A stretch of 64,000 nucleotides of DNA. Origin: Symbiodinium sp. CCMP2592 (lineage: Eukaryota; Sar; Dinophyceae; Suessiales; Symbiodiniaceae). The notes below the pieces were generated by a model, which ran no database searches, was not told the origin of the DNA, and saw only the letters and a list, made by a program, of their open reading frames with translations. Every line of letters starts with the position of its first letter. The first letter of the stretch is position 1. Made by a program: the position numbers and the translations under genes. This document shows, in pieces, positions 1 through 64,000 of this stretch. The stretch is from assembly GCA_905221615.1 (NCBI GenBank), contig CAJNDT010006017.1, positions 214,001-278,000 of the forward strand, given 5' to 3'.

Positions 1-1100
1 AGCGAAACAATATCCGCTAAGCTCGTGCACCACAATGCACACTCTCAGGTCTTTCGTAAAGAACAAGAAGTCGCTTAAGAAGCTTGCTTGCGGAATTGAA
101 GGATCTTTGCGCCTTCGCGCTGGAATCACTCCTCGACTGGACACACACAAAGAACACGAAGGCAGATAGGGCTGATGGCCCCGAGCAACGTGCTCCTGAT
201 ACTCTTTATCCTCCAGTGGAACATGAAGTTCCCCTTCTTCAGAAATATCCCCAGCATCTTCAGCAGCAGGCTCGGCTTCAACAACCGGTGCTGGAGCTGA
301 GGCTTGGGCGGGTTCCGCCTGCCTTGGTGGATCACCATCCGGAATCAACTCTTCATCGGAAATCGTCACTTCCACCGGAAGTCCACGCATCATGCACAAA
401 CGGTGTGGCGGCTCAGACACTTTCTCATCACAGCCACCTTTCACCTTCAAAGGCTCCGACCTTAGGTCATCCCAGCCACAAGCACAACACAACCACAAGC
501 CACGCACACGCTCCAAGCCACAACAGCACAAGGACCGCAGACGCCGCACACCAACCAGCACAAAACACTCCACGGCTTCAGAGGCTCTCGGTGCTTTGCT
601 GGCTCTCGGTGCTTCGGGGGCTCTCGGTGCTTTGCTGGCTCGCGGGGCTTCGGCTTTCGGTGCTTCGGGGACTTTCGGTGCTTTGCTGACTCTCGGTGCC
701 TCGGTGACTTTGGACGTTTTGGGGGCTTGGGCTCTCGGGGCTTCTTGCGCGTACCCTGGCAAACACACTCGCACAGAGGGCCCCAAGGCTTTAAGTAGAG
801 CCTGAGCCTTTCTCACAAAACCCTCGCAAAACACTTGCAGCACGTCACTGGGCCTCCAGGCTTCTGTGGGGGTCTGGGCCTCACACTCACTTGCAAAACC
901 CTTCCCAAAAACCCGTAAAACCCTATAGCGCTGCAACCTCAGAACTTCACCCTTTCTACCGAGCACACCCGGACACTCACCACACTCAAAGCAACCTACT
1001 CTCGCAGACGATCGCTTCCACTTCCTCTTAAAACGAATCTTTTTGCACCCTGCGGTTGGTCGCACGGTAGGTCTCAGATAGAGACAGAGCGGGAGCGCCT
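1..1100 (-). CDS. pol: pol, N-terminal integrase region, partial (runs off left edge)
   Basis: One minus-strand frame stays open for about 366 codons, from about 1100 to the edge. It contains a basic stretch, an Ala/Pro/Lys-rich hexapeptide repeat (583-708) and an acidic linker. It then has an integrase zinc site of the HHCC type: His at 192-190 and 177-175, Cys at 156-154 and 147-145, spaced H-x4-H and C-x2-C. The peptide SDFLFF follows at about 73-56. Its Asp (72-70) aligns with the first catalytic Asp of integrases (compare SLDFMF in E2 and SFDFFY in EB). In retroelements this enzyme inserts the cDNA copy into the genome. No start codon is obvious; the part is presumably made as a polyprotein. 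The zinc-finger wording GHxPYxxxCxxC differs from the HELTHLP type of the other three elements, so E1 is another lineage. It has no SAP motif. Confidence 0.75.
583..708. repeat. 18-bp tandem repeat inside E1 pol
   Basis: About seven 18-bp units occur in two alternating types, GGCTCTCGGTGCTTTGCT and GGCTCTCGGTGCTTCGGG. The last units are degenerate. The length is a multiple of three. On the minus strand it reads as a hexapeptide series of the type SKAPRA/PEAPRA, so expansion keeps the pol frame. Confidence 0.85.
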
Positions 1101-2707
1101 CTTGGAGCCGCGTCCATGTTGCGTTGACCCTTGGTCTGGAGGGCCATACGAACCACCGAGTACCCGTTGTGTTGGGCGGATCGGTGCCTTGCTCTTTGGA
1201 TCGGTCGGCGGGGCTTGCAGCAAAAGCGATCTGTGGTATCCCAGAGGCGGCTGCGGTCCCAGCAAAAACGATCCTTGGTACCCCAACGGCGGGGGCGGTA
1301 ACGGTGGCAGCGGCACTGCTGGCGCTGCTGGCGCTGGCAAGGCCGGCACAGCCTTCACAGGCACCATCTTCGGAGGCGCCACCGGCCTCACTGGCATCGC
1401 CTTCACTGGCACCAAAGCAGGATCCACTCCAGGGGTCTCCGGTGCCGCTGGCACGGCTCTTTTCGAAGGCTTCGGTGGCGAGGGAGAAACTTTGGCCGGC
1501 GACCTGGACGGTTTCACTTTGGGCGGCGGTGGCCCATCCGGAATCACAATAACGGCCGGCTTCAAGGTCACAGCCGGCCTGGTCACTGTTTTTGGTTTTG
1601 TGTTAAAGGAGGCTTTCCACGTGGATCTGAGGGCGCCGGTGTCATCGGCACCTCCTCCTCGGCAGCAGCTGGTGCCACCTCTTCCACCACAGCCTCGGCC
1701 GCGGCTTCCACAACCGCTTCGGCAGCGGCGTCCACAACCGCTTCGACAGCGGCCTTCTTCTTCTTCCGCTTTTTCTTCGCAGGTACAGGAACAGCTTCTT
1801 GGGCATCGACCGTGGTTTCCGCAGTCCCCACTGCCACAAGGAGGTCCACTGCACCCTGCTCCGGCTCCTGGGCCGGCCGTCCTTCGGATCTTTCGTCCAA
1901 GCGGCTTTGCACCCATTCCAGGGCACCTTCGGCAAGCGCCTTGCCCTTCGCTACAGCACGGGCGTGCTGCTTCTTTCTCACAAGCCGCTTGGCCTTCACG
2001 ACCTTCTTCTCCGTCCGCACCACCTGCATCAGCTGGCGATTGTAGCCCATCGTCACTGGACCACCATCCGCTGGCTTCCGCTCGGGCTTCCGGGCCTTCT
2101 TCTTCGAGGTGGGCGCGACAAACAAATGTGGATTCAGAAAAGTAGGGTCCACAGTGTCCGCCTCGGCTTCCTCGGCTGCTGCAGCCTCCTTCAAGGCCTT
2201 CGTGGCCTTCTTTGCCGCACCACGGACCTCCTTCAAGGCCTTCGTGGCTTCCTTTGTCGCACGAGATGCCCGCTTCTTCTTGCGCTTGGGCACTTTCTCG
2301 ACGGCTTTCTCTGCAGCATCCAGGGCCTCGGCAACGTCCGTGGCCACACCAGACTCGGGGCGCCATTTGCCCCAGCCTTCTTCCTCTTCTTCCTCCAGCT
2401 TTGACGGCAGCGGTGATTTCTGCAGTGGCGATCTTGGCTGTGAAGGCACTGCCATTTTGTGCCACTCGCGAGAAATTTTGGTGAGCTCGTCGTGCTCCTC
2501 CATCATTTGCCGCTCGCTCTCCTCTCGAGCCGTGCTTTCTATCACCGATGCGACCGTCACCATATCGGATCGTCGGGCAGACGCAGCGCTCTTCATAGCG
2601 GTGAGATCCGCCATCCTCTGAGCCATAATTGCCGCCTGCGACGACCTTTCTTCCTCGTCCGTCGAGGATACCGGGGGCTCCGGCTGCTTCTTTCGTCGAC
2701 GCCCCAT
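1074..2707 (-). CDS. Lys/Ala-rich then Pro-rich protein between gag-protease and integrase of E1
   Basis: The ATG at 2707-2705 opens a 374-residue frame that ends at 1583. It begins MGRRRKKQPEPP, is rich in Lys, Ala and Glu, probably helical, and ends in Ala/Glu/Val repeats. A second minus frame, shifted by one base, then carries a Pro/Lys/Val-rich segment with a duplicated PPLGY motif and an end in SRSVSI, stopping at 1074. The two compositions join naturally near 1640-1680, so one frameshift probably split a single protein. I recognise no domain. It contains KKQHARAVA, which also occurs in E1 gag and is encoded there by an identical 27-bp stretch. Its role is unknown; the charge suggests nucleic-acid binding. 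An upstream in-frame ATG at 2824 is less likely as the start, because that part lies in the tandem repeats. Confidence 0.5.
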
Positions 2708-2763
2708 CGCACAAAACGAGGAGCGTGAAAAACAGAAGCTTGAGCACCAAACTACGATGCACG

Positions 2764-3010
2764 ACCCTTGCGCACCCTTGCAGTCTCCACTTGAAACCAC
2801 CTTGCACAGACCTCGCGCACTCACTGCCTTGCAGCCTACACGAGGAACCGCCTTGCAAATCCTGACAAAACCCTAACCCTGAAACCTTGCACGCACACTC
2901 CCTCACGACACGCACTGCACTGCCTTGCAGCCTCCGCAGGGAACCGCCTCGCAAATCCTGAAGAAACCCTAACCCTGAAACCTCGCAAGCACACTCACTC
3001 ACTAAGGTCC
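2764..3010. repeat. Tandem repeat of about 100 bp with CCCTAACCCT core
   Basis: Two clear units and one partial unit. Each has a block close to GCCTTGCAGCCTxC, then an AACCGCCTyGCAAATCCTG block, then AACCCTAACCCTGAAACC. They lie in the leader of the E1 middle protein. The core resembles telomere repeats but occurs only twice per unit and sits inside a retroelement. Confidence 0.75.
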
Positions 3011-3259
3011 ACAGGGAGCACAACATGCCAACGCAAGCCATGCACCACAAGCTCAAAACACTTATCATCATTGACCCAGCGGTCCACGACGGCTGAGCCT
3101 CAGAATCTTTCTTGCCACTTCTGCTACCACAGCCAAAGCGGTCAAGCTCACAGCGTTCAAGAGACTCCAGAGCAGCACCCTCACAGACCGAAACGGCACT
3201 ACCACCGTGCGTCCTCAAGCTCCTCAGAAGAAACCTAAAAGGCGTGTACTCTAGGCTCT

Positions 3260-5452
3260 TCACAGACTCCAAAGACCTTTGCTCCTGAGCTTTCTGGGCT
3301 TTCTGGGCTTTCGTGACTTTCGGGGGTTTCGCGGCTCCTTCAAAGCAGCAACCGCGTACCAAGCGCGATCCTTGACAGTCAACCGAATGCGTTTCTTGTT
3401 CTTCTTGTTGAAAATATGAGGTGTGTTGGTGAGCATGGTGTGCCATCCTCTCTGCCAAGCCACAAACGGTGACAAGACATTGAAATCTAGGTTCGTGATC
3501 AAGCAATGCTCTAGCACCACCACAAGCTTCCCAAAACGAACGCGAACGTCACACACCTTCAACACTTCAATCATGTCGTTGGAGGCATTCGACAGCGTGG
3601 GCTTAAAATCATAAGTGCGAAGGACTTCATACTTCTCGAAGCAGGAGACCGACATGCAATGAGAAGTAGCACCGCTATCCACTAGCCAGTAGCTATCTTG
3701 CGACTCAATGCCAACTAAGCACACTCTGTGCTCAACGGTCACTCGGTGCGCCGCAGCAGGCACCTCAGGTGTCGAAGGAGTCGTCCTCAAGACGCCACCG
3801 CGGGCATCAACCGGAATCAACTCGCCAGAAGCGCGAAGGGCCATCACAGTCTCTCCCTCCGGCTCCTCTTCTGCTTCGCCATCCGCTACAGCACGGGCGT
3901 GCTGCTTCTTGGTCTTCTTGTCCTTGCCCTTATCCTTGCCATGCTTGCCTTTGCCTTTCTCTTTGCCCTTTCCTTTGTCTTTGTCGCCCTGGCCTTTGCC
4001 CTTGGGCTTGTTGCTCTTGTCGCCTTTGCCCTGCTTCTTCTCATCTGCGATCCTCTGGCGGCACTCTTCTTGATAGTGCCCTTTCTTCTCGCAGTACCAG
4101 CAGACAATCTGGGACTTGTCCTTGGCACCGCCGGCTTTTCCTCCTTTCGCGCCTTTGCCGTCTTTCCCGCCTTTGTCTCCTTTGAGGCCACGCAAACCAC
4201 CACTTGGCAGCTCCACCATGCGCAGCTGCTCCTCGTAAAAACGAAGACTCTCCGCCATCTCGGTCCAACTGCCAGTCTTGCCATGCAGCACCAAGTACTC
4301 TCTCGCTTGCACTGACACAGCTTGCAGCAAAATGGCCGATCTGTCGGCGGCGTTCAAGCAGAGGTCGGGAAAACGCACCAGCTTTTTATCTCCCTTGGAG
4401 ATTTCGTCCTCGAGGAAACGCACAACTTCCAGAGGGCGCTTCAGCGCTGCAGTCTTTGTGTGGAGCTTTAGCATTTCGTCTCTGATATACACCGCCTCCA
4501 TGCGGCTGTTCACAGAGTACTGCCGGTAAAGCTCTCTCACACCCTCATATCCTGCAGCTGCATTGCTCTGGCGTGTCGAAACACTCCGGAGGATCTCCAA
4601 TCCTCTGTCCCACTTTGCCAAAGCTTGCTGCAACAGGTAAAAAAGACGTGCACTTCTTCCCGCAGTGTCACTGGGCAAAGTAACCTGCTGGATCTCACCA
4701 GCAACAAACAAGCACTGCCTTAGCTCGCCAACAAAGGCGTCATCGGTCAATGCTAGCCAGCTGGACAGCACTTCCAGAAAGCGGTGGAACTCCTCAAGCT
4801 CGCGGATCCGGCCTTGCTTCATCTCACCAGCATTGATGAGAGGCAGGGGTGGCAGATACTTCTCTGCACGACCACCAAAACTCGAAAAGCTTCCAGAACT
4901 CGCAGCAGGCCCACTCGGAGGGGCAACAAGCGACCCAGTAGGCGCCGTCGGCGCTGCTCCAGAACTGCTAGCAGCCACTGCAGCTGCAAAGGGGTCCGAA
5001 GACACCTTTCGCCGATCCTCGTCGGCTTTCCGTCTGGCTTCTTCCTCGTCCAAACGGCGGTTCAAGAGGGTCAACTGAGCACTCTGAGCTTGCATCAGAA
5101 AGTTCATCTGATTCTGCTGTTGCTGTAAAGCCGTGTTCTGGTTGTTCAGCATCTGCAACATCAACTGCTGCAGTTGTTCACCTCCCAACGCAGGGTTCGG
5201 AGGAACCGGACACTGAGCAGGAGCTGCCGGCGCTACAGCCGGACCACTAACACCTTCTGGCACTGTTGCAGAACCACTCGCAGGTGCAGCCGCTGCTGCT
5301 TGCTGAGCTGTCGGCGACCCAACAGGACTGTTCACAGGTCCTACAGGTCCCACGGGTCCTGGTCCAAACAGGTCGAAGTCCATGCCTTCCTCAGGCACAG
5401 GGACGTTCTGAGCAGGAGTCTCACTACTCCCACCTGGCAAGGGCGAGGCCAT
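3260..5452 (-). CDS. gag: gag-protease of E1
   Basis: 730 residues from the ATG at 5452, which lies 32 bases after the primer-binding site. Residues 1-190 are Pro/Ala/Gln-rich. Residues about 200-425 are a helical capsid-like region. A Lys/Gly-rich stretch surrounds a CCHC zinc knuckle with Cys451, Cys454, His459 and Cys464 (C-x2-C-x4-H-x4-C), which in this family binds RNA. A retropepsin-type site DSGATS follows, with the catalytic Asp at residue 592; the enzyme matures the polyprotein. The last 30 residues are a Lys/Arg/Pro-rich tail in a frame that looks shifted, because the next frame reads KPPKVTKAQKAQ, like the repeat in the pol part. Capsid, zinc knuckle and protease are all intact, so this half of E1 looks functional. 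Confidence 0.9.
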   Translation of the reverse strand: MASPLPGGSSETPAQNVPVPEEGMDFDLFGPGPVGPVGPVNSPVGSPTAQQAAAAAPASGSATVPEGVSGPAVAPAAPAQCPVPPNPALGGEQLQQLMLQMLNNQNTALQQQQNQMNFLMQAQSAQLTLLNRRLDEEEARRKADEDRRKVSSDPFAAAVAASSSGAAPTAPTGSLVAPPSGPAASSGSFSSFGGRAEKYLPPLPLINAGEMKQGRIRELEEFHRFLEVLSSWLALTDDAFVGELRQCLFVAGEIQQVTLPSDTAGRSARLFYLLQQALAKWDRGLEILRSVSTRQSNAAAGYEGVRELYRQYSVNSRMEAVYIRDEMLKLHTKTAALKRPLEVVRFLEDEISKGDKKLVRFPDLCLNAADRSAILLQAVSVQAREYLVLHGKTGSWTEMAESLRFYEEQLRMVELPSGGLRGLKGDKGGKDGKGAKGGKAGGAKDKSQIVCWYCEKKGHYQEECRQRIADEKKQGKGDKSNKPKGKGQGDKDKGKGKEKGKGKHGKDKGKDKKTKKQHARAVADGEAEEEPEGETVMALRASGELIPVDARGGVLRTTPSTPEVPAAAHRVTVEHRVCLVGIESQDSYWLVDSGATSHCMSVSCFEKYEVLRTYDFKPTLSNASNDMIEVLKVCDVRVRFGKLVVVLEHCLITNLDFNVLSPFVAWQRGWHTMLTNTPHIFNKKNKKRIRLTVKDRAWYAVAALKEPRNPRKSRKPRKPRKLRSKGLWSL

Positions 5453-5484
5453 GGCGCTGTAAAGCTCCTTCTAAGTCCTCAGGA

Positions 5485-5496
5485 GCTCCGCTACCA
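5485..5496 (-). other. Primer-binding site of E1
   Basis: On the minus strand this reads TGGTAGCGGAGC, directly after the LTR. The same 12 bases follow the 5' LTR of EB. It is one base different over the first 11 from the complement of the 3' end of eukaryotic initiator tRNA-Met as I know it (TGGTAGCAGAG). It would prime minus-strand cDNA. Confidence 0.75.
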
Positions 5497-5687
5497 TGTG
5501 AAAAACAGAGCGCGCAGCACTCGGTCTTTTTCTTGAGCCAAAGCGGAGTCGCGTCGGGCTCTGACTGACAGTGAAACACCTTGCAGCTGTCTGTCTCCAA
5601 GCACTAACGAAACGAGACGAAACGAACGTGCAGTCACTTCCTAACTCAAAAGCACTCCTCACAGCTTCAGGCATGCCGAAAACATCA
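5497..5687 (-). repeat. Probable 5' LTR of E1
   Basis: The right end is fixed by the primer site. The other end is taken at TGATG (5687), which gives 191 bp, against 190 bp for the proven EB LTR that also starts TGATG. Both end with a CGAGTGCT block followed by GTTTTTCA. The partner LTR is outside the window, so the outer end is an inference. It contains a spliced-leader-like segment at 5532-5547. Confidence 0.6.
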
Positions 5688-5707
5688 GGACATCCAAGGT
5701 CAAGAGT

Positions 5708-6622
5708 TTGGAGGAGGAAGTTTCACAGTGGCCAGATAGGAGTTTCAGTTTCAAAGTGTTTGTGGGCTTCATTGATCCCATCTATGCAAAAGATTTGAAG
5801 AAAGTGGAGCTGGCACCACCAAAGCCAGCAGAGTACACGTTGGTAAAAGAGAAAGAAGTACAAAGCTGTGCGATATTGGCCTCATATCTTCGGAATACAT
5901 TGAAGCTGTTGAAGTCAGAAGGAAGTCCAGATGGATACTCCGTGTGGAGGAGACTGTTTCAAGAGTTGGAGCCGCCAAGCCGAGGGCTGGAAATGGCTCA
6001 AGCTCTAGTGAGCTTTCTCCAGATGACGAAAGGGACTTCTATCTTAGACTATCTGCTTACCTACGAAAAACTGGTTGCAGAGAACGAACACTGTCCAAAG
6101 AAAAACCTTACGATGAGAATTTGAAAATCGGAACAGTGCTCAAAGGTTTGCCAAATGAGTTGAGAAAACATATCCTGATAGGACTGACCCTTACGACGAA
6201 GTATGCAGACATCAGGAAGAAGTTGCTTCAGTATGAAAGAAGTACCCAATCATGGAATGCGGAGAACACTTTGCAGTCTTTCAACATGGAAAGCGCAACA
6301 AAGAATACACCCTACAACGGGCCACGACTAATGGATGTTGATCGAGTGAAAGGAAAAGAAAAAGACAAAGGAAAAGGATACGACAATAAAGAAAAAGGAG
6401 GAAAAGGGATACGACAACAAAGGAAAAGGAGGAAAAGGAAAAGGGTACAACAACAAAGGAAAAGCAAAAGGAAAAGGATACGACAACAAAGAAAAAGGAA
6501 AAGATGGTTATAGGAATGCGCGTGCAGTGGACGCTGGTGGCTACAGAAAAGGGAAGTTCACAGGAGAGTGCTACATATGCGGAAAGACAGGACACAAAGC
6601 GTCTGAGTGTTGGCAGAATTAG
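5708..6622 (+). pseudogene. gag: gag of E2, frameshifted
   Basis: Capsid-like sequence runs in one frame from 5708 (WRRLFQELEP, then SILDYLLTYEKLVAE). It moves to another frame near 6070-6110 (KIGTVLKGLP, then KYADIRKKLLQYE). A Gly/Lys/Tyr-rich repeat of the type GKGYDNK follows and crosses another frame near 6395. A complete CCHC knuckle is at 6569-6610 (C-x2-C-x4-H-x4-C, starting CYICGKTGH) and ends at a TAG at 6620. At least two one-base shifts are therefore needed to read through. The N-terminus is missing. The family role is RNA packaging and particle formation. Confidence 0.8.
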
Positions 6623-7660
6623 GGAAAAGGAAAAGGAGGCAAAGGCAAAGTGAGACAGGTAGAAGAGGAAGGAACCCACCAAGAAGATCACGAGAAAAGT
6701 TCCGCTAGCAACGTCCCTGCTACAAAGAACGAGACTGGTCAAGTGAGGCAGATCACAGCAGAAGCGGCGAGACAAGCAAGACGAGTGGAGATGACAGAAG
6801 AGGATGAAGAGCTCAACTTTGTGATGAGGTTGTGTCAGGAGTTTGAAGAGTTAGTGCAAGGAGAGCTTAGAAGAGTTGAGGAGTTTGATATTTCTTCGAA
6901 TGACGAAGAATAAGAAAGCGAGGAGGAACCAACGGATGGTTTGATGGAGTGGTACCAAGGATGGTGGTTCTTGGAAACGGAGATCGAAAGAAGTGTGAGA
7001 ATGATCTCTCAAGAGAATGAAGTGACATGTGTTGCCTATGGAATGGGCAGATGAAGTAGGAGAGTAGAGTATCATCCAAAAGATGCGCAAGGGAAAGTGA
7101 TCCCAACACTGCCTGTGAGGCAGAACGTGACGTTTGTTTTCACAAAGGAGTCTGGAAAGAGGAACATACCGACAGTGCTGTTTGCGGCAATGTCACCCAA
7201 CCTTTGTTTGCGGTAGGAAAGATGTGGAAGTTAGGTTGGGGTACGGTGAACGAGGATGGAAAGTTGTGGTTGAGGAAACGAAGTGTTCGTATACCGATAT
7301 ACTTCAAGAGGAATTCCTCCATGGCGAGGATGTGCATCAGAAGGCTTGAAGAAGAGGAAATGAAGGTGCAGCCGGTGAGGCTGGAAAGAGAATTGAAGAA
7401 CGAGCTGAAGAGCAAAGAAGATGAAGATGGATGGTTTGTGCTGAATGATGGCACACCTGCAAGGTTTGATTGGTACATGGGGAAGACGTTTGACCCAACA
7501 GGTCAGTTCCCCAACAGGCTCTACGAAGGAGAAGGAGATGAAGGAGATTATTTTCCTTATCGAACAACCTTGCTAGGAAAGCTGAAAAGAAGTGGAGAAA
7601 GAGTGTTGAATGAAGTGGATTGGAAGAGTATGGATTTCTTTGAGTGTACGGAGATTTGAA
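6623..7660 (+). pseudogene. Protease and post-protease linker of E2, damaged
   Basis: Short open segments in changing frames carry acidic and Arg-rich linker sequence. A stretch with DAQGKVIP and VTFVFTKES corresponds to the second half of the protease in E3 and EB. The 7204-7659 segment opens with VGKMWKLGW, matching the VGKLLKKGW that ends the E3 protease. It continues as the linker found in E3. The catalytic DSGA block expected about 45 residues before DAQG is absent, so the protease cannot work. Confidence 0.65.
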
Positions 7661-7710
7661 AGGATCGCGAAAGAGTTCAGCTTGGGGCTAGTCCTCAAGA
7701 CCGGTTTGAG

Positions 7711-10287
7711 GTGATGGTCACCTTGTTGGAAAAAGGAATGAAGGAACCGAGTGACTATGGGTTGCTCACGAATCTGGAAGAGTTGGAAAGAGAGCTGGCG
7801 CAAGAAGGAGTGCCGATGGAGGTCACGGGAACCTCCACGAGTTCGAAAGAGAAGAGAGGAAGCGAACAAGAGGAACCGAAGAGAGGAGTTCCGGTGATTG
7901 GCGAAGATGAGGAAGATGTGATGGTGATTGGACCAATGAAGTTGACACGCCAGAGTGAGTTGAAGGAGATGAAAGCGGCGTGCAAGTGTCTGCATATCTC
8001 CAAGAATGGATCGAAAGAGATTTTGTGGAAAAGATTGAAGAAAGAGGTTGCGTTGGGCAAAGTGAAAGCGCAAGCCCAAATCTCTGAAGACATCAGAAAG
8101 GAATTTGAGAGAGAGCCAATTCCAGAGGCTCTGCCGGCTTTGCCGAGCCCGGAAGAGATAGAAGCGCACGAGTTGACGCATTTGCCGAGAGCGCCCTGGT
8201 GTGAAGCATGCCAGGCGGCAAAGAGTAGAGAAGACAACTTCGAAGAAACAAAAGAGAAAGCGCAACGGCCCGTGTTTAGCTTGGACTTTATGTTCACAGG
8301 AACACAAGGAGATGAAAAGGAAAGAGATCCGCTTGCTATTCAGCTTGCTGGGGTTGACAACGACACGAAATTCCTGATAGCTATTGCGGCGCCAACGAAA
8401 GGAGGAGATGCGGTGATAAACCACGCGGTGAGTGAAGTGGTGAGAGTGTTAGCCCTTTTGGGTTACGCTGAAGTAGTTCTTAGAACAGACACCGAGCCAG
8501 TGATGATTGCGATCAGAAGAGGAGTTCAAGTGGCAAGAACCAAACAAGGTTTGAAAACAGAGTTGCAAGATGCCACGCCTGATGAGCATCAAGGGTTGCC
8601 TGTGGAAAGATATATCCAGACTGTGAGGAACCTTGCAAAGACGTTGCTGGCGACGGTAGAGCAAAGGAGTGGAACGGCCATTGGATCTGATGTCCCGCTT
8701 TATGACTGGGCGTACAGACATGCAGCCTGGCTGCATAACAGGTTTCATGTGGGAAGAGATGGTCGAACGGCGTTTGAAGCAACGGTTGATAGAACGTACA
8801 AAGGAAAGCTGGCCCCATTCGGGTCAGCAGTGTTTGGAAAGGCAGTGCCAAAGACGAAAGAAAAAGGAGAACCTTGGGAAAAAAGAGTCTTTCTGGGAAA
8901 AGACTATGCGAGCAATTTGAACCTGATTGGCACAGGTCGAGGAGTTATTAAAGCGAGAACAATGAGAAGATCTGCTGAAGCATATCAGCCGGAGCTTTTG
9001 CAACTTTCTGTTGGAGCTCCCTGGGACCATCAGCTGAAAGCTTTGGGGTTCAAGAAGAAAAGAATTGTGCCTATTGATGATGGGCCAGGATTGCCAAGGT
9101 TGGCAGCTAAGGAAGACAAAGGAGTAGAAGAAGAAAAAGGTAGCGAACCTTCGCCGCCAAGCGAGCGCCCAGGAACTTCAAGTTCTTCGAGTAAGAGTTC
9201 GTCACTGTCGGGAGCAACGCCCGAAGGAGAACCAATGGACGACGAAAGCGATGATGATGACGACGACCCAGGAGAGGTGAGAACAAAGAGAAAAGCGGAA
9301 GATGAATTGGTGCCCGATGAGATGACGCTAGAAGAGTCTCAAACAGATATTGCAAAAAGAAGTGCAGAAGAAGAAGGAGAAGGGTCACCAAAGAAAGGAC
9401 CAAGAGTAGACGAAGGAACTGGAGAAGTAGAAGAAAGAGTTGAAAAAGCGCCAAGACTTGAAGGAGAAGCACGAGGAAGTGCAGAGCGAGTGGAATACCA
9501 CATTCGGAGATTCGCCAAGAGCAAGGATCCCGCAGAGCACGGAGATGAGTATGTTGATCTCGACGAGACACGGCTGTTTCTTGAAGAAAGTCGAGAGTTC
9601 CAGAGCAAGTGGCACGAGAAAGTGTGTGAGACAGAAGAGGACCTAACGGTTACTTGGTCTCACGAGTATGATGATGGGCCACCTAAGTTGGACGATGAAG
9701 ATTTGGAGAAGGTGGACCTGAAAGCAGAGAAGACAGAAATCGAGAGACTGTTGGAGATGAAAGTTCTCAAAGAAGTGGATCTGGATGAGAATGGAGAGTT
9801 GAAGAAAGGACCGAATGGAGAAGAACCAAAGAGACTTAGTACAAAGTACGTGTTGGATTGGAGGCATAGGGACCTCCAATGGAAGAGGCGCGCCCGCCTA
9901 GTGGCGCGAGAATACAAGTGGCTGACGGATTACGATCTCTCAGCACTGTACTCACCAACGAGTATTGGTTCGAGTATCAAGCTGTTGTCAGCTTTGTGTG
10001 CGAGTTCAAGAGACTACGAGATGATCTCGATAGACATTTCTGACGCGTACCTTCAGGTGCCACAGAAGGAGTACACTGTTGTGAGTTTAGGAGGAAAGTG
10101 GTACCAACTGCAGTACACCCTGCCGGGACAACGAACAGGAAGCAGTGACTGGTTTGAGCATCTACGTGAAATCCTGGAGAAAGAGAAGATGGTTTCCGAT
10201 GTGGGATTACCAAGTTTCTTCTACAATCTACAAGTTTTCGGAGACGCCAGGAGAAGGTGGAACGCTTATGAGCACCCATGTGGATGA
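7711..10287 (+). CDS. pol: pol part 1 of E2: SAP motif, integrase, start of RT
   Basis: 858 residues. A SAP-like helix-extended-helix motif lies at 7942-8046 (LKEMKAACKCL, then NGSKEILWKRL). The integrase zinc site HELTHLPRAPWCEAC is at about 8170-8213. The DDE core has Asp at 8284-8286 and 8488-8490 and Glu at 8605-8607, with 68 and 39 residues between them. An acidic Ser/Glu linker follows. The RT fingers begin at LSTKYVLDWRHR (about 9835) with RRARLVAREY and SIDISDAYLQVPQ. The frame stops at 10287, because the YVDD-type box lies one frame away. Together these parts integrate and copy the element. The original polyprotein would continue directly into the next entry; I infer a single indel at 10235-10275. 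Confidence 0.9.
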   Translation: MMVTLLEKGMKEPSDYGLLTNLEELERELAQEGVPMEVTGTSTSSKEKRGSEQEEPKRGVPVIGEDEEDVMVIGPMKLTRQSELKEMKAACKCLHISKNGSKEILWKRLKKEVALGKVKAQAQISEDIRKEFEREPIPEALPALPSPEEIEAHELTHLPRAPWCEACQAAKSREDNFEETKEKAQRPVFSLDFMFTGTQGDEKERDPLAIQLAGVDNDTKFLIAIAAPTKGGDAVINHAVSEVVRVLALLGYAEVVLRTDTEPVMIAIRRGVQVARTKQGLKTELQDATPDEHQGLPVERYIQTVRNLAKTLLATVEQRSGTAIGSDVPLYDWAYRHAAWLHNRFHVGRDGRTAFEATVDRTYKGKLAPFGSAVFGKAVPKTKEKGEPWEKRVFLGKDYASNLNLIGTGRGVIKARTMRRSAEAYQPELLQLSVGAPWDHQLKALGFKKKRIVPIDDGPGLPRLAAKEDKGVEEEKGSEPSPPSERPGTSSSSSKSSSLSGATPEGEPMDDESDDDDDDPGEVRTKRKAEDELVPDEMTLEESQTDIAKRSAEEEGEGSPKKGPRVDEGTGEVEERVEKAPRLEGEARGSAERVEYHIRRFAKSKDPAEHGDEYVDLDETRLFLEESREFQSKWHEKVCETEEDLTVTWSHEYDDGPPKLDDEDLEKVDLKAEKTEIERLLEMKVLKEVDLDENGELKKGPNGEEPKRLSTKYVLDWRHRDLQWKRRARLVAREYKWLTDYDLSALYSPTSIGSSIKLLSALCASSRDYEMISIDISDAYLQVPQKEYTVVSLGGKWYQLQYTLPGQRTGSSDWFEHLREILEKEKMVSDVGLPSFFYNLQVFGDARRRWNAYEHPCG

Positions 10288-11704
10288 TTTGGAAGTGTTT
10301 GGAAAACCAAAAGAGAACCAAGCAGTAGTGGATCTGCTGCTGAAGCACAAGCTGAAGATAAAGCTGGAAGGTCCAGTGAAGGTTGGAGAAGGAAAGTGTA
10401 CTTTCTTGAAGAGGACGTTCTTAGGAACGAAAGAAGGAATTGAGATCAGGATGGACGGCAAGTATCTGGAGAAGCTGGAAGAGATTTTAGGTTTGGGAAA
10501 AGCCCTGCCAAAGAAGTTGCCGTTTCCAATGGATTACGGAAGATCGTTGAAGGACGACACGCCCTTGGATGCAGATGAACATCATCTGTATAGATCCTGT
10601 GTAGGAATCCTATTGTATATGACACCAGAGAGACCTGATTTGGGATTCGCTACGAAGTGGTTGTCAGGGAAGTTGGCAGCGCCAACGCGAGGAGACTTAG
10701 CAGTGCTTAGGCACGTGGCAAAGTACGCGAAAGCGACAGCCCACTACGTGATAGAACACAAAGAGGCATATCCTGGAAAGAGTTTTCTTGATCCAAGAGA
10801 TAAGAGAACTGAGAATGCCTACAAAGATGTCTTTACAGCAAAGAGTTTGATCGAGGTAGTGACTGACGCCGACTGGGCGACCGATCGTGAGAATAGGCAG
10901 TCAACGAGCTGCGTCTTGATTTTCGTGAACAGTAACATCGTTTACTTTCACGCAAGAAAGCAAAAAGCGACGGCTTTGAGCAGCTGCGAAAGCGAACTGG
11001 TGGCAGCTGTTGGAGGTTTGAGTGAAGGAGTTTTTCTACAGAACCTGTTGCACAGAGTTCTAGGGATTAGGCCGGAAATGGTGATTCGGATGGATTCTAG
11101 CAGTGCTAGGTCTATTCTCCTGAAGAAAGGCTTAGGAAGAACGAGGCACATTGATGCAGGACTGCTTTGGGTTCAAAGGCTTACTTCTGTAGGTCTTCAA
11201 GTGAAAGCAATAGCTGGAAAGGAGAACCCTGCAGATGTAGGGACAAAAGCCTTAACACGGAACGCTGTGGTGAAGTGTTTGGAGAGGATTGGTGTAAGAA
11301 CTGGAGAAGAGAGTGAAGAGGTAAGAATAGCAAGTGACTTCAAAATTCCTACGAAGTACCTCAGGAGGCTGGTGATGATGATGATGGTTCAGCAATGTGA
11401 TGGACTAAGAGAGCAAAGCAGTAGAAGCAGTGATGGTGGATGCTTCGGGTTGGTGATGATGGTGATGATGATGACTATGGTTGTTGTCATGCTTTGCAAC
11501 GGTAGCCTGTGGAAGAGTTTGGTTAGAAGTGCTGAGTGCATGTTTCATTCCGCCGCTGCCGTTTTCAGCTCAAGAAGAGAAGTGAGTAGGAAGGAAGTGA
11601 GGAGAGAAGAAGTGAAGAGAAAAGAAGTGAAAGAAAAAGAGAAAAAGAAAAATAAAAGGATGGCAGAAAAGGAGGGATTGACGACGAGGCCCTCCGAGTG
11701 CTGA
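10145..11704 (+). CDS. pol: pol part 2 of E2: RT palm, RNase H, hydrophobic tail
   Basis: The coding value begins near 10240. It starts with the RT active-site box HVDDLEVFG (about 10276) and connection blocks including YRSCVGILLYMTPERPD. RNase H follows with TDADWATD (about 10863), SSCESELVA and DSSSARSILLKKG; the acidic residues of the family are present. KENPADVGTKALTR ends the conserved part near 11260. The last 110 residues are unusual: a Met/Val-rich hydrophobic segment of about 18 residues (11447-11500), then a Lys/Arg/Glu-rich end. EB and E3 have comparable hydrophobic tails. The stop lies about 50 bases into the next ORF's open frame. Confidence 0.9.
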   Translation: MTGLSIYVKSWRKRRWFPMWDYQVSSTIYKFSETPGEGGTLMSTHVDDLEVFGKPKENQAVVDLLLKHKLKIKLEGPVKVGEGKCTFLKRTFLGTKEGIEIRMDGKYLEKLEEILGLGKALPKKLPFPMDYGRSLKDDTPLDADEHHLYRSCVGILLYMTPERPDLGFATKWLSGKLAAPTRGDLAVLRHVAKYAKATAHYVIEHKEAYPGKSFLDPRDKRTENAYKDVFTAKSLIEVVTDADWATDRENRQSTSCVLIFVNSNIVYFHARKQKATALSSCESELVAAVGGLSEGVFLQNLLHRVLGIRPEMVIRMDSSSARSILLKKGLGRTRHIDAGLLWVQRLTSVGLQVKAIAGKENPADVGTKALTRNAVVKCLERIGVRTGEESEEVRIASDFKIPTKYLRRLVMMMMVQQCDGLREQSSRSSDGGCFGLVMMVMMMTMVVVMLCNGSLWKSLVRSAECMFHSAAAVFSSRREVSRKEVRREEVKRKEVKEKEKKKNKRMAEKEGLTTRPSEC

Positions 11705-13341
11705 TCCGCGATGAATGTAAAAGTATAGAGGCCATTGGCCTCTGTGAAAAAGAGCTCAAGACGGAGCGCGAGCAGCGCCGAAGCCTCGATGCGCTGTGGC
11801 CCGAAGTGCAGCGCCTCAACCAGCTGCGCGAGGACGCGCCAACCCCGCCAGAGGCCAAAAAGGCGGAGGTTCAAGTGCCTGAAGAGTTTAAAAAGACAGC
11901 CGAGGAATTGGCTGCAGAGGCACAGGGCAGCCAAGGAAGTGCAGAGGGCAGCCAGGCAAGTGTTATGGAAGGAAGAATAAATGAACTGAAGCAAAAGGCT
12001 GCAGAGGCTGCCGAGAGGCGAAAGGGCCAGAGAGAAAGGGCAGATGAGACCGCGGATAAAGCAAAGGAAACAAAAGAGGAGGAAGAGAAAAAGAAAGAGA
12101 AAGAAGAAAAGGAGCAGGAAGCTTCTGAAAGCGAGGATAAAGCGAGCTCGGAGAAAGAAGAGGAAGAGAGCTCAGAGAAAGAGGAAGAGAAAGAAAAGGG
12201 CCAGAAGAGAAAGAAAAAGGCCGATGAGTCGACCGACGATGAGTTTCAGGAGATTATATGAAGAAGTTCGCAAAGAAGTCGGTACTGGAGGAAGAAAAGA
12301 AAGTGCAGGACCTGCTTGCACAGATGAGGGTCCTGCAAGAGAAAGTGGATGAAAAGAGAAAGAAATTCGCCATCTATGGTGATCTGTATACTACAAGCAG
12401 GAGCAAAAGAAGCTGAAAGAAGATGAAAGAGAAAGGCTCATTGCAAAAGAGATTGAAGTTCAAGAAGAGTTGAAGCGAGTGGCAGATGAAGCCTTCGTGG
12501 CCAAGGAGGCCATAGAGAAGCAACTCGATAAGTTGCGAAGAGAAGAGGAGCAACAAGAAGTGGAGGCCACCCTCATCATGGATGAGGAGTCGGCACTCAT
12601 GAAAGAGATGGACCGGCTCCGCCCTAAGCTTCATGATGCCCTCGAAGAGTTGAAGAGTAAAAAGAAGGAACTTAAAGTGCCAGAAGGAAGATTGCTTTTG
12701 AGCGAAAGCGATCAGAAGCTGATCGAAGAAATGGAGAAAAAGAAAACGAAAGAGATCAAGGAAATCAAGGAGGCCAAAGAGAGAGAAATGAAAGAGGAGT
12801 TGGAGAAAAAGGAAAAGGAGATCACGGATCTCAAAGCAGCAAAAGAGAAGGAGATTGGAGAATTGAATGAAGAGCTGCGCAAAGTGAGAAAGAGAAAAAG
12901 CAGTGCAGGATCAACGCAAGCCCAGCAAAGCGAAGAAGTGGAGAAGATGAAAGAGGAACGCAAAAAGATGAAGGAAACTATCAAAGAGCTAGGCAAGAAC
13001 GACAAGGCGCTGGAGGATGAGCTGCAGGAAGAGAGGAAGGAAAAGTGGAAGAAGACCCTGATGCCTCAACGCAGGCACAGGTATGTGCAGTATGTTCACG
13101 TTTCGGACACGGTTCCGAAACATGCTGGGATGCGGACTACAACTATACTGCCTCAGGGCAGTATGCTCCAAAGATACAACGAGAAGAACTGAGCAAGGAG
13201 CAGTTCCAGTCCTGGTACAAGAGAAATGAGTTGATAATCCGAAGGGCATACGCCAACAGGTTGGAGACGAATAAGAAGAAATACCGCACTGACAATGCGG
13301 AGAAGGGCAAAGGCAAAAAGGCCCAGCAGAAGAGCAGCTAA
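11653..13341 (+). CDS. ORF3 of E2: coiled-coil protein with C-terminal zinc knuckle
   Basis: Open frame 1 starts after a TAA at 11653 and overlaps the end of pol by about 50 bases. It has no ATG before 11964, so it may be read by frameshift from pol or may have lost its start. The protein is almost entirely Lys/Glu/Ala with heptad character. It is split by frame changes near 12260-12470 and 13050. Its last 95 residues (13045-13341) contain a correctly spaced CCHC knuckle beginning CAVCSRFGH and ending C in SETCW (C-x2-C-x4-H-x4-C). A second zinc knuckle outside gag is unusual. The role is unknown; a nucleic-acid-binding coiled coil is an inference. The position matches the extra ORF of E3. 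Confidence 0.6.
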
Positions 13342-14002
13342 AAGAGAAAAGAGAGGAAGAAGGAAGACCGTACCTCAGGTCTATAAACAAGGAGGGATGG
13401 AAGAAGTAGACCAAACCGGAGGTCTATAAAGAAAAAGGGAATCTGAAGGCTGTAAAGCCGAGAGGGGGAACTTCGTTCCCAAATGAGGAAAGAGTTTTCT
13501 GAAAGCTGTACGACAGCTGCACAACGAGAAGCCGAAGAGTTTCTTTACGAGGAGAATTTGAAGAGTTTAAAGAGTTTTGTGGCCACGGCCACCACGAGTT
13601 CTTTTGAGGCTAAAAGGCCAAAGAAGTGAACGAGTTTGAGAGCGGCAAGTAGGTGTAGCTCTGTTTCACTCGTCTCACACCACGACAAAACGCAGTGCAC
13701 AACGAGTGTTTCAAAAGGAGGAGTGAGCGACTGTTTTGGGTTCGTAGCACCTCTAGAAAGGGAAAAAGGCAAAAGAGGATGCGCGAAGAGGGGGTAACAA
13801 ACATTTCGCTCAGGAGTGTGTTGCCCTATAATCCTGTAGTTGAGCTGTTTGCCACATGATTTTGTATAGCATGGAACAAATGTTCCACTGTGGTGTTTAG
13901 GCTCAAGGGACGCACCCAAGACAGCCGTGCGCCCGAGGAAAATTGAAGTGCGAATATCTGTGTGAAGTGAAAGGGTCCGGAACGTACCCGTAAAGCGTTT
14001 TA
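13342..14002 (+). other. 3' untranslated end of E2, no gene
   Basis: Purine-rich, with a repeated ACCTCAGGTCTATAAA / ACCGGAGGTCTATAAA pair at 13372-13430 that could be a short duplication or a promoter-like element of the missing LTR. Two G-runs (13466-13475, 13787-13796) are possible polypurine tracts. Nothing protein-like is seen. Confidence 0.4.
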
Positions 14003-15945
14003 TTTGGGCTACATGAGTTTCGAGTTGTGGAGGGCAGTTGAACAAGCTGAAACCGCTCGGTGTCGCTGATCTCATGAAGCGATGCGGTGCTCAAGAGTCT
14101 TCAACATATTATGGTTACGACACGGTTTGTGTGAGCTTTGGCCGTCAAGGTACTCTTATGGTAATCAAGTGTGCAGCGGAAGCTCTGGTGGCCGAGACAA
14201 TGTAATTTGTGGGTTTCAGGTCTACACTTCATAAGCACGCAAGGCATGACTGCTTACGCTACGTGATAGTCGGGCTTGGGTAGCATTTGACGGTAGCTGG
14301 TCAGCTCGTCTAGCTTGGTGATGAGTTGTTGAGTGTACATGCATAAACTCAAACCTATCGGTGTCGTTGATCTCAGCATGCATCAGCGTGTGATTGTCAT
14401 AAGTTTTGGTGGCCGCGACTGTTCAATTATAGGGTTTAAGCAAGCAACGAAAAAGGCATGGTGGCTTGCGCTACTGCCGGGTTTGGGTTCTGATGGAGCT
14501 AGTCTATATTGGCGCAGCAATGTTGAGCATAGTTGAACTAACTGAAACGAAGCGGTGTCGCTGATCTCCTGAATCGATGTTGTGTGCGCGCGAGTCTTCA
14601 GCGTATGACGGTTATGTTACGGCTTGTGTATAATTTCTGACCTCCAAGGTTTTCTTCAGGTATGCATGCAGCAGAAGCTTCGGTGACCGATGCTGTGTCG
14701 TTTCGGGGTTTGAGGCACTCGCTTAAGCAACAACAGGCATGGTGGTTTACAGTGTATGATCTCAGGTTAGAGATTCTGATGGACGAGAACTAGTCTAGAT
14801 TGGTGCTGAGATGTTGATGGCAGTTGACCAAATTGAAACCAATCGGTGTGCTGTTCTCATGAGGCGATGTCGTGCTCAAGAGTCTTCAGCCTAGGATGGT
14901 TACGACACGGCTGTGTGAGATAGTATTATGTTAAGTATGCAAAGGAAGCTTTGGTGGCTGAGACTGTGTAATTTTCGGGTTTCAGGTCTATCGACGATAC
15001 TCCTCGTTTTGTACGGTGATGGGATGCTGAGGGTGGGAACAAACTGAAACCGGTCGGTGTCGTTGCTATCATGAAGCATCTGCGTATGATGGTCAGGAAG
15101 CAGATTGTGTAAGCCAGTGTAAGCTCCAAGCTAAGGTTTGTATGCTAAGTGTGCAGGGGAACCTTCCGAGACTGTGTAAACTTGGGGCTTGGGGCAGCTA
15201 AGCAACAAAAGGCATGGTGGCTTGCGCTACGTGATTTTCGGGTTTGGGCATTGATGGACAGTGGCTAATGTGGATTGCTGCTGGGATGTTGAGCCTAGTT
15301 GAAGAAACTGAAGCCAATCGTCGTAACCACCATGTGCTAAAGACACTTGAGCACGACATCGCTTCATGAGATCAGCGACACCGCGGCTTGTGCATGCTAA
15401 CCGATAAGGTGTTCTTGTGCTGAGCATGCAGCGGAAGCCCTGGTGGCCGAGACTGCTCAATTTTTGGGTTTGAGGTTCAAACTTAAGTAGCAACGCAAGA
15501 CGTGGTGGCTTCTAGGCGATTTTTTGAGTTAGGGTACTTTCGACGATAGCTCGTCTAGCTTGGTGCTGCGAATACTTGAACAAACTGTGGCTGTCGTTGA
15601 TCTCATGAAGCATTAGTCTCCAAGCCCGCGTAGGCGACCATGTCTGTTGTTGCGTGCGTAAGTTTAGACCTGAAACCCTCCTTTGCACACCTAACATTGC
15701 ATACTTATCATAAGAAACCTTATCGGTGTACTACGGCTACAGTTTCCACAAACCGTTCACCAGTACTCCAGGTCGAAAATCACGTCACGGAAGCCACCAC
15801 GTCTTCTGTTGCTTCATTTAGTGTAGACCTGGAACCCCGTAATTACACAGTCTCGGCCACCAAAGCTTCCGCTGCATACTTAACATAAGAAAACCTTTTC
15901 GGGTAGAGCTTGCACAAGCCGTGTCGCAATCATCAGCCGGTAGCT
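14003..15945. repeat. Degenerate satellite, unit about 290 bp
   Basis: Repeated landmarks in the same order: TGCTCAAGAGTCTTCAG, CCGATAAGGTATTCTTATG, GCTTTGGTGGCCGAGACTG, AAAGACATGGTGGCTTACG, TTTCGGGTTTGGG, CAAACTGAAACCAATCGGTG. Adjacent CTCAAGAGTCTTCAG-type landmarks lie about 294 bp apart here (14575 and 14869). Units are diverged by substitutions and deletions and all run in the same direction. Confidence 0.9.
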
Positions 15946-17640
15946 CGTCTTGGATGCTGAGTGCAGTTACATGGTCAAGATGTCGACGACGTCGTCGATG
16001 AGGAGATGGTGGTCGTGGCTGTTGAACTTGCTTGCTACCGCCACATGCGGGACTGTGCCCGAGGTCATTCCACCAGCACCCGTGTGGGTGCTGCAGCAGG
16101 ATGAGCAATGCCCCCCATCACGGAGAGGCCGATGCCGTCGAAGGGCAGGGTCGTTGCTCAGGTCCTGCGTGGAGAGCGACTTGTGTTTCGACTGGAGTGG
16201 CCGCCCGTGTCACGTGCAATGCTGAGGACATGCCGGTCCACTGCCTTTGCGGCATGGCGGTACCAACGAGCAATCAACAGCTGCTTTGCTCGAGCATGAC
16301 GTTGCATGCCAGGCCCGGTGCTTTCAACGCCAGCACATTTGGAGTGTGGTCCTGTCAACCCCGTCAGCGCAAGTCACAAGGCCCAAGGACCACCGTGGCT
16401 CGTGGACGCGGCACAGAAGCTGCAGCTCGCCAAGGCCCAAGAGCAATCGATGCCACAGTCTCAAGCCCGTCGAGAGATGTCGCCGGACGAGGCGTCAGAT
16501 GTCATGCGAGGCCGTTCGCAAGGCAAGAACGGCGCGGAAGAAAGCCACCCTTAAGGGTTACTGTCGATTGGTTATCCTTCACCAATGCCGGTCGCACTCG
16601 CCGCCCGGTTCGGATCATGGACTGAAGTAGTTATTTGCCCAACCCTGGAAGGTCACAGGCCCAGCGCAGGTTGGCGGTTGGATCGAGCAGAACGGTCCAA
16701 CGCTGTGCAGCGCCGTGATGACATCCCGCATTTTTTGTCGATAGATTCATGTCGAGGAATTGAGTGAACGTGACTCACTTTCACGCCGAGTGGTACCTTG
16801 TATCGTCTTGACCTGGTAGGGCGCTATTCTGTCCTTTCAGGATTTCATCCGCAATGTTACGAAAGCTGAAAATGGTGTACGCAGTCTTATACCGTTGGCC
16901 ACGGAGAGCTGGAGCTCACAGTGCGTGATGCATCACTTGTTGCTGATGACCTGAATATGACCCTTCGTGATGATGAGTGTACTGTGGAGGAGACTCGTCG
17001 CCGTGCCGAAATGTCCCAGCAGGCCCAGCCAAAGTATCCAACGCACCTTCTTCCGGGCAAAGGTGAAGGGAGTGGCAAGGCCAAGAGCCAAGCCGAGGCC
17101 GCTGGTCGCCTCGACCGTGAACGTGATCGTCGCTGCCAGCGTTAATGGGATGCTGATGATGACCGGTTGTGGTGGAACTGATCCGGATCCGGATGGTCCT
17201 TTTGGATAAGTGGCGCTGATCCCAGATCCTTCGTGGGCCGTAATTTTCCATGTGCTTGCGCAGGTATATTCGACTGGCCAACGAGTCGAGGACGAGACGG
17301 CCAATCTGATCATCGGCTTAGTGGCGGCAAAAGCTGTTTGGGTGCGTTGCACATCCCCTCACGAGCGTGCTTTTCGAGACGCGTAAGTAGTTAGCTTTTA
17401 AACCGCTGCATAACTTTTTCTTGCAATGTCGAGGGTGCGGGAGGCAACTCCATGCCGATCACTGAGGCTCCGGGCCGAGTAATGATCTTCCACGTGCAGG
17501 CTGGTTGTGCTTGGCTTTCCATTATGTGACCGTTCCTCTGGTGAGGGGCACGGGGTGTAGTTTGGCGTCGCACCGTGTGTACGAGTTTATGTAATCGTGT
17601 ACAGTCGTCATGTTGCATCGGTTCTCGGTGTGTGGTGTAC
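15946..17640. repeat. Repeat family A, copy 1 (about 1.67 kb)
   Basis: Starts at ACATGGTCAAGATGTCGACG and has blocks shared with copies at 27439, 31737 and 42392. These include GAGGTCATTCCACCAG, CATGTCACGTGCAATGCTGAGG-like sequence, CAGTCTCAAGC, GGAAGAAAGCCACCCT and CACCAATGCCGGT. It is inserted in the satellite, which resumes at 17641. Short open frames exist in several registers, but none is shared intact by the copies, so no gene is called. Confidence 0.8.
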
Positions 17641-19000
17641 CAATTGAATTCAATCGGTTTCGCTAATCTCATGAACCGATGTCGCGCTCAAGAGTCTTCA
17701 GCACACCTTGGTTACGAGACGGTTTTGTAACCTCCAACCGATAGGGTAATTCTTATGTCAAGTGTGCAAAGGCAGCTTTTGGCCGGGACTGGGTATTTTA
17801 GGGCCGAATGTTTGAACTGAGTTACCAACAAAAGACATGGTGGATTACGCTACGTGACTTTCGGGTTTGGGTATCGATGGACAGACTAGCTGACTAGCTA
17901 GCTTGGTGCGGACATGTTCAGCGTAGCTGAACAACCTGAGAGCCATCGCTGTCGCTGCTCTGATGAAGCGATGTCGTACTCAAGAGTCTTCAGTCTTCGG
18001 CGTACGATGGTCACGAAACGGTGTGTGTGGGTCTGACCGATAAGGTATTCTTAGGTTCAGTATGTAACCGAAGTTTTGGTGGCTACTTAAGCAACGAAAG
18101 ACATGATGATGCACGCTACGTGAGTTTGGGTTTGGGTACTGATGGGAAAACCAATCGGTGCCACTGATCTCAGGAAGCGATGTCGTGCTGAAAAGTCCAT
18201 ATGCCGCTTTGGTGGCCGAGACTGTGTAGTTGTATAGGGTTTGGCAGCAAAATGCATGGTGGATTACACTACGTGATTTGTATGGTAGGGGTACTCTTTG
18301 ACGATAGCTAGTCTAGATTGGCGCAGGAAGGTCGGGCATAGTTCTACAAACTGAACCCAATCTGCGTCACTGAACTCATGAAGCTATGTCGTACTCAAAA
18401 GTCTTCAACGTATGATGGCTACGAAACGGTTTGTGTAAGCTCTAACTGATAAGGTATTCTTATTTTAACTATGCAGTTGAAGCCTTGGTGCTCGAGAGCT
18501 TGCAGTTTCGGGGTTTCATGTCTTGACGTAAGTATGCAACGGAAGCTGTGGCAGACTGGACTGGCCACTCATATGGTTTAGGCCAGGCTTTAAACTTGAG
18601 ACACGGTGTCTGACGCTACGCCATTTTGGGGTTTGCACGCTCGTGAACGATGGCTGATCTAGAACCAGGAACTATCCCCACTTCAGCCTCGATCCACTAT
18701 CTCTGCTTTGAAAAACTCACGGCGGTTTAAAAGAGATATAGCCGAATCTCTCAAGGTCGCGAAACGGTTTGTGTAAGCTCTAACCGTTTCAAGCCGATCA
18801 GGTATTCTTATGTAGCCGAAGCTTATGTGGCCGAGGCTGTGTAATTGTAGAGTTTAATGCTTAAACTTGAGTAAGCAACAAAAGACATGGTGGCCGACGC
18901 TACGCTTTGGGTACGGAATGACGATAGCTCGTCTCGTTGGTGATGGGATGCGATTGTATTTTCAAACCGAAACGCGCCTCGTGACGAGGTGCGAGTTACG
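17641..19000. repeat. Satellite continued
   Basis: Same landmarks as 14003-15945. The CTCAAGAGTCTTCAG landmark at 17683 and 17967 gives a 284-bp period. The last units are disordered. A 6-bp stem (AGAGAT / ATCTCT) lies at 18738-18757. Confidence 0.85.
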
Positions 19001-19241
19001 ATGAACTATGTGTGCTAGCGTCGTCTCATCTTCCTACCGAAACCATCGGAGGTGTATCGGCTAGAATCGAAGTTTTGCTATGCCATCGTCGCTCGACAGG
19101 GCTGACGTGCTTGCAGTCAGTCGGTGCGAGCCAGAGATTGCTTGACTTGGAACGGCTAGGAAGAACTGAGTCCATCCGCTGCCATTCTGGCTAAAGTCGG
19201 CCTGCTCAGGAAGGAATGTTGGGGGAAGAGAAGGGGAACGT
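19001..19241. other. Flank left of EB, no recognised gene
   Basis: A 60-codon open frame (19012-19194) has no recognisable content. This sequence was continuous with 26311 onward before EB inserted. Confidence 0.4.
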
Positions 19242-19246
19242 GGATA
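19242..19246. repeat. Target site duplication of EB, left copy GGATA
   Basis: Five bases directly before the 5' LTR, identical to 26306-26310. Five bases is the usual Copia length. Confidence 0.92.
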
Positions 19247-19436
19247 TGATGAAACTTTGCATCCCCTCCTTGTGCAGATTTTACCATGTACTGTGATTTG
19301 TGTTTTGCCTTAGGCTTTTCCACTTTTCACGTCGAACGTTTTCGTAGGTCATGCATGACATGAGCTCATGATGATTTAAATGCTTGGACGCAACCGAGGC
19401 CCAAACGAGTGCTTGAAGACACTTTGCAGTTTTTCA
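19247..19436 (+). repeat. 5' LTR of EB
   Basis: 190 bp, TGATGAAACTTTGC to GCAGTTTTTCA, nearly identical to 26116-26305. Expected to hold the promoter and RNA start. No clear TATA box; TTTTACCATG and a T-rich centre are the only hints. Confidence 0.95.
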
Positions 19437-19448
19437 TGGTAGCGGAGC
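19437..19448 (+). other. Primer-binding site of EB
   Basis: TGGTAGCGGAGC starts at the first base after the LTR. It is identical to the E1 primer site and close to the complement of the 3' end of initiator tRNA-Met. Confidence 0.85.
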
Positions 19449-19698
19449 ACTGGAACACATGGTGGTCCTTGTGGGATCTTCGGGTCTTCTTGGTTCAGGG
19501 GCCATCGAGCAAGCAACCTTTGATCTGCTGTTCAGGGCAAGGGCTTTCGGGCATTTACTTCCGTAGTTGAGCCGAGCCATAGCTTTACGGCCTCGGGAAG
19601 TTTTCCCCGACGTGCCAAATTTGCCGAGCAGCCTGGCGTGACTGTGCAAGCTTGTCTGGATTGCACAGCATTTGCTTGCGAGTTTCCTTTGCGATATC

Positions 19699-20549
19699 AT
19701 GGCCGCAGCAGGAGTTCCGATACAGGACAGTGATGATGATTTGCCAGTGCTTGAAGCAGTTCCAGGGCCGGCTCTGCCGGCGTCAGGAAATCCCTTTTCT
19801 CCTGCGAGTGCGAGCCCCGAGGGTACCATTGTCATGACCCACAGCATGCTGAGTGACATTATGCAGCAGCTTGCAAGTGCAACCAAAACCGCTAGTGAAG
19901 CAGCCGCCGCTGCACAGTTGCAAACTCGTCTCGCGGATCGGGTTCCGAGGGTCAGGGCTTCACCGCTGCCAGCAAGATTCTCAAGTATCCTTCAGATTTT
20001 GGTTCTGAGAGCCACGAGACAGACCTGAACCAGTAGCAGGATTTTACGCACCAGCTGAAAAGCTGGCTCATTTTCGCTGAATCTGCTTTTGAAGCTGACC
20101 TGGCCGCTATCGAGGCGAACCTCGGAACACCTGCCACGCTTTCTTCTATGACTGCAGAGCAAGTCACGCGTTCTATGAAGCTTTATGCAATTCTTTCTTC
20201 TATTTTGAAGCACCGGCCAAAGGCGATCTTGAAAGAAGTTGAGAACCGCTGTGGATGCGAAGCCTGGAGAAGGCTTACAAATGCATATGAGTGCTATGGA
20301 AATCGGGACACGAAGGGCAAAGGAAAGCAACAGCAGCAGCAGCAGCAGCAAAAGCAATCTGTGTGCCACAATTGCGGCCGGCCGACCCACTTTGCTCGTG
20401 ATTGCTGGCGGCCCCGTCAGGTTCAGAACGTCACCGTGGATGCGGCTATGCAGCCAGGCCAGGCCAGCACCGCTGCTGCCAGTACGAACGTTCCCTCGAG
20501 TGCTTTAGTGTTGCGCCTTCTTTGCCGAGCACAGCCGTGCGCCGAGTGA
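19699..20549 (+). pseudogene. gag: gag of EB with frameshift and internal deletion
   Basis: The ATG at 19699 opens a frame with an acidic Pro-rich N-terminus and SMLSDIMQQLASATK. A frame change near 20000 leads to the capsid part (FTHQLKSWLIF, then RSMKLYAILSSILKHRP and EAWRRLTNAYE). In E3 and other relatives about 100 more capsid residues follow that last block. Here it jumps straight to GKGKQQQQ and a complete CCHC knuckle starting CHNCGRPTHF (20364-20405). The C-terminal capsid domain therefore seems deleted, with a CAG run at the junction. The particle protein would not assemble normally. Confidence 0.8.
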
Positions 20550-20715
20550 TTGCTTCTCCCTTCGTGTGTGACATGTCTGACCTTGACCTGCCCAGTGAGC
20601 CCAGCCGCCTTTGCATGGTTTCGGTTGCCAGTGCCAGTGAACCTGAGCATTTTCAGCTCGATTCCTCCGATGACGACGGTGTGTGGACCTTACCTGCTTA
20701 TGAAGACGTATTGCT

Positions 20716-21580
20716 GTGAGCTCCGACAGCGACACAGGATCATTTGTCAAAGTCAGGGCCGTGACGGCGGCCGGTGCCACAAGTGTGATTGCGGACAGTG
20801 GGGCAGATGTGTCCTGTGCATGTGCCCCTCAGCTACCGCAGCTGTGGGAAGAAAGCCAGCACAGGTCGCAAGGTTCAGGTTCAGGACGCCCAGGGTGCAC
20901 CGATCGATGTGCAGGAGGAGCGCATGATTGATTTTGTCATTGGCGCCGGCACCCCTTCTGAAGTCACTATTCGCGAACGCTGTGTGGTCTCGCAGGTGAG
21001 CCAGCCACTCGTGAGCATGGGCCGTTTGATCGCCCGTGGGTGGTGGCCTTGCAAGGGCGTTGAGGGCATGTGGTTGAGTCATGAAAGCAGTGGTGCCGAG
21101 ATACCTTTAGGGTTGCGCGGCATGTCCTTGACGATGCAAGCTGTGATTAGGCGCGCAGGTGACAGCCAGAGTTCAGGTGCAACAAGTGCCAGCCAGAGTT
21201 CAGGTGCAACAAGTGCCAGCCAGAGTTCATGTGCAACAGGTGCCAGCCAGAGTCCATGTGCAACAGGTGCCAGCCAGAGTCCATGTGCAACAGGTGCCAA
21301 CCAGAGTCCAGGTGCAACAGGTGTTAGTCAGAGTCCAGGTGCAACAGGTGCCAGCCACAGTCCAGGTGCAACAGGTGTCAGCCAGAGTCCAGGTGCAACA
21401 GGTGTCAGCCAGAGTCCAGGTGCAACAGGTGTCAGCCAGAGTCCAGGCACAGGCGTCGTGAGTGTTAGGGTCATTGGCCGTGCCATCCCAAGCAGTGTCA
21501 TTGATGCTTTTGAGTTCGGGTGGCAAGTCGCTGGATCAGGGCACTTGGTGTGGCGAGGCATTTTCCTCGCTGATGATTGA
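20716..21580 (+). pseudogene. Protease and repeat linker of EB
   Basis: The catalytic block IADSGADVS has its Asp at 20794-20796 in one frame. After a shift near 20860 the second half follows (QVQDAQGAPIDVQEERMIDF, then SMGRLIARGWWP), which matches the E3 protease ending. A nine-residue repeat (21164-21453) then extends the linker before the frame ends at 21580. The core residues are present but the frame break splits the enzyme. Confidence 0.8.
21164..21453 (+). repeat. 27-bp coding tandem repeat, about 10.7 units
   Basis: Each unit encodes SQS(P/S)(G/C)ATG(A/V). The unit length keeps frame. Units drift gradually from SQSSGATSA to SQSPGATGV, as expected for stepwise expansion. It lies just behind the protease, in the linker. 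Confidence 0.95.
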
Positions 21581-22255
21581 TCCTTCTGTGATGGCTCCCG
21601 ACAGCTGGCCGTTCAGGTCAACACTTATGCGCCGCAATGAGCGCATGCCTTGGTTCGTGATTGAGCATTGCGCCAAGTGGGATGAACTTGAGGACGTTGA
21701 GGAAAGTATCCCCGCAGGCGGGGAAGCTGAGCTGATCGTGATTCTTCATGTTCAGCACGAACCGCTGGATGCTGCAGGGATCGAGGTTTCCGATAGGATA
21801 ATGGGTGACGTTGAGGTTCCAGCTGCGAGCTCAGACCAGCAGAGTGATGTTCGTGATGAGTTTGCCGATGGAAATCATGGTGGAGGCTCCCGAGCAGGAG
21901 CGCGCCGTTGAGCCTGATGTTGTGCATGCGCCCAGGGTTCTTCCCGACATGGAGGAGGCCGATGCAGGCCAGCATGCTGAAGGCGCGAGTGACCGCGAGT
22001 CGGTCACCGTTGATGGTGTGGAACTTTCGTACGGGAGCCCTCTGCAGACTCTCAGGGCCGCTTGCCAGAAGCTTGGGTTGCGAACATCAGGGTCAAAGAG
22101 CCGACTTTTCGAGCGTGTTCGGGGTTACCTTGATAAGCAAAAGCTGTCTCTGGAGCATGACATTGCGCGCGATTCCCAGAGTGTTGAGTCGAGGCAGCCC
22201 CGCGTGCAAACGTTGCCAAAGCCACCCTCGCCTCAGGAGCAGCTCATACACGAGC
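21581..22255 (+). CDS. Linker and SAP-like motif of EB
   Basis: Two overlapping frames continue the post-protease linker. It first reads WPFRSTLMRRNERMPWF and AKWDELEDVEE (frame of 21462). It then moves to the frame of 21805, with DGVELSYGSPLQTLRAACQK, GLRTSGSKSRLFERVRGYL and LIHELTH. The middle block (22036-22137) fits the SAP consensus: two short amphipathic helices around a Gly-Ser-Lys turn. SAP motifs bind scaffold-type AT-rich DNA in other proteins. The frame is lost in the CA run at 22258. Confidence 0.75.
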
Positions 22256-22278
22256 TGACACACACACACACACACCAT
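22256..22278. repeat. (CA)n microsatellite in the integrase zinc site
   Basis: About ten CA dinucleotides lie exactly where HELTHLPxxxWC is expected. After the run another frame gives THTPFAPWCGHC, so expansion has shifted the frame inside the zinc-binding site. Confidence 0.9.
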
Positions 22279-23214
22279 TTGCTCCATGGTGTGGCCATTG
22301 CATAGCGATGAGATCCCTTCCGGATCGTGCAGAGACAGTGTCCAGTGGGCCGAGGGATGTGGCTAGTGTTTCCTTTGACTTCTTTTACACAGGCTACGAG
22401 CCAGAGAAGAAGGAGGTCGTGGAGCGACGGCCCGAGACTGAGGATGATGCCAAGGACCTCCTTTGTTGCCTCATACATGACTCGGTGACCGGGGCAGTGT
22501 TGGCAGTTCCCACGGCGAGCAAAGGTGCCACCCGGCACCTAGGTGTCGAACTGATGCGATTTGTGCAGTCGCTCGGCCACAGCGTGGTTGAGCTGCGTTG
22601 CGACCAGGAACCAGCAACGCTTAAGTTGCAAAGAGCAGTTGTGAATGCCAGGCTTCGCTTAGGCCTCAAGACGCTTGAGAGGAATCCACCGATTGGGTTC
22701 CACCAGTCAAATGGTGCTGTCGAGAAGCAGGTGGATCTGGTGAGGAAGCTTGCGTGCACATTCCTGGAGTTCCTTAGGGAAAAGTTAGAGCGGATGCCAG
22801 ATCACAAGCAGCCACCCGCTGTTTGCATGGAGTTTCATCCACGCGGCTTGGGTCCGAAACTGCTTTGCCGTCACAGGCGGCCTGACCGCGTATGAGAGAA
22901 CAAGCAATGCTGCCTACACTGGCAGGCTTGTTGTGTTCGGGGAACCAGTCTTCTGCTTTGCTCTTCCCCGTCGCAAAGGCAATCCCCGCTGGATCAAAGG
23001 AATATTTCTCACCAAAAGTGTTTCCTCAGACATGTATGTGTTGGGAACCAAGGGCGGCATCAGACTTTCGCGGGCCGCTCGCCGCACAGGCCAGGAGTGG
23101 AGTCTGGATGCTCCTTTGTACAACGCCCTCACCGGGCTGCCTTGGGATTACAATGTTGTGGGCACCCGGGGTCGTACCCCCAGCAAAAACAAGGAAAGCG
23201 ATTGCCGCCGATGA
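22256..23214 (+). pseudogene. pol: Integrase of EB, frameshifted
   Basis: PFAPWCGHC supplies the Cys pair. The DDE residues are Asp 22377-22379 (SFDFFYTG), Asp 22602-22604 (RCDQEPA) and Glu 22722-22724 (NGAVEKQVD), with 75 and 40 residues between them. The frame breaks near 22840. A new frame (22933-23214) carries the C-terminal part GEPVFCFALPRRKGNPRW, a variant of the usual integrase C-terminal strand pattern ending in WxxGIFL, and LPWDYNVVGTR. All catalytic residues are kept; two frame changes disable it. Confidence 0.88.
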
Positions 23215-23336
23215 CGCGCAGGCGGGGTTTCAAGATGCCAGCCGCGACGAAGCAGCCAGCGATCCTCCTGAGACACCCGTCCCAGTAGGTTTCGGTTTAG
23301 GCACCCCAGCCGGTGGCATAGGAGAGGTAGACCTTA

Positions 23337-24617
23337 GTGCCCCGACTCCCGGGCCGAGCAGTTGCCTCCTACACCCATGAGTGCACGCATGGCCGTGCCT
23401 ACGCCGAGAAAGAAGCACGTGTGAACCCCGAGATGGGAATGCCATCTCCTGTTCTTCTGGGGCCCAACCTCAGCCTGGGCGGTCAGCTTGGGCCGCAGAC
23501 GCCAGATGAGCAGCTAGAGCCGCTTGAGCCGATGACCGGTGTTACTGATGAAGGTGCGCCGGGCGATGACGAGAGGGCAGCAAAAGCCCCCAGGATCCGT
23601 GCAGTGACTTTTGGGACTCAGAGCTATGATGCCAACGACGAGGGCTTTGAGGCAGACTTTGAAGAGCTAGCAGACCCAGGAATGTATGAGCAGCTGACCC
23701 ATGGGTGGTCGGATGATGAATCAGCTGATGCCAGCAACCATGGACCCGACTCGGCAGTGAAGGACGAGGCGGGGCACGCAGCATTGGCAGAGTCTCTTTG
23801 GTTTCGTGATGAAGGGTCAGAGCCTAGCCTTACGCCAGAGCAGCTTGCTGAATTGGACAGGATCGCAGATGAAGTGGAAGTGAGTCGGTTGTTAGCAAAG
23901 GGCGTTCTCCGCCCAGCAACACCTGAGGACCCAATGGGGTCCATGAAGCGGTTGAGCGCGAAATTCGTGCGGTCTTGGAGAAGCAAGCGAAAGGCAGGCC
24001 AGAAGTATTACCTTAGGCGGTCAAGATTGGTAGCACGTGAATTTAGATGGCTTGAAGAGCAGCAGGGCTTATTTTCCCCAAGCACATCGGCAAATCTGGT
24101 GAAGCTTCTCCCGACCTTGTTTGCAACGTGGCGACAGGCCAAGCCGGAGATCAAGTGGGGGGTAGCTTCAATAGACGTTAAGGATGCGTATTTAGAAGTG
24201 CCGCAGCAGAGTCCGGTCGTTGCCGATCTCCCGTCTGACTACGCGGGCCAGGGACGATACGTGTTCCTGAGGTGCGTACCAGGACAAAGAGACGGGTCAC
24301 AGCGTTGGTGTGATTATTACACGGATTGCATGAAGGGTGAGTTCAACCTGGAAACACGTTTGGAGAATCCAGCTGTGATGCGAGTGCCGCAAGGGCCCAT
24401 GCTGTTACATGCCGATGATGAGTTGTGCCCCGCTCCAGTCGATTGGCTCAGGAACACGTTGGTGCCTACATTGCAGAAGCGCTTTGAGATTTCAGTCGAG
24501 ATAGCATGCGAAGTCGGGGAATCATTTACATTTTCAAGTGGAAGCATACAATCTTGGAGCATGGTATACTTGTGCAAACGCCCGAGATCTTGCAGATGGC
24601 GAGCATTCTTGGCATAA
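23337..24617 (+). CDS. pol: RT of EB
   Basis: An acidic linker precedes the RT domain at KRLSAKFVRSWR (about 23945). It continues RRSRLVAREFRWLE, FSPSTSANLVKLLPT, SIDVKDAYLEVPQ, LRCVPGQRDGSQRW and the active-site box LLHADDEL, with Asp at 24414-24419. The usual position before DD is Val and here it is Ala; both Asp are intact. The frame continues to 24617, but the true coding passes to the next frame near 24520. The enzyme copies element RNA into DNA. Confidence 0.9.
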   Translation: MPRLPGRAVASYTHECTHGRAYAEKEARVNPEMGMPSPVLLGPNLSLGGQLGPQTPDEQLEPLEPMTGVTDEGAPGDDERAAKAPRIRAVTFGTQSYDANDEGFEADFEELADPGMYEQLTHGWSDDESADASNHGPDSAVKDEAGHAALAESLWFRDEGSEPSLTPEQLAELDRIADEVEVSRLLAKGVLRPATPEDPMGSMKRLSAKFVRSWRSKRKAGQKYYLRRSRLVAREFRWLEEQQGLFSPSTSANLVKLLPTLFATWRQAKPEIKWGVASIDVKDAYLEVPQQSPVVADLPSDYAGQGRYVFLRCVPGQRDGSQRWCDYYTDCMKGEFNLETRLENPAVMRVPQGPMLLHADDELCPAPVDWLRNTLVPTLQKRFEISVEIACEVGESFTFSSGSIQSWSMVYLCKRPRSCRWRAFLA

Positions 24618-25984
24618 AGCATGCAGGAAAGCAGAACACACCATATACACCTGAGCTGATCAAAGAGGATAGAACAAAGCCTTTGTGTGCAGCCGACGCC
24701 TCGAAGTTCAGGTCGGCGTTGGGAGTGGCACTTTACATGAGCAATGACAGGCTTGATGTGTGCTTTATTGTGCGATTGCTCGCAGGGTTCATGGCGAATC
24801 CAACTGAGCTTGCTATGCGTGGATTGGTGAAGCTTGTCAAGTATTGCATGGCAACGATTGATTATGCAATGGTGATTTCGCCCAAACTTCCGGGATCAAC
24901 TGTGTTTCGAGCTTCTGAGGACACTGGTGTTCATTGCATGGAGATCTATTCGGATGCTGATTGGAGTGGCCACCGAGTCACTCGCAAATCATATGGTTCC
25001 GCAACTTTTGCAGTGGACGGTGCAATCATTCATCACATGTGCAGTTCTCATCGGACAGTGTCGATGTCGAGCACGGAATCAGAATGGTACGCCGCCATCA
25101 GTGCGTCGTCTGAGGGCATTTTCCTTAAGGCCATTTTCGAATTCATGTCACGGGAACCATGCGAGCTCCAGCTGAAGGTTGACAACTCAGCCACGCGGCA
25201 GCTGGCAATGCGCAGAGGTGTGGGACGCACCCGGCACATTGCCGGGCGTCTTCTATGGCTTCAACAGGCAGTGCGAGAGCATGTGTTGAGCGTGTTGCCG
25301 ATTCACACAATGTTCAACTTAGGTGACCTTTCTACTAAGATGAATTCGGCAGCTCGTTTGAGGTCTCTTCTCTACATGCATGGTTTCGTCAACGGCACAA
25401 GCGAGCAGGCCGTCGGTGATGAAGAGTATGATGCAACGGTCTTGCGTGCAAATGTCAAGGAGCAGATCAAAGCGGTGCAGCGTGTGTCGAAACAGAACAA
25501 CATGATGATGACAATGAGCATGGCAAAGCCTGTGGCATTGGTTACATTGTTCATGCTACCGAATTGTGCAGAAGCTGTGGTGACAACAACGACAACGAGT
25601 GGTAAGAACAGTTTCCTCAGCTGGTTCATGGGTTTTCCTATGTGCGCATTCTTCGGGATGATCTTTCCGATCGTCAGGGCCTTGGGCATCGACATTTTGT
25701 CGTTCAGAGTACACTGGGACTTGGACAAGTCATCTCCTGGTGTCGATGGCTACTCCGTCAATGCCTCGGTTGGCTTTTACGTTGGAGTCGAGTATCTCCA
25801 AAGCTTCAGTGCCGAGCGCTACTTCACGGCATTGGCGATGATTTCTCTTTTCATGTTGTGGAAAGAAAATCGTGAACTTAAAGAAGTGATTGCAAATGAG
25901 CCCAATGATGTGTACATTACGAAGTACGGTGATAAGTGTCACAAAGTCGGTTGTGTCCATGTCCGAGACAAGGCTAACAGTTAA
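24506..25984 (+). CDS. pol: RT connection, RNase H and membrane tail of EB
   Basis: 492 residues. Connection blocks (SKFRSALGVALYMSNDR) lead to RNase H with YSDADWSGH (about 24948), MSSTESEWYAA, DNSATRQLAMRRGVGR and LGDLSTKMNS. After residue about 330 comes a tail of about 160 residues not found in classical Copia. It has hydrophobic segments at about 25519-25570, 25612-25690 and 25825-25860, and ends with a small VYITKYGDKCHKVGCVHV motif. That motif resembles a short His/Cys metal-binding pattern (YHxxxC type) known at the ends of some nucleases. The tail suggests membrane attachment of part of pol. Confidence 0.9.
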   Translation: MRSRGIIYIFKWKHTILEHGILVQTPEILQMASILGIKHAGKQNTPYTPELIKEDRTKPLCAADASKFRSALGVALYMSNDRLDVCFIVRLLAGFMANPTELAMRGLVKLVKYCMATIDYAMVISPKLPGSTVFRASEDTGVHCMEIYSDADWSGHRVTRKSYGSATFAVDGAIIHHMCSSHRTVSMSSTESEWYAAISASSEGIFLKAIFEFMSREPCELQLKVDNSATRQLAMRRGVGRTRHIAGRLLWLQQAVREHVLSVLPIHTMFNLGDLSTKMNSAARLRSLLYMHGFVNGTSEQAVGDEEYDATVLRANVKEQIKAVQRVSKQNNMMMTMSMAKPVALVTLFMLPNCAEAVVTTTTTSGKNSFLSWFMGFPMCAFFGMIFPIVRALGIDILSFRVHWDLDKSSPGVDGYSVNASVGFYVGVEYLQSFSAERYFTALAMISLFMLWKENRELKEVIANEPNDVYITKYGDKCHKVGCVHVRDKANS

Positions 25985-26107
25985 CACGACTAGTTACAGT
26001 GCATGCGGTAAGTGCTTTAAGCGCTACGGCTAATGCTGAAAATCAGCTAGATGCCAAAAGCAAGAGTTTCGTGAGCGTCTCATGCGCTAAGCTGCGTGCG
26101 GACACTC

Positions 26108-26115
26108 AGGCGGGG
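26108..26115 (+). other. Polypurine tract of EB
   Basis: AGGCGGGG touches the first base of the 3' LTR and would prime plus-strand DNA. The same GGCGGGG precedes the probable 3' LTR of E3. It is short and has one C. Confidence 0.75.
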
Positions 26116-26305
26116 TGATGAAACTTTGCATCCCCTCCTTGTGCAGATTTTACCATGTACTGTGATTTGTGTTTTGCCTTAGGCTTTTCCACTTTTCACG
26201 TCGAACGTTTTCGTAGGTCATGCGTGACATGAGCTCATGATGATCTAAATGCTTGGACGCAACCGAGACCCAAAAGAGTGCTTGAAAACACTTTGCAGTT
26301 TTTCA
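26116..26305 (+). repeat. 3' LTR of EB
   Basis: 190 bp, nearly identical to 19247-19436. Visible differences include CATGCATGAC/CATGCGTGAC, GATTTAAAT/GATCTAAAT, GAGGCCCAAACG/GAGACCCAAAAG and TTGAAGACA/TTGAAAACA. Confidence 0.95.
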
Positions 26306-26310
26306 GGATA
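26306..26310. repeat. Target site duplication of EB, right copy GGATA
   Basis: Identical to 19242-19246. Rejoined, the empty site reads CGTGGATAGGATCCACG, a short imperfect inverted repeat. Confidence 0.92.
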
Positions 26311-27064
26311 GGATCCACGCCAGATGTCGAAGCCTCCTTCGTCCCTGTAACGGGATGGAGACGGAGACCGCTACTCGTCCTACGTGTGAGGGATGTCCCA
26401 GAAGCAGGTGATAGTCGGCTCGGCGAGAAGCCCAAGCTTGGCAAGGTCACGGTGAAGGAGATGCAGAAAGGGTGGGTCGACGGGCTATCGCCCCGGATTG
26501 TATTTTTTACGTCCCGTCAAAGGTGAGCCGAAGAAGGTGATCGCTGGAGTTGCTAGAGGCCCTCGTCGGGATACGTTTCTGGGTCGGAGGGCGAGGATAT
26601 AGGAAAACGTCGCGAGTTGCAAGTTGGGGCTATGCGGAAAACAAGTCCAATGAAGCCCTACTACGGAAGGCTATGACGACCAAGTACCCGTCTATTTTTT
26701 TATATGCTAGTTTAGTTTCAATGACGTGGCCGAAGAGCTATCCCGCGAACTGCGAACTACAGCTACAGTGGATAAGAAGAGACCTTAACCGCCTAGCGGA
26801 CGATCTTACCAGCGAAGAGTTCCAGACCCCGGGCTGACGATAAACCTCAAGGGGGAGGAGTTCGTCTGGAGGATGTGGGGCCGGCTATTCGCGCGCTCCG
26901 CTTGTTTCAAGCCGGAGCTAGGAGTGCGAAAGCACGAGGCACCGGCTAGAGTGTCGAAAGGCTCGCAGCCGAAGGCTAGCCGAAGGCTGGCGATAATCTC
27001 CAGGCTAACTGGGATTTCTGGCACATCCATGCGTAAGGAGATTGTCCAGTGCTACTTGTCTTAG
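26311..27064 (+). pseudogene. RNase H-like retroelement fragment and flank
   Basis: The frame ending at 26837 holds SNEALLRKAMTTKYPS, ELQLQWIRRDLNRLADDLTSEEF. This fits the C-terminal RNase H-like block common in dinoflagellate retroelements, whose pattern as I recall it is TTKxPL...LxWxPRxxNxxADxLTNxxF. It is a fragment without an RT in front. The preceding 200 bases read as a possible coding remnant (WRRRPLLVLRVRDVPE). The part after 26840 contains a further short open frame of no known type. Confidence 0.5.
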
Positions 27065-27438
27065 GTGTTTCCCGGTCGTCGCTCGGCTAGCGCGTACTCC
27101 GGTGCTTTCACTATTCGGTGGATTGCTGGGGATGGTGGTGGGTTGGAGGATGCTAGTGCGCTCGTCGGTTTTACTGATCCCTTGAGGCCACAGCGTCTGG
27201 TGCCATGAGAATTGGTGGTCATGAAACAGTTTGTGTAAGCCTTTTCCCGTTTCCAGCCGATAAGGTGTTCGTCTGTTCGGTGTGCAACGGAAGGTTTGGT
27301 GGCATAGACTGTGTAGTTTTAGGGTTTAAGGTCAGTACGCAACAACGGTCCTGGTGGTTTACACTACGCGATTTTCGGGTTTGGGTGCTGATGGACGATA
27401 GCTTGTCTTGTGTGATGATGCGATGCTGGATGTAGTTA
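27065..27438. repeat. Satellite unit before family A copy 2
   Basis: From about 27200 the landmarks GATAAGGTGTTCG, AAGGTTTGGTGGC, TTTTAGGGTTTAAGG and TTTCGGGTTTGGG are present in satellite order. 27065-27200 is unassigned. Confidence 0.8.
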
Positions 27439-28254
27439 CATGGTCAAGATGTCGACATCGTCGTCGATGAGGAGATGGTGGTCGTGGCTGTTGAACCTGC
27501 TGCTGATGGAAGTTTATTGCTACAGCCGCAGAGAACGCATCTTCAGCTGTTGGGAGACTGTGCCCCAGCGAGGTCATTCCACCAGTGCCGTTTCGTAATT
27601 GAGAGGGTCCGCCGGAGCAACCGTCCCTGTCACGCGCAATGCTGAGGGCATCCCGGTCAACGCCGTTGCCCCAAACCCGTGCACCTCCGCTGCCCTCGAG
27701 GTATGGCGGTGCCAACGAGCAACCGACAGCTGCTCTTCTCGAGGGTTCCGCTGCCTTTTGCCAGGCCCAACTGCCTTCAATGCTAGCGCGTTTGCTTCGA
27801 GTGCGGTGGTCTTCGATGCGAGGCAACGCTCGTCACACTGCAGCTCGCGAAGGATCAAGAGGAATCGATGCCAGAGTCTCAAGCGCGTCGAGAGACGTGA
27901 CCGGGCGAGGCATGACTTCTTTAGAAGGCGACGTTGTTCGGAAGGCGAGGCCAGCGCGGAAGAAAGCCACCCTAAAGGGGACCGGTTCTGCCAGGATAGC
28001 AGGACTTATGCGGTATCTTGTATCCCTCACCAATGCCGGTTACACCCGTGTTCGAACCATTTGCCCAAACCCCAAACTTGGAACGCAAGGCTTCCGGAGC
28101 CCCCTTGCTTTTCGGCGTTGCGCAGTGTTGCACCTCCAACGTGCGCAACATTGAAAGGAATGCCTGCGGCCCTGGAGCGGAAAAGCCTGCGTCCATGAGC
28201 CGACTGCAGCCTCCCGACGCTCTCCCCAAGCTTCCCGGGATGTTGACCGCAGTT
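27439..28254. repeat. Repeat family A, copy 2 (about 0.8 kb)
   Basis: Begins at the same satellite position as copy 1 (GTAGTT then ACATGGTCAAGATGTCGAC). It is flanked by GATGCTGGATGTAGTT on the left and GATGTTGACCGCAGTT on the right, which looks like a target duplication of about 16 bp. Satellite resumes with GACGAAACTGACAC. Confidence 0.85.
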
Positions 28255-28975
28255 GACGAAACTGACACGAATCGGCCTCGTTGATGGCTTTTAGCGATGT
28301 CGCGCACCAGAGTCTTCAGCGTATGACGGTTGCGACACGGTTTGTGTAAGCTCTATAACCGATAAGGTATTCTTGATTATGTTAAGTATGCGGCAGAAGC
28401 TCCGGTGGCTGAGACTGTGTACTTTTGTGTTTTCAGGTCTACACTTAAGTAAGCAGCAAAAGACATGGTGGCTTACGCTAAGTGACGTTCGGGCCTGGGT
28501 TCTGATGGGTGATAGCTTGTGTTGAGATGTTGAGCGTCAATCGCTGTCGCTGAGCTCTAACCGTCTCTAACCGTCTCTAACCGTTCTTACGTCAAGTATG
28601 CAGGGGGGAAGTGTTGGTGATGTAAGTTTAGGGTTCGAGGCGCTTCTTAAGCAACAAAGGCATGGTGGTTTGGGCTACATGAGTTTCGGATTTGGGTTTT
28701 GATAGACGTTCGGTAGTCTAGATCGGTACTCCGATGTTGAGCGTAGTTGAACAAACTGAAACCAATCAATCAGTGTCGCTGATCTCATGGAGCCATGTCG
28801 CCCCCCCCCTCAGTCTTCAGCAAATGACGGCTACGAGACGGTTTGTCTGAGCTCTAACCGATAAGGTATTCTTATATTAAGTGTGCGGCGGAAGCTTTGG
28901 TGGCCGAGACTGTGTAATTTGCAGTTTTCGGGTCTACATTTAAGTAAGCAACCAAAGACGTGGACGGCTCACAGC
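28255..28975. repeat. Satellite after family A copy 2
   Basis: Contains the landmarks in order, including CGATAAGGTATTCTT twice and a CTCTAACCGT triplet repeat at 28555-28585. Confidence 0.85.
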
Positions 28976-30995
28976 GACAGCGCCGATTGTGAGTTGTGGG
29001 GCCTGGTCTGGGGCTTGTTCCGGGCTGTTCGGGGCTTGCCTTGGCCTCGTTGCGGGTGCCTCGTCCTGCTGGGTTCCCTTTTTCGGTTCCCGGTATGCCT
29101 CCAGCCATGGATACATCCGGGCACCCAGAGTGCCAACAAGATCCCAAGTGGGCAGCAGGTGGCGACGGAAGGCAAGCTTCCTCTGGGTCATGTCAGTAGT
29201 TCTTACTTTGGCATTGGTGCGCAGGTATCAGCCCAGCGGAGAGAGTGTCTGCAGCTTGTATCCTGACACTCCCTGCGCTCCCCTGCACTCAGCAGCTGAA
29301 CTGTGGAGACGAGGTTCTTGCAGGGCGGAAAATGGCAAGGATAACAGCACTTCAGGTGTGCCGCTGTCGCCTCTCCTGAGGACTTTTTCTGCTGATGTTT
29401 TCTGCAGGCTGAAGCTGCCTACTACGATTGCGCGAACCATGTACAAGCAGCGACAATAGCTTGATGTGCTGTCGGTACAAGCCGTTCGGGAAACAGGTCT
29501 CACCACAGACACCTGCACCAATCGCTTCGCCTACCCGAACAGGCTAGGATCTGGGTTGGCTCACCCGCGGGAAGGTTCTTTCGTACACTTGCGCTCAGGT
29601 CGGTTACAAGCTCACTGGATCTGGACACAATGGACTGAGGTGCAATCGGCTGGACCGGCGTAAAGGTTATAATTGCACTCAGGATGGCTGTCTGGAGTAC
29701 GGTCGTGCAAAACAGAGTGTGTCTGTGCCAGCCGCAACTGGGATAGAAGGCTATTCTGTTGGTGCATTTATGTTGCATCGTGTCTTTTGCCTGAGCCTCG
29801 CATGCCTGGTGGCTCCTCTTTGGGCAGAGGTGCCTCGCTCAACTTGTTTGGCTCTTGGTTTAATGATCCGGGCGTAACACTGCATACCTGGGCTCCGTTG
29901 CCGATGCACTCCTTCAGGTCGCCCATGGTGGAGGCTGTCCTCCCAAAGTGAGTGTGCTGATCCTTAAGCCGTCCATGGCACTTCCATTCCACTTGCACAG
30001 GTTTGAGGACACCCCGCCTGCTGCCTGTGACTCAGTCCTTGCACTGCAAACCTATGTGAGCTGCCACCGAGGTTTGAGGCTGCCTCGCCTGGTGTGTGCT
30101 CCTCAGCTGTCCACTGTGGCACGGTGCTCGTGCATCCTGTATTCTGGTCCAAGTTTGAGGCCGCCTCGCCTGCTGCCCAACTATTGTTTGCCGCCTGCCT
30201 CTCCTCTGTTGCGCCGCCAGCTCTGATGGCGTGCTATATCCAGCCATATGTGTTGTCTTCCAGGTTCGAGGCCACCTCGCCTGGATTTGATTATTGCGCA
30301 TTGTTGGAGACTTGGTTCGTGGCAGGTTATGTTGCCCAGCTTTGCCAGGAATGCACTCTTCCTCTGATTAGCTTTGTGGCTCAATCCTACAGCTGCCTCT
30401 GCCCCGACCTCTCCGGGTCTGTGCTTCGAGGGAAGGCGTGGACGTTCCGCACCGTCCCGTCAGTTCGTCTGTGGAAAGGGAGCTGGAAAAGATGTTTGCC
30501 ACCAGGATGAAGGGGAAGGTACCGAAGCACAGCTGCTTCGCGTGGACGTGGTGGCGGGGGGACGAGGCACAGCTGCTGCCAGTGCGAGAGCAGTGGCGGG
30601 AGATGCGTCGCAACCGTGGGGGCCACCGGCATCGCAGTGTGCCGCACAGGCCGTCCAAATGCTTTCGCCACAGACCCCTGAAGCCCCCGTGGTAGGCCGG
30701 TAGGCTACCTCGCGATCGGAGGTGTTCCGTGATTGGGAACCCAGTACACTGTCGTCATCATTGCCCATCGGGCTCCGACGCCCCAACCACCATGAGAGCT
30801 ACATTTGACCGTCGCGGGCTTGAGTGCTGATGTCTCTCTTCCGATGCAGGTGTGCGTTGGCTATCCTGGGCCCTGCTTGTGCAGCTATGTCGGTCCTGCG
30901 GGGCACCTTGCCCTTTTGCTCTGACGCCAGCCAGCTGATGATGAAAAGTGCTGTTCGGGCTGTCTGGGTTTTTCCCTTTCTCACCACCTCCTCCT
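28976..30995. other. No recognised gene; GC-rich unique-looking stretch
   Basis: Many short open frames on both strands, none with recognisable content or a convincing start. A four-unit repeat is described separately. A Gly/Lys-containing open frame at 30374-30703 is the longest plus-strand one here but shows no known motif. Confidence 0.4.
30000..30290. repeat. Four spaced copies of a GTTTGAGGCCGCCTCGCCTG block
   Basis: Copies begin at 30000, 30071, 30152 and 30262, spaced 71, 81 and 110 bp. Three are preceded by CAG, GAG or CAG and start GGTT, so they superficially look like splice donors in a row, but no coding signal supports exons. Confidence 0.6.
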
Positions 30996-31736
30996 CTCGT
31001 GAAGCGATGTCGTGCTCAAAAGTTTTCAGCGTATGATGGTTACGACACGGGTTGTGTAAGCTCTAGCCAGCAAGATATTCTTGGATTAAGTGTGCAACGG
31101 AAGCTGTGATTGCCGAGACAGAGTGAGTTTAGGGATTCAGGTCTACGCTGAATTAAGCAACAAAAAATATGGTGGCTTACGCTACGAATTTTCGGGCTTG
31201 CCGGCGTAGTGCTGAGATGTTGGGCATAGTCGAACATCAGGAAACGGTTTATGTAAGCTATGACCGATAAGGTGTTGTTATCTTACATGCGTGTGCGACG
31301 GAACCTTTGGTGGCCGCACTGTTCAAGTTTAGGGTTTAAGGTCTACGCGAAAAATAAGTAGGCAACTAAAGACATGGTGTCTGATGCTACATGATGTTCG
31401 GGCTTGGGTACTGATGGACGGTAGCTAGTCTAGCTTTGTGCTGAGTTGTTGAGCGTACTGGTACAAACTGAAACCCATCGGTGTCGCCCGGTGTCGCTGA
31501 TCTCAATAAGCTGCAAAGTGACAAGTATGATGGTCACGAAACGGTTTGTGTAAACTGTAACCGTTTGACACCGATATGCTATTGTATGTTAAGTGTGCAA
31601 TGTTATGTGTGCAAGGGACGGTTTCAAGTCTAAACTTAAGTAATCGACAGCAGACATGTTGGCTTACGCTACACGACTTTCGGGCTTGGAGACTGATGGA
31701 CGATAGCTCGTCTTGTTTGGTGATAGGATACTGCGT
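30996..31736. repeat. Satellite before family A copy 3
   Basis: Landmarks CTCAAAAGTTTTCAGCG (about 31015), AGCAACAAAAAATATGGTGG, TTTTCGGGCTTG and AACCCATCGGTGTCG in satellite order. Confidence 0.85.
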
Positions 31737-32045
31737 GTAGTTACATGCTCAAGATGTCGACATCGTCGTCGTTGTGGACATGGTGGTCGTGGCTGTTGAA
31801 CTTGCTGCCAATGAAAGTCTATTGCGACCGCCGCATGAGAAGAGGATAGCAAGTACTGTTAAACAGACGAATCAATGCCCTCCGTCAGGGAGAGGCCGAT
31901 GCCAACCAAGGGCTCGATCGCTGCTATAAGGCAGGTCCTATGTGGAAAGCGACTTGGGGCCGAAGGGCCATGTAGGCGCTGCTCATCACAGAAGCTGCAG
32001 CTCGCCAAGGCCCAAGAGCAATGCCTGCCAGACTCTTAAGCGCCC
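31737..32045. repeat. Repeat family A, copy 3, truncated by E3
   Basis: Begins ACATGCTCAAGATGTCGACA, as in the other copies, and is cut at about 32045, where the E3 gag frame begins. It contains TGTTAAACAG at 31857-31866, the same ten bases that start the probable E3 3' LTR. Confidence 0.7.
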
Positions 32046-32071
32046 AGCTTAAACCTCCAAGACAAGAGTGA

Positions 32072-34427
32072 TCCTCAGCAGCTTCAGGAAGCCAAAGAGA
32101 AGCAGGACTTACACAGGCGGTTCAGGAAACACTCACTGCAGTGCAGGAACAGCAGAAAGCAGCACAAACAGCGTTAGCAGACGCCCACACAAACGCAGCA
32201 ACAACACTTGAGGAGATAGGAGCATCGTTGGAGAAAGCAGTAAAGGAACAAAGAAAGCCTGGAGAAGTGGAGTTGCACAAGTTGATTAAAAGCCCTGAAG
32301 CATTTCCCCCAGGAACATGGCAAGAAGAGAAGAGTGGCTGGACAGAGTTCAGGAACAGGATGCGGATCTGGCTTGGAGCAGTGGATTCCAATATATGAAA
32401 CGAGCTTGAAGGATGACAAGATGATAAAGATGAGTGAGATGTCTGGAGAAGCAAAGGAAGCTAGCCGCCGCCTGTACAGTGTTCTCAGTGTTCTCTGTTC
32501 ATACACCAAAGGAAGGCCTTACCGTGTTGTAAAGCACGTAGGAGAGGAAAACGGTATGGAAGCCTACCGTATGTTGATGAAGGAATATCAGCCAACGAAC
32601 CGTGCAAGATCGTTGGAACTGTTTCACAACATCCTCAACTACAGGTTTGCTCAAAACAAAGGAATTGCTGAGAACATCCTCGAATATGAGGAACATATAG
32701 AGAAGTACGAGAAGGCGACAGGAGAAAAGGTACAAGAGAACTTGAAAGTGTCTACCCTTATTCAAGGTATGAAACCTGATGTCAAAAGGCACCTGTTGCT
32801 CAACCTTGATGAGAAAACCCAGTACACAGCTCTTCGTCAGTACTTTGTGAACTGCGAGTCAACAGAACGTTGGACGAACTCTTTGTCAGCTCAGCAAGGA
32901 ACACCTCACCGAACCACTACAGACTTGATTGACAAAGGTGACGATCATGGTGGTCTTGCAGCAATGGACATCAACCAAGCATGGTACAAAGGTAGGAAAG
33001 GATATGGCAAAGGCTATGTGCACCACAGAGGTAAAGGCAAAGGAAAAGGCAAGAAAGGTGGAAAGGATTTCGGAAAAGGTTTCGGCTTTGACGGTAGAGT
33101 CAAAGGTAAAGGAAAAGGTTTTGGAGGTTTTGGCAAAGGCAGAGGTCGAGGCAATTGGAAAGGTCGAGGTCGAGGTTTCAGAGGTTCCAAAGGAAAAGGA
33201 AAAGGTAGAGGAAGAGGATTCTTCAGGTCTAAAGGAAAAGGTAAAGGAAAAGCACAAGCAGCTACAGGAGTTTGTCACTACTGTCACAAGTACGGACACT
33301 TTGAAGCACAGTCTAGACAGAAGCAGCGTGACATGGGATATCAAGCTAGGAACGTAGACCTGGAAAGCCAAAGCGAACAAGCGAGCATCACTACTGCTAA
33401 CTCTACTCAAGCCCCGTCTTCAGCGAACAAGACCTCAACAAGCCAAAGCCAAGCAAGCCAAGGAGCACAAAGACCAGTGATTAGGATGGTCTCCATGTAT
33501 CACATGGGAGACGAGCCCACAAGCTTTCCGGAGGAATTCGAGTTGAGTGAAAATTCAGAGGAACTTGAGATTGAATACTTCGGAAGAGTCTTGCGGGTTG
33601 TTGGTGAAGAAGTTCAGGAAGAGAGGAGTGAGACAGAAGAGGTTTGGATTGGTGATGAAGATGATGAGTTTCAGGACTGTGATGAGGTGAGTGATGATGC
33701 ATGGTGGCAATGGCACGTAGGAGGAACCCCAGTAGGAACTCAAGATCGTGGATACTACTATGAGTGCCCTAATGGTTGTCATGAGACACCAAGGCGTCCG
33801 AACATGCAGGAATGTGAATTTGGATGTCACCATCCTCCCAAGAGGAACCGAGTTGAAAGAACAGTACCTCCAAGAACAAGCACCAGGTTTGTGCGCGCGG
33901 CAAGACGATCAGGAACTCGCGAAGTTGAAGTTGTGCTGGATTCAGGAGCCGACATTTCGTTGGCACCTATGTGGATGAAGAAGTACGGAAGGAGAGCACC
34001 CAACACTACCAAGGTGGTTTTGCGAGACGCACAAGGAACACGGATCAAAGTTTCAGAGCAAAGGATCATTGAGGTTGAGTTTCAGGATGTTCAAGGAAAC
34101 ATTGTGAAGGTTGAAGAAGTGTTCTTGATTTCATCGATTGTGCACCCTCTTTTGGCAGTAGGTAAGCTGTTGAAGAAAGGTTGGGAGTTCAGAGATGGAA
34201 CAACTACAGGCACTTTCCTCACAGAAGGAACAACCAAGATTGCAGTTGACTACAACAACAACTCACTTACAACAAAAGCCTTTGTGAGAGCAGTCAACTG
34301 GGAAGCAGAAGCAAAGCCTATTCCCATCCACTTGTGTGAGAACCTGAAGGAACTCATTGAGGAGCAGCGTGTTGGTTGGACCAACTGGAGAGACCCTTAC
34401 CAGGTCCACTACAGTTTAGGAACTTAG
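32072..34427 (+). pseudogene. gag: gag-protease of E3, one frameshift
   Basis: Frame 2 opens after a TGA at 32069 without an ATG: coiled-coil TLTAVQEQQKAAQTAL, then GWTEFRNRMRIWL. Near 32385 it passes to frame 0, which runs to 34427. That frame has the capsid block EAYRMLMKEYQPTNRARSLE, a long Gly/Lys/Phe-rich stretch, and a knuckle starting CHYCHKYGHF. The fourth zinc ligand is Ser (33312-33314) instead of Cys, so this knuckle is probably weakened. An acidic region follows, then protease VLDSGADIS with Asp at 33939-33941 and VGKLLKKGW at its end. Apart from the shift and the ligand change, the parts are well preserved. Confidence 0.85.
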
Positions 34428-35073
34428 AGCAAGTTGACACCTACCTGATGTTTCCACCAGGAAAGTTTGCTTACAGAGCAATACTCATTGAGGACGATGA
34501 CCAGTGGTATCTGTTGCACCATAGTGTTATGTTCGAGGAACTTGAGGAACCATTCGGAACAATCTTTGATGGCAGTAAAGAGTACCGAACATTGACGCTA
34601 GTTTCTCTCAAAGAGTTTCCACTGAACCTCATAGGTACACCCAAGGAGGACAGTGATAGGCGGATGTTTGAAGATTACACTGAGGATACGTGGTCTATCA
34701 GCATGGATGGCAAGGAACTCATTAGGTACCACAATTCCCTTAGCAAGACTCTGTTCAATCCTCGAGATACCAACGACATCCCAGTGGATATCACGAACTT
34801 AAAGCCTACCAGGTACACCCAAGGTGAAGAACCGATCAACAAGGATTTCTTTGAGGATGATAAGTTTTGGACTTAGGATGACCCAGAACCACTAGGAGGT
34901 TTGTCTTGGACAGGACATAGTAGATTTGAACTCATTGAGCCAGTGAACCCCAAGGCCAGGAAACCAAAACAGAAGGTTCATCAACTGGACACAATCCCTG
35001 AGCAAGAAGAAGAACAGGAAGAGACCTCAGAGGCCCAAGCACCAGAGCACCGACGTGAACTTGCAGGAGAACT
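34376..35073 (+). pseudogene. Post-protease linker of E3
   Basis: Frame 2 picks up at about 34420 (EQVDTYLMFPPGKFAYRA) and reads on through a TAG at 34874-34876 into LSWTGHSRFELIEP and an acidic Gln/Glu stretch to about 35070. A comparable linker (FVLNDGTPARFDWY) lies in E2. No enzyme motif is seen. Confidence 0.7.
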
Positions 35074-35730
35074 GTCATTACATTCAATGGTCATGAGTAC
35101 AACCAACAGAACAGTCTCAAGACCCTCAGAGAACTTTGCAAGGAAGTTGGAGTTTCAATTTTTGGTTCTAAGCAAGAGATCCTCAGAAGGCTCAGTAGAT
35201 CGATTATGGAAGCAGAAAGGCACATGGAGCTCAGCACAGCTCAGAAGAACTACAAGGAATACGTAGAGGCAGAACCCTTGAAGATACAAAAGCAGCCTAA
35301 ACCGGAAGAAGTTGCAGTGCACAACCTTACACACTTGCCTTATGCATCGTGGTGTCCTACATGTGTAGCATGCAAAGGAAAGGAGTCTCCACATCCTCGC
35401 GAGAACCTTGAGAAGGAAAGATCTTCGAGACCTACTTTCTGTATGGACTTCTGTTTCACAGGAGCCAGTCATGATGAGGCACCAGCGGCAGTAAGTCTTG
35501 TGTGTGTTGATTCTTGGAGTAGGAACATGATCTGTATCCCTACAGCATCTAAAGGAAAAGATCTTGTGGAACACCTTTGCGAAGGAGTCACATACTTGAG
35601 CACTCAATTGCAGTACGGAACAATCAACTTGAAGGCTGACAACGAAGGAACAATGATGAAGCTGAAGCAGGTAATTCAGAAGCAACGCGCGGCGTTAGGT
35701 CTAGGAACAGTCTTGCAGGACGCCATCAGT
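35074..35730 (+). CDS. pol: SAP-like motif and integrase core part 1 of E3
   Basis: Frame 1 carries VITFNGHEYNQQ, then the SAP-like motif at 35104-35205 (SLKTLRELCKEVG, FGSKQEILRRL). After about 35 residues comes the integrase zinc site NLTHLPYASWCPTCVAC (about 35321-35371). The core supplies Asp at CMDFCFTG (about 35446) and LKADNEGT (about 35638). The frame is lost at 35720-35735, just before the Glu. The first start in frame that matters is unclear, since this is polyprotein. Confidence 0.85.
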
Positions 35731-36937
35731 GGCCAACGGCATGGCAGAGAGAGCAATACAAACCATTAGGCGACAAGGAACAACCTTGATTAGGCACCTG
35801 GAACACAGAACAGGAACATACATTGCTCATACCCATCCAATCTTCAGTTGGGCTTTCAGGCGCTCGGCATGGACCTTGAATAGGTACCATCGCCACACAG
35901 GAACAGGAATGACGCCCTACGAGTGGATCGCCGGGTGCCCTTACGACGGCCAGCTTGCCGAATTTGGCGAATCACTTTTGGTTTTGGCCAATCGTTCAGG
36001 AACAAGAGGCAATAGGAAAGGCGACCCTATTTGGCTGAGAGGAGTGTTCTTAGGAAAAACAGACAACAACCTCTTCATTACATGGCACATGGACGGCATC
36101 AAGACAAGCCTTAGCGCAAAGCGCTGTACAGAACATTTCGATGTTAAAGGATTAAGTAGTGTAGGAATACACGCATGGGAAGTGAAGCACACCACACTCA
36201 CTACAAGGAACATTCCCAGGAAGAACATCCCAGGACCGATCGCAGAGGCACCACCTGTCACGGATGGAGCCGGAACTCAGGAACAGTCTGGACAGGACCC
36301 GGCACCTTCGGCACCTTCAGGACCGATTGCCATCCAAGGCGGGGACTCTGCAACAAAGTCAGGACCTACTAGGTCAACGTACTTAGAGAACAGAGCCAAG
36401 CAAGCACAGAGCAAAAGGAAAGCAGAAGAAGAACTTGAGCAAGAGTACTCTGAAGGGAACCAGGACGAAGCAGCGTCAGACCCAACGTCTTCCAGCACCA
36501 GCAACAAGGACATGGACGAAGCATCGGAACCAGAACTCATTCCGGACAGTGCAATGGCCAGTGAGCTTCTTTCAGCTAGAGGACCAGCACCTTTAAGGAA
36601 ACTTGAATTTGAAGATGTAGGAACAGGTTCCAAGATGCCAAAGATTGATTCTCCTAAGAAAAGGTACTCTCCGTTCAACGTAGGAAGAGTGAACGACGAA
36701 GAACTACCTGAAGCCGAACCAGGTACAGAGGACATTTTCTGGGAAGACTCATACTCAGATATTGGTGATTCTGATGAGGAGCAAGATCTCTTCAAGAGTG
36801 AAGACTCAGGACCTCCAGAAGTTTCGGAGACCCAGTTGCAGGAACTGGACCGTGAGGCAATGCTCATGGAGATCAACAGACTCACAGACATGAAGGCAGT
36901 GGCAAGGAAACCCTTGCAGGAACTTGAGAGAGAAGAG

Positions 36938-36988
<51 letters not shown>

Positions 36989-38419
36989 GAGGGTGGAGAT
37001 GGAGGAGAGAGGAGAGGAGAGAGAAGAGCGAGAGAGAGCGAGAGAGGCGAGAGAGAGAGAGAGCGAGAGAGAAGAAGAAGAAGAAGAAGAAGAAGAACGA
37101 AGCAGGAAGAAGAAGAAGAGAAAGAAGAAGAAGAAGAAGAAGAAGGCAGAAGAAGACGAAGAAAAGGAAGAAGAAGAAGCAGAGAAGAAGGACGAGAAGA
37201 AGAAGAAGAAGGAAGAAGAAGAAGAAGAAGAAGAAGAAGAAAGGAAGAAAGAAGAAGACAGAGAAAGGAAGAAGGACGAAGAGAAGAAAGAAGGAAGAAG
37301 AAAGAAAGAAAGAGACGCAGACAAGAGAAGACGAAGACGACGACGAAGAGAGAAGAAGAAGAAGAAGAAGAAGAAGAAGAAGAAGAAGAAGAAGAAGAAG
37401 AAGAAGAAGAAGAAGAAGAAGAAGAAGAAGAAGAAGAAGAAGAAGAAGAAAACAACCAAGGAACAAAGTGGCTCACAACGAAATTCGTTTTCGACTGGAG
37501 ATTCAGGAACGGCCGATGGATGCGCAGAGCGCGACTAGTTGCATTTCGCGGTGTAGAAGTTAGGAACGATACCTTTAGCCCAGCTACGAGTGCATCGTTG
37601 GTGAGACTGATTCCCATCTTGGGATTACAACAGGAGCATGCCCTGTACTCGATAGATGTCAAGGACGCTTTCTTACAGGTACCGCAGAAAACTCATTGCG
37701 CGTGTCAACTCCCAAAGGAATATGTAGATCTGTTTGGTGACCAGGACCCTAGTTGCAGGAACGACGGTTTGTTACTGCTTAGAGTGCTGCCAGGACAGCG
37801 AGATGCAGCACTACTTTGGAGTGACCATTTTGCAGGAACCCTCAAAGAGCAGAACTTTGATAGGTGCATTGCGCGCCCTACTTTGTTTCGTGACGACAGG
37901 AACAGCATACTTATTGTGCATGTGGACGACATCCAAGCAGCAGGGAAAACCAGAAGCCTAGAGCCCAAGCTAGCAAAGCTAGGAGAAACCTACGAACTCA
38001 AGGTTGAAGGCCCCTTCTTGACAGAGCAAGAACTTGAGGTAGGAGAGTCACATCAAACCATCAGATTCCTCAAAAGCAAATTCAGCTATCACAATCATGA
38101 GCTTCACATTACGAGTGACCCGAAGTATCTTGTGAAACTCAAGGAAGAACTGAAGTTGACCAGCAAAGCCTCGAAGCCAACTCCTTGTACCCAAGAGTCT
38201 CAGGAAGTCGATAAAACCCAAACCTTAGACCAGGAACAAGCGGCATCATTCAGGAATTGCGTTGGCATACTCTTGTATGTCAGTCAAGATCGCCCTGATG
38301 TACAATTTGCCGTGAGAGGTTTAGCCTCCAAGATGTCGGAACCAACACATGGTTCTTGGAAGCACCTAGTTCACCCAGTGCAGTACATGGCGAGAACTGA
38401 AGGATATCACCTGGTATAG
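35729..38419 (+). CDS. pol: Integrase part 2, GA-expanded linker and RT of E3
   Basis: Frame 2 opens with ANGMAERAIQTIRRQG, holding the catalytic Glu of integrase. It continues SWAFRRSAWTLNRYHRH and the C-terminal strand block WLRGVFLGKTDNN. A Ser/Glu-rich linker runs into an in-frame GA-rich tract (36931-37450) coding about 170 Arg/Glu/Lys. The RT starts at KWLTTKFVFDWRFR (about 37470), with FSPATSASLVRLIP, SIDVKDAFLQVPQ, LRVLPGQRDAALLW and the active-site box IVHVDDIQAAG (about 37915). RRARLVAFRGVEVRND replaces the usual RRARLVAREFRW, so that finger region is probably damaged. A TAG at 38417 separates it from RNase H in the same frame. Confidence 0.9.
36931..37450. repeat. GA/GAA/AGA purine tract, about 520 bp
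   Basis: Starts as (GA)n at 36933-36985, changes to mixed GA/GAG, and ends as about 36 nearly perfect GAA/AGA triplets (37350-37450). There is no pyrimidine for long runs. All three plus frames are open through most of it, so open frames there on either strand have no evidential value. Such purine strands can form triplex DNA. Confidence 0.97.
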
Positions 38420-39361
38420 GGGACAACACCAAGAGGACTCAGCAATCTCCATGAAACAGTCAGGAGTGGCAGCTACGACTTTACAGGAACACAGCCCAAG
38501 GAACACCATCTTTTGGAAGTCTTCAGTGATTCAGATTGGGCAGGCAAGAAGGACACTAGAAGGTCAACGTCTTCAGGAATTGGTTGTTTTGACGGTCAGT
38601 GTATCTACTCCTTTTCTAGGAACCAGAAGTCTGTCAGCTTGAGCAGTGGAGAAGCAGAGTACTACGCAGGAGCTAGTGCAGCTAGCGACAGTATCTTACA
38701 CAAGGAAGCAGTTGAATTCTTGACTAGGCAACAGTGCAAGGTACATCTCTACATGGACTCTTCGGCAGCTAGAGGTATCATTACCAGGCAAGGTGTAGGA
38801 AGAGTCAAGCACTTACAGATTAGGACCTTGTTTCTCCAAGACCTCCACAAGCAAAGAACAATCAGCGTTCACCCTGTAGGAACCAAGGAGAACACAGCAG
38901 ATATAGGAACCAAGCCTCTTTCAGCGAAGCGTATCAAACTGTTGTTGCACTGGTTAGGTTTTCAGACCGGTGAGAACGAAGCAGTAGGTAAAGAAGAACT
39001 CAAGGAACACAAGGCCCAGGCACAAGCCAAAGCAGCGGTTAGGATGATCAAGAGCCAAGGAACTTTGTCTTTTGTAGCTTTGTTGTTCGCGGTAATTTCA
39101 GTGACTTCGGAGAGTCTTCAGTTTCAGAGTTGCAAGGAACAGTATCTTGAGAGTTTTGGTTTTCAGGAAGAGTTTCAGGAGCAGGTTTTCTGTTGTGCAA
39201 GTGCATGTGAGCAGGACGTCATGTGCAGTGACATGAGTGCATGCGAGCTAGCAACACGTTGTGTAGGAAGTGCAGAAGCGCATGAAACGTCATGTTGTGA
39301 GATGCTTTCGCAGCTTAAGGAACTCTGCGGAAACCTCGCAGAGAGGTCAGGAATAGTGTAG
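38420..39361 (+). CDS. pol: RNase H with membrane and Cys-rich tail of E3
   Basis: Continues the RT frame after the TAG at 38417: VFSDSDWAGKKDTRR, LSSGEAEYYAGAS, DSSAARGIITRQGVGR and KENTADIGTKPLS give a complete RNase H. After LLLHWLGFQTGEN there are about 130 further residues: a basic helix, a hydrophobic stretch LSFVALLFAVISVTS (about 39068-39112), then a domain with at least ten Cys (CCASACEQDVMCSDMSAC and later CCEML). A hydrophobic segment followed by a Cys-rich part looks like a membrane-anchored ectodomain, but there is no homology I know. The stop lies 22 bases before ORF3. Confidence 0.88.
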   Translation, partial: GTTPRGLSNLHETVRSGSYDFTGTQPKEHHLLEVFSDSDWAGKKDTRRSTSSGIGCFDGQCIYSFSRNQKSVSLSSGEAEYYAGASAASDSILHKEAVEFLTRQQCKVHLYMDSSAARGIITRQGVGRVKHLQIRTLFLQDLHKQRTISVHPVGTKENTADIGTKPLSAKRIKLLLHWLGFQTGENEAVGKEELKEHKAQAQAKAAVRMIKSQGTLSFVALLFAVISVTSESLQFQSCKEQYLESFGFQEEFQEQVFCCASACEQDVMCSDMSACELATRCVGSAEAHETSCCEMLSQLKELCGNLAERSGIV

Positions 39362-39382
39362 CAGACAGGAACCGCGCAAGCC

Positions 39383-41525
39383 ATGGAGAGCGCGAGCAGC
39401 TCAAAGTCTGAAGGCCAGGTACAAAAGGAACTCAGTGTCCTCAAGGACGCAGCCGACGAGCTAAGGAAAGTGCAAAAGCACAAGGAACTGATCAACGAGT
39501 CGATCAGGAAAAGCACAGAGGAAGCAGTCAAGCTTCGCAAGGCACAGGAACACGTGGCAATGTGCGTGAAGACACTTACAGGACAAGTTCAGGACGTCAA
39601 GTTTCAGGTCCAGGAAATGGCCGAGCAGAACGAGCGTGAGAGAAGTGAAGCCCTGAACAGAATGAGGCACGTCTACGAGACTTGCGACCAGCTCAAGGAA
39701 CAAGTCCAGGAACTGATAGAGGACGTCTACTACCAGACCACGCCGGAAGGAGGAGCAGCAAGTGAGGAAGAAAAGAGAAGAGACGCCCGAGACCGACAAG
39801 AAGAAGCAGAACTCAGGTACACAGGACACGGCTTGGGACCTACTTCGAGAGCTACATCACCTACCTCTACGCCAAGGAAGCAGAAGAAAAAGGAAGGTGA
39901 AGACCTTGACCAATGGTCTGACAGAGCCTTCTTTGACAGGATCCTGGAGAGAGACCAGGAAGAGGAGGACTACTGCGAGAACGAGAACGAGCGCTACACG
40001 CAAAGCTACGTTGGAGGAGATCCCGGGGAGTATCCCGATGGAGACAAGGAACAAGAAGAAGAAGAAGCAGAGGAAGAAGAAGAAGAAGGAGAAGCAAGCG
40101 CAAGAAGCAGAGGCAGAAGCAGGAGAAGCAGAAGCAGAGGAAGACGAGGAAGCAAAGGAAGTGGAAAGGAAAAGAAGGATCAGAGAGATCAACGCCAAGA
40201 GCAAGGAAAAGGCAAAGGAGAAGAAGAAGGAAGAGGACCTCTTTCCGTACCCTTACGATTACGGCAGCGAATGGACAGCGTACACCGAGAACGGCGAGAT
40301 CTACCGACAACACAGGGTCACAGGAGAAAAACAGTGGATCGACACAGACCACAAGTACAAGCACCAGAAAGGAACAAAAGGAAAGGACAAGAAAGGAAGC
40401 AGAAAAGAAGGCAAAGGAAGAGGAAAGCCAAAAGGAGAGGAACCAGGATTTCAACCACGAGATGAAGAAGACCGCAAATACTGGGAAGAGCAGGACAGGA
40501 TTTCAGAGGAACAAAAGAAAGCACGAGCGGCAGCAGCAGAAGAAAGGAAGGCAACAGAGGAGCAGATCGCCAAAGCAAGGAAGATCCTAGACAAAGCGGC
40601 AGCAGAGCAAGAGAGGAGAGACAAAGCAGAAGCAGCCGCAGCAGCCGCAGCAGCCCCCCAGAGAAGGCGAGAAGAGGAAGAAGCAGCAGCCGCAGCCAAA
40701 GCAGAGAAGGAGAAGAAGGAACAGGAGAAGAAGAGAAAGGAGAAGGAAGCAAGGAAGAAGAGAGAGCATGACCAGGAGCAGTCATCAGCATACATCGCAC
40801 AGAAGGAAGCAGAGAAGAAGGCAGCAGCAGCAGGAACAGGATCAGGAGAAGTGGAAAAGAGACGTGAAGAAGAAGACAGGACCAGAAAGCTGGAACAGAT
40901 GATGGAGGACATGATGAAGGAACGTAAGGAGGATAAGGAGAGGATCGCAGGCCTTACACAGGAACTTGAAAGCAGAGGATCAGCAGCCGGGTCACAGGCA
41001 CCCACGGAACCAGACACAACACCAGCAAAGGAGCCAGCAAAGGAAGCAGCAAAGGAAGCAGAAAAGGAAGCAGCAAAGGAACAGGAGCAGAAGAAGGAAG
41101 GAAAGGAAGACAAGGAACTTTCCGCCAAGGGACCGATCAATGAAGGATCGTTCCAGAAAGGAAAAGGACGTGGAGAGTTTGAAGGAAACTGGTTTGCAGT
41201 CTACAGTTTCCAGAACAGGAAATACCAGTGGAAGTGGAACGAAGAAAGGACACAGTGGTACTGGTATTCAGGATCGAAGACTGAAGGATGGAAAGCAGGA
41301 ACAAAGGACGCCAAAGGAAAGGAAAAGTGCCAGGCACAGGCAAAGCAGCTTGAAGAGGACCTCAAGGAAAACAGAGAAAAGCTCAAGGAAGATCCAAAGG
41401 ACCCCGACGTCGTGGTGGTCGAGGACGAAGAAGAAAAGGAAGAAGAGGAAGACCACAAGGCAAAGAGGAAAGCAAAGGAAAGTCAAGCTTCCAGTGAGGC
41501 CAGAGAGCCAGAGGAAGGACAGTGA
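39383..41525 (+). CDS. ORF3 of E3: coiled-coil, charged protein with WW-like block
   Basis: The ATG at 39383 opens a frame of strong heptad character (ELSVLKDAADELRKVQKHK, then VQDVKFQVQEMAEQ). It continues acidic and Arg/Ser-rich and moves near 40220 into the frame that ends at 41525. The second part contains EWTAYTENGEIYRQHRVTG followed by EKQW. Its spacing of Trp, Tyr, His, Thr-Gly and Trp is like a WW domain. Then come long Ala/Glu/Lys helices and a C-terminal aromatic block WFAVYSFQNRKYQWKWNEER. Position and composition match ORF3 of E2, though zinc ligands are absent. The function is unknown; a structural or RNP protein is an inference. One frameshift separates the halves. Confidence 0.65.
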
Positions 41526-41761
41526 CCAGTGACACAGGAACCGTGGCATAGCCCTTTTTGTTTCTGTGGTGATCTAAGTAAGTGAAGGAACACTTTTGTA
41601 CAGTCTAGCAACCTTGGAGAGGATTGCGAGTGAACGGCGACGTTTGCGAAGAGGAACAGCGTTTGTTTTGTAGTGAAAAGGAACTGCAGCGTGTTTACTG
41701 TTTGTCAAGGAAAGTCGGAGTCACCTCAGTCGAGGAACTTTCGCTAACTCCGAAGGCGGGG
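41526..41761 (+). other. 3' untranslated region and polypurine tract of E3
   Basis: Non-coding. Six AGGAAC words lie in 41521-41790. The end GAAGGCGGGG (41752-41761) is the probable polypurine tract and shares GGCGGGG with EB. Confidence 0.65.
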
Positions 41762-42031
41762 TGTTAAACAGTCTGCCAGGAACAGTCACACAGCTAGTGC
41801 AGTGCAGTGAATGTAGAACAGCCAGTCACGCACTCGCGACGTACAGACTCGAGACTACCAGGACACACTCCGCAGACAGGAAAAGTGTCCGCCGTTGAGA
41901 GTGAGTAGGAAAGCTTAGTGAAGCCCGTTCTTTAACAAATCCCAGACCGCCCCGTCTCGCTCCGAGATTGGAGGTCTGGGTAGCTGTCATATCCGCACCT
42001 CCCGCAGGTCTTTCGCTGTTTTCTGGCTGCA
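41762..42031 (+). repeat. Probable 3' LTR of E3
   Basis: Starts TGTTAAACAG directly after the polypurine tract and is taken to end at CTGCA (42031), shortly before satellite sequence. The partner LTR is missing, so the right end is uncertain by tens of bases. It contains a hairpin with 8-bp stems CCCAGACC (41941-41948) and GGTCTGGG (41973-41980) that could act in RNA 3'-end formation. Confidence 0.5.
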
Positions 42032-42044
42032 ATCCCAGAACTGC

Positions 42045-42391
42045 GTGGTTGTCGGGTTTGGGCACTGGTGGACGATAGCCAGTCTAGCTCAGTGCTGAGT
42101 TGTTGAGCATAGTGACGCAGTAACGCATTAGTACAAACTGAAACCCATCGGTGTCGCTGATCTCATGACGCGTCAGCGTATGATGGTCATGAAATGGTGT
42201 ATGTATGCATAAAGGTGTTCGAATGCAATGTTAGACATGCAGCGGAAGCTTTGGTGGCCGAGACTGTGTAGTTTCAGGGTTTGAGGTCAGTAATTGCAAC
42301 AACGGACTTGGTGGGTTACGCTGCGTGAGTTTCGGGTTTGGGTACTGATGGACGATAGCTCGTCTTGTTAGGTGATGCGACACTGAGTGTA
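42045..42391. repeat. Satellite after E3
   Basis: Landmarks GTCGGGTTTGGGCACTGG, CAAACTGAAACCCATCGG and GCTTTGGTGGCCGAGACTG are present. Confidence 0.85.
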
Positions 42392-43315
42392 GGTACATGG
42401 TCAAGATGCCGACATCGTCGTCAATGAGGAGATGGTGGTCGTGGCAGTCGTGGCTGTTGAACCTGTGCTGCTGATGAAAGTTTATTGCTACAGCCACGTG
42501 AATGAGAGCGCATCTTCTGCTGTTGCGGAGATTGTGCCCGAGGTCATTCCACCAGTACCTGTCGCCGTGCCGCAGTCAACGCCCTCCGTAACGCAAAGGG
42601 CCGATGCCGTCCAAGGGCTTGAACGTTGTTCAACCAGGTCCTGCGTGGAAAACGATTTGTATTTCCATTGGAGTGGCCACCCATGTCACGTGCAATGCTG
42701 AGGGCATTCCGGTGCACGCCGTTGCCCCAAAGCATGCACCTCCACGTGCTTACAGGTGTGGCGGTACCAACGAACAACCAGCGGCTTCGGGTCCTCGACG
42801 CGAGGCAATGCTCATCACGGAGGCTGCAGCTCGCCAATGCGTAAAAGAAATCGATGCCAGAGTCTCAAGCGCGTCGAGAAACGTCGCCGGGCGAGGCATG
42901 ACTTCTTTTGAAGGCGACGTTGTTCGGAAGGCGAGAACGGTGCGGCAGAAAGCCACTCTTGAGGCCAGCAGCACTTATTCCTTATGCTGTATCCCTCACC
43001 AATGCCGGTTACACCCATTTTCGATTTATTTGCCCAACCCTGGGAGGTCAAATGTCCGACGCAGGTTGGTGTCCGAAGCTGCGCCGCCACCGTGATGACA
43101 TCCCAAAATGCCGATTGGTTGGAAGAGAAGGTGCGAACCTCTGTGCAGCGGGACTATAACATACGCCAAGTGATACGCCTATCGTCTTTTCCTGGTAGGG
43201 TAGTAGTCTTTCCTTTTGGTACGCCTTTTTGGCTTTGGCCACGGAGGAGCTGGAGCTCACAGGGCGTGATTGCTGATGACCTGAATACTATCCTTCACGA
43301 TGACCTGGTTCAACA
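42392..43315. repeat. Repeat family A, copy 4 (about 0.92 kb)
   Basis: Begins TACATGGTCAAGATGCCGAC. Shares GAGGTCATTCCACCAGTACC, TCCGTAACGC-type blocks and CATGTCACGTGCAATGCTGAGG with the other copies. Near its right end it shares GGCCACGGAGGAGCTGGAGC-like sequence with 16900-16920 of copy 1. Confidence 0.85.
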
Positions 43316-44040
43316 TCTAAACTTAGTTTCAGCTAACAGAAGCCATGGTGGCCTACGCTACCTGATTTGCGGGTTTGGGTATGGATGGACGAAAAATAGC
43401 TGACTAGCTAGCTTGGTGCTGAGATTTTCAACGTTGTTGAACAACTTGAGACCAGCATCTAGTTTTAGGGTTTGAGCACTTACTGAGGCGACAAAAGACA
43501 TGATGACGCACATTATGTGCTTTTCGGGTTTGGGGTACTGATGGGCGACAGCTAGTCTAGAAAGGTGCCGGGAGGTTGAGCCTAGTTCGGCAAACTGAAA
43601 CCAATCGGTGTCACTGAAATCATGAAGCGATGTTGTGCTCAATAGTCTTCAGGGTATGATGGTTACAACACGATTTGCGTAAGCTTTAACCGATAAGGTT
43701 TTTCTTATGTTAAACATGCAACGGAAGCCTTGGTGGCCGAGACCGTGCAGCTTTAGGGTTTCAGACCGAGATGTAAGTAAGCAACGAAAGACATGCTGGC
43801 TTACGTGATTTTTGAGCTTGGGTGTTGATGGACAATAGCTTGTCTAGCTTGGTGCTGAGTTGTTGAGCGTAGTTGAGCAAGTGGAAATCCATCGGTGTCG
43901 GGGGTTTCATGACGCGATGTCGTGCTCAAGATTCTTGAGCGCGTGATGGTCGCGAAATGGGCTGTGTACTTAGATGGTTTAACGTCTAAACTTGAGCAAG
44001 CATCGAAAGACATGGTGTCTTGCACTACGCCCTGAAGCTG
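43316..44040. repeat. Satellite after family A copy 4
   Basis: Two well-preserved units; the CTCAA-AGTCTTCAG landmarks at 43628 and 43915 give a 287-bp period. Confidence 0.9.
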
Positions 44041-44689
44041 ATCTAGAGGTGCTAGCCGAAAGGGGGCAGGGGGTGAGAAAGTTGGCTATATCGGTGGGCT
44101 AACGCCCGGTGTTGGGCCGGGTGGGGCTCTTTTTCGTCGTACATTTGGTTGTGATAGTTGCCGGGCTAACCAATGCAATAAACGCATGCGGACAATGCGG
44201 ACGATCCTGGATACACACACCTGCGATGACTGCAGGCCAAAGCTGCCGGAAAAGGCAAGGCTAGAAAGGGAGGCTTTCCTCCAGCCAGAGGCTAGATCAC
44301 AACACACCGCCGGGTAGAAAAAATACGGTGTGCGTGCAAGTGCTCCCTCGTTTGTCTAGGTTCGGCATCCAGACAGAAGTGGATAGAGGCTCCTCGCATC
44401 TCTCGGCTACACATAGAGCATTTCATCTCGAGTTTGGAGACTGGGCTGAGGTGTTTAGCACCACTCTCGGACAGAGAGGAATGGGGGGGAAGCCCATCCG
44501 ATAGAACTGGGCTCAGCAAGCCTGTGACGCAGAATCGCGTCCAGGCAGCCTAACCCTTAGTAGCCAAGTTCTTGATCAGTTTCACTGGCGAAGCCGACCT
44601 CAGATCCAAAGGCCAGCCTGACCAATCGGGCACTTCGTGGTAGCTGGCGAGCTGCAGAGGCTAGGAGATTGGGAAGCGGCTAATGAAAG
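44041..44689. other. No recognised gene
   Basis: Contains a GC-rich inverted-looking block (GGTGGGCTAACGCCCGG at about 44092) and no protein motif. It may be the 5' region of the LINE that follows. Confidence 0.35.
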
Positions 44690-45019
44690 CAATGCTCATC
44701 TATGAGGCAAGCCTTGAAACCTGCTCCGAATGCCGCCCAACTCTTCGCCGCAGGACGTTTGCCGGTGAAGGTCGTCGACGGCCTCAGTATCTCGGACCCT
44801 CGCCCAACAAGCATCTGGCACTATCATGGAAGTGTGTAGCCCGTTCCAACACGCGCTTTCCACGCGCGCCGGGACCGAGGCGCTCGCCCGCGCCCGCGCG
44901 GTCAGTTGCGAGCTGAGTCCGAGTACAACGGTTGTCAGCGTTGACGGTGTTGGTGCGTACGACCACATAGCCAGGGCGGCAATGTTTGAAGGCCTCCTCC
45001 GGGATGCTCGCTTGGCTTC
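44690..45019 (+). pseudogene. LINE-type reverse transcriptase, 5' part, interrupted
   Basis: VVDGLSISDPRPTS is in one frame. The frame from 44826 then gives PFQHALSTRAGTEALARA and VVSVDGVGAYDHIARAAMFE, the RT block with the first catalytic Asp (VSVDGVGAYDHI). It is recognised as the dinoflagellate LINE RT common in Symbiodiniaceae. The frame DARLAS at 45004-45019 is continued exactly by LIPFVRQF at 49789, so the foldback element cut one gene here. Confidence 0.85.
45014..45019. repeat. Target duplication of the foldback element, left copy GGCTTC
   Basis: Same six bases at 49783-49788. Removing the element and one copy restores the LINE frame. Confidence 0.9.
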
Positions 45020-45677
45020 TTGCCTCTTGTTAAAGGATTTTTTTTAAAATCCTGCTGTGTTTCGGCCTTCGACGGCTGGTAAAAGGTGTAACAAAAATCT
45101 TGGGCGGGGCCTTGCTTTGACTGAACACTCACAGCTGGGGGGTCATGAATGAAGCTTATGTGTCAGCGAAAAATCACAGACAACCTGAGTTGTAGCCCAT
45201 ACTACAAAAGATAGAAATAGTTGGAAACCATTTTTCTAAAATACGGTGTATGTTTCAAAAAACATAAATGCCTATTTCGATTTCTCGAATGCAGGCAACC
45301 ACATGTCGAGCACTAGTTTCAAATATTTCAGGTTATCGAAATTAGGTTCGCAAATTCGTGGGACCACATCAAATGTCACAGAAAACAGAATTAATGCATT
45401 TCAAGTTGTTCTTTGTTTCATATGTGTTTCTGCAGCCACGACACGTGCACACATGCCATGTGGTTTCGTGGTTTTCAAGGCCCTATATTAATTCTTGGCT
45501 CATATAATAATAGGCTTCTTTAAAATTTGCCAGGTTCGAGATGTAGGCCCATTGCTTCATGAAGGTAGGAACAATAGCTTCTAGGTCATCTCACCCAAGG
45601 CTGGAACAACAGATAGATTCCTACCTTCTCCTACCCCCCTTTCAGACACAACAATCCAAAAGCCCCAATCCCCAAAG

Positions 45678-45728
45678 CCCTAAACCCTAAGCCTAAAATA
45701 ACCCTAAGCCTAAACTCCTAAATACCCC
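45678..45728 (-). repeat. Telomere-like block in left arm
   Basis: CCCTAAACCCTAAGCC and later CCCTAAGCC, i.e. degenerate TTTAGGG repeats; mirrored at 49083-49130 in the right arm. Confidence 0.7.
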
Positions 45729-45785
45729 GCGCACCTTTCAGGGCCCTGCAGGCAAGCTCGGCGACAAGGCGAAGGAGATCAGACG

Positions 45786-46070
45786 GTGCCGCGAAGGCGC
45801 CAAAGAAAATGTGCCGCGATGGCGCAAGACGACGACGACGCTGCGAGGGCGCAGAAACGTTCAGAGAAAATGTGCCGCGATGGTGCAGAAACAGACAAGA
45901 TGCGCCGCGATGGCGCGGAGAAGAGGACGACAGAGCATGTGCCGCGACGGCGCAGTGTCAGTAGCTAGTGCACCGCGAGGGTGCAGAACTCTAGGCACTA
46001 ATGTGCCGCGCCGCGACGGCTCTCTATTATCTCTCAATCTATTATCTCTCAAATGCGCCGCGACGGCGCA
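45786..46070. repeat. Subterminal palindrome cluster, left
   Basis: Eight imperfect copies of TGCGCCGCGATGGCGCA starting near 45786, 45811, 45871, 45901, 45939, 45970, 46001 and 46051. The unit is nearly its own reverse complement. Regularly placed subterminal repeats of this kind are transposase-binding sites in several DNA transposons. Confidence 0.85.
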
Positions 46071-47327
46071 TCTCTTCTTCCTTCGCTCTCTGATCTCTTT
46101 TTCCTTTCTGGTTGCACATGTGCAGTGACGGTAAGGCTTTGACAGCACCGACCTGGTCTAGGCTGCAGTGGCTGCCTGAGTCGTGGAAGCATGAAGCGCG
46201 AATGTTTGCAGGTTGTGACCAGAATATTGAATGAGGCATTGTGAGCGGCAGTCGAAGTTGCAAGCCGCCCTTTTTCTGATCACCGAGGCCGTGGAAGACG
46301 CTCTCCACTAGAGGCCCAGTGCCAGTGCACAGCTGTGCCGGTCCACGAGCGCTAGCGTGTTGACAGACTATGACGATTCTGGGCCACCGGGTGGCAGGCT
46401 GATTGACTACAGCAGGCATCTACATCATCTGAGCGGCTTGGCAGCTGGGCCCTGAGACTTACACCAAGTGAAGGTTTGTGGAGTGTAACCCGGGCCATGC
46501 GTACTAGGAGTCCATGTGACCGTCTTGGTCGGAGTCACTTCCGGCAGGCACCTGGGTCATTTCTGTGGACGGATAAGCACAGAAGAAAGGATCTTTCATA
46601 TAATGCATCACAGACGCCGGTGTTGTCGGGGGGTCCTTTCGGCCGGCGATGTGGGAGTGGGGCCTCTCATCTCCGACATCAGGTCCCTGATCCTTGCCTG
46701 TGCAGGGAGCCACCGCAGAATCTCCATTAAGTAGCCTCTGCGTGCGTAGCCGTGCGCATCTCAAAGACCAAGCACTGGTGTAGAAGTGTAGGGTAGCCTT
46801 GCACCGATGAAGTCTAAGCTCATCGGCAGATGTAAAGTATTTGCTCCCCACCTCCTCCTTGCTGAGAGTCGCGAGCGCTTCTGTCAGCTCCTCCTCGGTC
46901 GTGCAACTTCTCACTAAGACCTTCATCCTTTGTCACTCTTGACGCTCTTGCCTTCGACTCCATCTCTTCTTGCATCTCTGTCTCGAGGAGGCCCTCGGCA
47001 GGAGTTGATGATGTTGGTACTAGCTGATCCCGGGTCGAAAGAGCCTGCCTGCGCAGCGCGGGCAGTAAGCATGTCCTCCGCAGCCTGGGACTCGAGAGCA
47101 GAGTAGCTTGGGCAGCTGCCTGCGACGACCTCAATTTGCAGGCTTCGTCCTGCAATTGTCATTAAAGCTGCATTAATGAGAAAGCAACTTGGTTGGCTCT
47201 AGGCAGAGGGTCTTGGACTCGGCATGACTACGGCAGGCAACAGCGATCCAAGGCCGTGGCCCAGCGAAATAAATCCAAACCTGCGCCAATCAAAGCTGAG
47301 ACATGATCCGGGACACCGGTGCCGCCA

Positions 47328-47359
47328 CTCACCCGTCAGTACCGGTACTGAACGGTGAG
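47328..47359. repeat. 32-bp palindrome, copy 1 (imperfect)
   Basis: CTCACCCGTCAGTACC followed by GGTACTGAACGGTGAG. A local substitution/shift breaks perfect symmetry. Confidence 0.9.
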
Positions 47360-47444
47360 AGCCCTGCGGGTGTATGTCTACCCAGGCTGCTGAGAGAAGG
47401 ACCCTCTGTCTCAGCCCTCGGATGGATAGGGCCAGACCCTGGCT

Positions 47445-47476
47445 CTCACCCGTCAGTACCGGTACTGACGGGTGAG
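47445..47476. repeat. 32-bp palindrome, copy 2 (perfect)
   Basis: CTCACCCGTCAGTACC followed by its exact reverse complement GGTACTGACGGGTGAG, 117 bp after copy 1. It could form a cruciform or bind a dimeric protein. Confidence 0.95.
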
Positions 47477-47869
47477 TCGCCCACCGCTGGCACGACAAGT
47501 CTATCAACCTTCACCCTCAGCTTTTAAATCCAAATCCAAAGTATCTTCCGTCAGCTTTCATGTTCATGAGCTCTTTCGCCAATGTGAAAATATTAGGTGC
47601 GCGCGCGCATCTGCGCACCTTTACCCAGGCCGTGGCCCCTATCCGGCCCTTGCCCCCAAACTCTGCCTGGGCCCGGTCCCTCCCACATCCTGTCCTGCCT
47701 GAAACCCCAAAACTGAGATATCTGCGGCGAAGTAAAACAAAGCATTCGCCTCTGGCAGGGTCTGGGAAGCGTTGGAATGGCGGAAAGGCTACTGCTGGCC
47801 TCCAGCCAAACCGGCGGGATCCCGGATCCCGCAGACTTTCTCGGAGTCTGTAGGCCAGACGGCATCTAT

Positions 47870-49782
47870 CACGGAGTTCTGCAGTAGCTCCCTGCAGAGG
47901 CAATGGTCAGCGAGCTGATGTCGGAGATGAATGCCCGGCTCAAGAGCCCGACATCACCGGCCAAGAGCGCCCCCACAACACCGGTGTCTGTGATGCATTA
48001 TGTGACATGCATACTTTCTTCTGTGCTTATTCCATCCACAGAAACTTTTGGGTGACGAGCTGGGGTTGGGTTTCGGATTGCTTTTTCTCTGGGGTGGAGG
48101 GTTTCGGCTTTCAATCATCCCCAGTCCCCCGGAAGCATCCAAAACTGTTAAAGGTACTTTATAGGAACCCCTCACGAAGGGATCTTAATGATCCAGGTGC
48201 CTACCGCGACGAGTGAACCCGACTCAGACCGGTCGTCGTAGGGCCCAGACTTCCGGCTGCAAAGATCAGAGATGTAGACAATGCCTGCTGATAGCATAGA
48301 ACGGTAGTCAACATGCTAGCACGACGAACTGGCTGGTGGGCTGGCCGCAGCTGTGCACTGGGCCTCTAGTAGCGGAGAGCGTCTTCCGCGGCAGCCTCGG
48401 CAGAAAGAAAAGTGGGTTTGCAACTTCGACTGCCCGTCACAGTCATTCCAGACGGAGTCTGCTCATTGCGGTTCTAGTCGCTATATGAACACATTCGGGG
48501 CTTCTTCCACGATTGAGGCTACTGACTACTGCATTCTGCCCGGTCGACGCTGTCACAGCCTTACTGTGACTGCGTGTGCGCAACCAGAACATCTTCGAGG
48601 GAGCAGCAACAAAGCGCCCAGACACCGTCACTCAGGCAGTGGCCACTGATATCACGGCGCATCGTCGAAAGTGGCACAGACAGCCTGAGAGAGAGAGAGG
48701 CACAGAGATCAGAGTAAGGGAGAGAATGCGCCGTCGCGGCACATGACAAGTCTACATGCACCCTCGCGGTGCGCTGCCTACTTGCTGCTCCTGCGCCTTC
48801 GAGGCACATGATGTGTTCCCCCCTCTGCGCCATCGCGGCGCATCTTGTCTGTGTCTGCGCCATCGCGGCGCATCTTCTCTGAGTGCATGTCTGCGCCATC
48901 GCGGCGCATCTTCTTTGTCTGTGGCTGCGCCATCGCGGCACAATCGTCGTCGTCGTTGGTCGTCATTCGTCGCCTTTGCGCCATCGCGGCACATTTTCTT
49001 TGGCGCCTTCGCGGCACCGTCTGATCTCCTTCGCCTTGTCGCCGAGCTTGCCTGCAGGGCCCTGAAAGGTACGCGGGGCATTTAGGAGTTTAGGCTTAGG
49101 GTTATTTAGGCTTAGGGTTTAGGGCTTTGGGGATTGGGGCTTTTGGATTGTGGTGTCTGAAAAGGGGGGTAGGAGAAGGTAGGAATCTATCTGTTGTTCC
49201 AGCCTTGGGTGAGATGACCTAGAAGCTATTGTTCCTACCTTCATGAAGCAATGGGCCTACATCTCGAACCTGGCAAATTTCAAAGAAGCCTATTATTATA
49301 CGAGCCAAGAATTAATATAGGGCCTTGAAAACCACGAAACCACATGGCATGTGTGCACGTGTCGTGGCTGCAGAAACACATATGAAACAAAGAACAACTT
49401 GAAATGCATTAATTCTGTTTTCTGTGACATTTGATGTGGTCCCACGAATTTGCGAACCTAATTTCGATAACCTGAAATATTTGAAACTAGTGCTCGACAT
49501 GTGGTTGCCTGCATTCGAGAAATCGAAATAGGCATTTATGTTTTTTGAAACATACACAGTATTTTAGAAAAATGGTTTCCAACTATTTCTATCTTTTGTA
49601 GTATGGGCTACAACTCAGGTTGTCTGTGATTTTTCGCTGATACATAAGCTTCATTCATGACCCCCCAGCTGTGAGTGTTCAGTCAAAGCAAGGCCCCGCC
49701 CAAGATTTTTGTTACACCTTTTTCCAGCCGTCGAAGGCCGAAACACAGCAGGATTTAAAAAAAATCCTTTAACAAGAGGCAA
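47870..49782 (-). repeat. Right inverted-repeat arm
   Basis: Reverse complement of the left arm, with about 200 extra bases. Subterminal palindromes lie at 48727-49018. Confidence 0.9.
48727..49018. repeat. Subterminal palindrome cluster, right
   Basis: About nine copies of TGCGCCATCGCGGCGCA near 48727, 48757, 48800, 48824, 48855, 48892, 48925, 48976 and 49003. Copy number and spacing differ from the left cluster. Confidence 0.85.
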
Positions 49783-49788
49783 GGCTTC
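49783..49788. repeat. Target duplication of the foldback element, right copy GGCTTC
   Basis: Matches 45014-45019. Confidence 0.9.
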
Positions 49789-51141
49789 GTTGATACCTTT
49801 TGTCCGTCAATTTTACGGCCGCGAAAGCACGTACCTGTTTTACGACCAACAGGGACAAGCACAAGGGGTAGCCCAGGCGGAAGGGGGGGAACAAGCTGAC
49901 CCCCTGATGCCGGGCTTATTCGCCGTGGGCATCCACCCGGCCCTTCTGGGGGCGCACGCCGAGCTCGGACCACGTGCAGAACTCTATGCTTTCTTGGGTG
50001 ATACGTATGTGTCGTGCGACCCTGCGGACGCTTGCGCGGCGTTTGTCACCTTGCGCACGCAGCTCAAGCGTCACGCCAACATCGATGTGCATCTGGGCAA
50101 AACGCGCGTTTGGAACTTTACAAGCGAGCAACCCCCAGGCCTTGCTGAAGTGCTCCCTACGGCGCCGGGGGGGGCGCCCGTATGGGTCGGTGACCGCTCT
50201 CTACCACCTGAACAACAAGGCTTCCTCCTGGGCACGCCGTTTGGAAGCGAAGCCTTCAAAAAGGAGGCTCTGCGGACTAAAGCGTTGAACCACAGCCGTG
50301 TGCTGGACAGAATCCCAAGCTTGCCAGACCTTCAGTCGGCGTGGTTGCTTCTACTTATTTGTGCCGCGCCACGCTGTAACTATCTCCGCAGCCACGACGA
50401 AGGAGTCGCACGCTGCCTGGCCGACCTCCTGGCCAACGATGCCCCGGTCCGCATTGACGAACTTGGTTGCAAACGCGCGGCACTACCCCTGAAGCTCGGG
50501 CAGCGCGAAGCCTGGCCGAACTAGCGACCGCTGCGACGCAGCTACAGGATGCAGGTTTCGCGCTGTCGTCGTGGCACAAATTTGCTGCGGGCGGCCGCCC
50601 GCCCCCTGCGATGGTTGAACGCACCCCTGGAGGTCTTAGCACATGGTTTACCCTGTGGCAGGGCGCGCAGGCGGCTGTCGACACCACTTTGGTGTCACCA
50701 GTCACGCGGGTGGGTGATGTGCAGCCGCACGCCGATCGTGACCCAGGCACGGCGCTTGAACAAGCGGCGAGACGCAAACGCCTGTGCACTTACCCTGAAC
50801 TTGTCGCTCGCCGTTGCAAGCTTGTTGTGCTGGGCCTGGAGGTTGGCGGCAGGTTCAGCCGAGAGGCCTTCTTGCGACAACTGGCCAATTCTCGCGCCCG
50901 TGAGTCGCCAGCGAGGTTACGCCCGGCCGTACAACGGGCATGCTGGCGGCAGCGGCCCAACGTGCGCTGGGCCACCTCCTTGCTCGAGTTGCCGTTGGAG
51001 GGAGCGGACGAGTGCGACGGCGCCGAGCCGCCCCTAGGCGACCTGCTGGCGGATGCTCGTGATGCTGAGGCCGTGCCCGCCCGCGTGACTTCCGCCCTGC
51101 TGGGCGGCGTGTGGGTTTCCCGACGTCTAGGAGTCACGTAG
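49789..51141 (+). pseudogene. LINE-type reverse transcriptase, 3' part
   Basis: LIPFVRQFYGRESTYLFY continues the interrupted frame. It then reads EGGEQADPLMPGLFA (usual form GEQGDPL) and YAFLGDTYVSC, where the usual FLDD has lost its first Asp (Gly at 49997-49999). HLGKTRVWN and VWVGDRSLPPE follow, then LQSAWLLLLICAAPRCNYL. Near 50490 the frame changes, and the C-terminal domain follows: CKLVVLGLEVGGRFS, then RWATSLLELPLEGADE and LGDLLADARDAEAV, ending at 51141. The enzyme was already inactive, or became so, because of the catalytic change, the shift and the foldback insertion. Confidence 0.9.
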
Positions 51142-51765
51142 GACTGGAGCGCTCCGACTCTCCGCTGACGGAAAAAGGCATGTGGAAAAATAAATAAACG
51201 ACCGGCTTGACGTTTGGATGCCACGCGGTCATGCATTCACGTTGAAGCCGGTGCTGATTGAAACCACCAGTTTGAAGGCGGGATGCCACACAATTGTGCA
51301 TTCACGCCGACGCCGGTGCTGATTTAAATTTCCAGCTGTGCATTCACGTCTGAGCCCGTGCTGATGTAAATGACAGAAACGACCATTCTGAAGCCGGAAT
51401 GCCACCGGGCTGTGCATTCACGTTGAAGCCGGTGCTGATCAAAACGACCAGCTTGACGTTTTGATGCCATGCCGCTGTGCATTCACGTGGATGCCGGTGC
51501 TGATTTACACGGCTGTGCATTTACCCAGAAGCCGGTGTTGATGTACACACCAGCTTGACTCCGGGATGCCACGCGGCTGTGCATTCACATTGAAGCCGGT
51601 GCTGATTTTAGCTAATACGACCATTTTCAAGCCGGGATGCTATGCGGCTATGCATTTACGTAAAAACCGGTGCTGATTCCAGGGACCAACTGGCAGATGT
51701 GATGCCGCGCGGCTGTGCATGTGCTGATTCAAACGACCAGCTTGAAACTTGGCCACTGCCACCCT
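51142..51765 (+). repeat. 3' tail of the LINE with 60-85-bp minisatellite
   Basis: After AAATAAATAAACG (51190) about eight units repeat GGCTGTGCATTCACGTTGAAG, CCGGTGCTGAT and AACGACCAGCTTGA in order. Unit length varies. It lies directly behind the RT stop, where LINE families often carry 3' repeats. Confidence 0.85.
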
Positions 51766-51791
51766 AAGCTGGTCTTGCCCTGACTCCGTGT

Positions 51792-52235
51792 CTAGAACAC
51801 AGGGTCGCCCTGGACCCGCTGCCACATTTCGATGTTCGACATTGCGCACGCCCTGCCACGATTCTTGATTTCGACTGCTGAGCTAAACCCGATGATGTCT
51901 GTGTCGTGCCACCACTCCCCGACACCACCCCCCAAAGTGTTGCCCGGGCCAGCATGCTGAAGGGCCCCTACTGTGTGCTCGTCAGAACTTGCCATTGTTC
52001 GGCACTCCATTTCCAAAGCTGCTTCCCCTCCACAACCATTGAGCTTGCGATCACCATGCGACCCGCACAGCATGAATCTGCACATCACCATGTTGGGAAT
52101 CAGGACATCAGAGCCCGAAGTCAAGCCCGCCAAGGAGGTGGTCCCGCCACCCGTATTTTCTGGGTTTGCACACAGCATTTCATTTGGAACCGCTTGGCTA
52201 CTACCAGCACGTCTCGATCTCGAGAAGCAGAACAA
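51792..52235 (-). repeat. Repeat family C, minus-strand copy
   Basis: Reads in reverse the same blocks as 54915-55690, for example GGCTCTGATGTCCTGATTCCCA and ATCAAGAAT-x-GGCAAGGGC-like sequence. An open frame of 147 codons (52235-51792, FSRSRRAGSSQAV, GSDVLIPN, MSNIEMWQR) is partly matched in the other copy (SSSRHVGSSQVV, GSDVLIPT). A former coding region is therefore possible. Not recognised. Confidence 0.6.
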
Positions 52236-53764
52236 CTGCCCGCCTTGCTCGATGACTTGCAGCGTTCACCCTTGGCATGGGAGTTGCGAAGTGACAGGAG
52301 CAAGGAGTCAAAAAGTCGTCGTGGGTGGGTGGGGGGTTGGGGGCAGGTTGGGGGCGGTTTGTGGGAGGGGCTTGTGGGGCAGACCTCCTCGGGGCCGGGA
52401 GCCGAGGCTCGGCTCTGGAGTGGCCTGGCCAACTTGATGGCGTTTTCACCTCTTTTGCCCAATGGTTTTACCGGGTTCTTCCCGAAGTTGAACAAGAAGG
52501 CACAGCGCGGTAGCTTTCGACCAGCCTGGTCATCCTTATTTGCCTGAACATATGGACCCCAGGATCCTTGTAAGTGATTTTATCGAAGCTTCTTCTGTTA
52601 CCCTCGTCTTGCGCCGGTTTCGAGGCCAGGCGACTGCGACAGCCTCTGTGCCAGCGGCCCGACTCCTGCAGCCAGCCTTCCCTTTTTCGATTCTTCGAAA
52701 CTCTACCGCTTAAGGTGGGGGGGCTTCAGCTGCGAGTTCCGTCGAGGATGCAGAGGCCCGCGAGTCTTTCGGTGTTTGGTGGTGCAGCTTTCTTTTATGC
52801 AACTCGAAACCGAACCCCCCGGTTGCAGAAGACGCGACCTGCGACCTTCGGGGGCTTTCCCTTGTTTGCTTTTTTCGTCTCAAAGCGCCTCTTCTCTCTT
52901 TGGCTTTCCCATGCTTTCCCTATAAAAAAAGGAGGGAAGGAGAAGGAGGCCTGAAAGGGGGGGGGGCCTTTTCGACGAAAGGCTTTCGCTCTGGGCCACC
53001 GGATGGCACCGGCCTCGCGCTTCCACCGCACCCAGCTATGCACACGCACACGAAGCGTTGTGGACTTCAGAATCATGGAGCATGAGCTTCAGGCATCTCG
53101 AGAAGAGCTTGAAGTGCAGATGCCGAACGGCTGAGCGGTTGTTTGAAAGCTTCCAATGCTAGACAGTACGATCAGTCCTGAGCCGTGCGGTCATTTCCGA
53201 GGGACGTTATTGCATACATCTGCAAGCCCGGTCCTTGTGGAGAGTGTGACGGGATGCTATGGACACCACATGGCTGCGCGCTCATTTCCAAACAAACTCG
53301 GAATGCCACGCAGCAGTGCGCTCCTCTCCGGTCGACGTCCGTGTGCCTGCCGTGCGGCTTTTCAAATTTTTTCTTCTGGAGACGGAGCTGCGACAGCTAG
53401 CAGCCCCGACCAGCGCGCCACCCAGGCTGCGAGCGTTGCCGCTCGCACGGCAACCTGCACGTCGGAGGCGAGTCTACTGGTGCATCAACTCCCATGCTGC
53501 CAGCCCTCCACTGTCCCAGAGGCTACCACTTGGCTCCGGATGTTCACTCCCCAAGTCAGAAACAGCAGTGGCTAGTGTTAAGTGTCGGCATAATAATCCC
53601 ATTTCCGAACTGGGACACTGTACAAAAAAGGACCCGGCAACCAACGACATCGAGTGCTTCGCGAGCGCGAGCCGGCGTGGTGACCAAGTAAACATCGGCC
53701 AGGAAGACGGCGAGACACCCGCGGGAGCCACAGCTACGCTATCGGCGGCGACGAGGGCATCATG
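52236..53764. other. No recognised gene
   Basis: G-rich low-complexity at 52320-52380 (GTGGGTGGGGGG type) and 52945-52968. Open frames up to 169 codons on the plus strand have no recognisable content. Confidence 0.4.
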
Positions 53765-54560
53765 CTAGGGCCTTGAGCGCAGTCGAGATCGACAGCGGCA
53801 CGAAGTTTGCAGCGCGAACTGGTAAGGTCGGGTCGCTTCGTCAAAAGTTTCAGCGAATATCCGTGCAAGGCTGCATGACACGAGGCGCCAGGAGGTGTCG
53901 CCGGTTGCGATGCTGCGTTGGCCGCTAGGTTTGCGGAGCGCAGTGGCGGGAGAGGCCTTATTATTCGGCGACAGCAACTTCCGCAGGTACGCGTGCGGCT
54001 GCCTCCCGCGCCGCAAGCGTGAGACCCAGGACCAACTGCTCACCCGCCTGCCTGCCGTTGGGGACCTGCAGTGCGCGTGGCTTCTCTTGCTCTTCTGCGC
54101 CTCCCCACGTGCCAACTACTTGCTCCGGATGCTCCCGCCTGGCGCGACTGAGTCTTTTGCGCGCGAGCATGGCGCTGCCGTGTGCGCATGCCTAGCGACC
54201 CTGCTGTCGCAGGACTCCCTGCCCCCACAGCCACTGCCTAAGCCCTCGCAGCGCCTCGCTCAGCTCCCTTTGCGGTACAGGGGGCTGGGGCTGCGCTCTG
54301 CGGCGGACGCCGCCCCCGCCGATTATACTGGGCATACTGGGCAGACTGCTTGCCACGATTCGAGCTCGAGCGCCGCCGGCAGCCGCTCGCACTGCAGTCC
54401 TCGACCGAAACCGTGCTGCCCCTCGCAGCAGCACATCACGCGGCCGCTTGCCACCGCGAGCAGGGCTACGACTTGGGGAGATTTGGGTGACCTTATTTTC
54501 CAAAATGGGCCTTTGCGCGGGCAGCAGTTTTGGAAGGGAGGGTCTTTTTTCTTCTAATTT
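53765..54560. pseudogene. LINE RT fragment with inverted 5' part
   Basis: On the minus strand (about 53945-53765) the sequence reads LRKPSGQRSIATGDTSWRLV and DEATRPYQFALQ, an early RT block. On the plus strand from about 53957 comes a later block (QLLTRLPAVGDLQCAWLLLL and LAQLPLRYRGLGLRSAA). The blocks between them, including the catalytic box, are missing. At 54313-54335 a repeat of TACTGGGCA shifts the frame; beyond it ADCLPRFELERRRQP continues the family pattern. The arrangement is that of a 5' inversion at insertion. Confidence 0.8.
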
Positions 54561-54914
54561 CCTTGATTTTTCCTAGGAAAAACATACATCTTGGATGAAT
54601 TTCGTGTCGTATTCGTAGGTTTCCTTAAGAAAATGTTTATTTCTTGTAGATTTTTCTTCGTAGCAGAAGTGGCCTTGCAAATGTCCTGCTTCCCGATATA
54701 CTGAAAGACAGAGTTATGTTGTGCGGGTCACGTAATCGTTGCAAGGTCAGGTATTTTCAGGCACAGGAGGCGACATCAGTTGTGGACGTGGAGTGTCGAG
54801 GAACGGTGGTATTTGCAGCGTTCAATTAGCTTTCCGTTAGAATTTGGCGCGGATACGGAAGCCGCCTTTAGTATTCTGCTTGGGGAGACCGGAGTGAGTG
54901 GTGGCAGGACGTGG
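54561..54914. other. No recognised gene; T-rich
   Basis: AT-rich between 54550 and 54680 (TTTCCTTGATTTTTCC), perhaps the 3' end of the LINE fragment. Confidence 0.35.
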
Positions 54915-55690
54915 ACAGTTTCGGGCTTAGCCACAGAGTCGAGATCAAGAATGAAGAATGGTGCCGGGGCAATTCAATCACCTTCCGGCTTGGCCTCCTG
55001 CGGCCAGTGCTGAAGAAGATATTTTCTACCCGCTGTTAGGCCAGCGTCTTCAATGTCATACATCGAGATGTGGTGGCAGAGCCCGGGCATCATTTGCATC
55101 TTCTTATGGCCGACCGGCACTCGTGTGTTCAAATCAAGACATGTCAGGGCAAGGTCAACTCAGGGCTGTTAGGATTTGGCTTTTTCGAGGAATGTTGAAT
55201 GATACAAGCCATCGAGCAAGGCTAGCTGTTGTTTTACTTTCAAGTTCGAGACATGTTGGCAGTAGCCAGGTCGTTCTAAGGTTGAGCTGCCGCGTGCGGT
55301 CTAGCGCAGCTGCGTCGTTTCGAGTGTCAAACCGAGAAAGGGGTAGCGGGGCCACTTCGTTGGCGTGTTTAGCTTCCTCGTTCGAGGGGTGTACTGGCTC
55401 TGATGTCCTGATTCCCACTTCGTTGATGCGCAGAGCTATGTAGGGGTCGTGGTGGGTAACAGTGTTGGATGCAGGGTGTTAAATAGTGCTGGCAGATCAC
55501 GGACTGTTTCGGGCTTAGCCAAACAGTTTGGATCAAGAATGATGGCAAGGGCAATTCTATAAGCGTGGGGTCTTGCCCCGCGTTCCTTGCTGCAGAAGAT
55601 AGTTTCTACCGCAGACAGGCTGTTACGGCTAGCATGTGCATTGTCGAACATCGAGATGTAGTGCCGGGGCCAGGCAATCAACCGATCTTC
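54915..55690. repeat. Repeat family C, plus-strand copy with internal duplication
   Basis: The block TTTCGGGCTTAGCCA to ACATCGAGATGT occurs at 54918-55076 and again at 55508-55660 (about 75 percent alike by eye). The segment between matches 51900-52235 in reverse. Confidence 0.65.
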
Positions 55691-56137
55691 CTGCAGGCTC
55701 GCTCGGGTGGTGACTGTTCACACGTACAGCGATGGCTTTGAACAAGACGCAAGGTCAAGCATCTCCTCACTCGAAATTGCCGTCGCCACCTTGAAGATCT
55801 GACTGCAGAACCTGTCAGCTTGGCAGAAGCAGAAAGCGAGGGAGATAGAGAGAGGGCTGGATTGAGGCCTGGAAGCTGAGTTTCCTCGCGCTGTTAACAC
55901 TGGCTTTGATGATGTCAAGGCCTTGTGCGCCTTGTGTACTGCTTCACCGTGTATTGTATGTCTTTTGAGTATGTGACCGGCCCACTGTCTCGTGAAGACA
56001 CCGTGAAGTCCGTTTTGTGTCTGCAGCGGTTCAGGCAGATGCAGCCGGGCATGCTATTGTGTATCCAGAGCTTTTGCATTCGTTTTTCCGTGGATACTTG
56101 GTACACGCCTTGGTGCTGAGAGACCATTGTGTCTGTG
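55691..56137. other. No recognised gene
   Basis: Mixed short open frames on both strands; a 64-codon plus frame at 55925 is unremarkable. Confidence 0.35.
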
Positions 56138-56139
56138 TT

Positions 56140-56200
56140 CTGCCCTAAACCCTAAACCCGTAAACCCTAAACCCCTAAACCCCAAACCCTTAACCCTGTT
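56140..56200 (-). repeat. Interstitial TTTAGGG-type telomere repeat
   Basis: About seven CCCTAAA-like units with small errors. Dinoflagellates are known to use TTTAGGG telomeres. It lies 370 bp upstream of a likely host gene and is not a chromosome end. Confidence 0.85.
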
Positions 56201-56572
56201 GTTTCCAAGTGCCGGGCTCCATTCCGGAACACGACTCAGTCTTTGTCCGGTCGCGGCGGTCTGCGAGGAATGCTTGAAGTTCGCTTCGGATGAGTTCGTT
56301 TAAGCTAAAAGACAGGCTCGCGAGGGTTCAAGCTTCGTGTTATGTCAAAGAGTACTACATGTTGTCATGTCGCACGCCTGTGTTATTTCCAAGGTCCGAT
56401 GCTGGGGCAAGTTGAGTTTTCACCATTTGAAACCTTGCCAATATGCATAAGCTTGGTGTCGTGGGAAAAGGAAGGGACTGCATCTGTCAGGAACTCCGCG
56501 TGCCACTCTATGCGGGCTTCACAGATATTGGCTGAAAGGCGAAGGCAAGTTCTCGTACAAGTAGAAGTAGCC

Positions 56573-57916
56573 ATGGCGTGCTCTTGCTCGTCGCTTCTTT
56601 TGGGGCTGTTGGCTCTGCTCTTGGCCTCGGGTCTGTCGGGTCTTTCGTGGTGTTGGAGCTACGTGAAGGACCTGGAGAAGCGCGTTGCTAGTGTGAGCGA
56701 CGTGCAAGATCTCCAGAGTCGCCTCGCAGCCTTGGAAGCTCGCTGTGCCAAGCAGCACCACGCCACTTCGGCGACGCCAGAGAAGCGTGAGCCACTGGCG
56801 TGGCCTTCCTCTTCTGCCAGGCATCTGTCCCAGACGCAGGAGAACCAGGACCACGACGCCTTCGATGATGGGTCACGGTACCTCTATACTGGCAACCAGA
56901 CTTACAAATATGACAAGTGGACGACATACAAAGGGGAAATGTGGAATGCGATTCTCATGTCCTGTCCCATCGAACATCTTCCGGGCATTACTCTTGAAGA
57001 AAGAGAAGCTCAGCAATTGATATGCGCTGCAACAGTCGGACAGAAGGATGAGGCTTTTGCCGCTCTGAAGAAGCATCCACATTTGGCAGATCTAGCTCTG
57101 GCTGCTGCTGCATTTGGCGATGTTGCGTTTATCGGCATTGACAAGGAAGGTGAAATTGACTATGCCTTTCAACACAAAGCAAAGGTGAGGGCTCGTGCGG
57201 AAAGCAATCTTGGCAGCCGTCTCGAGATTGTTCGGCACTTGTTCACACAAGGTGCCAGTGGGAATTCCACTTTCATTGACCAGGGAATCGACTTTGCTCG
57301 CAAGAATAAGGTTGACATTGACAAACGGATGATCCGACTGGTGTCTTGGGGAAGCTTGAGAAGATGGCTCCTTGTTAAGCCGTTGATTTTGTCAAACTCT
57401 TTCGATAATGCGACGTTGGCGGATGGTTTCGAAATCTTCTTGAACTGGCGGAAGATGGCGGATCCAGCTGCAGTTTCAGCTCCAAGTCTTGCAAGTTACG
57501 CTCTGGTCTACCCCAAGGCTGCGATGCAGTACTCAACGGAGAACCCGCAGGTTCTTGAGGAGAAGAGCAGTGAAGATAAAACAATGTTGATGGAAGCGAG
57601 TTCGGGAAACTTCGCAGGTGACCCTGATCGTTTCCAATGCCTTTTGGCGGAAGCAAAGTTGCGACAGACTCCCATAGACCAAATGTCGGCCACAGGTGAG
57701 AATGCCGCGATGCTGGCAGCAGAAGCTGGCTTCTTGGATCACTCCAAAGAGCTTGAAGACTTGAAAGCGGAGAAGGAGTTGGAGGACACAAGTGGGGTTT
57801 ACCACTTCCAGTACATGCTGCTCTTAGTGGTGGGTCTGCACCTAGCCTTTGCTGTTGTCGGCCTGCAATGCCCTGATCCATTACGCTCTGGTGCCTGGCC
57901 TCCTGCTTCGACCTGA
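56573..57916 (+). CDS. Membrane protein with coiled coil and ankyrin-like region, part 1
   Basis: The ATG at 56573 is preferred over the in-frame ATG at 56342, because it places a hydrophobic signal anchor (CSSLLLGLLALLLASGLSGL) at residues 5-24. A coiled coil follows (VKDLEKRVASVSDVQDLQSR). A 300-residue soluble region comes next, with ankyrin-like helices late in it (DKTMLMEASSGNF, GENAAMLAAEAGF). A second membrane helix YMLLLVVGLHLAFAVVGL lies near the end. The reading frame then changes; the downstream entry supplies more helices. It is likely a multi-pass host membrane protein with a repeat domain outside the bilayer. The ankyrin assignment is by pattern only. Confidence 0.65.
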   Translation: MACSCSSLLLGLLALLLASGLSGLSWCWSYVKDLEKRVASVSDVQDLQSRLAALEARCAKQHHATSATPEKREPLAWPSSSARHLSQTQENQDHDAFDDGSRYLYTGNQTYKYDKWTTYKGEMWNAILMSCPIEHLPGITLEEREAQQLICAATVGQKDEAFAALKKHPHLADLALAAAAFGDVAFIGIDKEGEIDYAFQHKAKVRARAESNLGSRLEIVRHLFTQGASGNSTFIDQGIDFARKNKVDIDKRMIRLVSWGSLRRWLLVKPLILSNSFDNATLADGFEIFLNWRKMADPAAVSAPSLASYALVYPKAAMQYSTENPQVLEEKSSEDKTMLMEASSGNFAGDPDRFQCLLAEAKLRQTPIDQMSATGENAAMLAAEAGFLDHSKELEDLKAEKELEDTSGVYHFQYMLLLVVGLHLAFAVVGLQCPDPLRSGAWPPAST

Positions 57917-58487
57917 CGTGCTGCTGCAGGTTTCATGCAACACTTACCTCCCTGAAAGTTGGCCCATCTTTGCCCTGCTCGCAGTTGCCTTCTCGGCCTT
58001 TATGATGAATGACCTCCGCAGTGCCCTTGCCGAAGCCAAGAAGGGGGTTGTCGGCAGCCAGACCGTGACAGCAGTAAACATATACCAGGATCCCAAAGTG
58101 CCCATCTCGCATTGCATGCAAACCTTCCTGCTCTCCTCCATCTTCGTTTGTGTGTATTACTCCGCTATTAATGCGCCCATCGCGATGACGCTCTTCTCCC
58201 GTTTTTTTTGGGCATGTTCCCTGTTCGTGCAATACTACATCAGCCTGAACTCCTTCCGCCCTGATTCCGAAACCTCCTTCACCAAGATCAGCCGCTGGGC
58301 CTTGCGCCTGGATGACTCGCAGGCAACCAACCACGAGTTGTGGGTGGCCCTGCTGGGGCAGGACCCATTGTCGGAAGGCGAGGACGCATCCGCTCGACTA
58401 AGGCTCAGCCAAGCGGAAGTCGTGCTCCGCTTCTGCATGTGTGACTTGCTGAGGAAGCCACGGATTTGCTGGTTGCTGTTTCTATAG
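57849..58487 (+). CDS. Membrane protein, part 2 (multi-helix)
   Basis: Overlaps part 1 in another frame. Hydrophobic stretches: ALIHYALVPGLLL, WPIFALLAVAFSAFMM, then a long pair TFLLSSIFVCVYYSAINAP and FWACSLFVQYYISL. They are joined by a basic/acidic loop (SALAEAKKGVVGSQT). The junction to part 1 lies at 57830-57870 and is either an indel or an unrecognised intron. After the stop, 58546-58770 continues in a third frame. Confidence 0.6.
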   Translation: MLLSACNALIHYALVPGLLLRPDVLLQVSCNTYLPESWPIFALLAVAFSAFMMNDLRSALAEAKKGVVGSQTVTAVNIYQDPKVPISHCMQTFLLSSIFVCVYYSAINAPIAMTLFSRFFWACSLFVQYYISLNSFRPDSETSFTKISRWALRLDDSQATNHELWVALLGQDPLSEGEDASARLRLSQAEVVLRFCMCDLLRKPRICWLLFL

Positions 58488-59181
58488 CACCCCCTTCCCC
58501 AGTAGAGTTTGTCCCGTTTACTCCGAAAAGAGCTCGTCAGGTTATGTGTCCAACGGCCTCTATCGGATCTTTATCGTGTACTCGCTCCCAGTCTACCTGG
58601 CAACCTCTGGGTCAGCGAGTGACTTTGCGCTGAACGCCTTCGCGGTGACCTTCATCTCGGACCTGGACAACCTCTCCGCGGATGTAGAGTACCGGCGGTT
58701 TTCCTATCAATCTCTGGAAGAACCGGAAGCACGCGAAATGAAGGCACCTCTTGGATTTGGTTCGCAATGAGGACTATGAACCTCAAAGCGCCCATCAATT
58801 GAGATACTTCAAGCATGGCTGCAAAGCGGCTAGCAGAAACTTGCCAAGCTGCTTCTTGAATAGCCCAGATTTCATGGGGAAGCCCTGGCTTTCACGACCC
58901 ATGCAAGCTGGCCCAAAGACAAGAGGGCGCACCACGATGAAAAGTCACAAGAGTGTTTTGACTGGTGCATCTTGAGGTTCAGACACAACGGGCCAACGGG
59001 GACAGGTCCCAGCTGGCAAAGCGTATCAGCCGTCCGAATGCTCGAGAACACTAGCATTCAACCAGATCTGAAGGAAGAGCTACGGCAAGTATTTGACAGG
59101 AACGCTTTATTGGCAGGCTTGAGTCTGTCTTTGCAGTTTTTCATCCGGAATCTATGCTTCAAGCCGATGCCGGATTGCTGA
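58488..59181 (+). pseudogene. Membrane protein, 3' parts in changing frames
   Basis: LYRIFIVYSLPVYLATSGS and DFALNAFAVTFISDLDNLSA (58555-58690) form another helix with a conserved-looking DFxxNxxAVxFIxxLDNLS end. I associate this pattern with multi-pass dinoflagellate proteins. Further pieces follow in frame 2 (58751-58975) and frame 1 (58972-59181, ending FKPMPDC). No clean splice signals join them, so this end is either an intron-rich gene or decayed. Confidence 0.5.
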
Positions 59182-60125
59182 CACGTCGCAAGCCGCCCTA
59201 GAACTTCTAAACGTGTTCGCTCTTCTGTAACTAAACATTAGCTTCAGGGGAGACAAACGTTTCGATTAGCCACTTTGAAGAACTTCGAGTGCACAAGAGT
59301 TGAGCTCTGCTGAGCACGGAGCTGTAATCAGGAGTTGAGTTTCGTCTTCGGGCGCCTGCTTAGTTTTAGTGGCGATGTAGCAGTGTACCACACAAAGATC
59401 AGCCATGCATGGCCCTGCATGGCGATGCCAGTTCGATGCCCTTGCAAGCTGGCGCCTGGTGCGACCCGCCTCGGAGCTCCTTGGCATTGTTTCGGGCTCG
59501 CAGGCAGTCGCAACCACGCTCCCAGCGGCACTACACAAGGGAGTGCAATGAGTTTCAAGTCCTCGTATGCTGTTCAGGCTTTCACAGATGACCTTCCTTC
59601 TGGTCATCCTGGTCAGCCTTTGCGGTGTTTGGTCCCGTCGCTGTGAGCCGAGTCCGCCAAACTGCTCAAACCTTGCATCGGTTCAGATGCCCGTGGACTT
59701 CGCGCAGGCAGGTTTCTTTCCTGCCGCACCTTTCGGGAGGTTTGTGAATGAACCGTTATCGTCGTGCAGTCGCACAGGCCGTTCAGGTGTACCATGTCGT
59801 GCGCTGGAACCTCAGACGAAAGATGTGACAGGTCTAAATCGCCGCAGCTTGGAGCCTGTGAAAGGGCGCCAGTGGAATCCAGTGTCACATAGTGCTGCAT
59901 TATTCCCGAAAGGTCGGGTTCTTTTGTGGAGGTCTTCGTCGAACGTATCCAGAATGTATCGGTTCAACTATCGATCATGGTATAGATTTATATAAACTAG
60001 TCTATGTTTATCTAAGTTTAGTATCGACTAGTACAGATCTCTATAAATGGATATAAGCTATAGTATCCGCTAGTATAGGTTTATATAAACTGAGCAAAAT
60101 GAATTAACGTAATCGGTTGATTTCA
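59182..60125. other. No firm gene; AT-rich repeat at right end
   Basis: A 142-codon frame (59567-59995) starts with a hydrophobic signal-like segment MTFLLVILVSLCGVWS but has no other recognisable content. At 59975-60095 TAGATTTATATAAACTAG and TAGGTTTATATAAACTGAG repeat 92 bp apart in very AT-rich DNA, unlike all its surroundings. Confidence 0.4.
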
Positions 60126-60780
60126 GTTGATCGATTATAAAACGGGGGTGGCTCCAAAGGGAAGTGTACCCAAGTCCGTTTTTGTCGGTTGCCGCGATGC
60201 TTCGTGCACTTTGACACCCCAAAAAGTGGCTCGCATATCGTTCTTTTTACGAGGGATCCTGCGTACGATCCCTCGCAAAAAACGGCGCAGTGGCACCGTT
60301 GCCACTACCTCCGCTCGCGAATCAGGGTCCGTCGTAAAATACGATGTCCGAGACACTTTCGCTTCGGGACGGGACGGTTTCTGGAGTTTGCAACCCTGAC
60401 GGTGCGCGGACTCCTTTTTTCAGGAAGTGGTGGTATCATCGGGTATGCAGAAAGTGACGTTTCGCCTGTGTGCGGTGACCGTTTTTGGCTTTGGTGCGTG
60501 AAAATCGCGTCAGTAGTTCGGGGAACGTTTTTGGTGGTGGTGGCCGGAATGCGCCGGAGCTTCGGTGGAAACGGTGTTTTGCGGAAGTCGTTTTCAGGAT
60601 TCTTCGGCGTTTGCGAGGTGCGAGCGACTTCGAGGGTTGGGAGCATCTCCGAATTTCATGGGCCCGTGCAGGTATCCTGCGTGTTGCGTTTTGGAGCGTG
60701 TTAAGGCATCAGGTGTACGGACTGTAAAAAAAAACGCTGTATCGTGAGTTTGGGGGCGATGGAGGAGGGTTTGAAAAGTA
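60126..60780. other. No recognised gene; one strong hairpin
   Basis: Open on both strands for 100-170 codons, without motifs. At 60250-60275 a 9-bp perfect stem CGAGGGATC / GATCCCTCG with an 8-base loop. Confidence 0.45.
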
Positions 60781-61405
60781 AATTTTATCTTTCACAGCGG
60801 AGGGTTGCGGGCGGAGGTGAAACATGAAAATCTTTGACGCCCGCATGTTGGGGGCGGGGTGGGGGGTGAAAGATGAAACTTACTTTCACGACGGGGATTG
60901 GGGTGGGGAGCGGAGTGAAAGATAAACTCCCCCTCTCCTCGCCCCCGCCTTCCCCATTTCACGCATTCTCGATGGAGCAGACCCAAAACCTTCAAAGAAA
61001 CGAAATGAAGCGACAAAAAACAAAAACATTTTCCCATGAACAAACATCCGCCCGGCATACAACAAGTTGTAGATTGTAGATCATCCCATGCCGAAACATC
61101 CACACCTCAACAACAGGCAGCGAAAGATCCCCTTGCAAGTTTCACCCCGCCCCCCTCCCCACCCCGCCGCCGTGAAAGACAAAAAGTTCATCTTTCACAC
61201 AACACCTTCCCCCCAACCCCTCGTGAAAGACAAGATTTGGTTTTTAATGTCCATTTGGCCCCCAACCCCCCGCCATGAAGCAGAAAGTTTGATGTTTCCC
61301 CCTCCCTGCCCCCACCGTGAAAGACACCCCCTGCCCGAAACCCCCACAGCGAAGGATAACCCTTCATTGTTCACCTTCCCCGCCCTCCGCCATCAAACTT
61401 AATCT
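60781..61405. repeat. Minisatellite of GTGAAAGAT / ATCTTTCAC words
   Basis: The word TGAAAGA recurs with G-rich spacers on the left. The pattern appears with C-rich spacers on the right, and ATCTTTCAC near both ends (60788 and 61401). The whole therefore tends to fold back. No coding. Confidence 0.7.
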
Positions 61406-62011
61406 TTCACCTCCCTACTGAACATTTGGCGTGGCCCTGTGCCTATGCCCTACCTACAGGATCATGGGGCCCGGCAGAACCGGTAAGTAAGGTCACTGCA
61501 ATTCTGAATGCTTATGCCCCTGCGAGTGAGGTACTTACTAGACTTGGTAAGTTCCCTGCTCCTGTATTTGATTGTCACTCAAATGCATAACGCTCCGTTA
61601 GGTCACTGCGACGTGTGCATACACATGTTCACTCTCAACTGCGCCAGTTGATCAGAACTTCCTCGTTATGCAGTAATGCCGTAGTTTTCTGGCGCTGCCA
61701 CTTGCTTCTGATTGGTGGCGGTCCTTACTCATTACCACCGGTTTGCGTACACACATACTCGCAGACGGGCTGCATGATGCTCCATCCAAGTCTGTGGGAG
61801 GCCCGGTAGAAGGCTGTGGGTACAAGCATGAGCTGGGTGCCAGGTCGTAAGTATCCACGCAAGGAAGATAACCTGACTCAGATGCGGACCTTAACCTTTT
61901 CGCACGGAGGTCGTCGCAGAGTCGGCTGAAGAAGGTTGCGCTTCAGATTGCTCGACAGGCCCCATGCAGGATCTGACCTCCAAGCCTGCTGGTGTGTGCT
62001 GATGTGTAGCC
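61406..62011. other. No recognised gene
   Basis: Nothing beyond short open frames on either strand. Confidence 0.35.
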
Positions 62012-62620
62012 TTGAAGATCTCGGATGACACCATTGAGAAGCTTCGCGGCATTTTCCGGTCGTTGGACGATGACCATTCGGGCACCCTTTCAGCAAACTG
62101 CTCAGCTTGCAAAGAGTCGCAGAACTCAGTGGAACCGAAGGTCCGATAGCACTCCTCGCCAGGTGGGGGAGATCGATGACGCCTTGGAGCGCTTAGAAGT
62201 GGAGGAGTCGATCCGTATCGAAATGAGGTGCGGCAACGCGGCTCTTGGCTTGGTGTCAGTTTTGGGTACACATGTGTTTTGATCCAAGGCGCCTGATGCA
62301 TGAGATCGATGTCGATGGGAGGGGCACCGTAAACTACACAGGGTCGCCTGCTAAGCTGGAACGGTAACCTCGTGAGTCAGCGCGCATCATGTCCGAGGAC
62401 TTGCGGCCAAATGAGCCGCAAAGACCGACCGACCGAGGTTCATCGCCGCCAACATCTCGAAGAAGCAGTATTTGCAGGTCCAGGTCTGTGGGAAGCTAAG
62501 CTCTGACGGTGTCAGCGCTGGAGTTTCTGCTACACGCTGCCGAGGCAAAGCAGCTTTTCACATTTTCGATGTCAATGGTACGGAGCTTGGTCAGATTTTG
62601 GCCAAGACTGTGGTCTTGTT
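62012..62620 (+). pseudogene. EF-hand protein remnants
   Basis: Three calcium-loop-like pieces in three frames. (1) 62015-62092, DTIEKLRGIFRSLDDDHSGT then LSA, with Asp, Asp, Ser, Gly and Leu in loop positions 1, 3, 5, 6 and 8. (2) 62296-62345, MHEIDVDGRGTVNYTG, a near-complete loop lacking the final Glu. (3) 62547-62600, KAAFHIFDVNGTELGQIL, an entering helix with a shortened loop. Order and spacing resemble a calmodulin or calcium-dependent kinase tail. Frames differ, so these are exons of a broken gene or a pseudogene. I infer calcium binding in the ancestor only. Confidence 0.6.
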
Positions 62621-62717
62621 GGTTGGCCCCGCACCACCTGTGGGGGGGGCAGTGTGTTCTGCAGAGGTGTGCTACTGCGTGGTTGCTGCCGCTTGTTAGT
62701 AGTAATGTCATCGTTAC

Positions 62718-63068
62718 GTGCTGGTTACCATACTACAAAACTTGATGTTGCTCTTTTCTCCTTGCAAGTGGTGTCCCTGTCCCTGCTCTGATGCAGTTCT
62801 CCGCTCTGTGAAGCACTGGCTGGGATCACTCTCCATCGTCCCTCTGCTCTGCCTTGGGTCGTTGCGGGTTGTGTGGGGCCGGGCCGAGGGCCGAGGGCCG
62901 GGGGGGGGGGGGACCCGAGAGCAGATCTGCCAAGAGGGCGCCTGGTCTGCTTCCATGAGCCTTCCAACAGCGACCGGCGGTAGGACAACAACAACCACCA
63001 CAACGACAACCACAACAACAGTCAACAATTACAACAACAGCAGCACCACCTTCACATCGACGACATGA
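62718..63068 (+). CDS. Possible small protein with Thr-run tail
   Basis: 116 codons from an ATG at 62718. It has a hydrophobic N-terminal half, a Gly/Arg part coded by a G-run (62899-62911), and a (Thr)12 plus Asn/Tyr/Ser tail coded by ACA/ACC repeats (62985-63060). No homology is recognised. Low-complexity DNA explains much of the open frame. Confidence 0.2.
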   Translation: MLVTILQNLMLLFSPCKWCPCPCSDAVLRSVKHWLGSLSIVPLLCLGSLRVVWGRAEGRGPGGGGTREQICQEGAWSASMSLPTATGGRTTTTTTTTTTTTVNNYNNSSTTFTSTT

Positions 63069-63389
63069 GCATCGAGACATGAGCCTCAAGCTTGCAAAAA
63101 GGGTTTCGCACCGACCTGACTGTGTGGCACTGAGCCGGTTTTGCACCAAAAGTTGCAAGCATCCATTTCATGCAAGAAGCGGTCATGACCACATCGGATT
63201 CTCGAGTTGCAGCTGCCTTTTGGAGAATTGCGGGCAGTCAGGCGAATCGAGTGCACGTGACCTCGTGCAAATCACTGCTTGTCGCCAAGGGAATGACTCT
63301 TCCGCCCTGAGCCACGGCTCCTGCCGTTAGAACCGGCCGCGGCTGAGGTCAGAGCGTGATGCACCACGGGTGGCCAGGAAGATGCTCGA

Positions 63390-63908
63390 GTGATTGAGGC
63401 GCGGAACCAAGCGAGGGGACCAAGGGAGCACCTCTTCTTGCGTCTTCTTGCACTGCTTGCTTTGCATCCCGGGTCTGAGGCCGCCGAAGCCTTCAGCAGC
63501 GCCAGCCCCGGCGCTGACTCGGCAGTTGCTGCACCTCAGCGAAATCCGGGGGACCTCAACGAAGCGTCTCTTGAGGCTTGCGGATTTGTTATGAGACACA
63601 GGGAATCATCCCAGCACTGGAGAAATTCAGCGAAACGAATGGCCTTGGAGGCCGGTGCCGTGGACACACTGGATGCTGACGGCGCTAGTCCCTCGCTTTC
63701 GCGTCCCAGCGAAAGCTGTTCATGGCGGGCGGCCTGGCCTTCCAAACTGCCAGAACAGTTGCCGCAAAGCTCCGAAGATGCAAGCTGTCAAGGTCCGTCT
63801 CCTGGCACCACGAAGCTGATCCGAGCTTGGAGGCTGATCGCCAGCTACCCAACGGTGGCGAAGATGGAGTCCACCTCCAGCTGTGACGCTGGATGGACCA
63901 CATCGTGA
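63390..63908 (+). CDS. Hypothetical protein, 172 codons
   Basis: Starts ATTGAGG-type at 63390 (GTG). It has a hydrophobic stretch LFLRLLALLALHPGSEAAEA, which could be a signal peptide with an Ala-x-Ala-like cleavage region. The rest is Ser/Ala-rich. Not recognised. An opposing frame of 95 codons overlaps it. Confidence 0.25.
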   Translation: MIEARNQARGPREHLFLRLLALLALHPGSEAAEAFSSASPGADSAVAAPQRNPGDLNEASLEACGFVMRHRESSQHWRNSAKRMALEAGAVDTLDADGASPSLSRPSESCSWRAAWPSKLPEQLPQSSEDASCQGPSPGTTKLIRAWRLIASYPTVAKMESTSSCDAGWTTS

Positions 63909-64000
63909 ATGTCGACACAGAAAATTGTCCGAAGGGTTGACAGCAACATCTGGCTTTGCCCTTGAGGTTCAACTTGGACTTGGGGATTCGGATTCTTGAC

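Follow-up and report, generated by a model that had tools for sequence, protein, structure and literature searches.

The block that precedes the HHCC zinc site of the integrase in E2, EB and E3, three divergent Copia-type elements in the window (the whole 64,000-nucleotide stretch of DNA analyzed here), is a SAP domain, as judged from profile matches and predicted fold. Each of the three elements carries it N-terminal to the zinc site. The module is real and is kept by purifying selection. In our reading, to which we give a probability of roughly 0.6, it would serve one large Copia group as an N-terminal integrase extension, placed like the NED of certain retroviral integrases and most likely binding DNA through a basic face without strong sequence choice.

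The SAP-bearing elements of the window

The relevant features, including a fourth element, E1, that provides an internal contrast, are as follows.

1..1602, minus strand: E1, start of a Copia-type integrase, with zinc site HVARGHQPYLPSCSLC read by eye
7660..10287, plus strand: E2 open frame, which covers SAP, the integrase and the start of reverse transcriptase
7963..8061, plus strand: E2 SAP domain (Pfam SAP at residues 102-128, SAP_new25 at residues 102-134)
8167..8211, plus strand: E2 integrase HHCC zinc site, HELTHLPRAPWCEAC
9829..10233, plus strand: E2 reverse transcriptase piece
19242..19246, plus strand: EB target-site duplication GGATA, left copy
19247..19436, plus strand: EB 5' LTR, 190 bp, TG...CA
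22048..22131, plus strand: EB SAP domain, residues 36-63 of the frame read from 21943, above the Pfam cut-off
22188..22895, plus strand: EB integrase zinc CxxC and core, in a frame different from that of SAP
26116..26305, plus strand: EB 3' LTR
26306..26310, plus strand: EB target-site duplication GGATA, right copy
35119..35193, plus strand: E3 SAP domain, residues 21-45 of the frame 35059-35769
35320..35364, plus strand: E3 integrase HHCC zinc site, HNLTHLPYASWCPTC

All three SAP-like blocks lie where a preliminary description of this DNA had placed them. The motif that it gave, LxxLRxxC...GSKxxLxxRL, holds in its strict form in EB and E3, while E2 has M for L and K for R. The zinc site said to follow the block is likewise intact in two elements, E2 and E3; in EB a frameshift within a stretch of CACACA interrupts it, leaving HELTH in the SAP frame and CGHC in the frame 22188-22895.

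The integrase precedes a reverse transcriptase of the RVT_2 type, as in Ty1/Copia LTR retrotransposons, and in E2 the order is SAP, zinc site and then reverse transcriptase. Two sequences, the relative L043 and E3 (frame 35705-38419), exceeded the RVT_2 cut-off; E2 scored below it. EB further shows the Ty1/Copia trait of TG...CA LTRs flanked by a short (5-bp) target-site duplication, its 5' and 3' LTRs differing at 5 of 190 places. No LTR pair could be recognized around E2 or E3 within the window. Scanning the window for Rfam families and tRNAs gave no match, and no spliced-leader relic, which would point to a dinoflagellate host, was found in the 363,889 nt examined.

Sequence evidence and predicted fold

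A profile built from 13 rows, all from outside the window, was run against the 945 window ORFs of at least 40 aa. It matched EB at 71.9, E3 at 39.1 and E2 at 33.6 bits, with E-values of 1e-9 to 1e-21 (E2, 1.1e-9). Since the next-best ORF reached 10.1 bits (E 0.024) and the best of 20 residue shuffles 12.4 bits, a chance motif was rejected.

Matches to the Pfam SAP family (PF02037; cut-off, 23.9 bits) were more uneven. As single sequences, EB scored 26.4 bits, E3 15.3 (E about 0.015) and E2 11.4 (E=0.26), and the SAP_new25 match in E2 was also weak (E 0.031). Among 16 representative rows, drawn partly from 20 loci and the window elements, Pfam SAP matched all 16 at E<=1 (best, 4.5e-8), with 11 below the cut-off and five above it, namely EB and L031, L042, L044 and L045, these last four having been chosen by way of the Pfam search and EB not. 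Five rows were weak, with E above 0.01: E2 (0.26), L049 (0.07), E3 (0.014), L055 (0.013) and L054, where a match is absent at 0.1 and a single one appears at E<=1. When the profile of the 16-row alignment was compared with PDB sequences, the only two matches below 0.001 were Ku70 (4.4e-4) and Hcc-1 (5.2e-4); Ydc2, ERI1 and 2rno were among the weaker of the 21 matches listed. A search of NCBIfam with four proteins gave no match.

The helix-extended loop-helix fold of the SAP family is found in the AlphaFold2 models of both E3 and E2. In E3 a helix at residues 20-30 is followed by a loop and a helix at 38-70, with block means of pLDDT of 91-93 over residues 11-50; in E2 the helix-loop-helix has a pLDDT of about 89 at model residues 21-50. 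The best eight Foldseek matches of the SAP model in the PDB (E 1.1-2.9) are all SAP domains or SAP-containing chains: 2do1, 2wqg, 2do5, 1zrj and 1h1j (S/MAR-binding) are named as SAP domains, and the others are 4uzw (a Tho1 domain) and chains of ERI1 and Ydc2, which we take to contain SAP. No retroviral integrase occurs among the 50 Foldseek matches listed for this model. The SAP identity suggested in the preliminary description is supported by these profile searches and by the structure prediction that it had proposed as a check, the outside profile matching all three elements and the models of E3 and E2 giving the expected helices.

The full E2 model, of low confidence (mean pLDDT 66, pTM 0.39), contains, in a single chain, SAP, the helices of the zinc site and a core that mixes helices and strands. 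Its 23 PDB matches at E<=0.001 are all retroviral integrases. Chains of the PFV intasome match at E of about 3e-4 to 4e-4, but the rmsd over about 204 columns is 13-14, and we make no case for a shared fold in the front part.

Spread, constraint and spacing

A feature confined to the window was rejected, as relatives are abundant across its own 1.1-Gb assembly. An integrase-only query lacking SAP was run against that assembly, and 131 of the 150 integrases listed had evidence of SAP in front; two more had partial evidence, six had none and 11 were left unclassed. The block thus occurs in most of the relatives scored among the matches listed, a point that the preliminary description had put forward as a check. 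Near copies were left out of the 16-row alignment (those of L031: L033-L036, L038 and L043; that of L050: L051), as were L001-L018, copies of E2 and E3. Searches of IMG/VR, bacterial and archaeal genomes and phages found no relatives.

E1 is a Copia element (81 identical places over 100 residues) with no SAP found upstream of its integrase: no Pfam family was matched up to E=10, and E1 is absent among the 12 listed matches of the outside SAP profile, which reach E=2.5. SAP is therefore dispensable for Copia transposition as such.

The view that the motif is under constraint is upheld by the C, G, K and R of SAP, invariant across the 16 rows, and by low pN/pS. In the E2 family (seven usable of eight copies), pN/pS was 0.021 for SAP, 0.037 for the linker, 0.041 for the core and 0.119 upstream. 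For the 10 copies of the E3 family the values were 0.103 for SAP, 0.113 for the linker, 0.070 for the core and 0.029 for the zinc site, so that constraint on SAP is there no stronger than on the linker and weaker than on the core and zinc site. From the Gly of the SAP Gly-x-Lys to the first zinc His there are 53 residues in 12 rows, 52 in three and 48 in one, and the stretch directly N-terminal to the zinc site is conserved. The net charge of SAP is +4 to +7 in every row, against medians of -3, -1, 0 and -1 for neighboring stretches.

A second Copia lineage with SAP near the end of Pol

In a second Copia lineage (C-SAP), a SAP domain lies near the end of Pol, far from the integrase, and its modules are near neutral in charge. 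This lineage separates from the one described above (N-SAP) in a reverse transcriptase tree of seven N-SAP and six C-SAP rows, made without near copies and without L032, L040 and L042, which had no RT match. Against the eight C-SAP loci, the N-SAP profile gave nothing at E<=10 in three (L029, L032 and L046), and in the other five the best match per locus fell elsewhere in the locus at chance level. The profile does match unrelated SAPs (L019, L022 and L024) at 1e-4 to 1e-3. A separate uptake is favored; less probably, the C-SAP module is an N-SAP module that moved and diverged deeply. It is conceivable, if doubtful, that SAP entered two Copia lineages of this genome independently, both converging on a way to hold integration complexes on DNA in chromatin without ordinary nucleosomes.

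Possible roles of the module

As an integrase extension, SAP would be joined to the zinc-binding domain by a long helix and a linker, and its basic face would most likely contact DNA within the integration complex. There it could give additional hold on the DNA ends of the element itself, on the captured target or on both. We infer DNA binding, the kind of DNA bound and the retention of SAP on the mature integrase after polyprotein cleavage. Release by the protease could also occur, leaving SAP to act on its own as a small protein or to form the tail of the protease part. Several hundred residues separate a DSGAD protease-like motif from SAP in L043, by eye, which speaks for such a cut, but the near-rigid spacing and the conserved stretch before the zinc site fit one structural unit with the integrase and make this highly improbable.

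Another role, raised in the preliminary description, would be steering. SAP would then tether the complex to matrix-type or AT-rich DNA, or else to DNA exposed in histone-poor chromatin, in a way comparable to that proposed for chromodomains, which would direct chromoviruses to marked nucleosomes. Binders of S/MARs exist among SAP domains (title of 1h1j), and the C-SAP lineage, with its SAP at the opposite end of Pol, would be consistent with selection for a tether having acted more than once. However, the flanks of EB, the sole insertion readable with both LTRs, are 51-59% G+C against 52% for the window, which at n=1 says little, and PFV integrase without its NED kept its nucleosome preference in vitro, the NED not being responsible for that selectivity according to PMC4358916. 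On balance steering seems unlikely. Quite unlikely, too, is a role confined to the element's own nucleic acid, in which SAP would package or protect RNA or cDNA, or assemble the complex on LTR ends, and never touch target DNA. The SAP-containing ERI1 recognizes an RNA stem-loop (PDB titles), which lends this some plausibility, but the present results do not separate own from target DNA. An integrase extension holding DNA remains our preferred reading.

Relation to known systems

The Copia module shares with the SAP family (PF02037; Hcc-1, Tho1 and Ku70) the helix-loop-helix, the L..C...GL...G.K..L..R pattern and the basic face. Known members are mostly host nuclear proteins, whereas this module sits in a retrotransposon Pol at a near-fixed distance before the integrase zinc domain. 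Chromodomains read a histone mark, in contrast to SAP, which reads DNA or RNA. The chromodomain of the chromoviruses (Ty3/Gypsy) is likewise an extra integrase module (PMC3605345). It lies at the integrase C-terminus in Gypsy elements, while SAP is here N-terminal and in Copia. Closer in placement is the NED found in the integrases of spuma-, gamma- and epsilonretroviruses, about 50 residues directly before the HHCC domain and described as essential in complexing viral DNA; an extra domain before HHCC is also found here, with 52-53 residues from the SAP Gly to the first zinc His in all but one of the 16 rows, although the NED is not called SAP in the accessible portions of PMC3738965 and PMC4358916. 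In Symbiodinium, DIRS and LINE elements carry a DNMT, and the most abundant retrotransposons are Copia elements without one; the DNMT carriers are retrotransposons of an alga that acquired a DNA-directed domain, and the word "SAP" does not appear in the available main text of that paper (PMC5890265). The preliminary description knew of no such integrase module, and a collection of open-access papers, by titles and the first lines of abstracts, likewise yielded no description of SAP before a Copia integrase.

Integrases often bear extra modules that affect how DNA is held or chosen, and SAP before a Copia integrase, kept in 16 representative rows of one genome, would be one that has no need to read histones. 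Should the host be a dinoflagellate, as the preliminary description inferred, the module poses a concrete and testable question about retrotransposon integration where nucleosomes are scarce.

A SAP domain before Copia integrases

Three divergent Copia-type elements of the window (E2, EB and E3) carry a short block before the integrase zinc site (HHCC), whose coordinates the preliminary description gave correctly. The frames that hold it are:

7660-10287, plus strand: E2, frame with SAP-like block before the zinc site
21943 onward, plus strand: EB, SAP frame with block before the zinc site; integrase in 22188-22895
35059-35769, plus strand: E3, frame with SAP-like block before the zinc site

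The common motif claimed for the three needs qualification, since E2 departs from its strict form. In EB, block and zinc site are both present, but a frameshift within a run of CACACA interrupts the latter. E3 also has, in its open frame between integrase and RT, a long GAA-rich run (37028-37460) partly read as poly-glutamate. A dispersed repeat family, with units of ~60-215 bp that are ~60-93% alike, occupies inter-element stretches:

14000-18900, 27250-28980, 31000-31840 and 42040-44030: dispersed repeat family

Pfam is lukewarm for SAP on single window sequences (EB 26.4 bits against a cut-off of 23.9, E3 15.3, E2 11.4); at the level of sequence, it is comparison of the family that settles for SAP. 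An alignment of 16 rows was assembled from the three window sequences, four loci chosen by Pfam hit (L031, L042, L044, L045) and nine chosen by likeness to EB, with all relatives taken from the window's own assembly (G000, 1.1 Gb), in which the window occupies C5155:214001-278000. Identity to E3 is 23-39% over the rows, some row pairs being closer. Within the block, C, G, K and R are invariant, as are a linker Pro and both zinc-site H residues. Pfam SAP matched 16/16 rows at E<=1 (best 4.5e-8). A window-free profile built from the 13 other rows recovered EB (1.2e-21), E3 (2.1e-11) and E2 (1.1e-9), with no further match better than 0.024 in the rest of the window; residue shuffles reached at most 12.4 bits, versus 33.6-71.9 for the three elements.

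Among 21 listed matches of the alignment profile to PDB sequences, Ku70 and Hcc-1 came top as the sole SAP hits below 0.001, followed among SAP types by Ydc2, ERI1 and 2rno (a plant SIZ1 SAP) at 0.09-0.42. The other 14 include nine disulfide isomerases or thioredoxin-like proteins, one at 0.0058, which align with the zinc-site region. AlphaFold2, given the three window rows only, predicted a helix-loop-helix with block mean pLDDT of 91-93 (residues 11-50). Foldseek placed five structures named SAP domain, a Tho1 domain, ERI1 and Ydc2 at PDB ranks 1-8 (E 1.1-2.9); because the domain is short, none passed 0.001. The family profiles and the structure prediction bear out the reading of the block as a SAP domain.

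Distribution in the genome

Searches of the assembly with SAP-containing queries, tallied by eye, found SAP in 133/133 places (E2, split rows pooled), 150/150 rows (E3) and 128/130 places (L045) among the matches listed. L055 gave 127 whole, one partial and three without SAP among 131 listed places, and L053 gave 120, five and four among 129. Such queries favor SAP carriers, so the L045 integrase was additionally searched without its SAP. Among the 150 places listed, classed by matching to the SAP evidence of the other searches and then script-checked, 131 had SAP evidence directly in front, in agreement with the expectation that most relatives carry the block; in three of these (C4970, C1122, C4954) a frame break separates SAP from integrase. 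Two were partial (C4445:3066601, C1392) and six had no SAP in front, five in short or broken frames (C111, C2787, C5284, C4995:247242, C5121) and C851 in a 1287-residue frame. The remaining 11 fell in no class, including six long-frame copies (C12, C584, C466, C955, C865, C5201). As every search covers some 150 places at the most, all these counts are samples of the genome. The contig that holds the window carries a further Copia integrase with SAP before it, ~21 kb to the left:

G000:C5155:192412-193266, minus strand: additional SAP-bearing Copia integrase

A second SAP lineage, and E1 with no SAP found before its integrase

Searched with Pfam SAP, the genome yielded 96 hits, every one above cut-off. 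Of 20 places read, ten had SAP before the zinc site (N-SAP), two (L037, L039) had neither arrangement, and eight had it close to the C-terminal end of a long Pol frame (C-SAP), 58-72 residues from the frame end in the seven measured, after RT, a part presumed RNase H-like from its motifs, and a hydrophobic stretch:

L029:5830-9600, minus strand: C-SAP Copia locus
L041:1-3810, plus strand: C-SAP Copia locus
L030, L032, L040, L046, L047, L048: C-SAP Copia loci

A query with the C-terminal part listed many low-copy relatives, mostly 31-40% identical, in frames up to 3119 residues. In the RT tree a branch with 100/100 support separates seven N-SAP from six C-SAP rows; the tree is unrooted, with several long rows and no SAP-less row, and so does not show SAP to mark a whole clade. 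Two separate uptakes of SAP would be the simpler reading.

The C-SAP lineage also has a segment before RT with an invariant H-K-D...H...PW..G.R pattern:

L029:8821-9483, minus strand
L047:8820-9482, minus strand
L041:448-1035, plus strand
L048:8597-9184, minus strand

The segment resembles 2OG-Fe(II) oxygenases of the TET/JBP group. The Tet_JBP family of Pfam matched L029 at no better than E=0.046 and none of the L047, L041 and L048 segments, and a PDB search gave no confirmation of such an oxygenase.

E1 is a third state:

1-5470, minus strand: E1, Copia element at the window's left end

Neither Pfam nor the SAP profile found SAP before its integrase, and it is absent from the matches listed for the C-terminal part. 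The sequence behind E1's RT falls beyond the edge of the window. A 100-residue E1 query was identical in 81 genome places, the window's own included, which suggests a recent burst.

Constraint and proposed role

As uncorrected proportions from small sets, pN/pS in the E2 family (7/8 copies usable) was 0.021 for SAP, 0.037 for the linker, 0.041 for both zinc site and core, and 0.119 upstream; in the E3 family (10/10 copies) it was 0.103, 0.113, 0.029 and 0.070 from SAP to core. The constraint proposed for the motif is upheld, yet purifying selection on the E3-family SAP is no stronger than on its linker. Mean column entropy was 1.59 bits for SAP, 2.46 for the 23 residues behind it, 1.82 for the residues that lead up to the zinc site, 1.18 for the zinc site itself (CxxC is lost in L058) and 1.88 for the core.

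EB has two 190-bp LTRs (TG...CA) differing at 5/190 bases, with GGATA on both sides of the pair; an integrase, from EB itself or from a relative, thus put a SAP carrier in place with an ordinary 5-bp duplication. We rank first, at a probability of about 0.6, the reading that SAP would serve as a putative DNA clamp within the integration complex. SAP net charge is +4 to +7 in 16/16 rows, against medians of -3 to 0 for adjacent stretches. That SAP might steer integration to a target, earlier suggested for AT-rich DNA, ranks second and is unlikely; the flanks of EB, the single readable insertion (n=1), have 51-59% G+C versus 52% for the window.

Action on the element's own nucleic acid only is a slightly weaker candidate still, and cleavage of SAP as a separate protein, ranked last, is highly improbable. 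The spacing between the Gly-x-Lys of SAP and the zinc site, counted to its first His, is 53 residues in 12/16 rows, 52 in three (E3, L045, L055) and 48 in L031. An AlphaFold2 model of E2 (four window rows) combines SAP with a long helix, with helices at the zinc site and with strands and helices in an RNase H-like order; with mean pLDDT 66 and pTM 0.39, it can be relied on only for SAP and for parts of the core. At E<=0.001 this model has 23 PDB matches, every one a retroviral integrase or intasome.

Many dinoflagellate proteins are named SAP domain-containing by automatic annotation, which is no test. In agreement with the preliminary description, the accessible part of the open-access literature (subscription papers lie mostly outside it) yielded no description of SAP before a Copia integrase. 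Copia elements are the most abundant retrotransposons of Symbiodinium according to PMC5890265, the main text of which lacks the whole word SAP. PMC11453091 reviews how dinoflagellates have nearly lost their nucleosomes. The SAP domain before these Copia integrases is real and under selection, and the combination belongs to a known kind, that of an integrase with an accessory, here putative, DNA-binding module.
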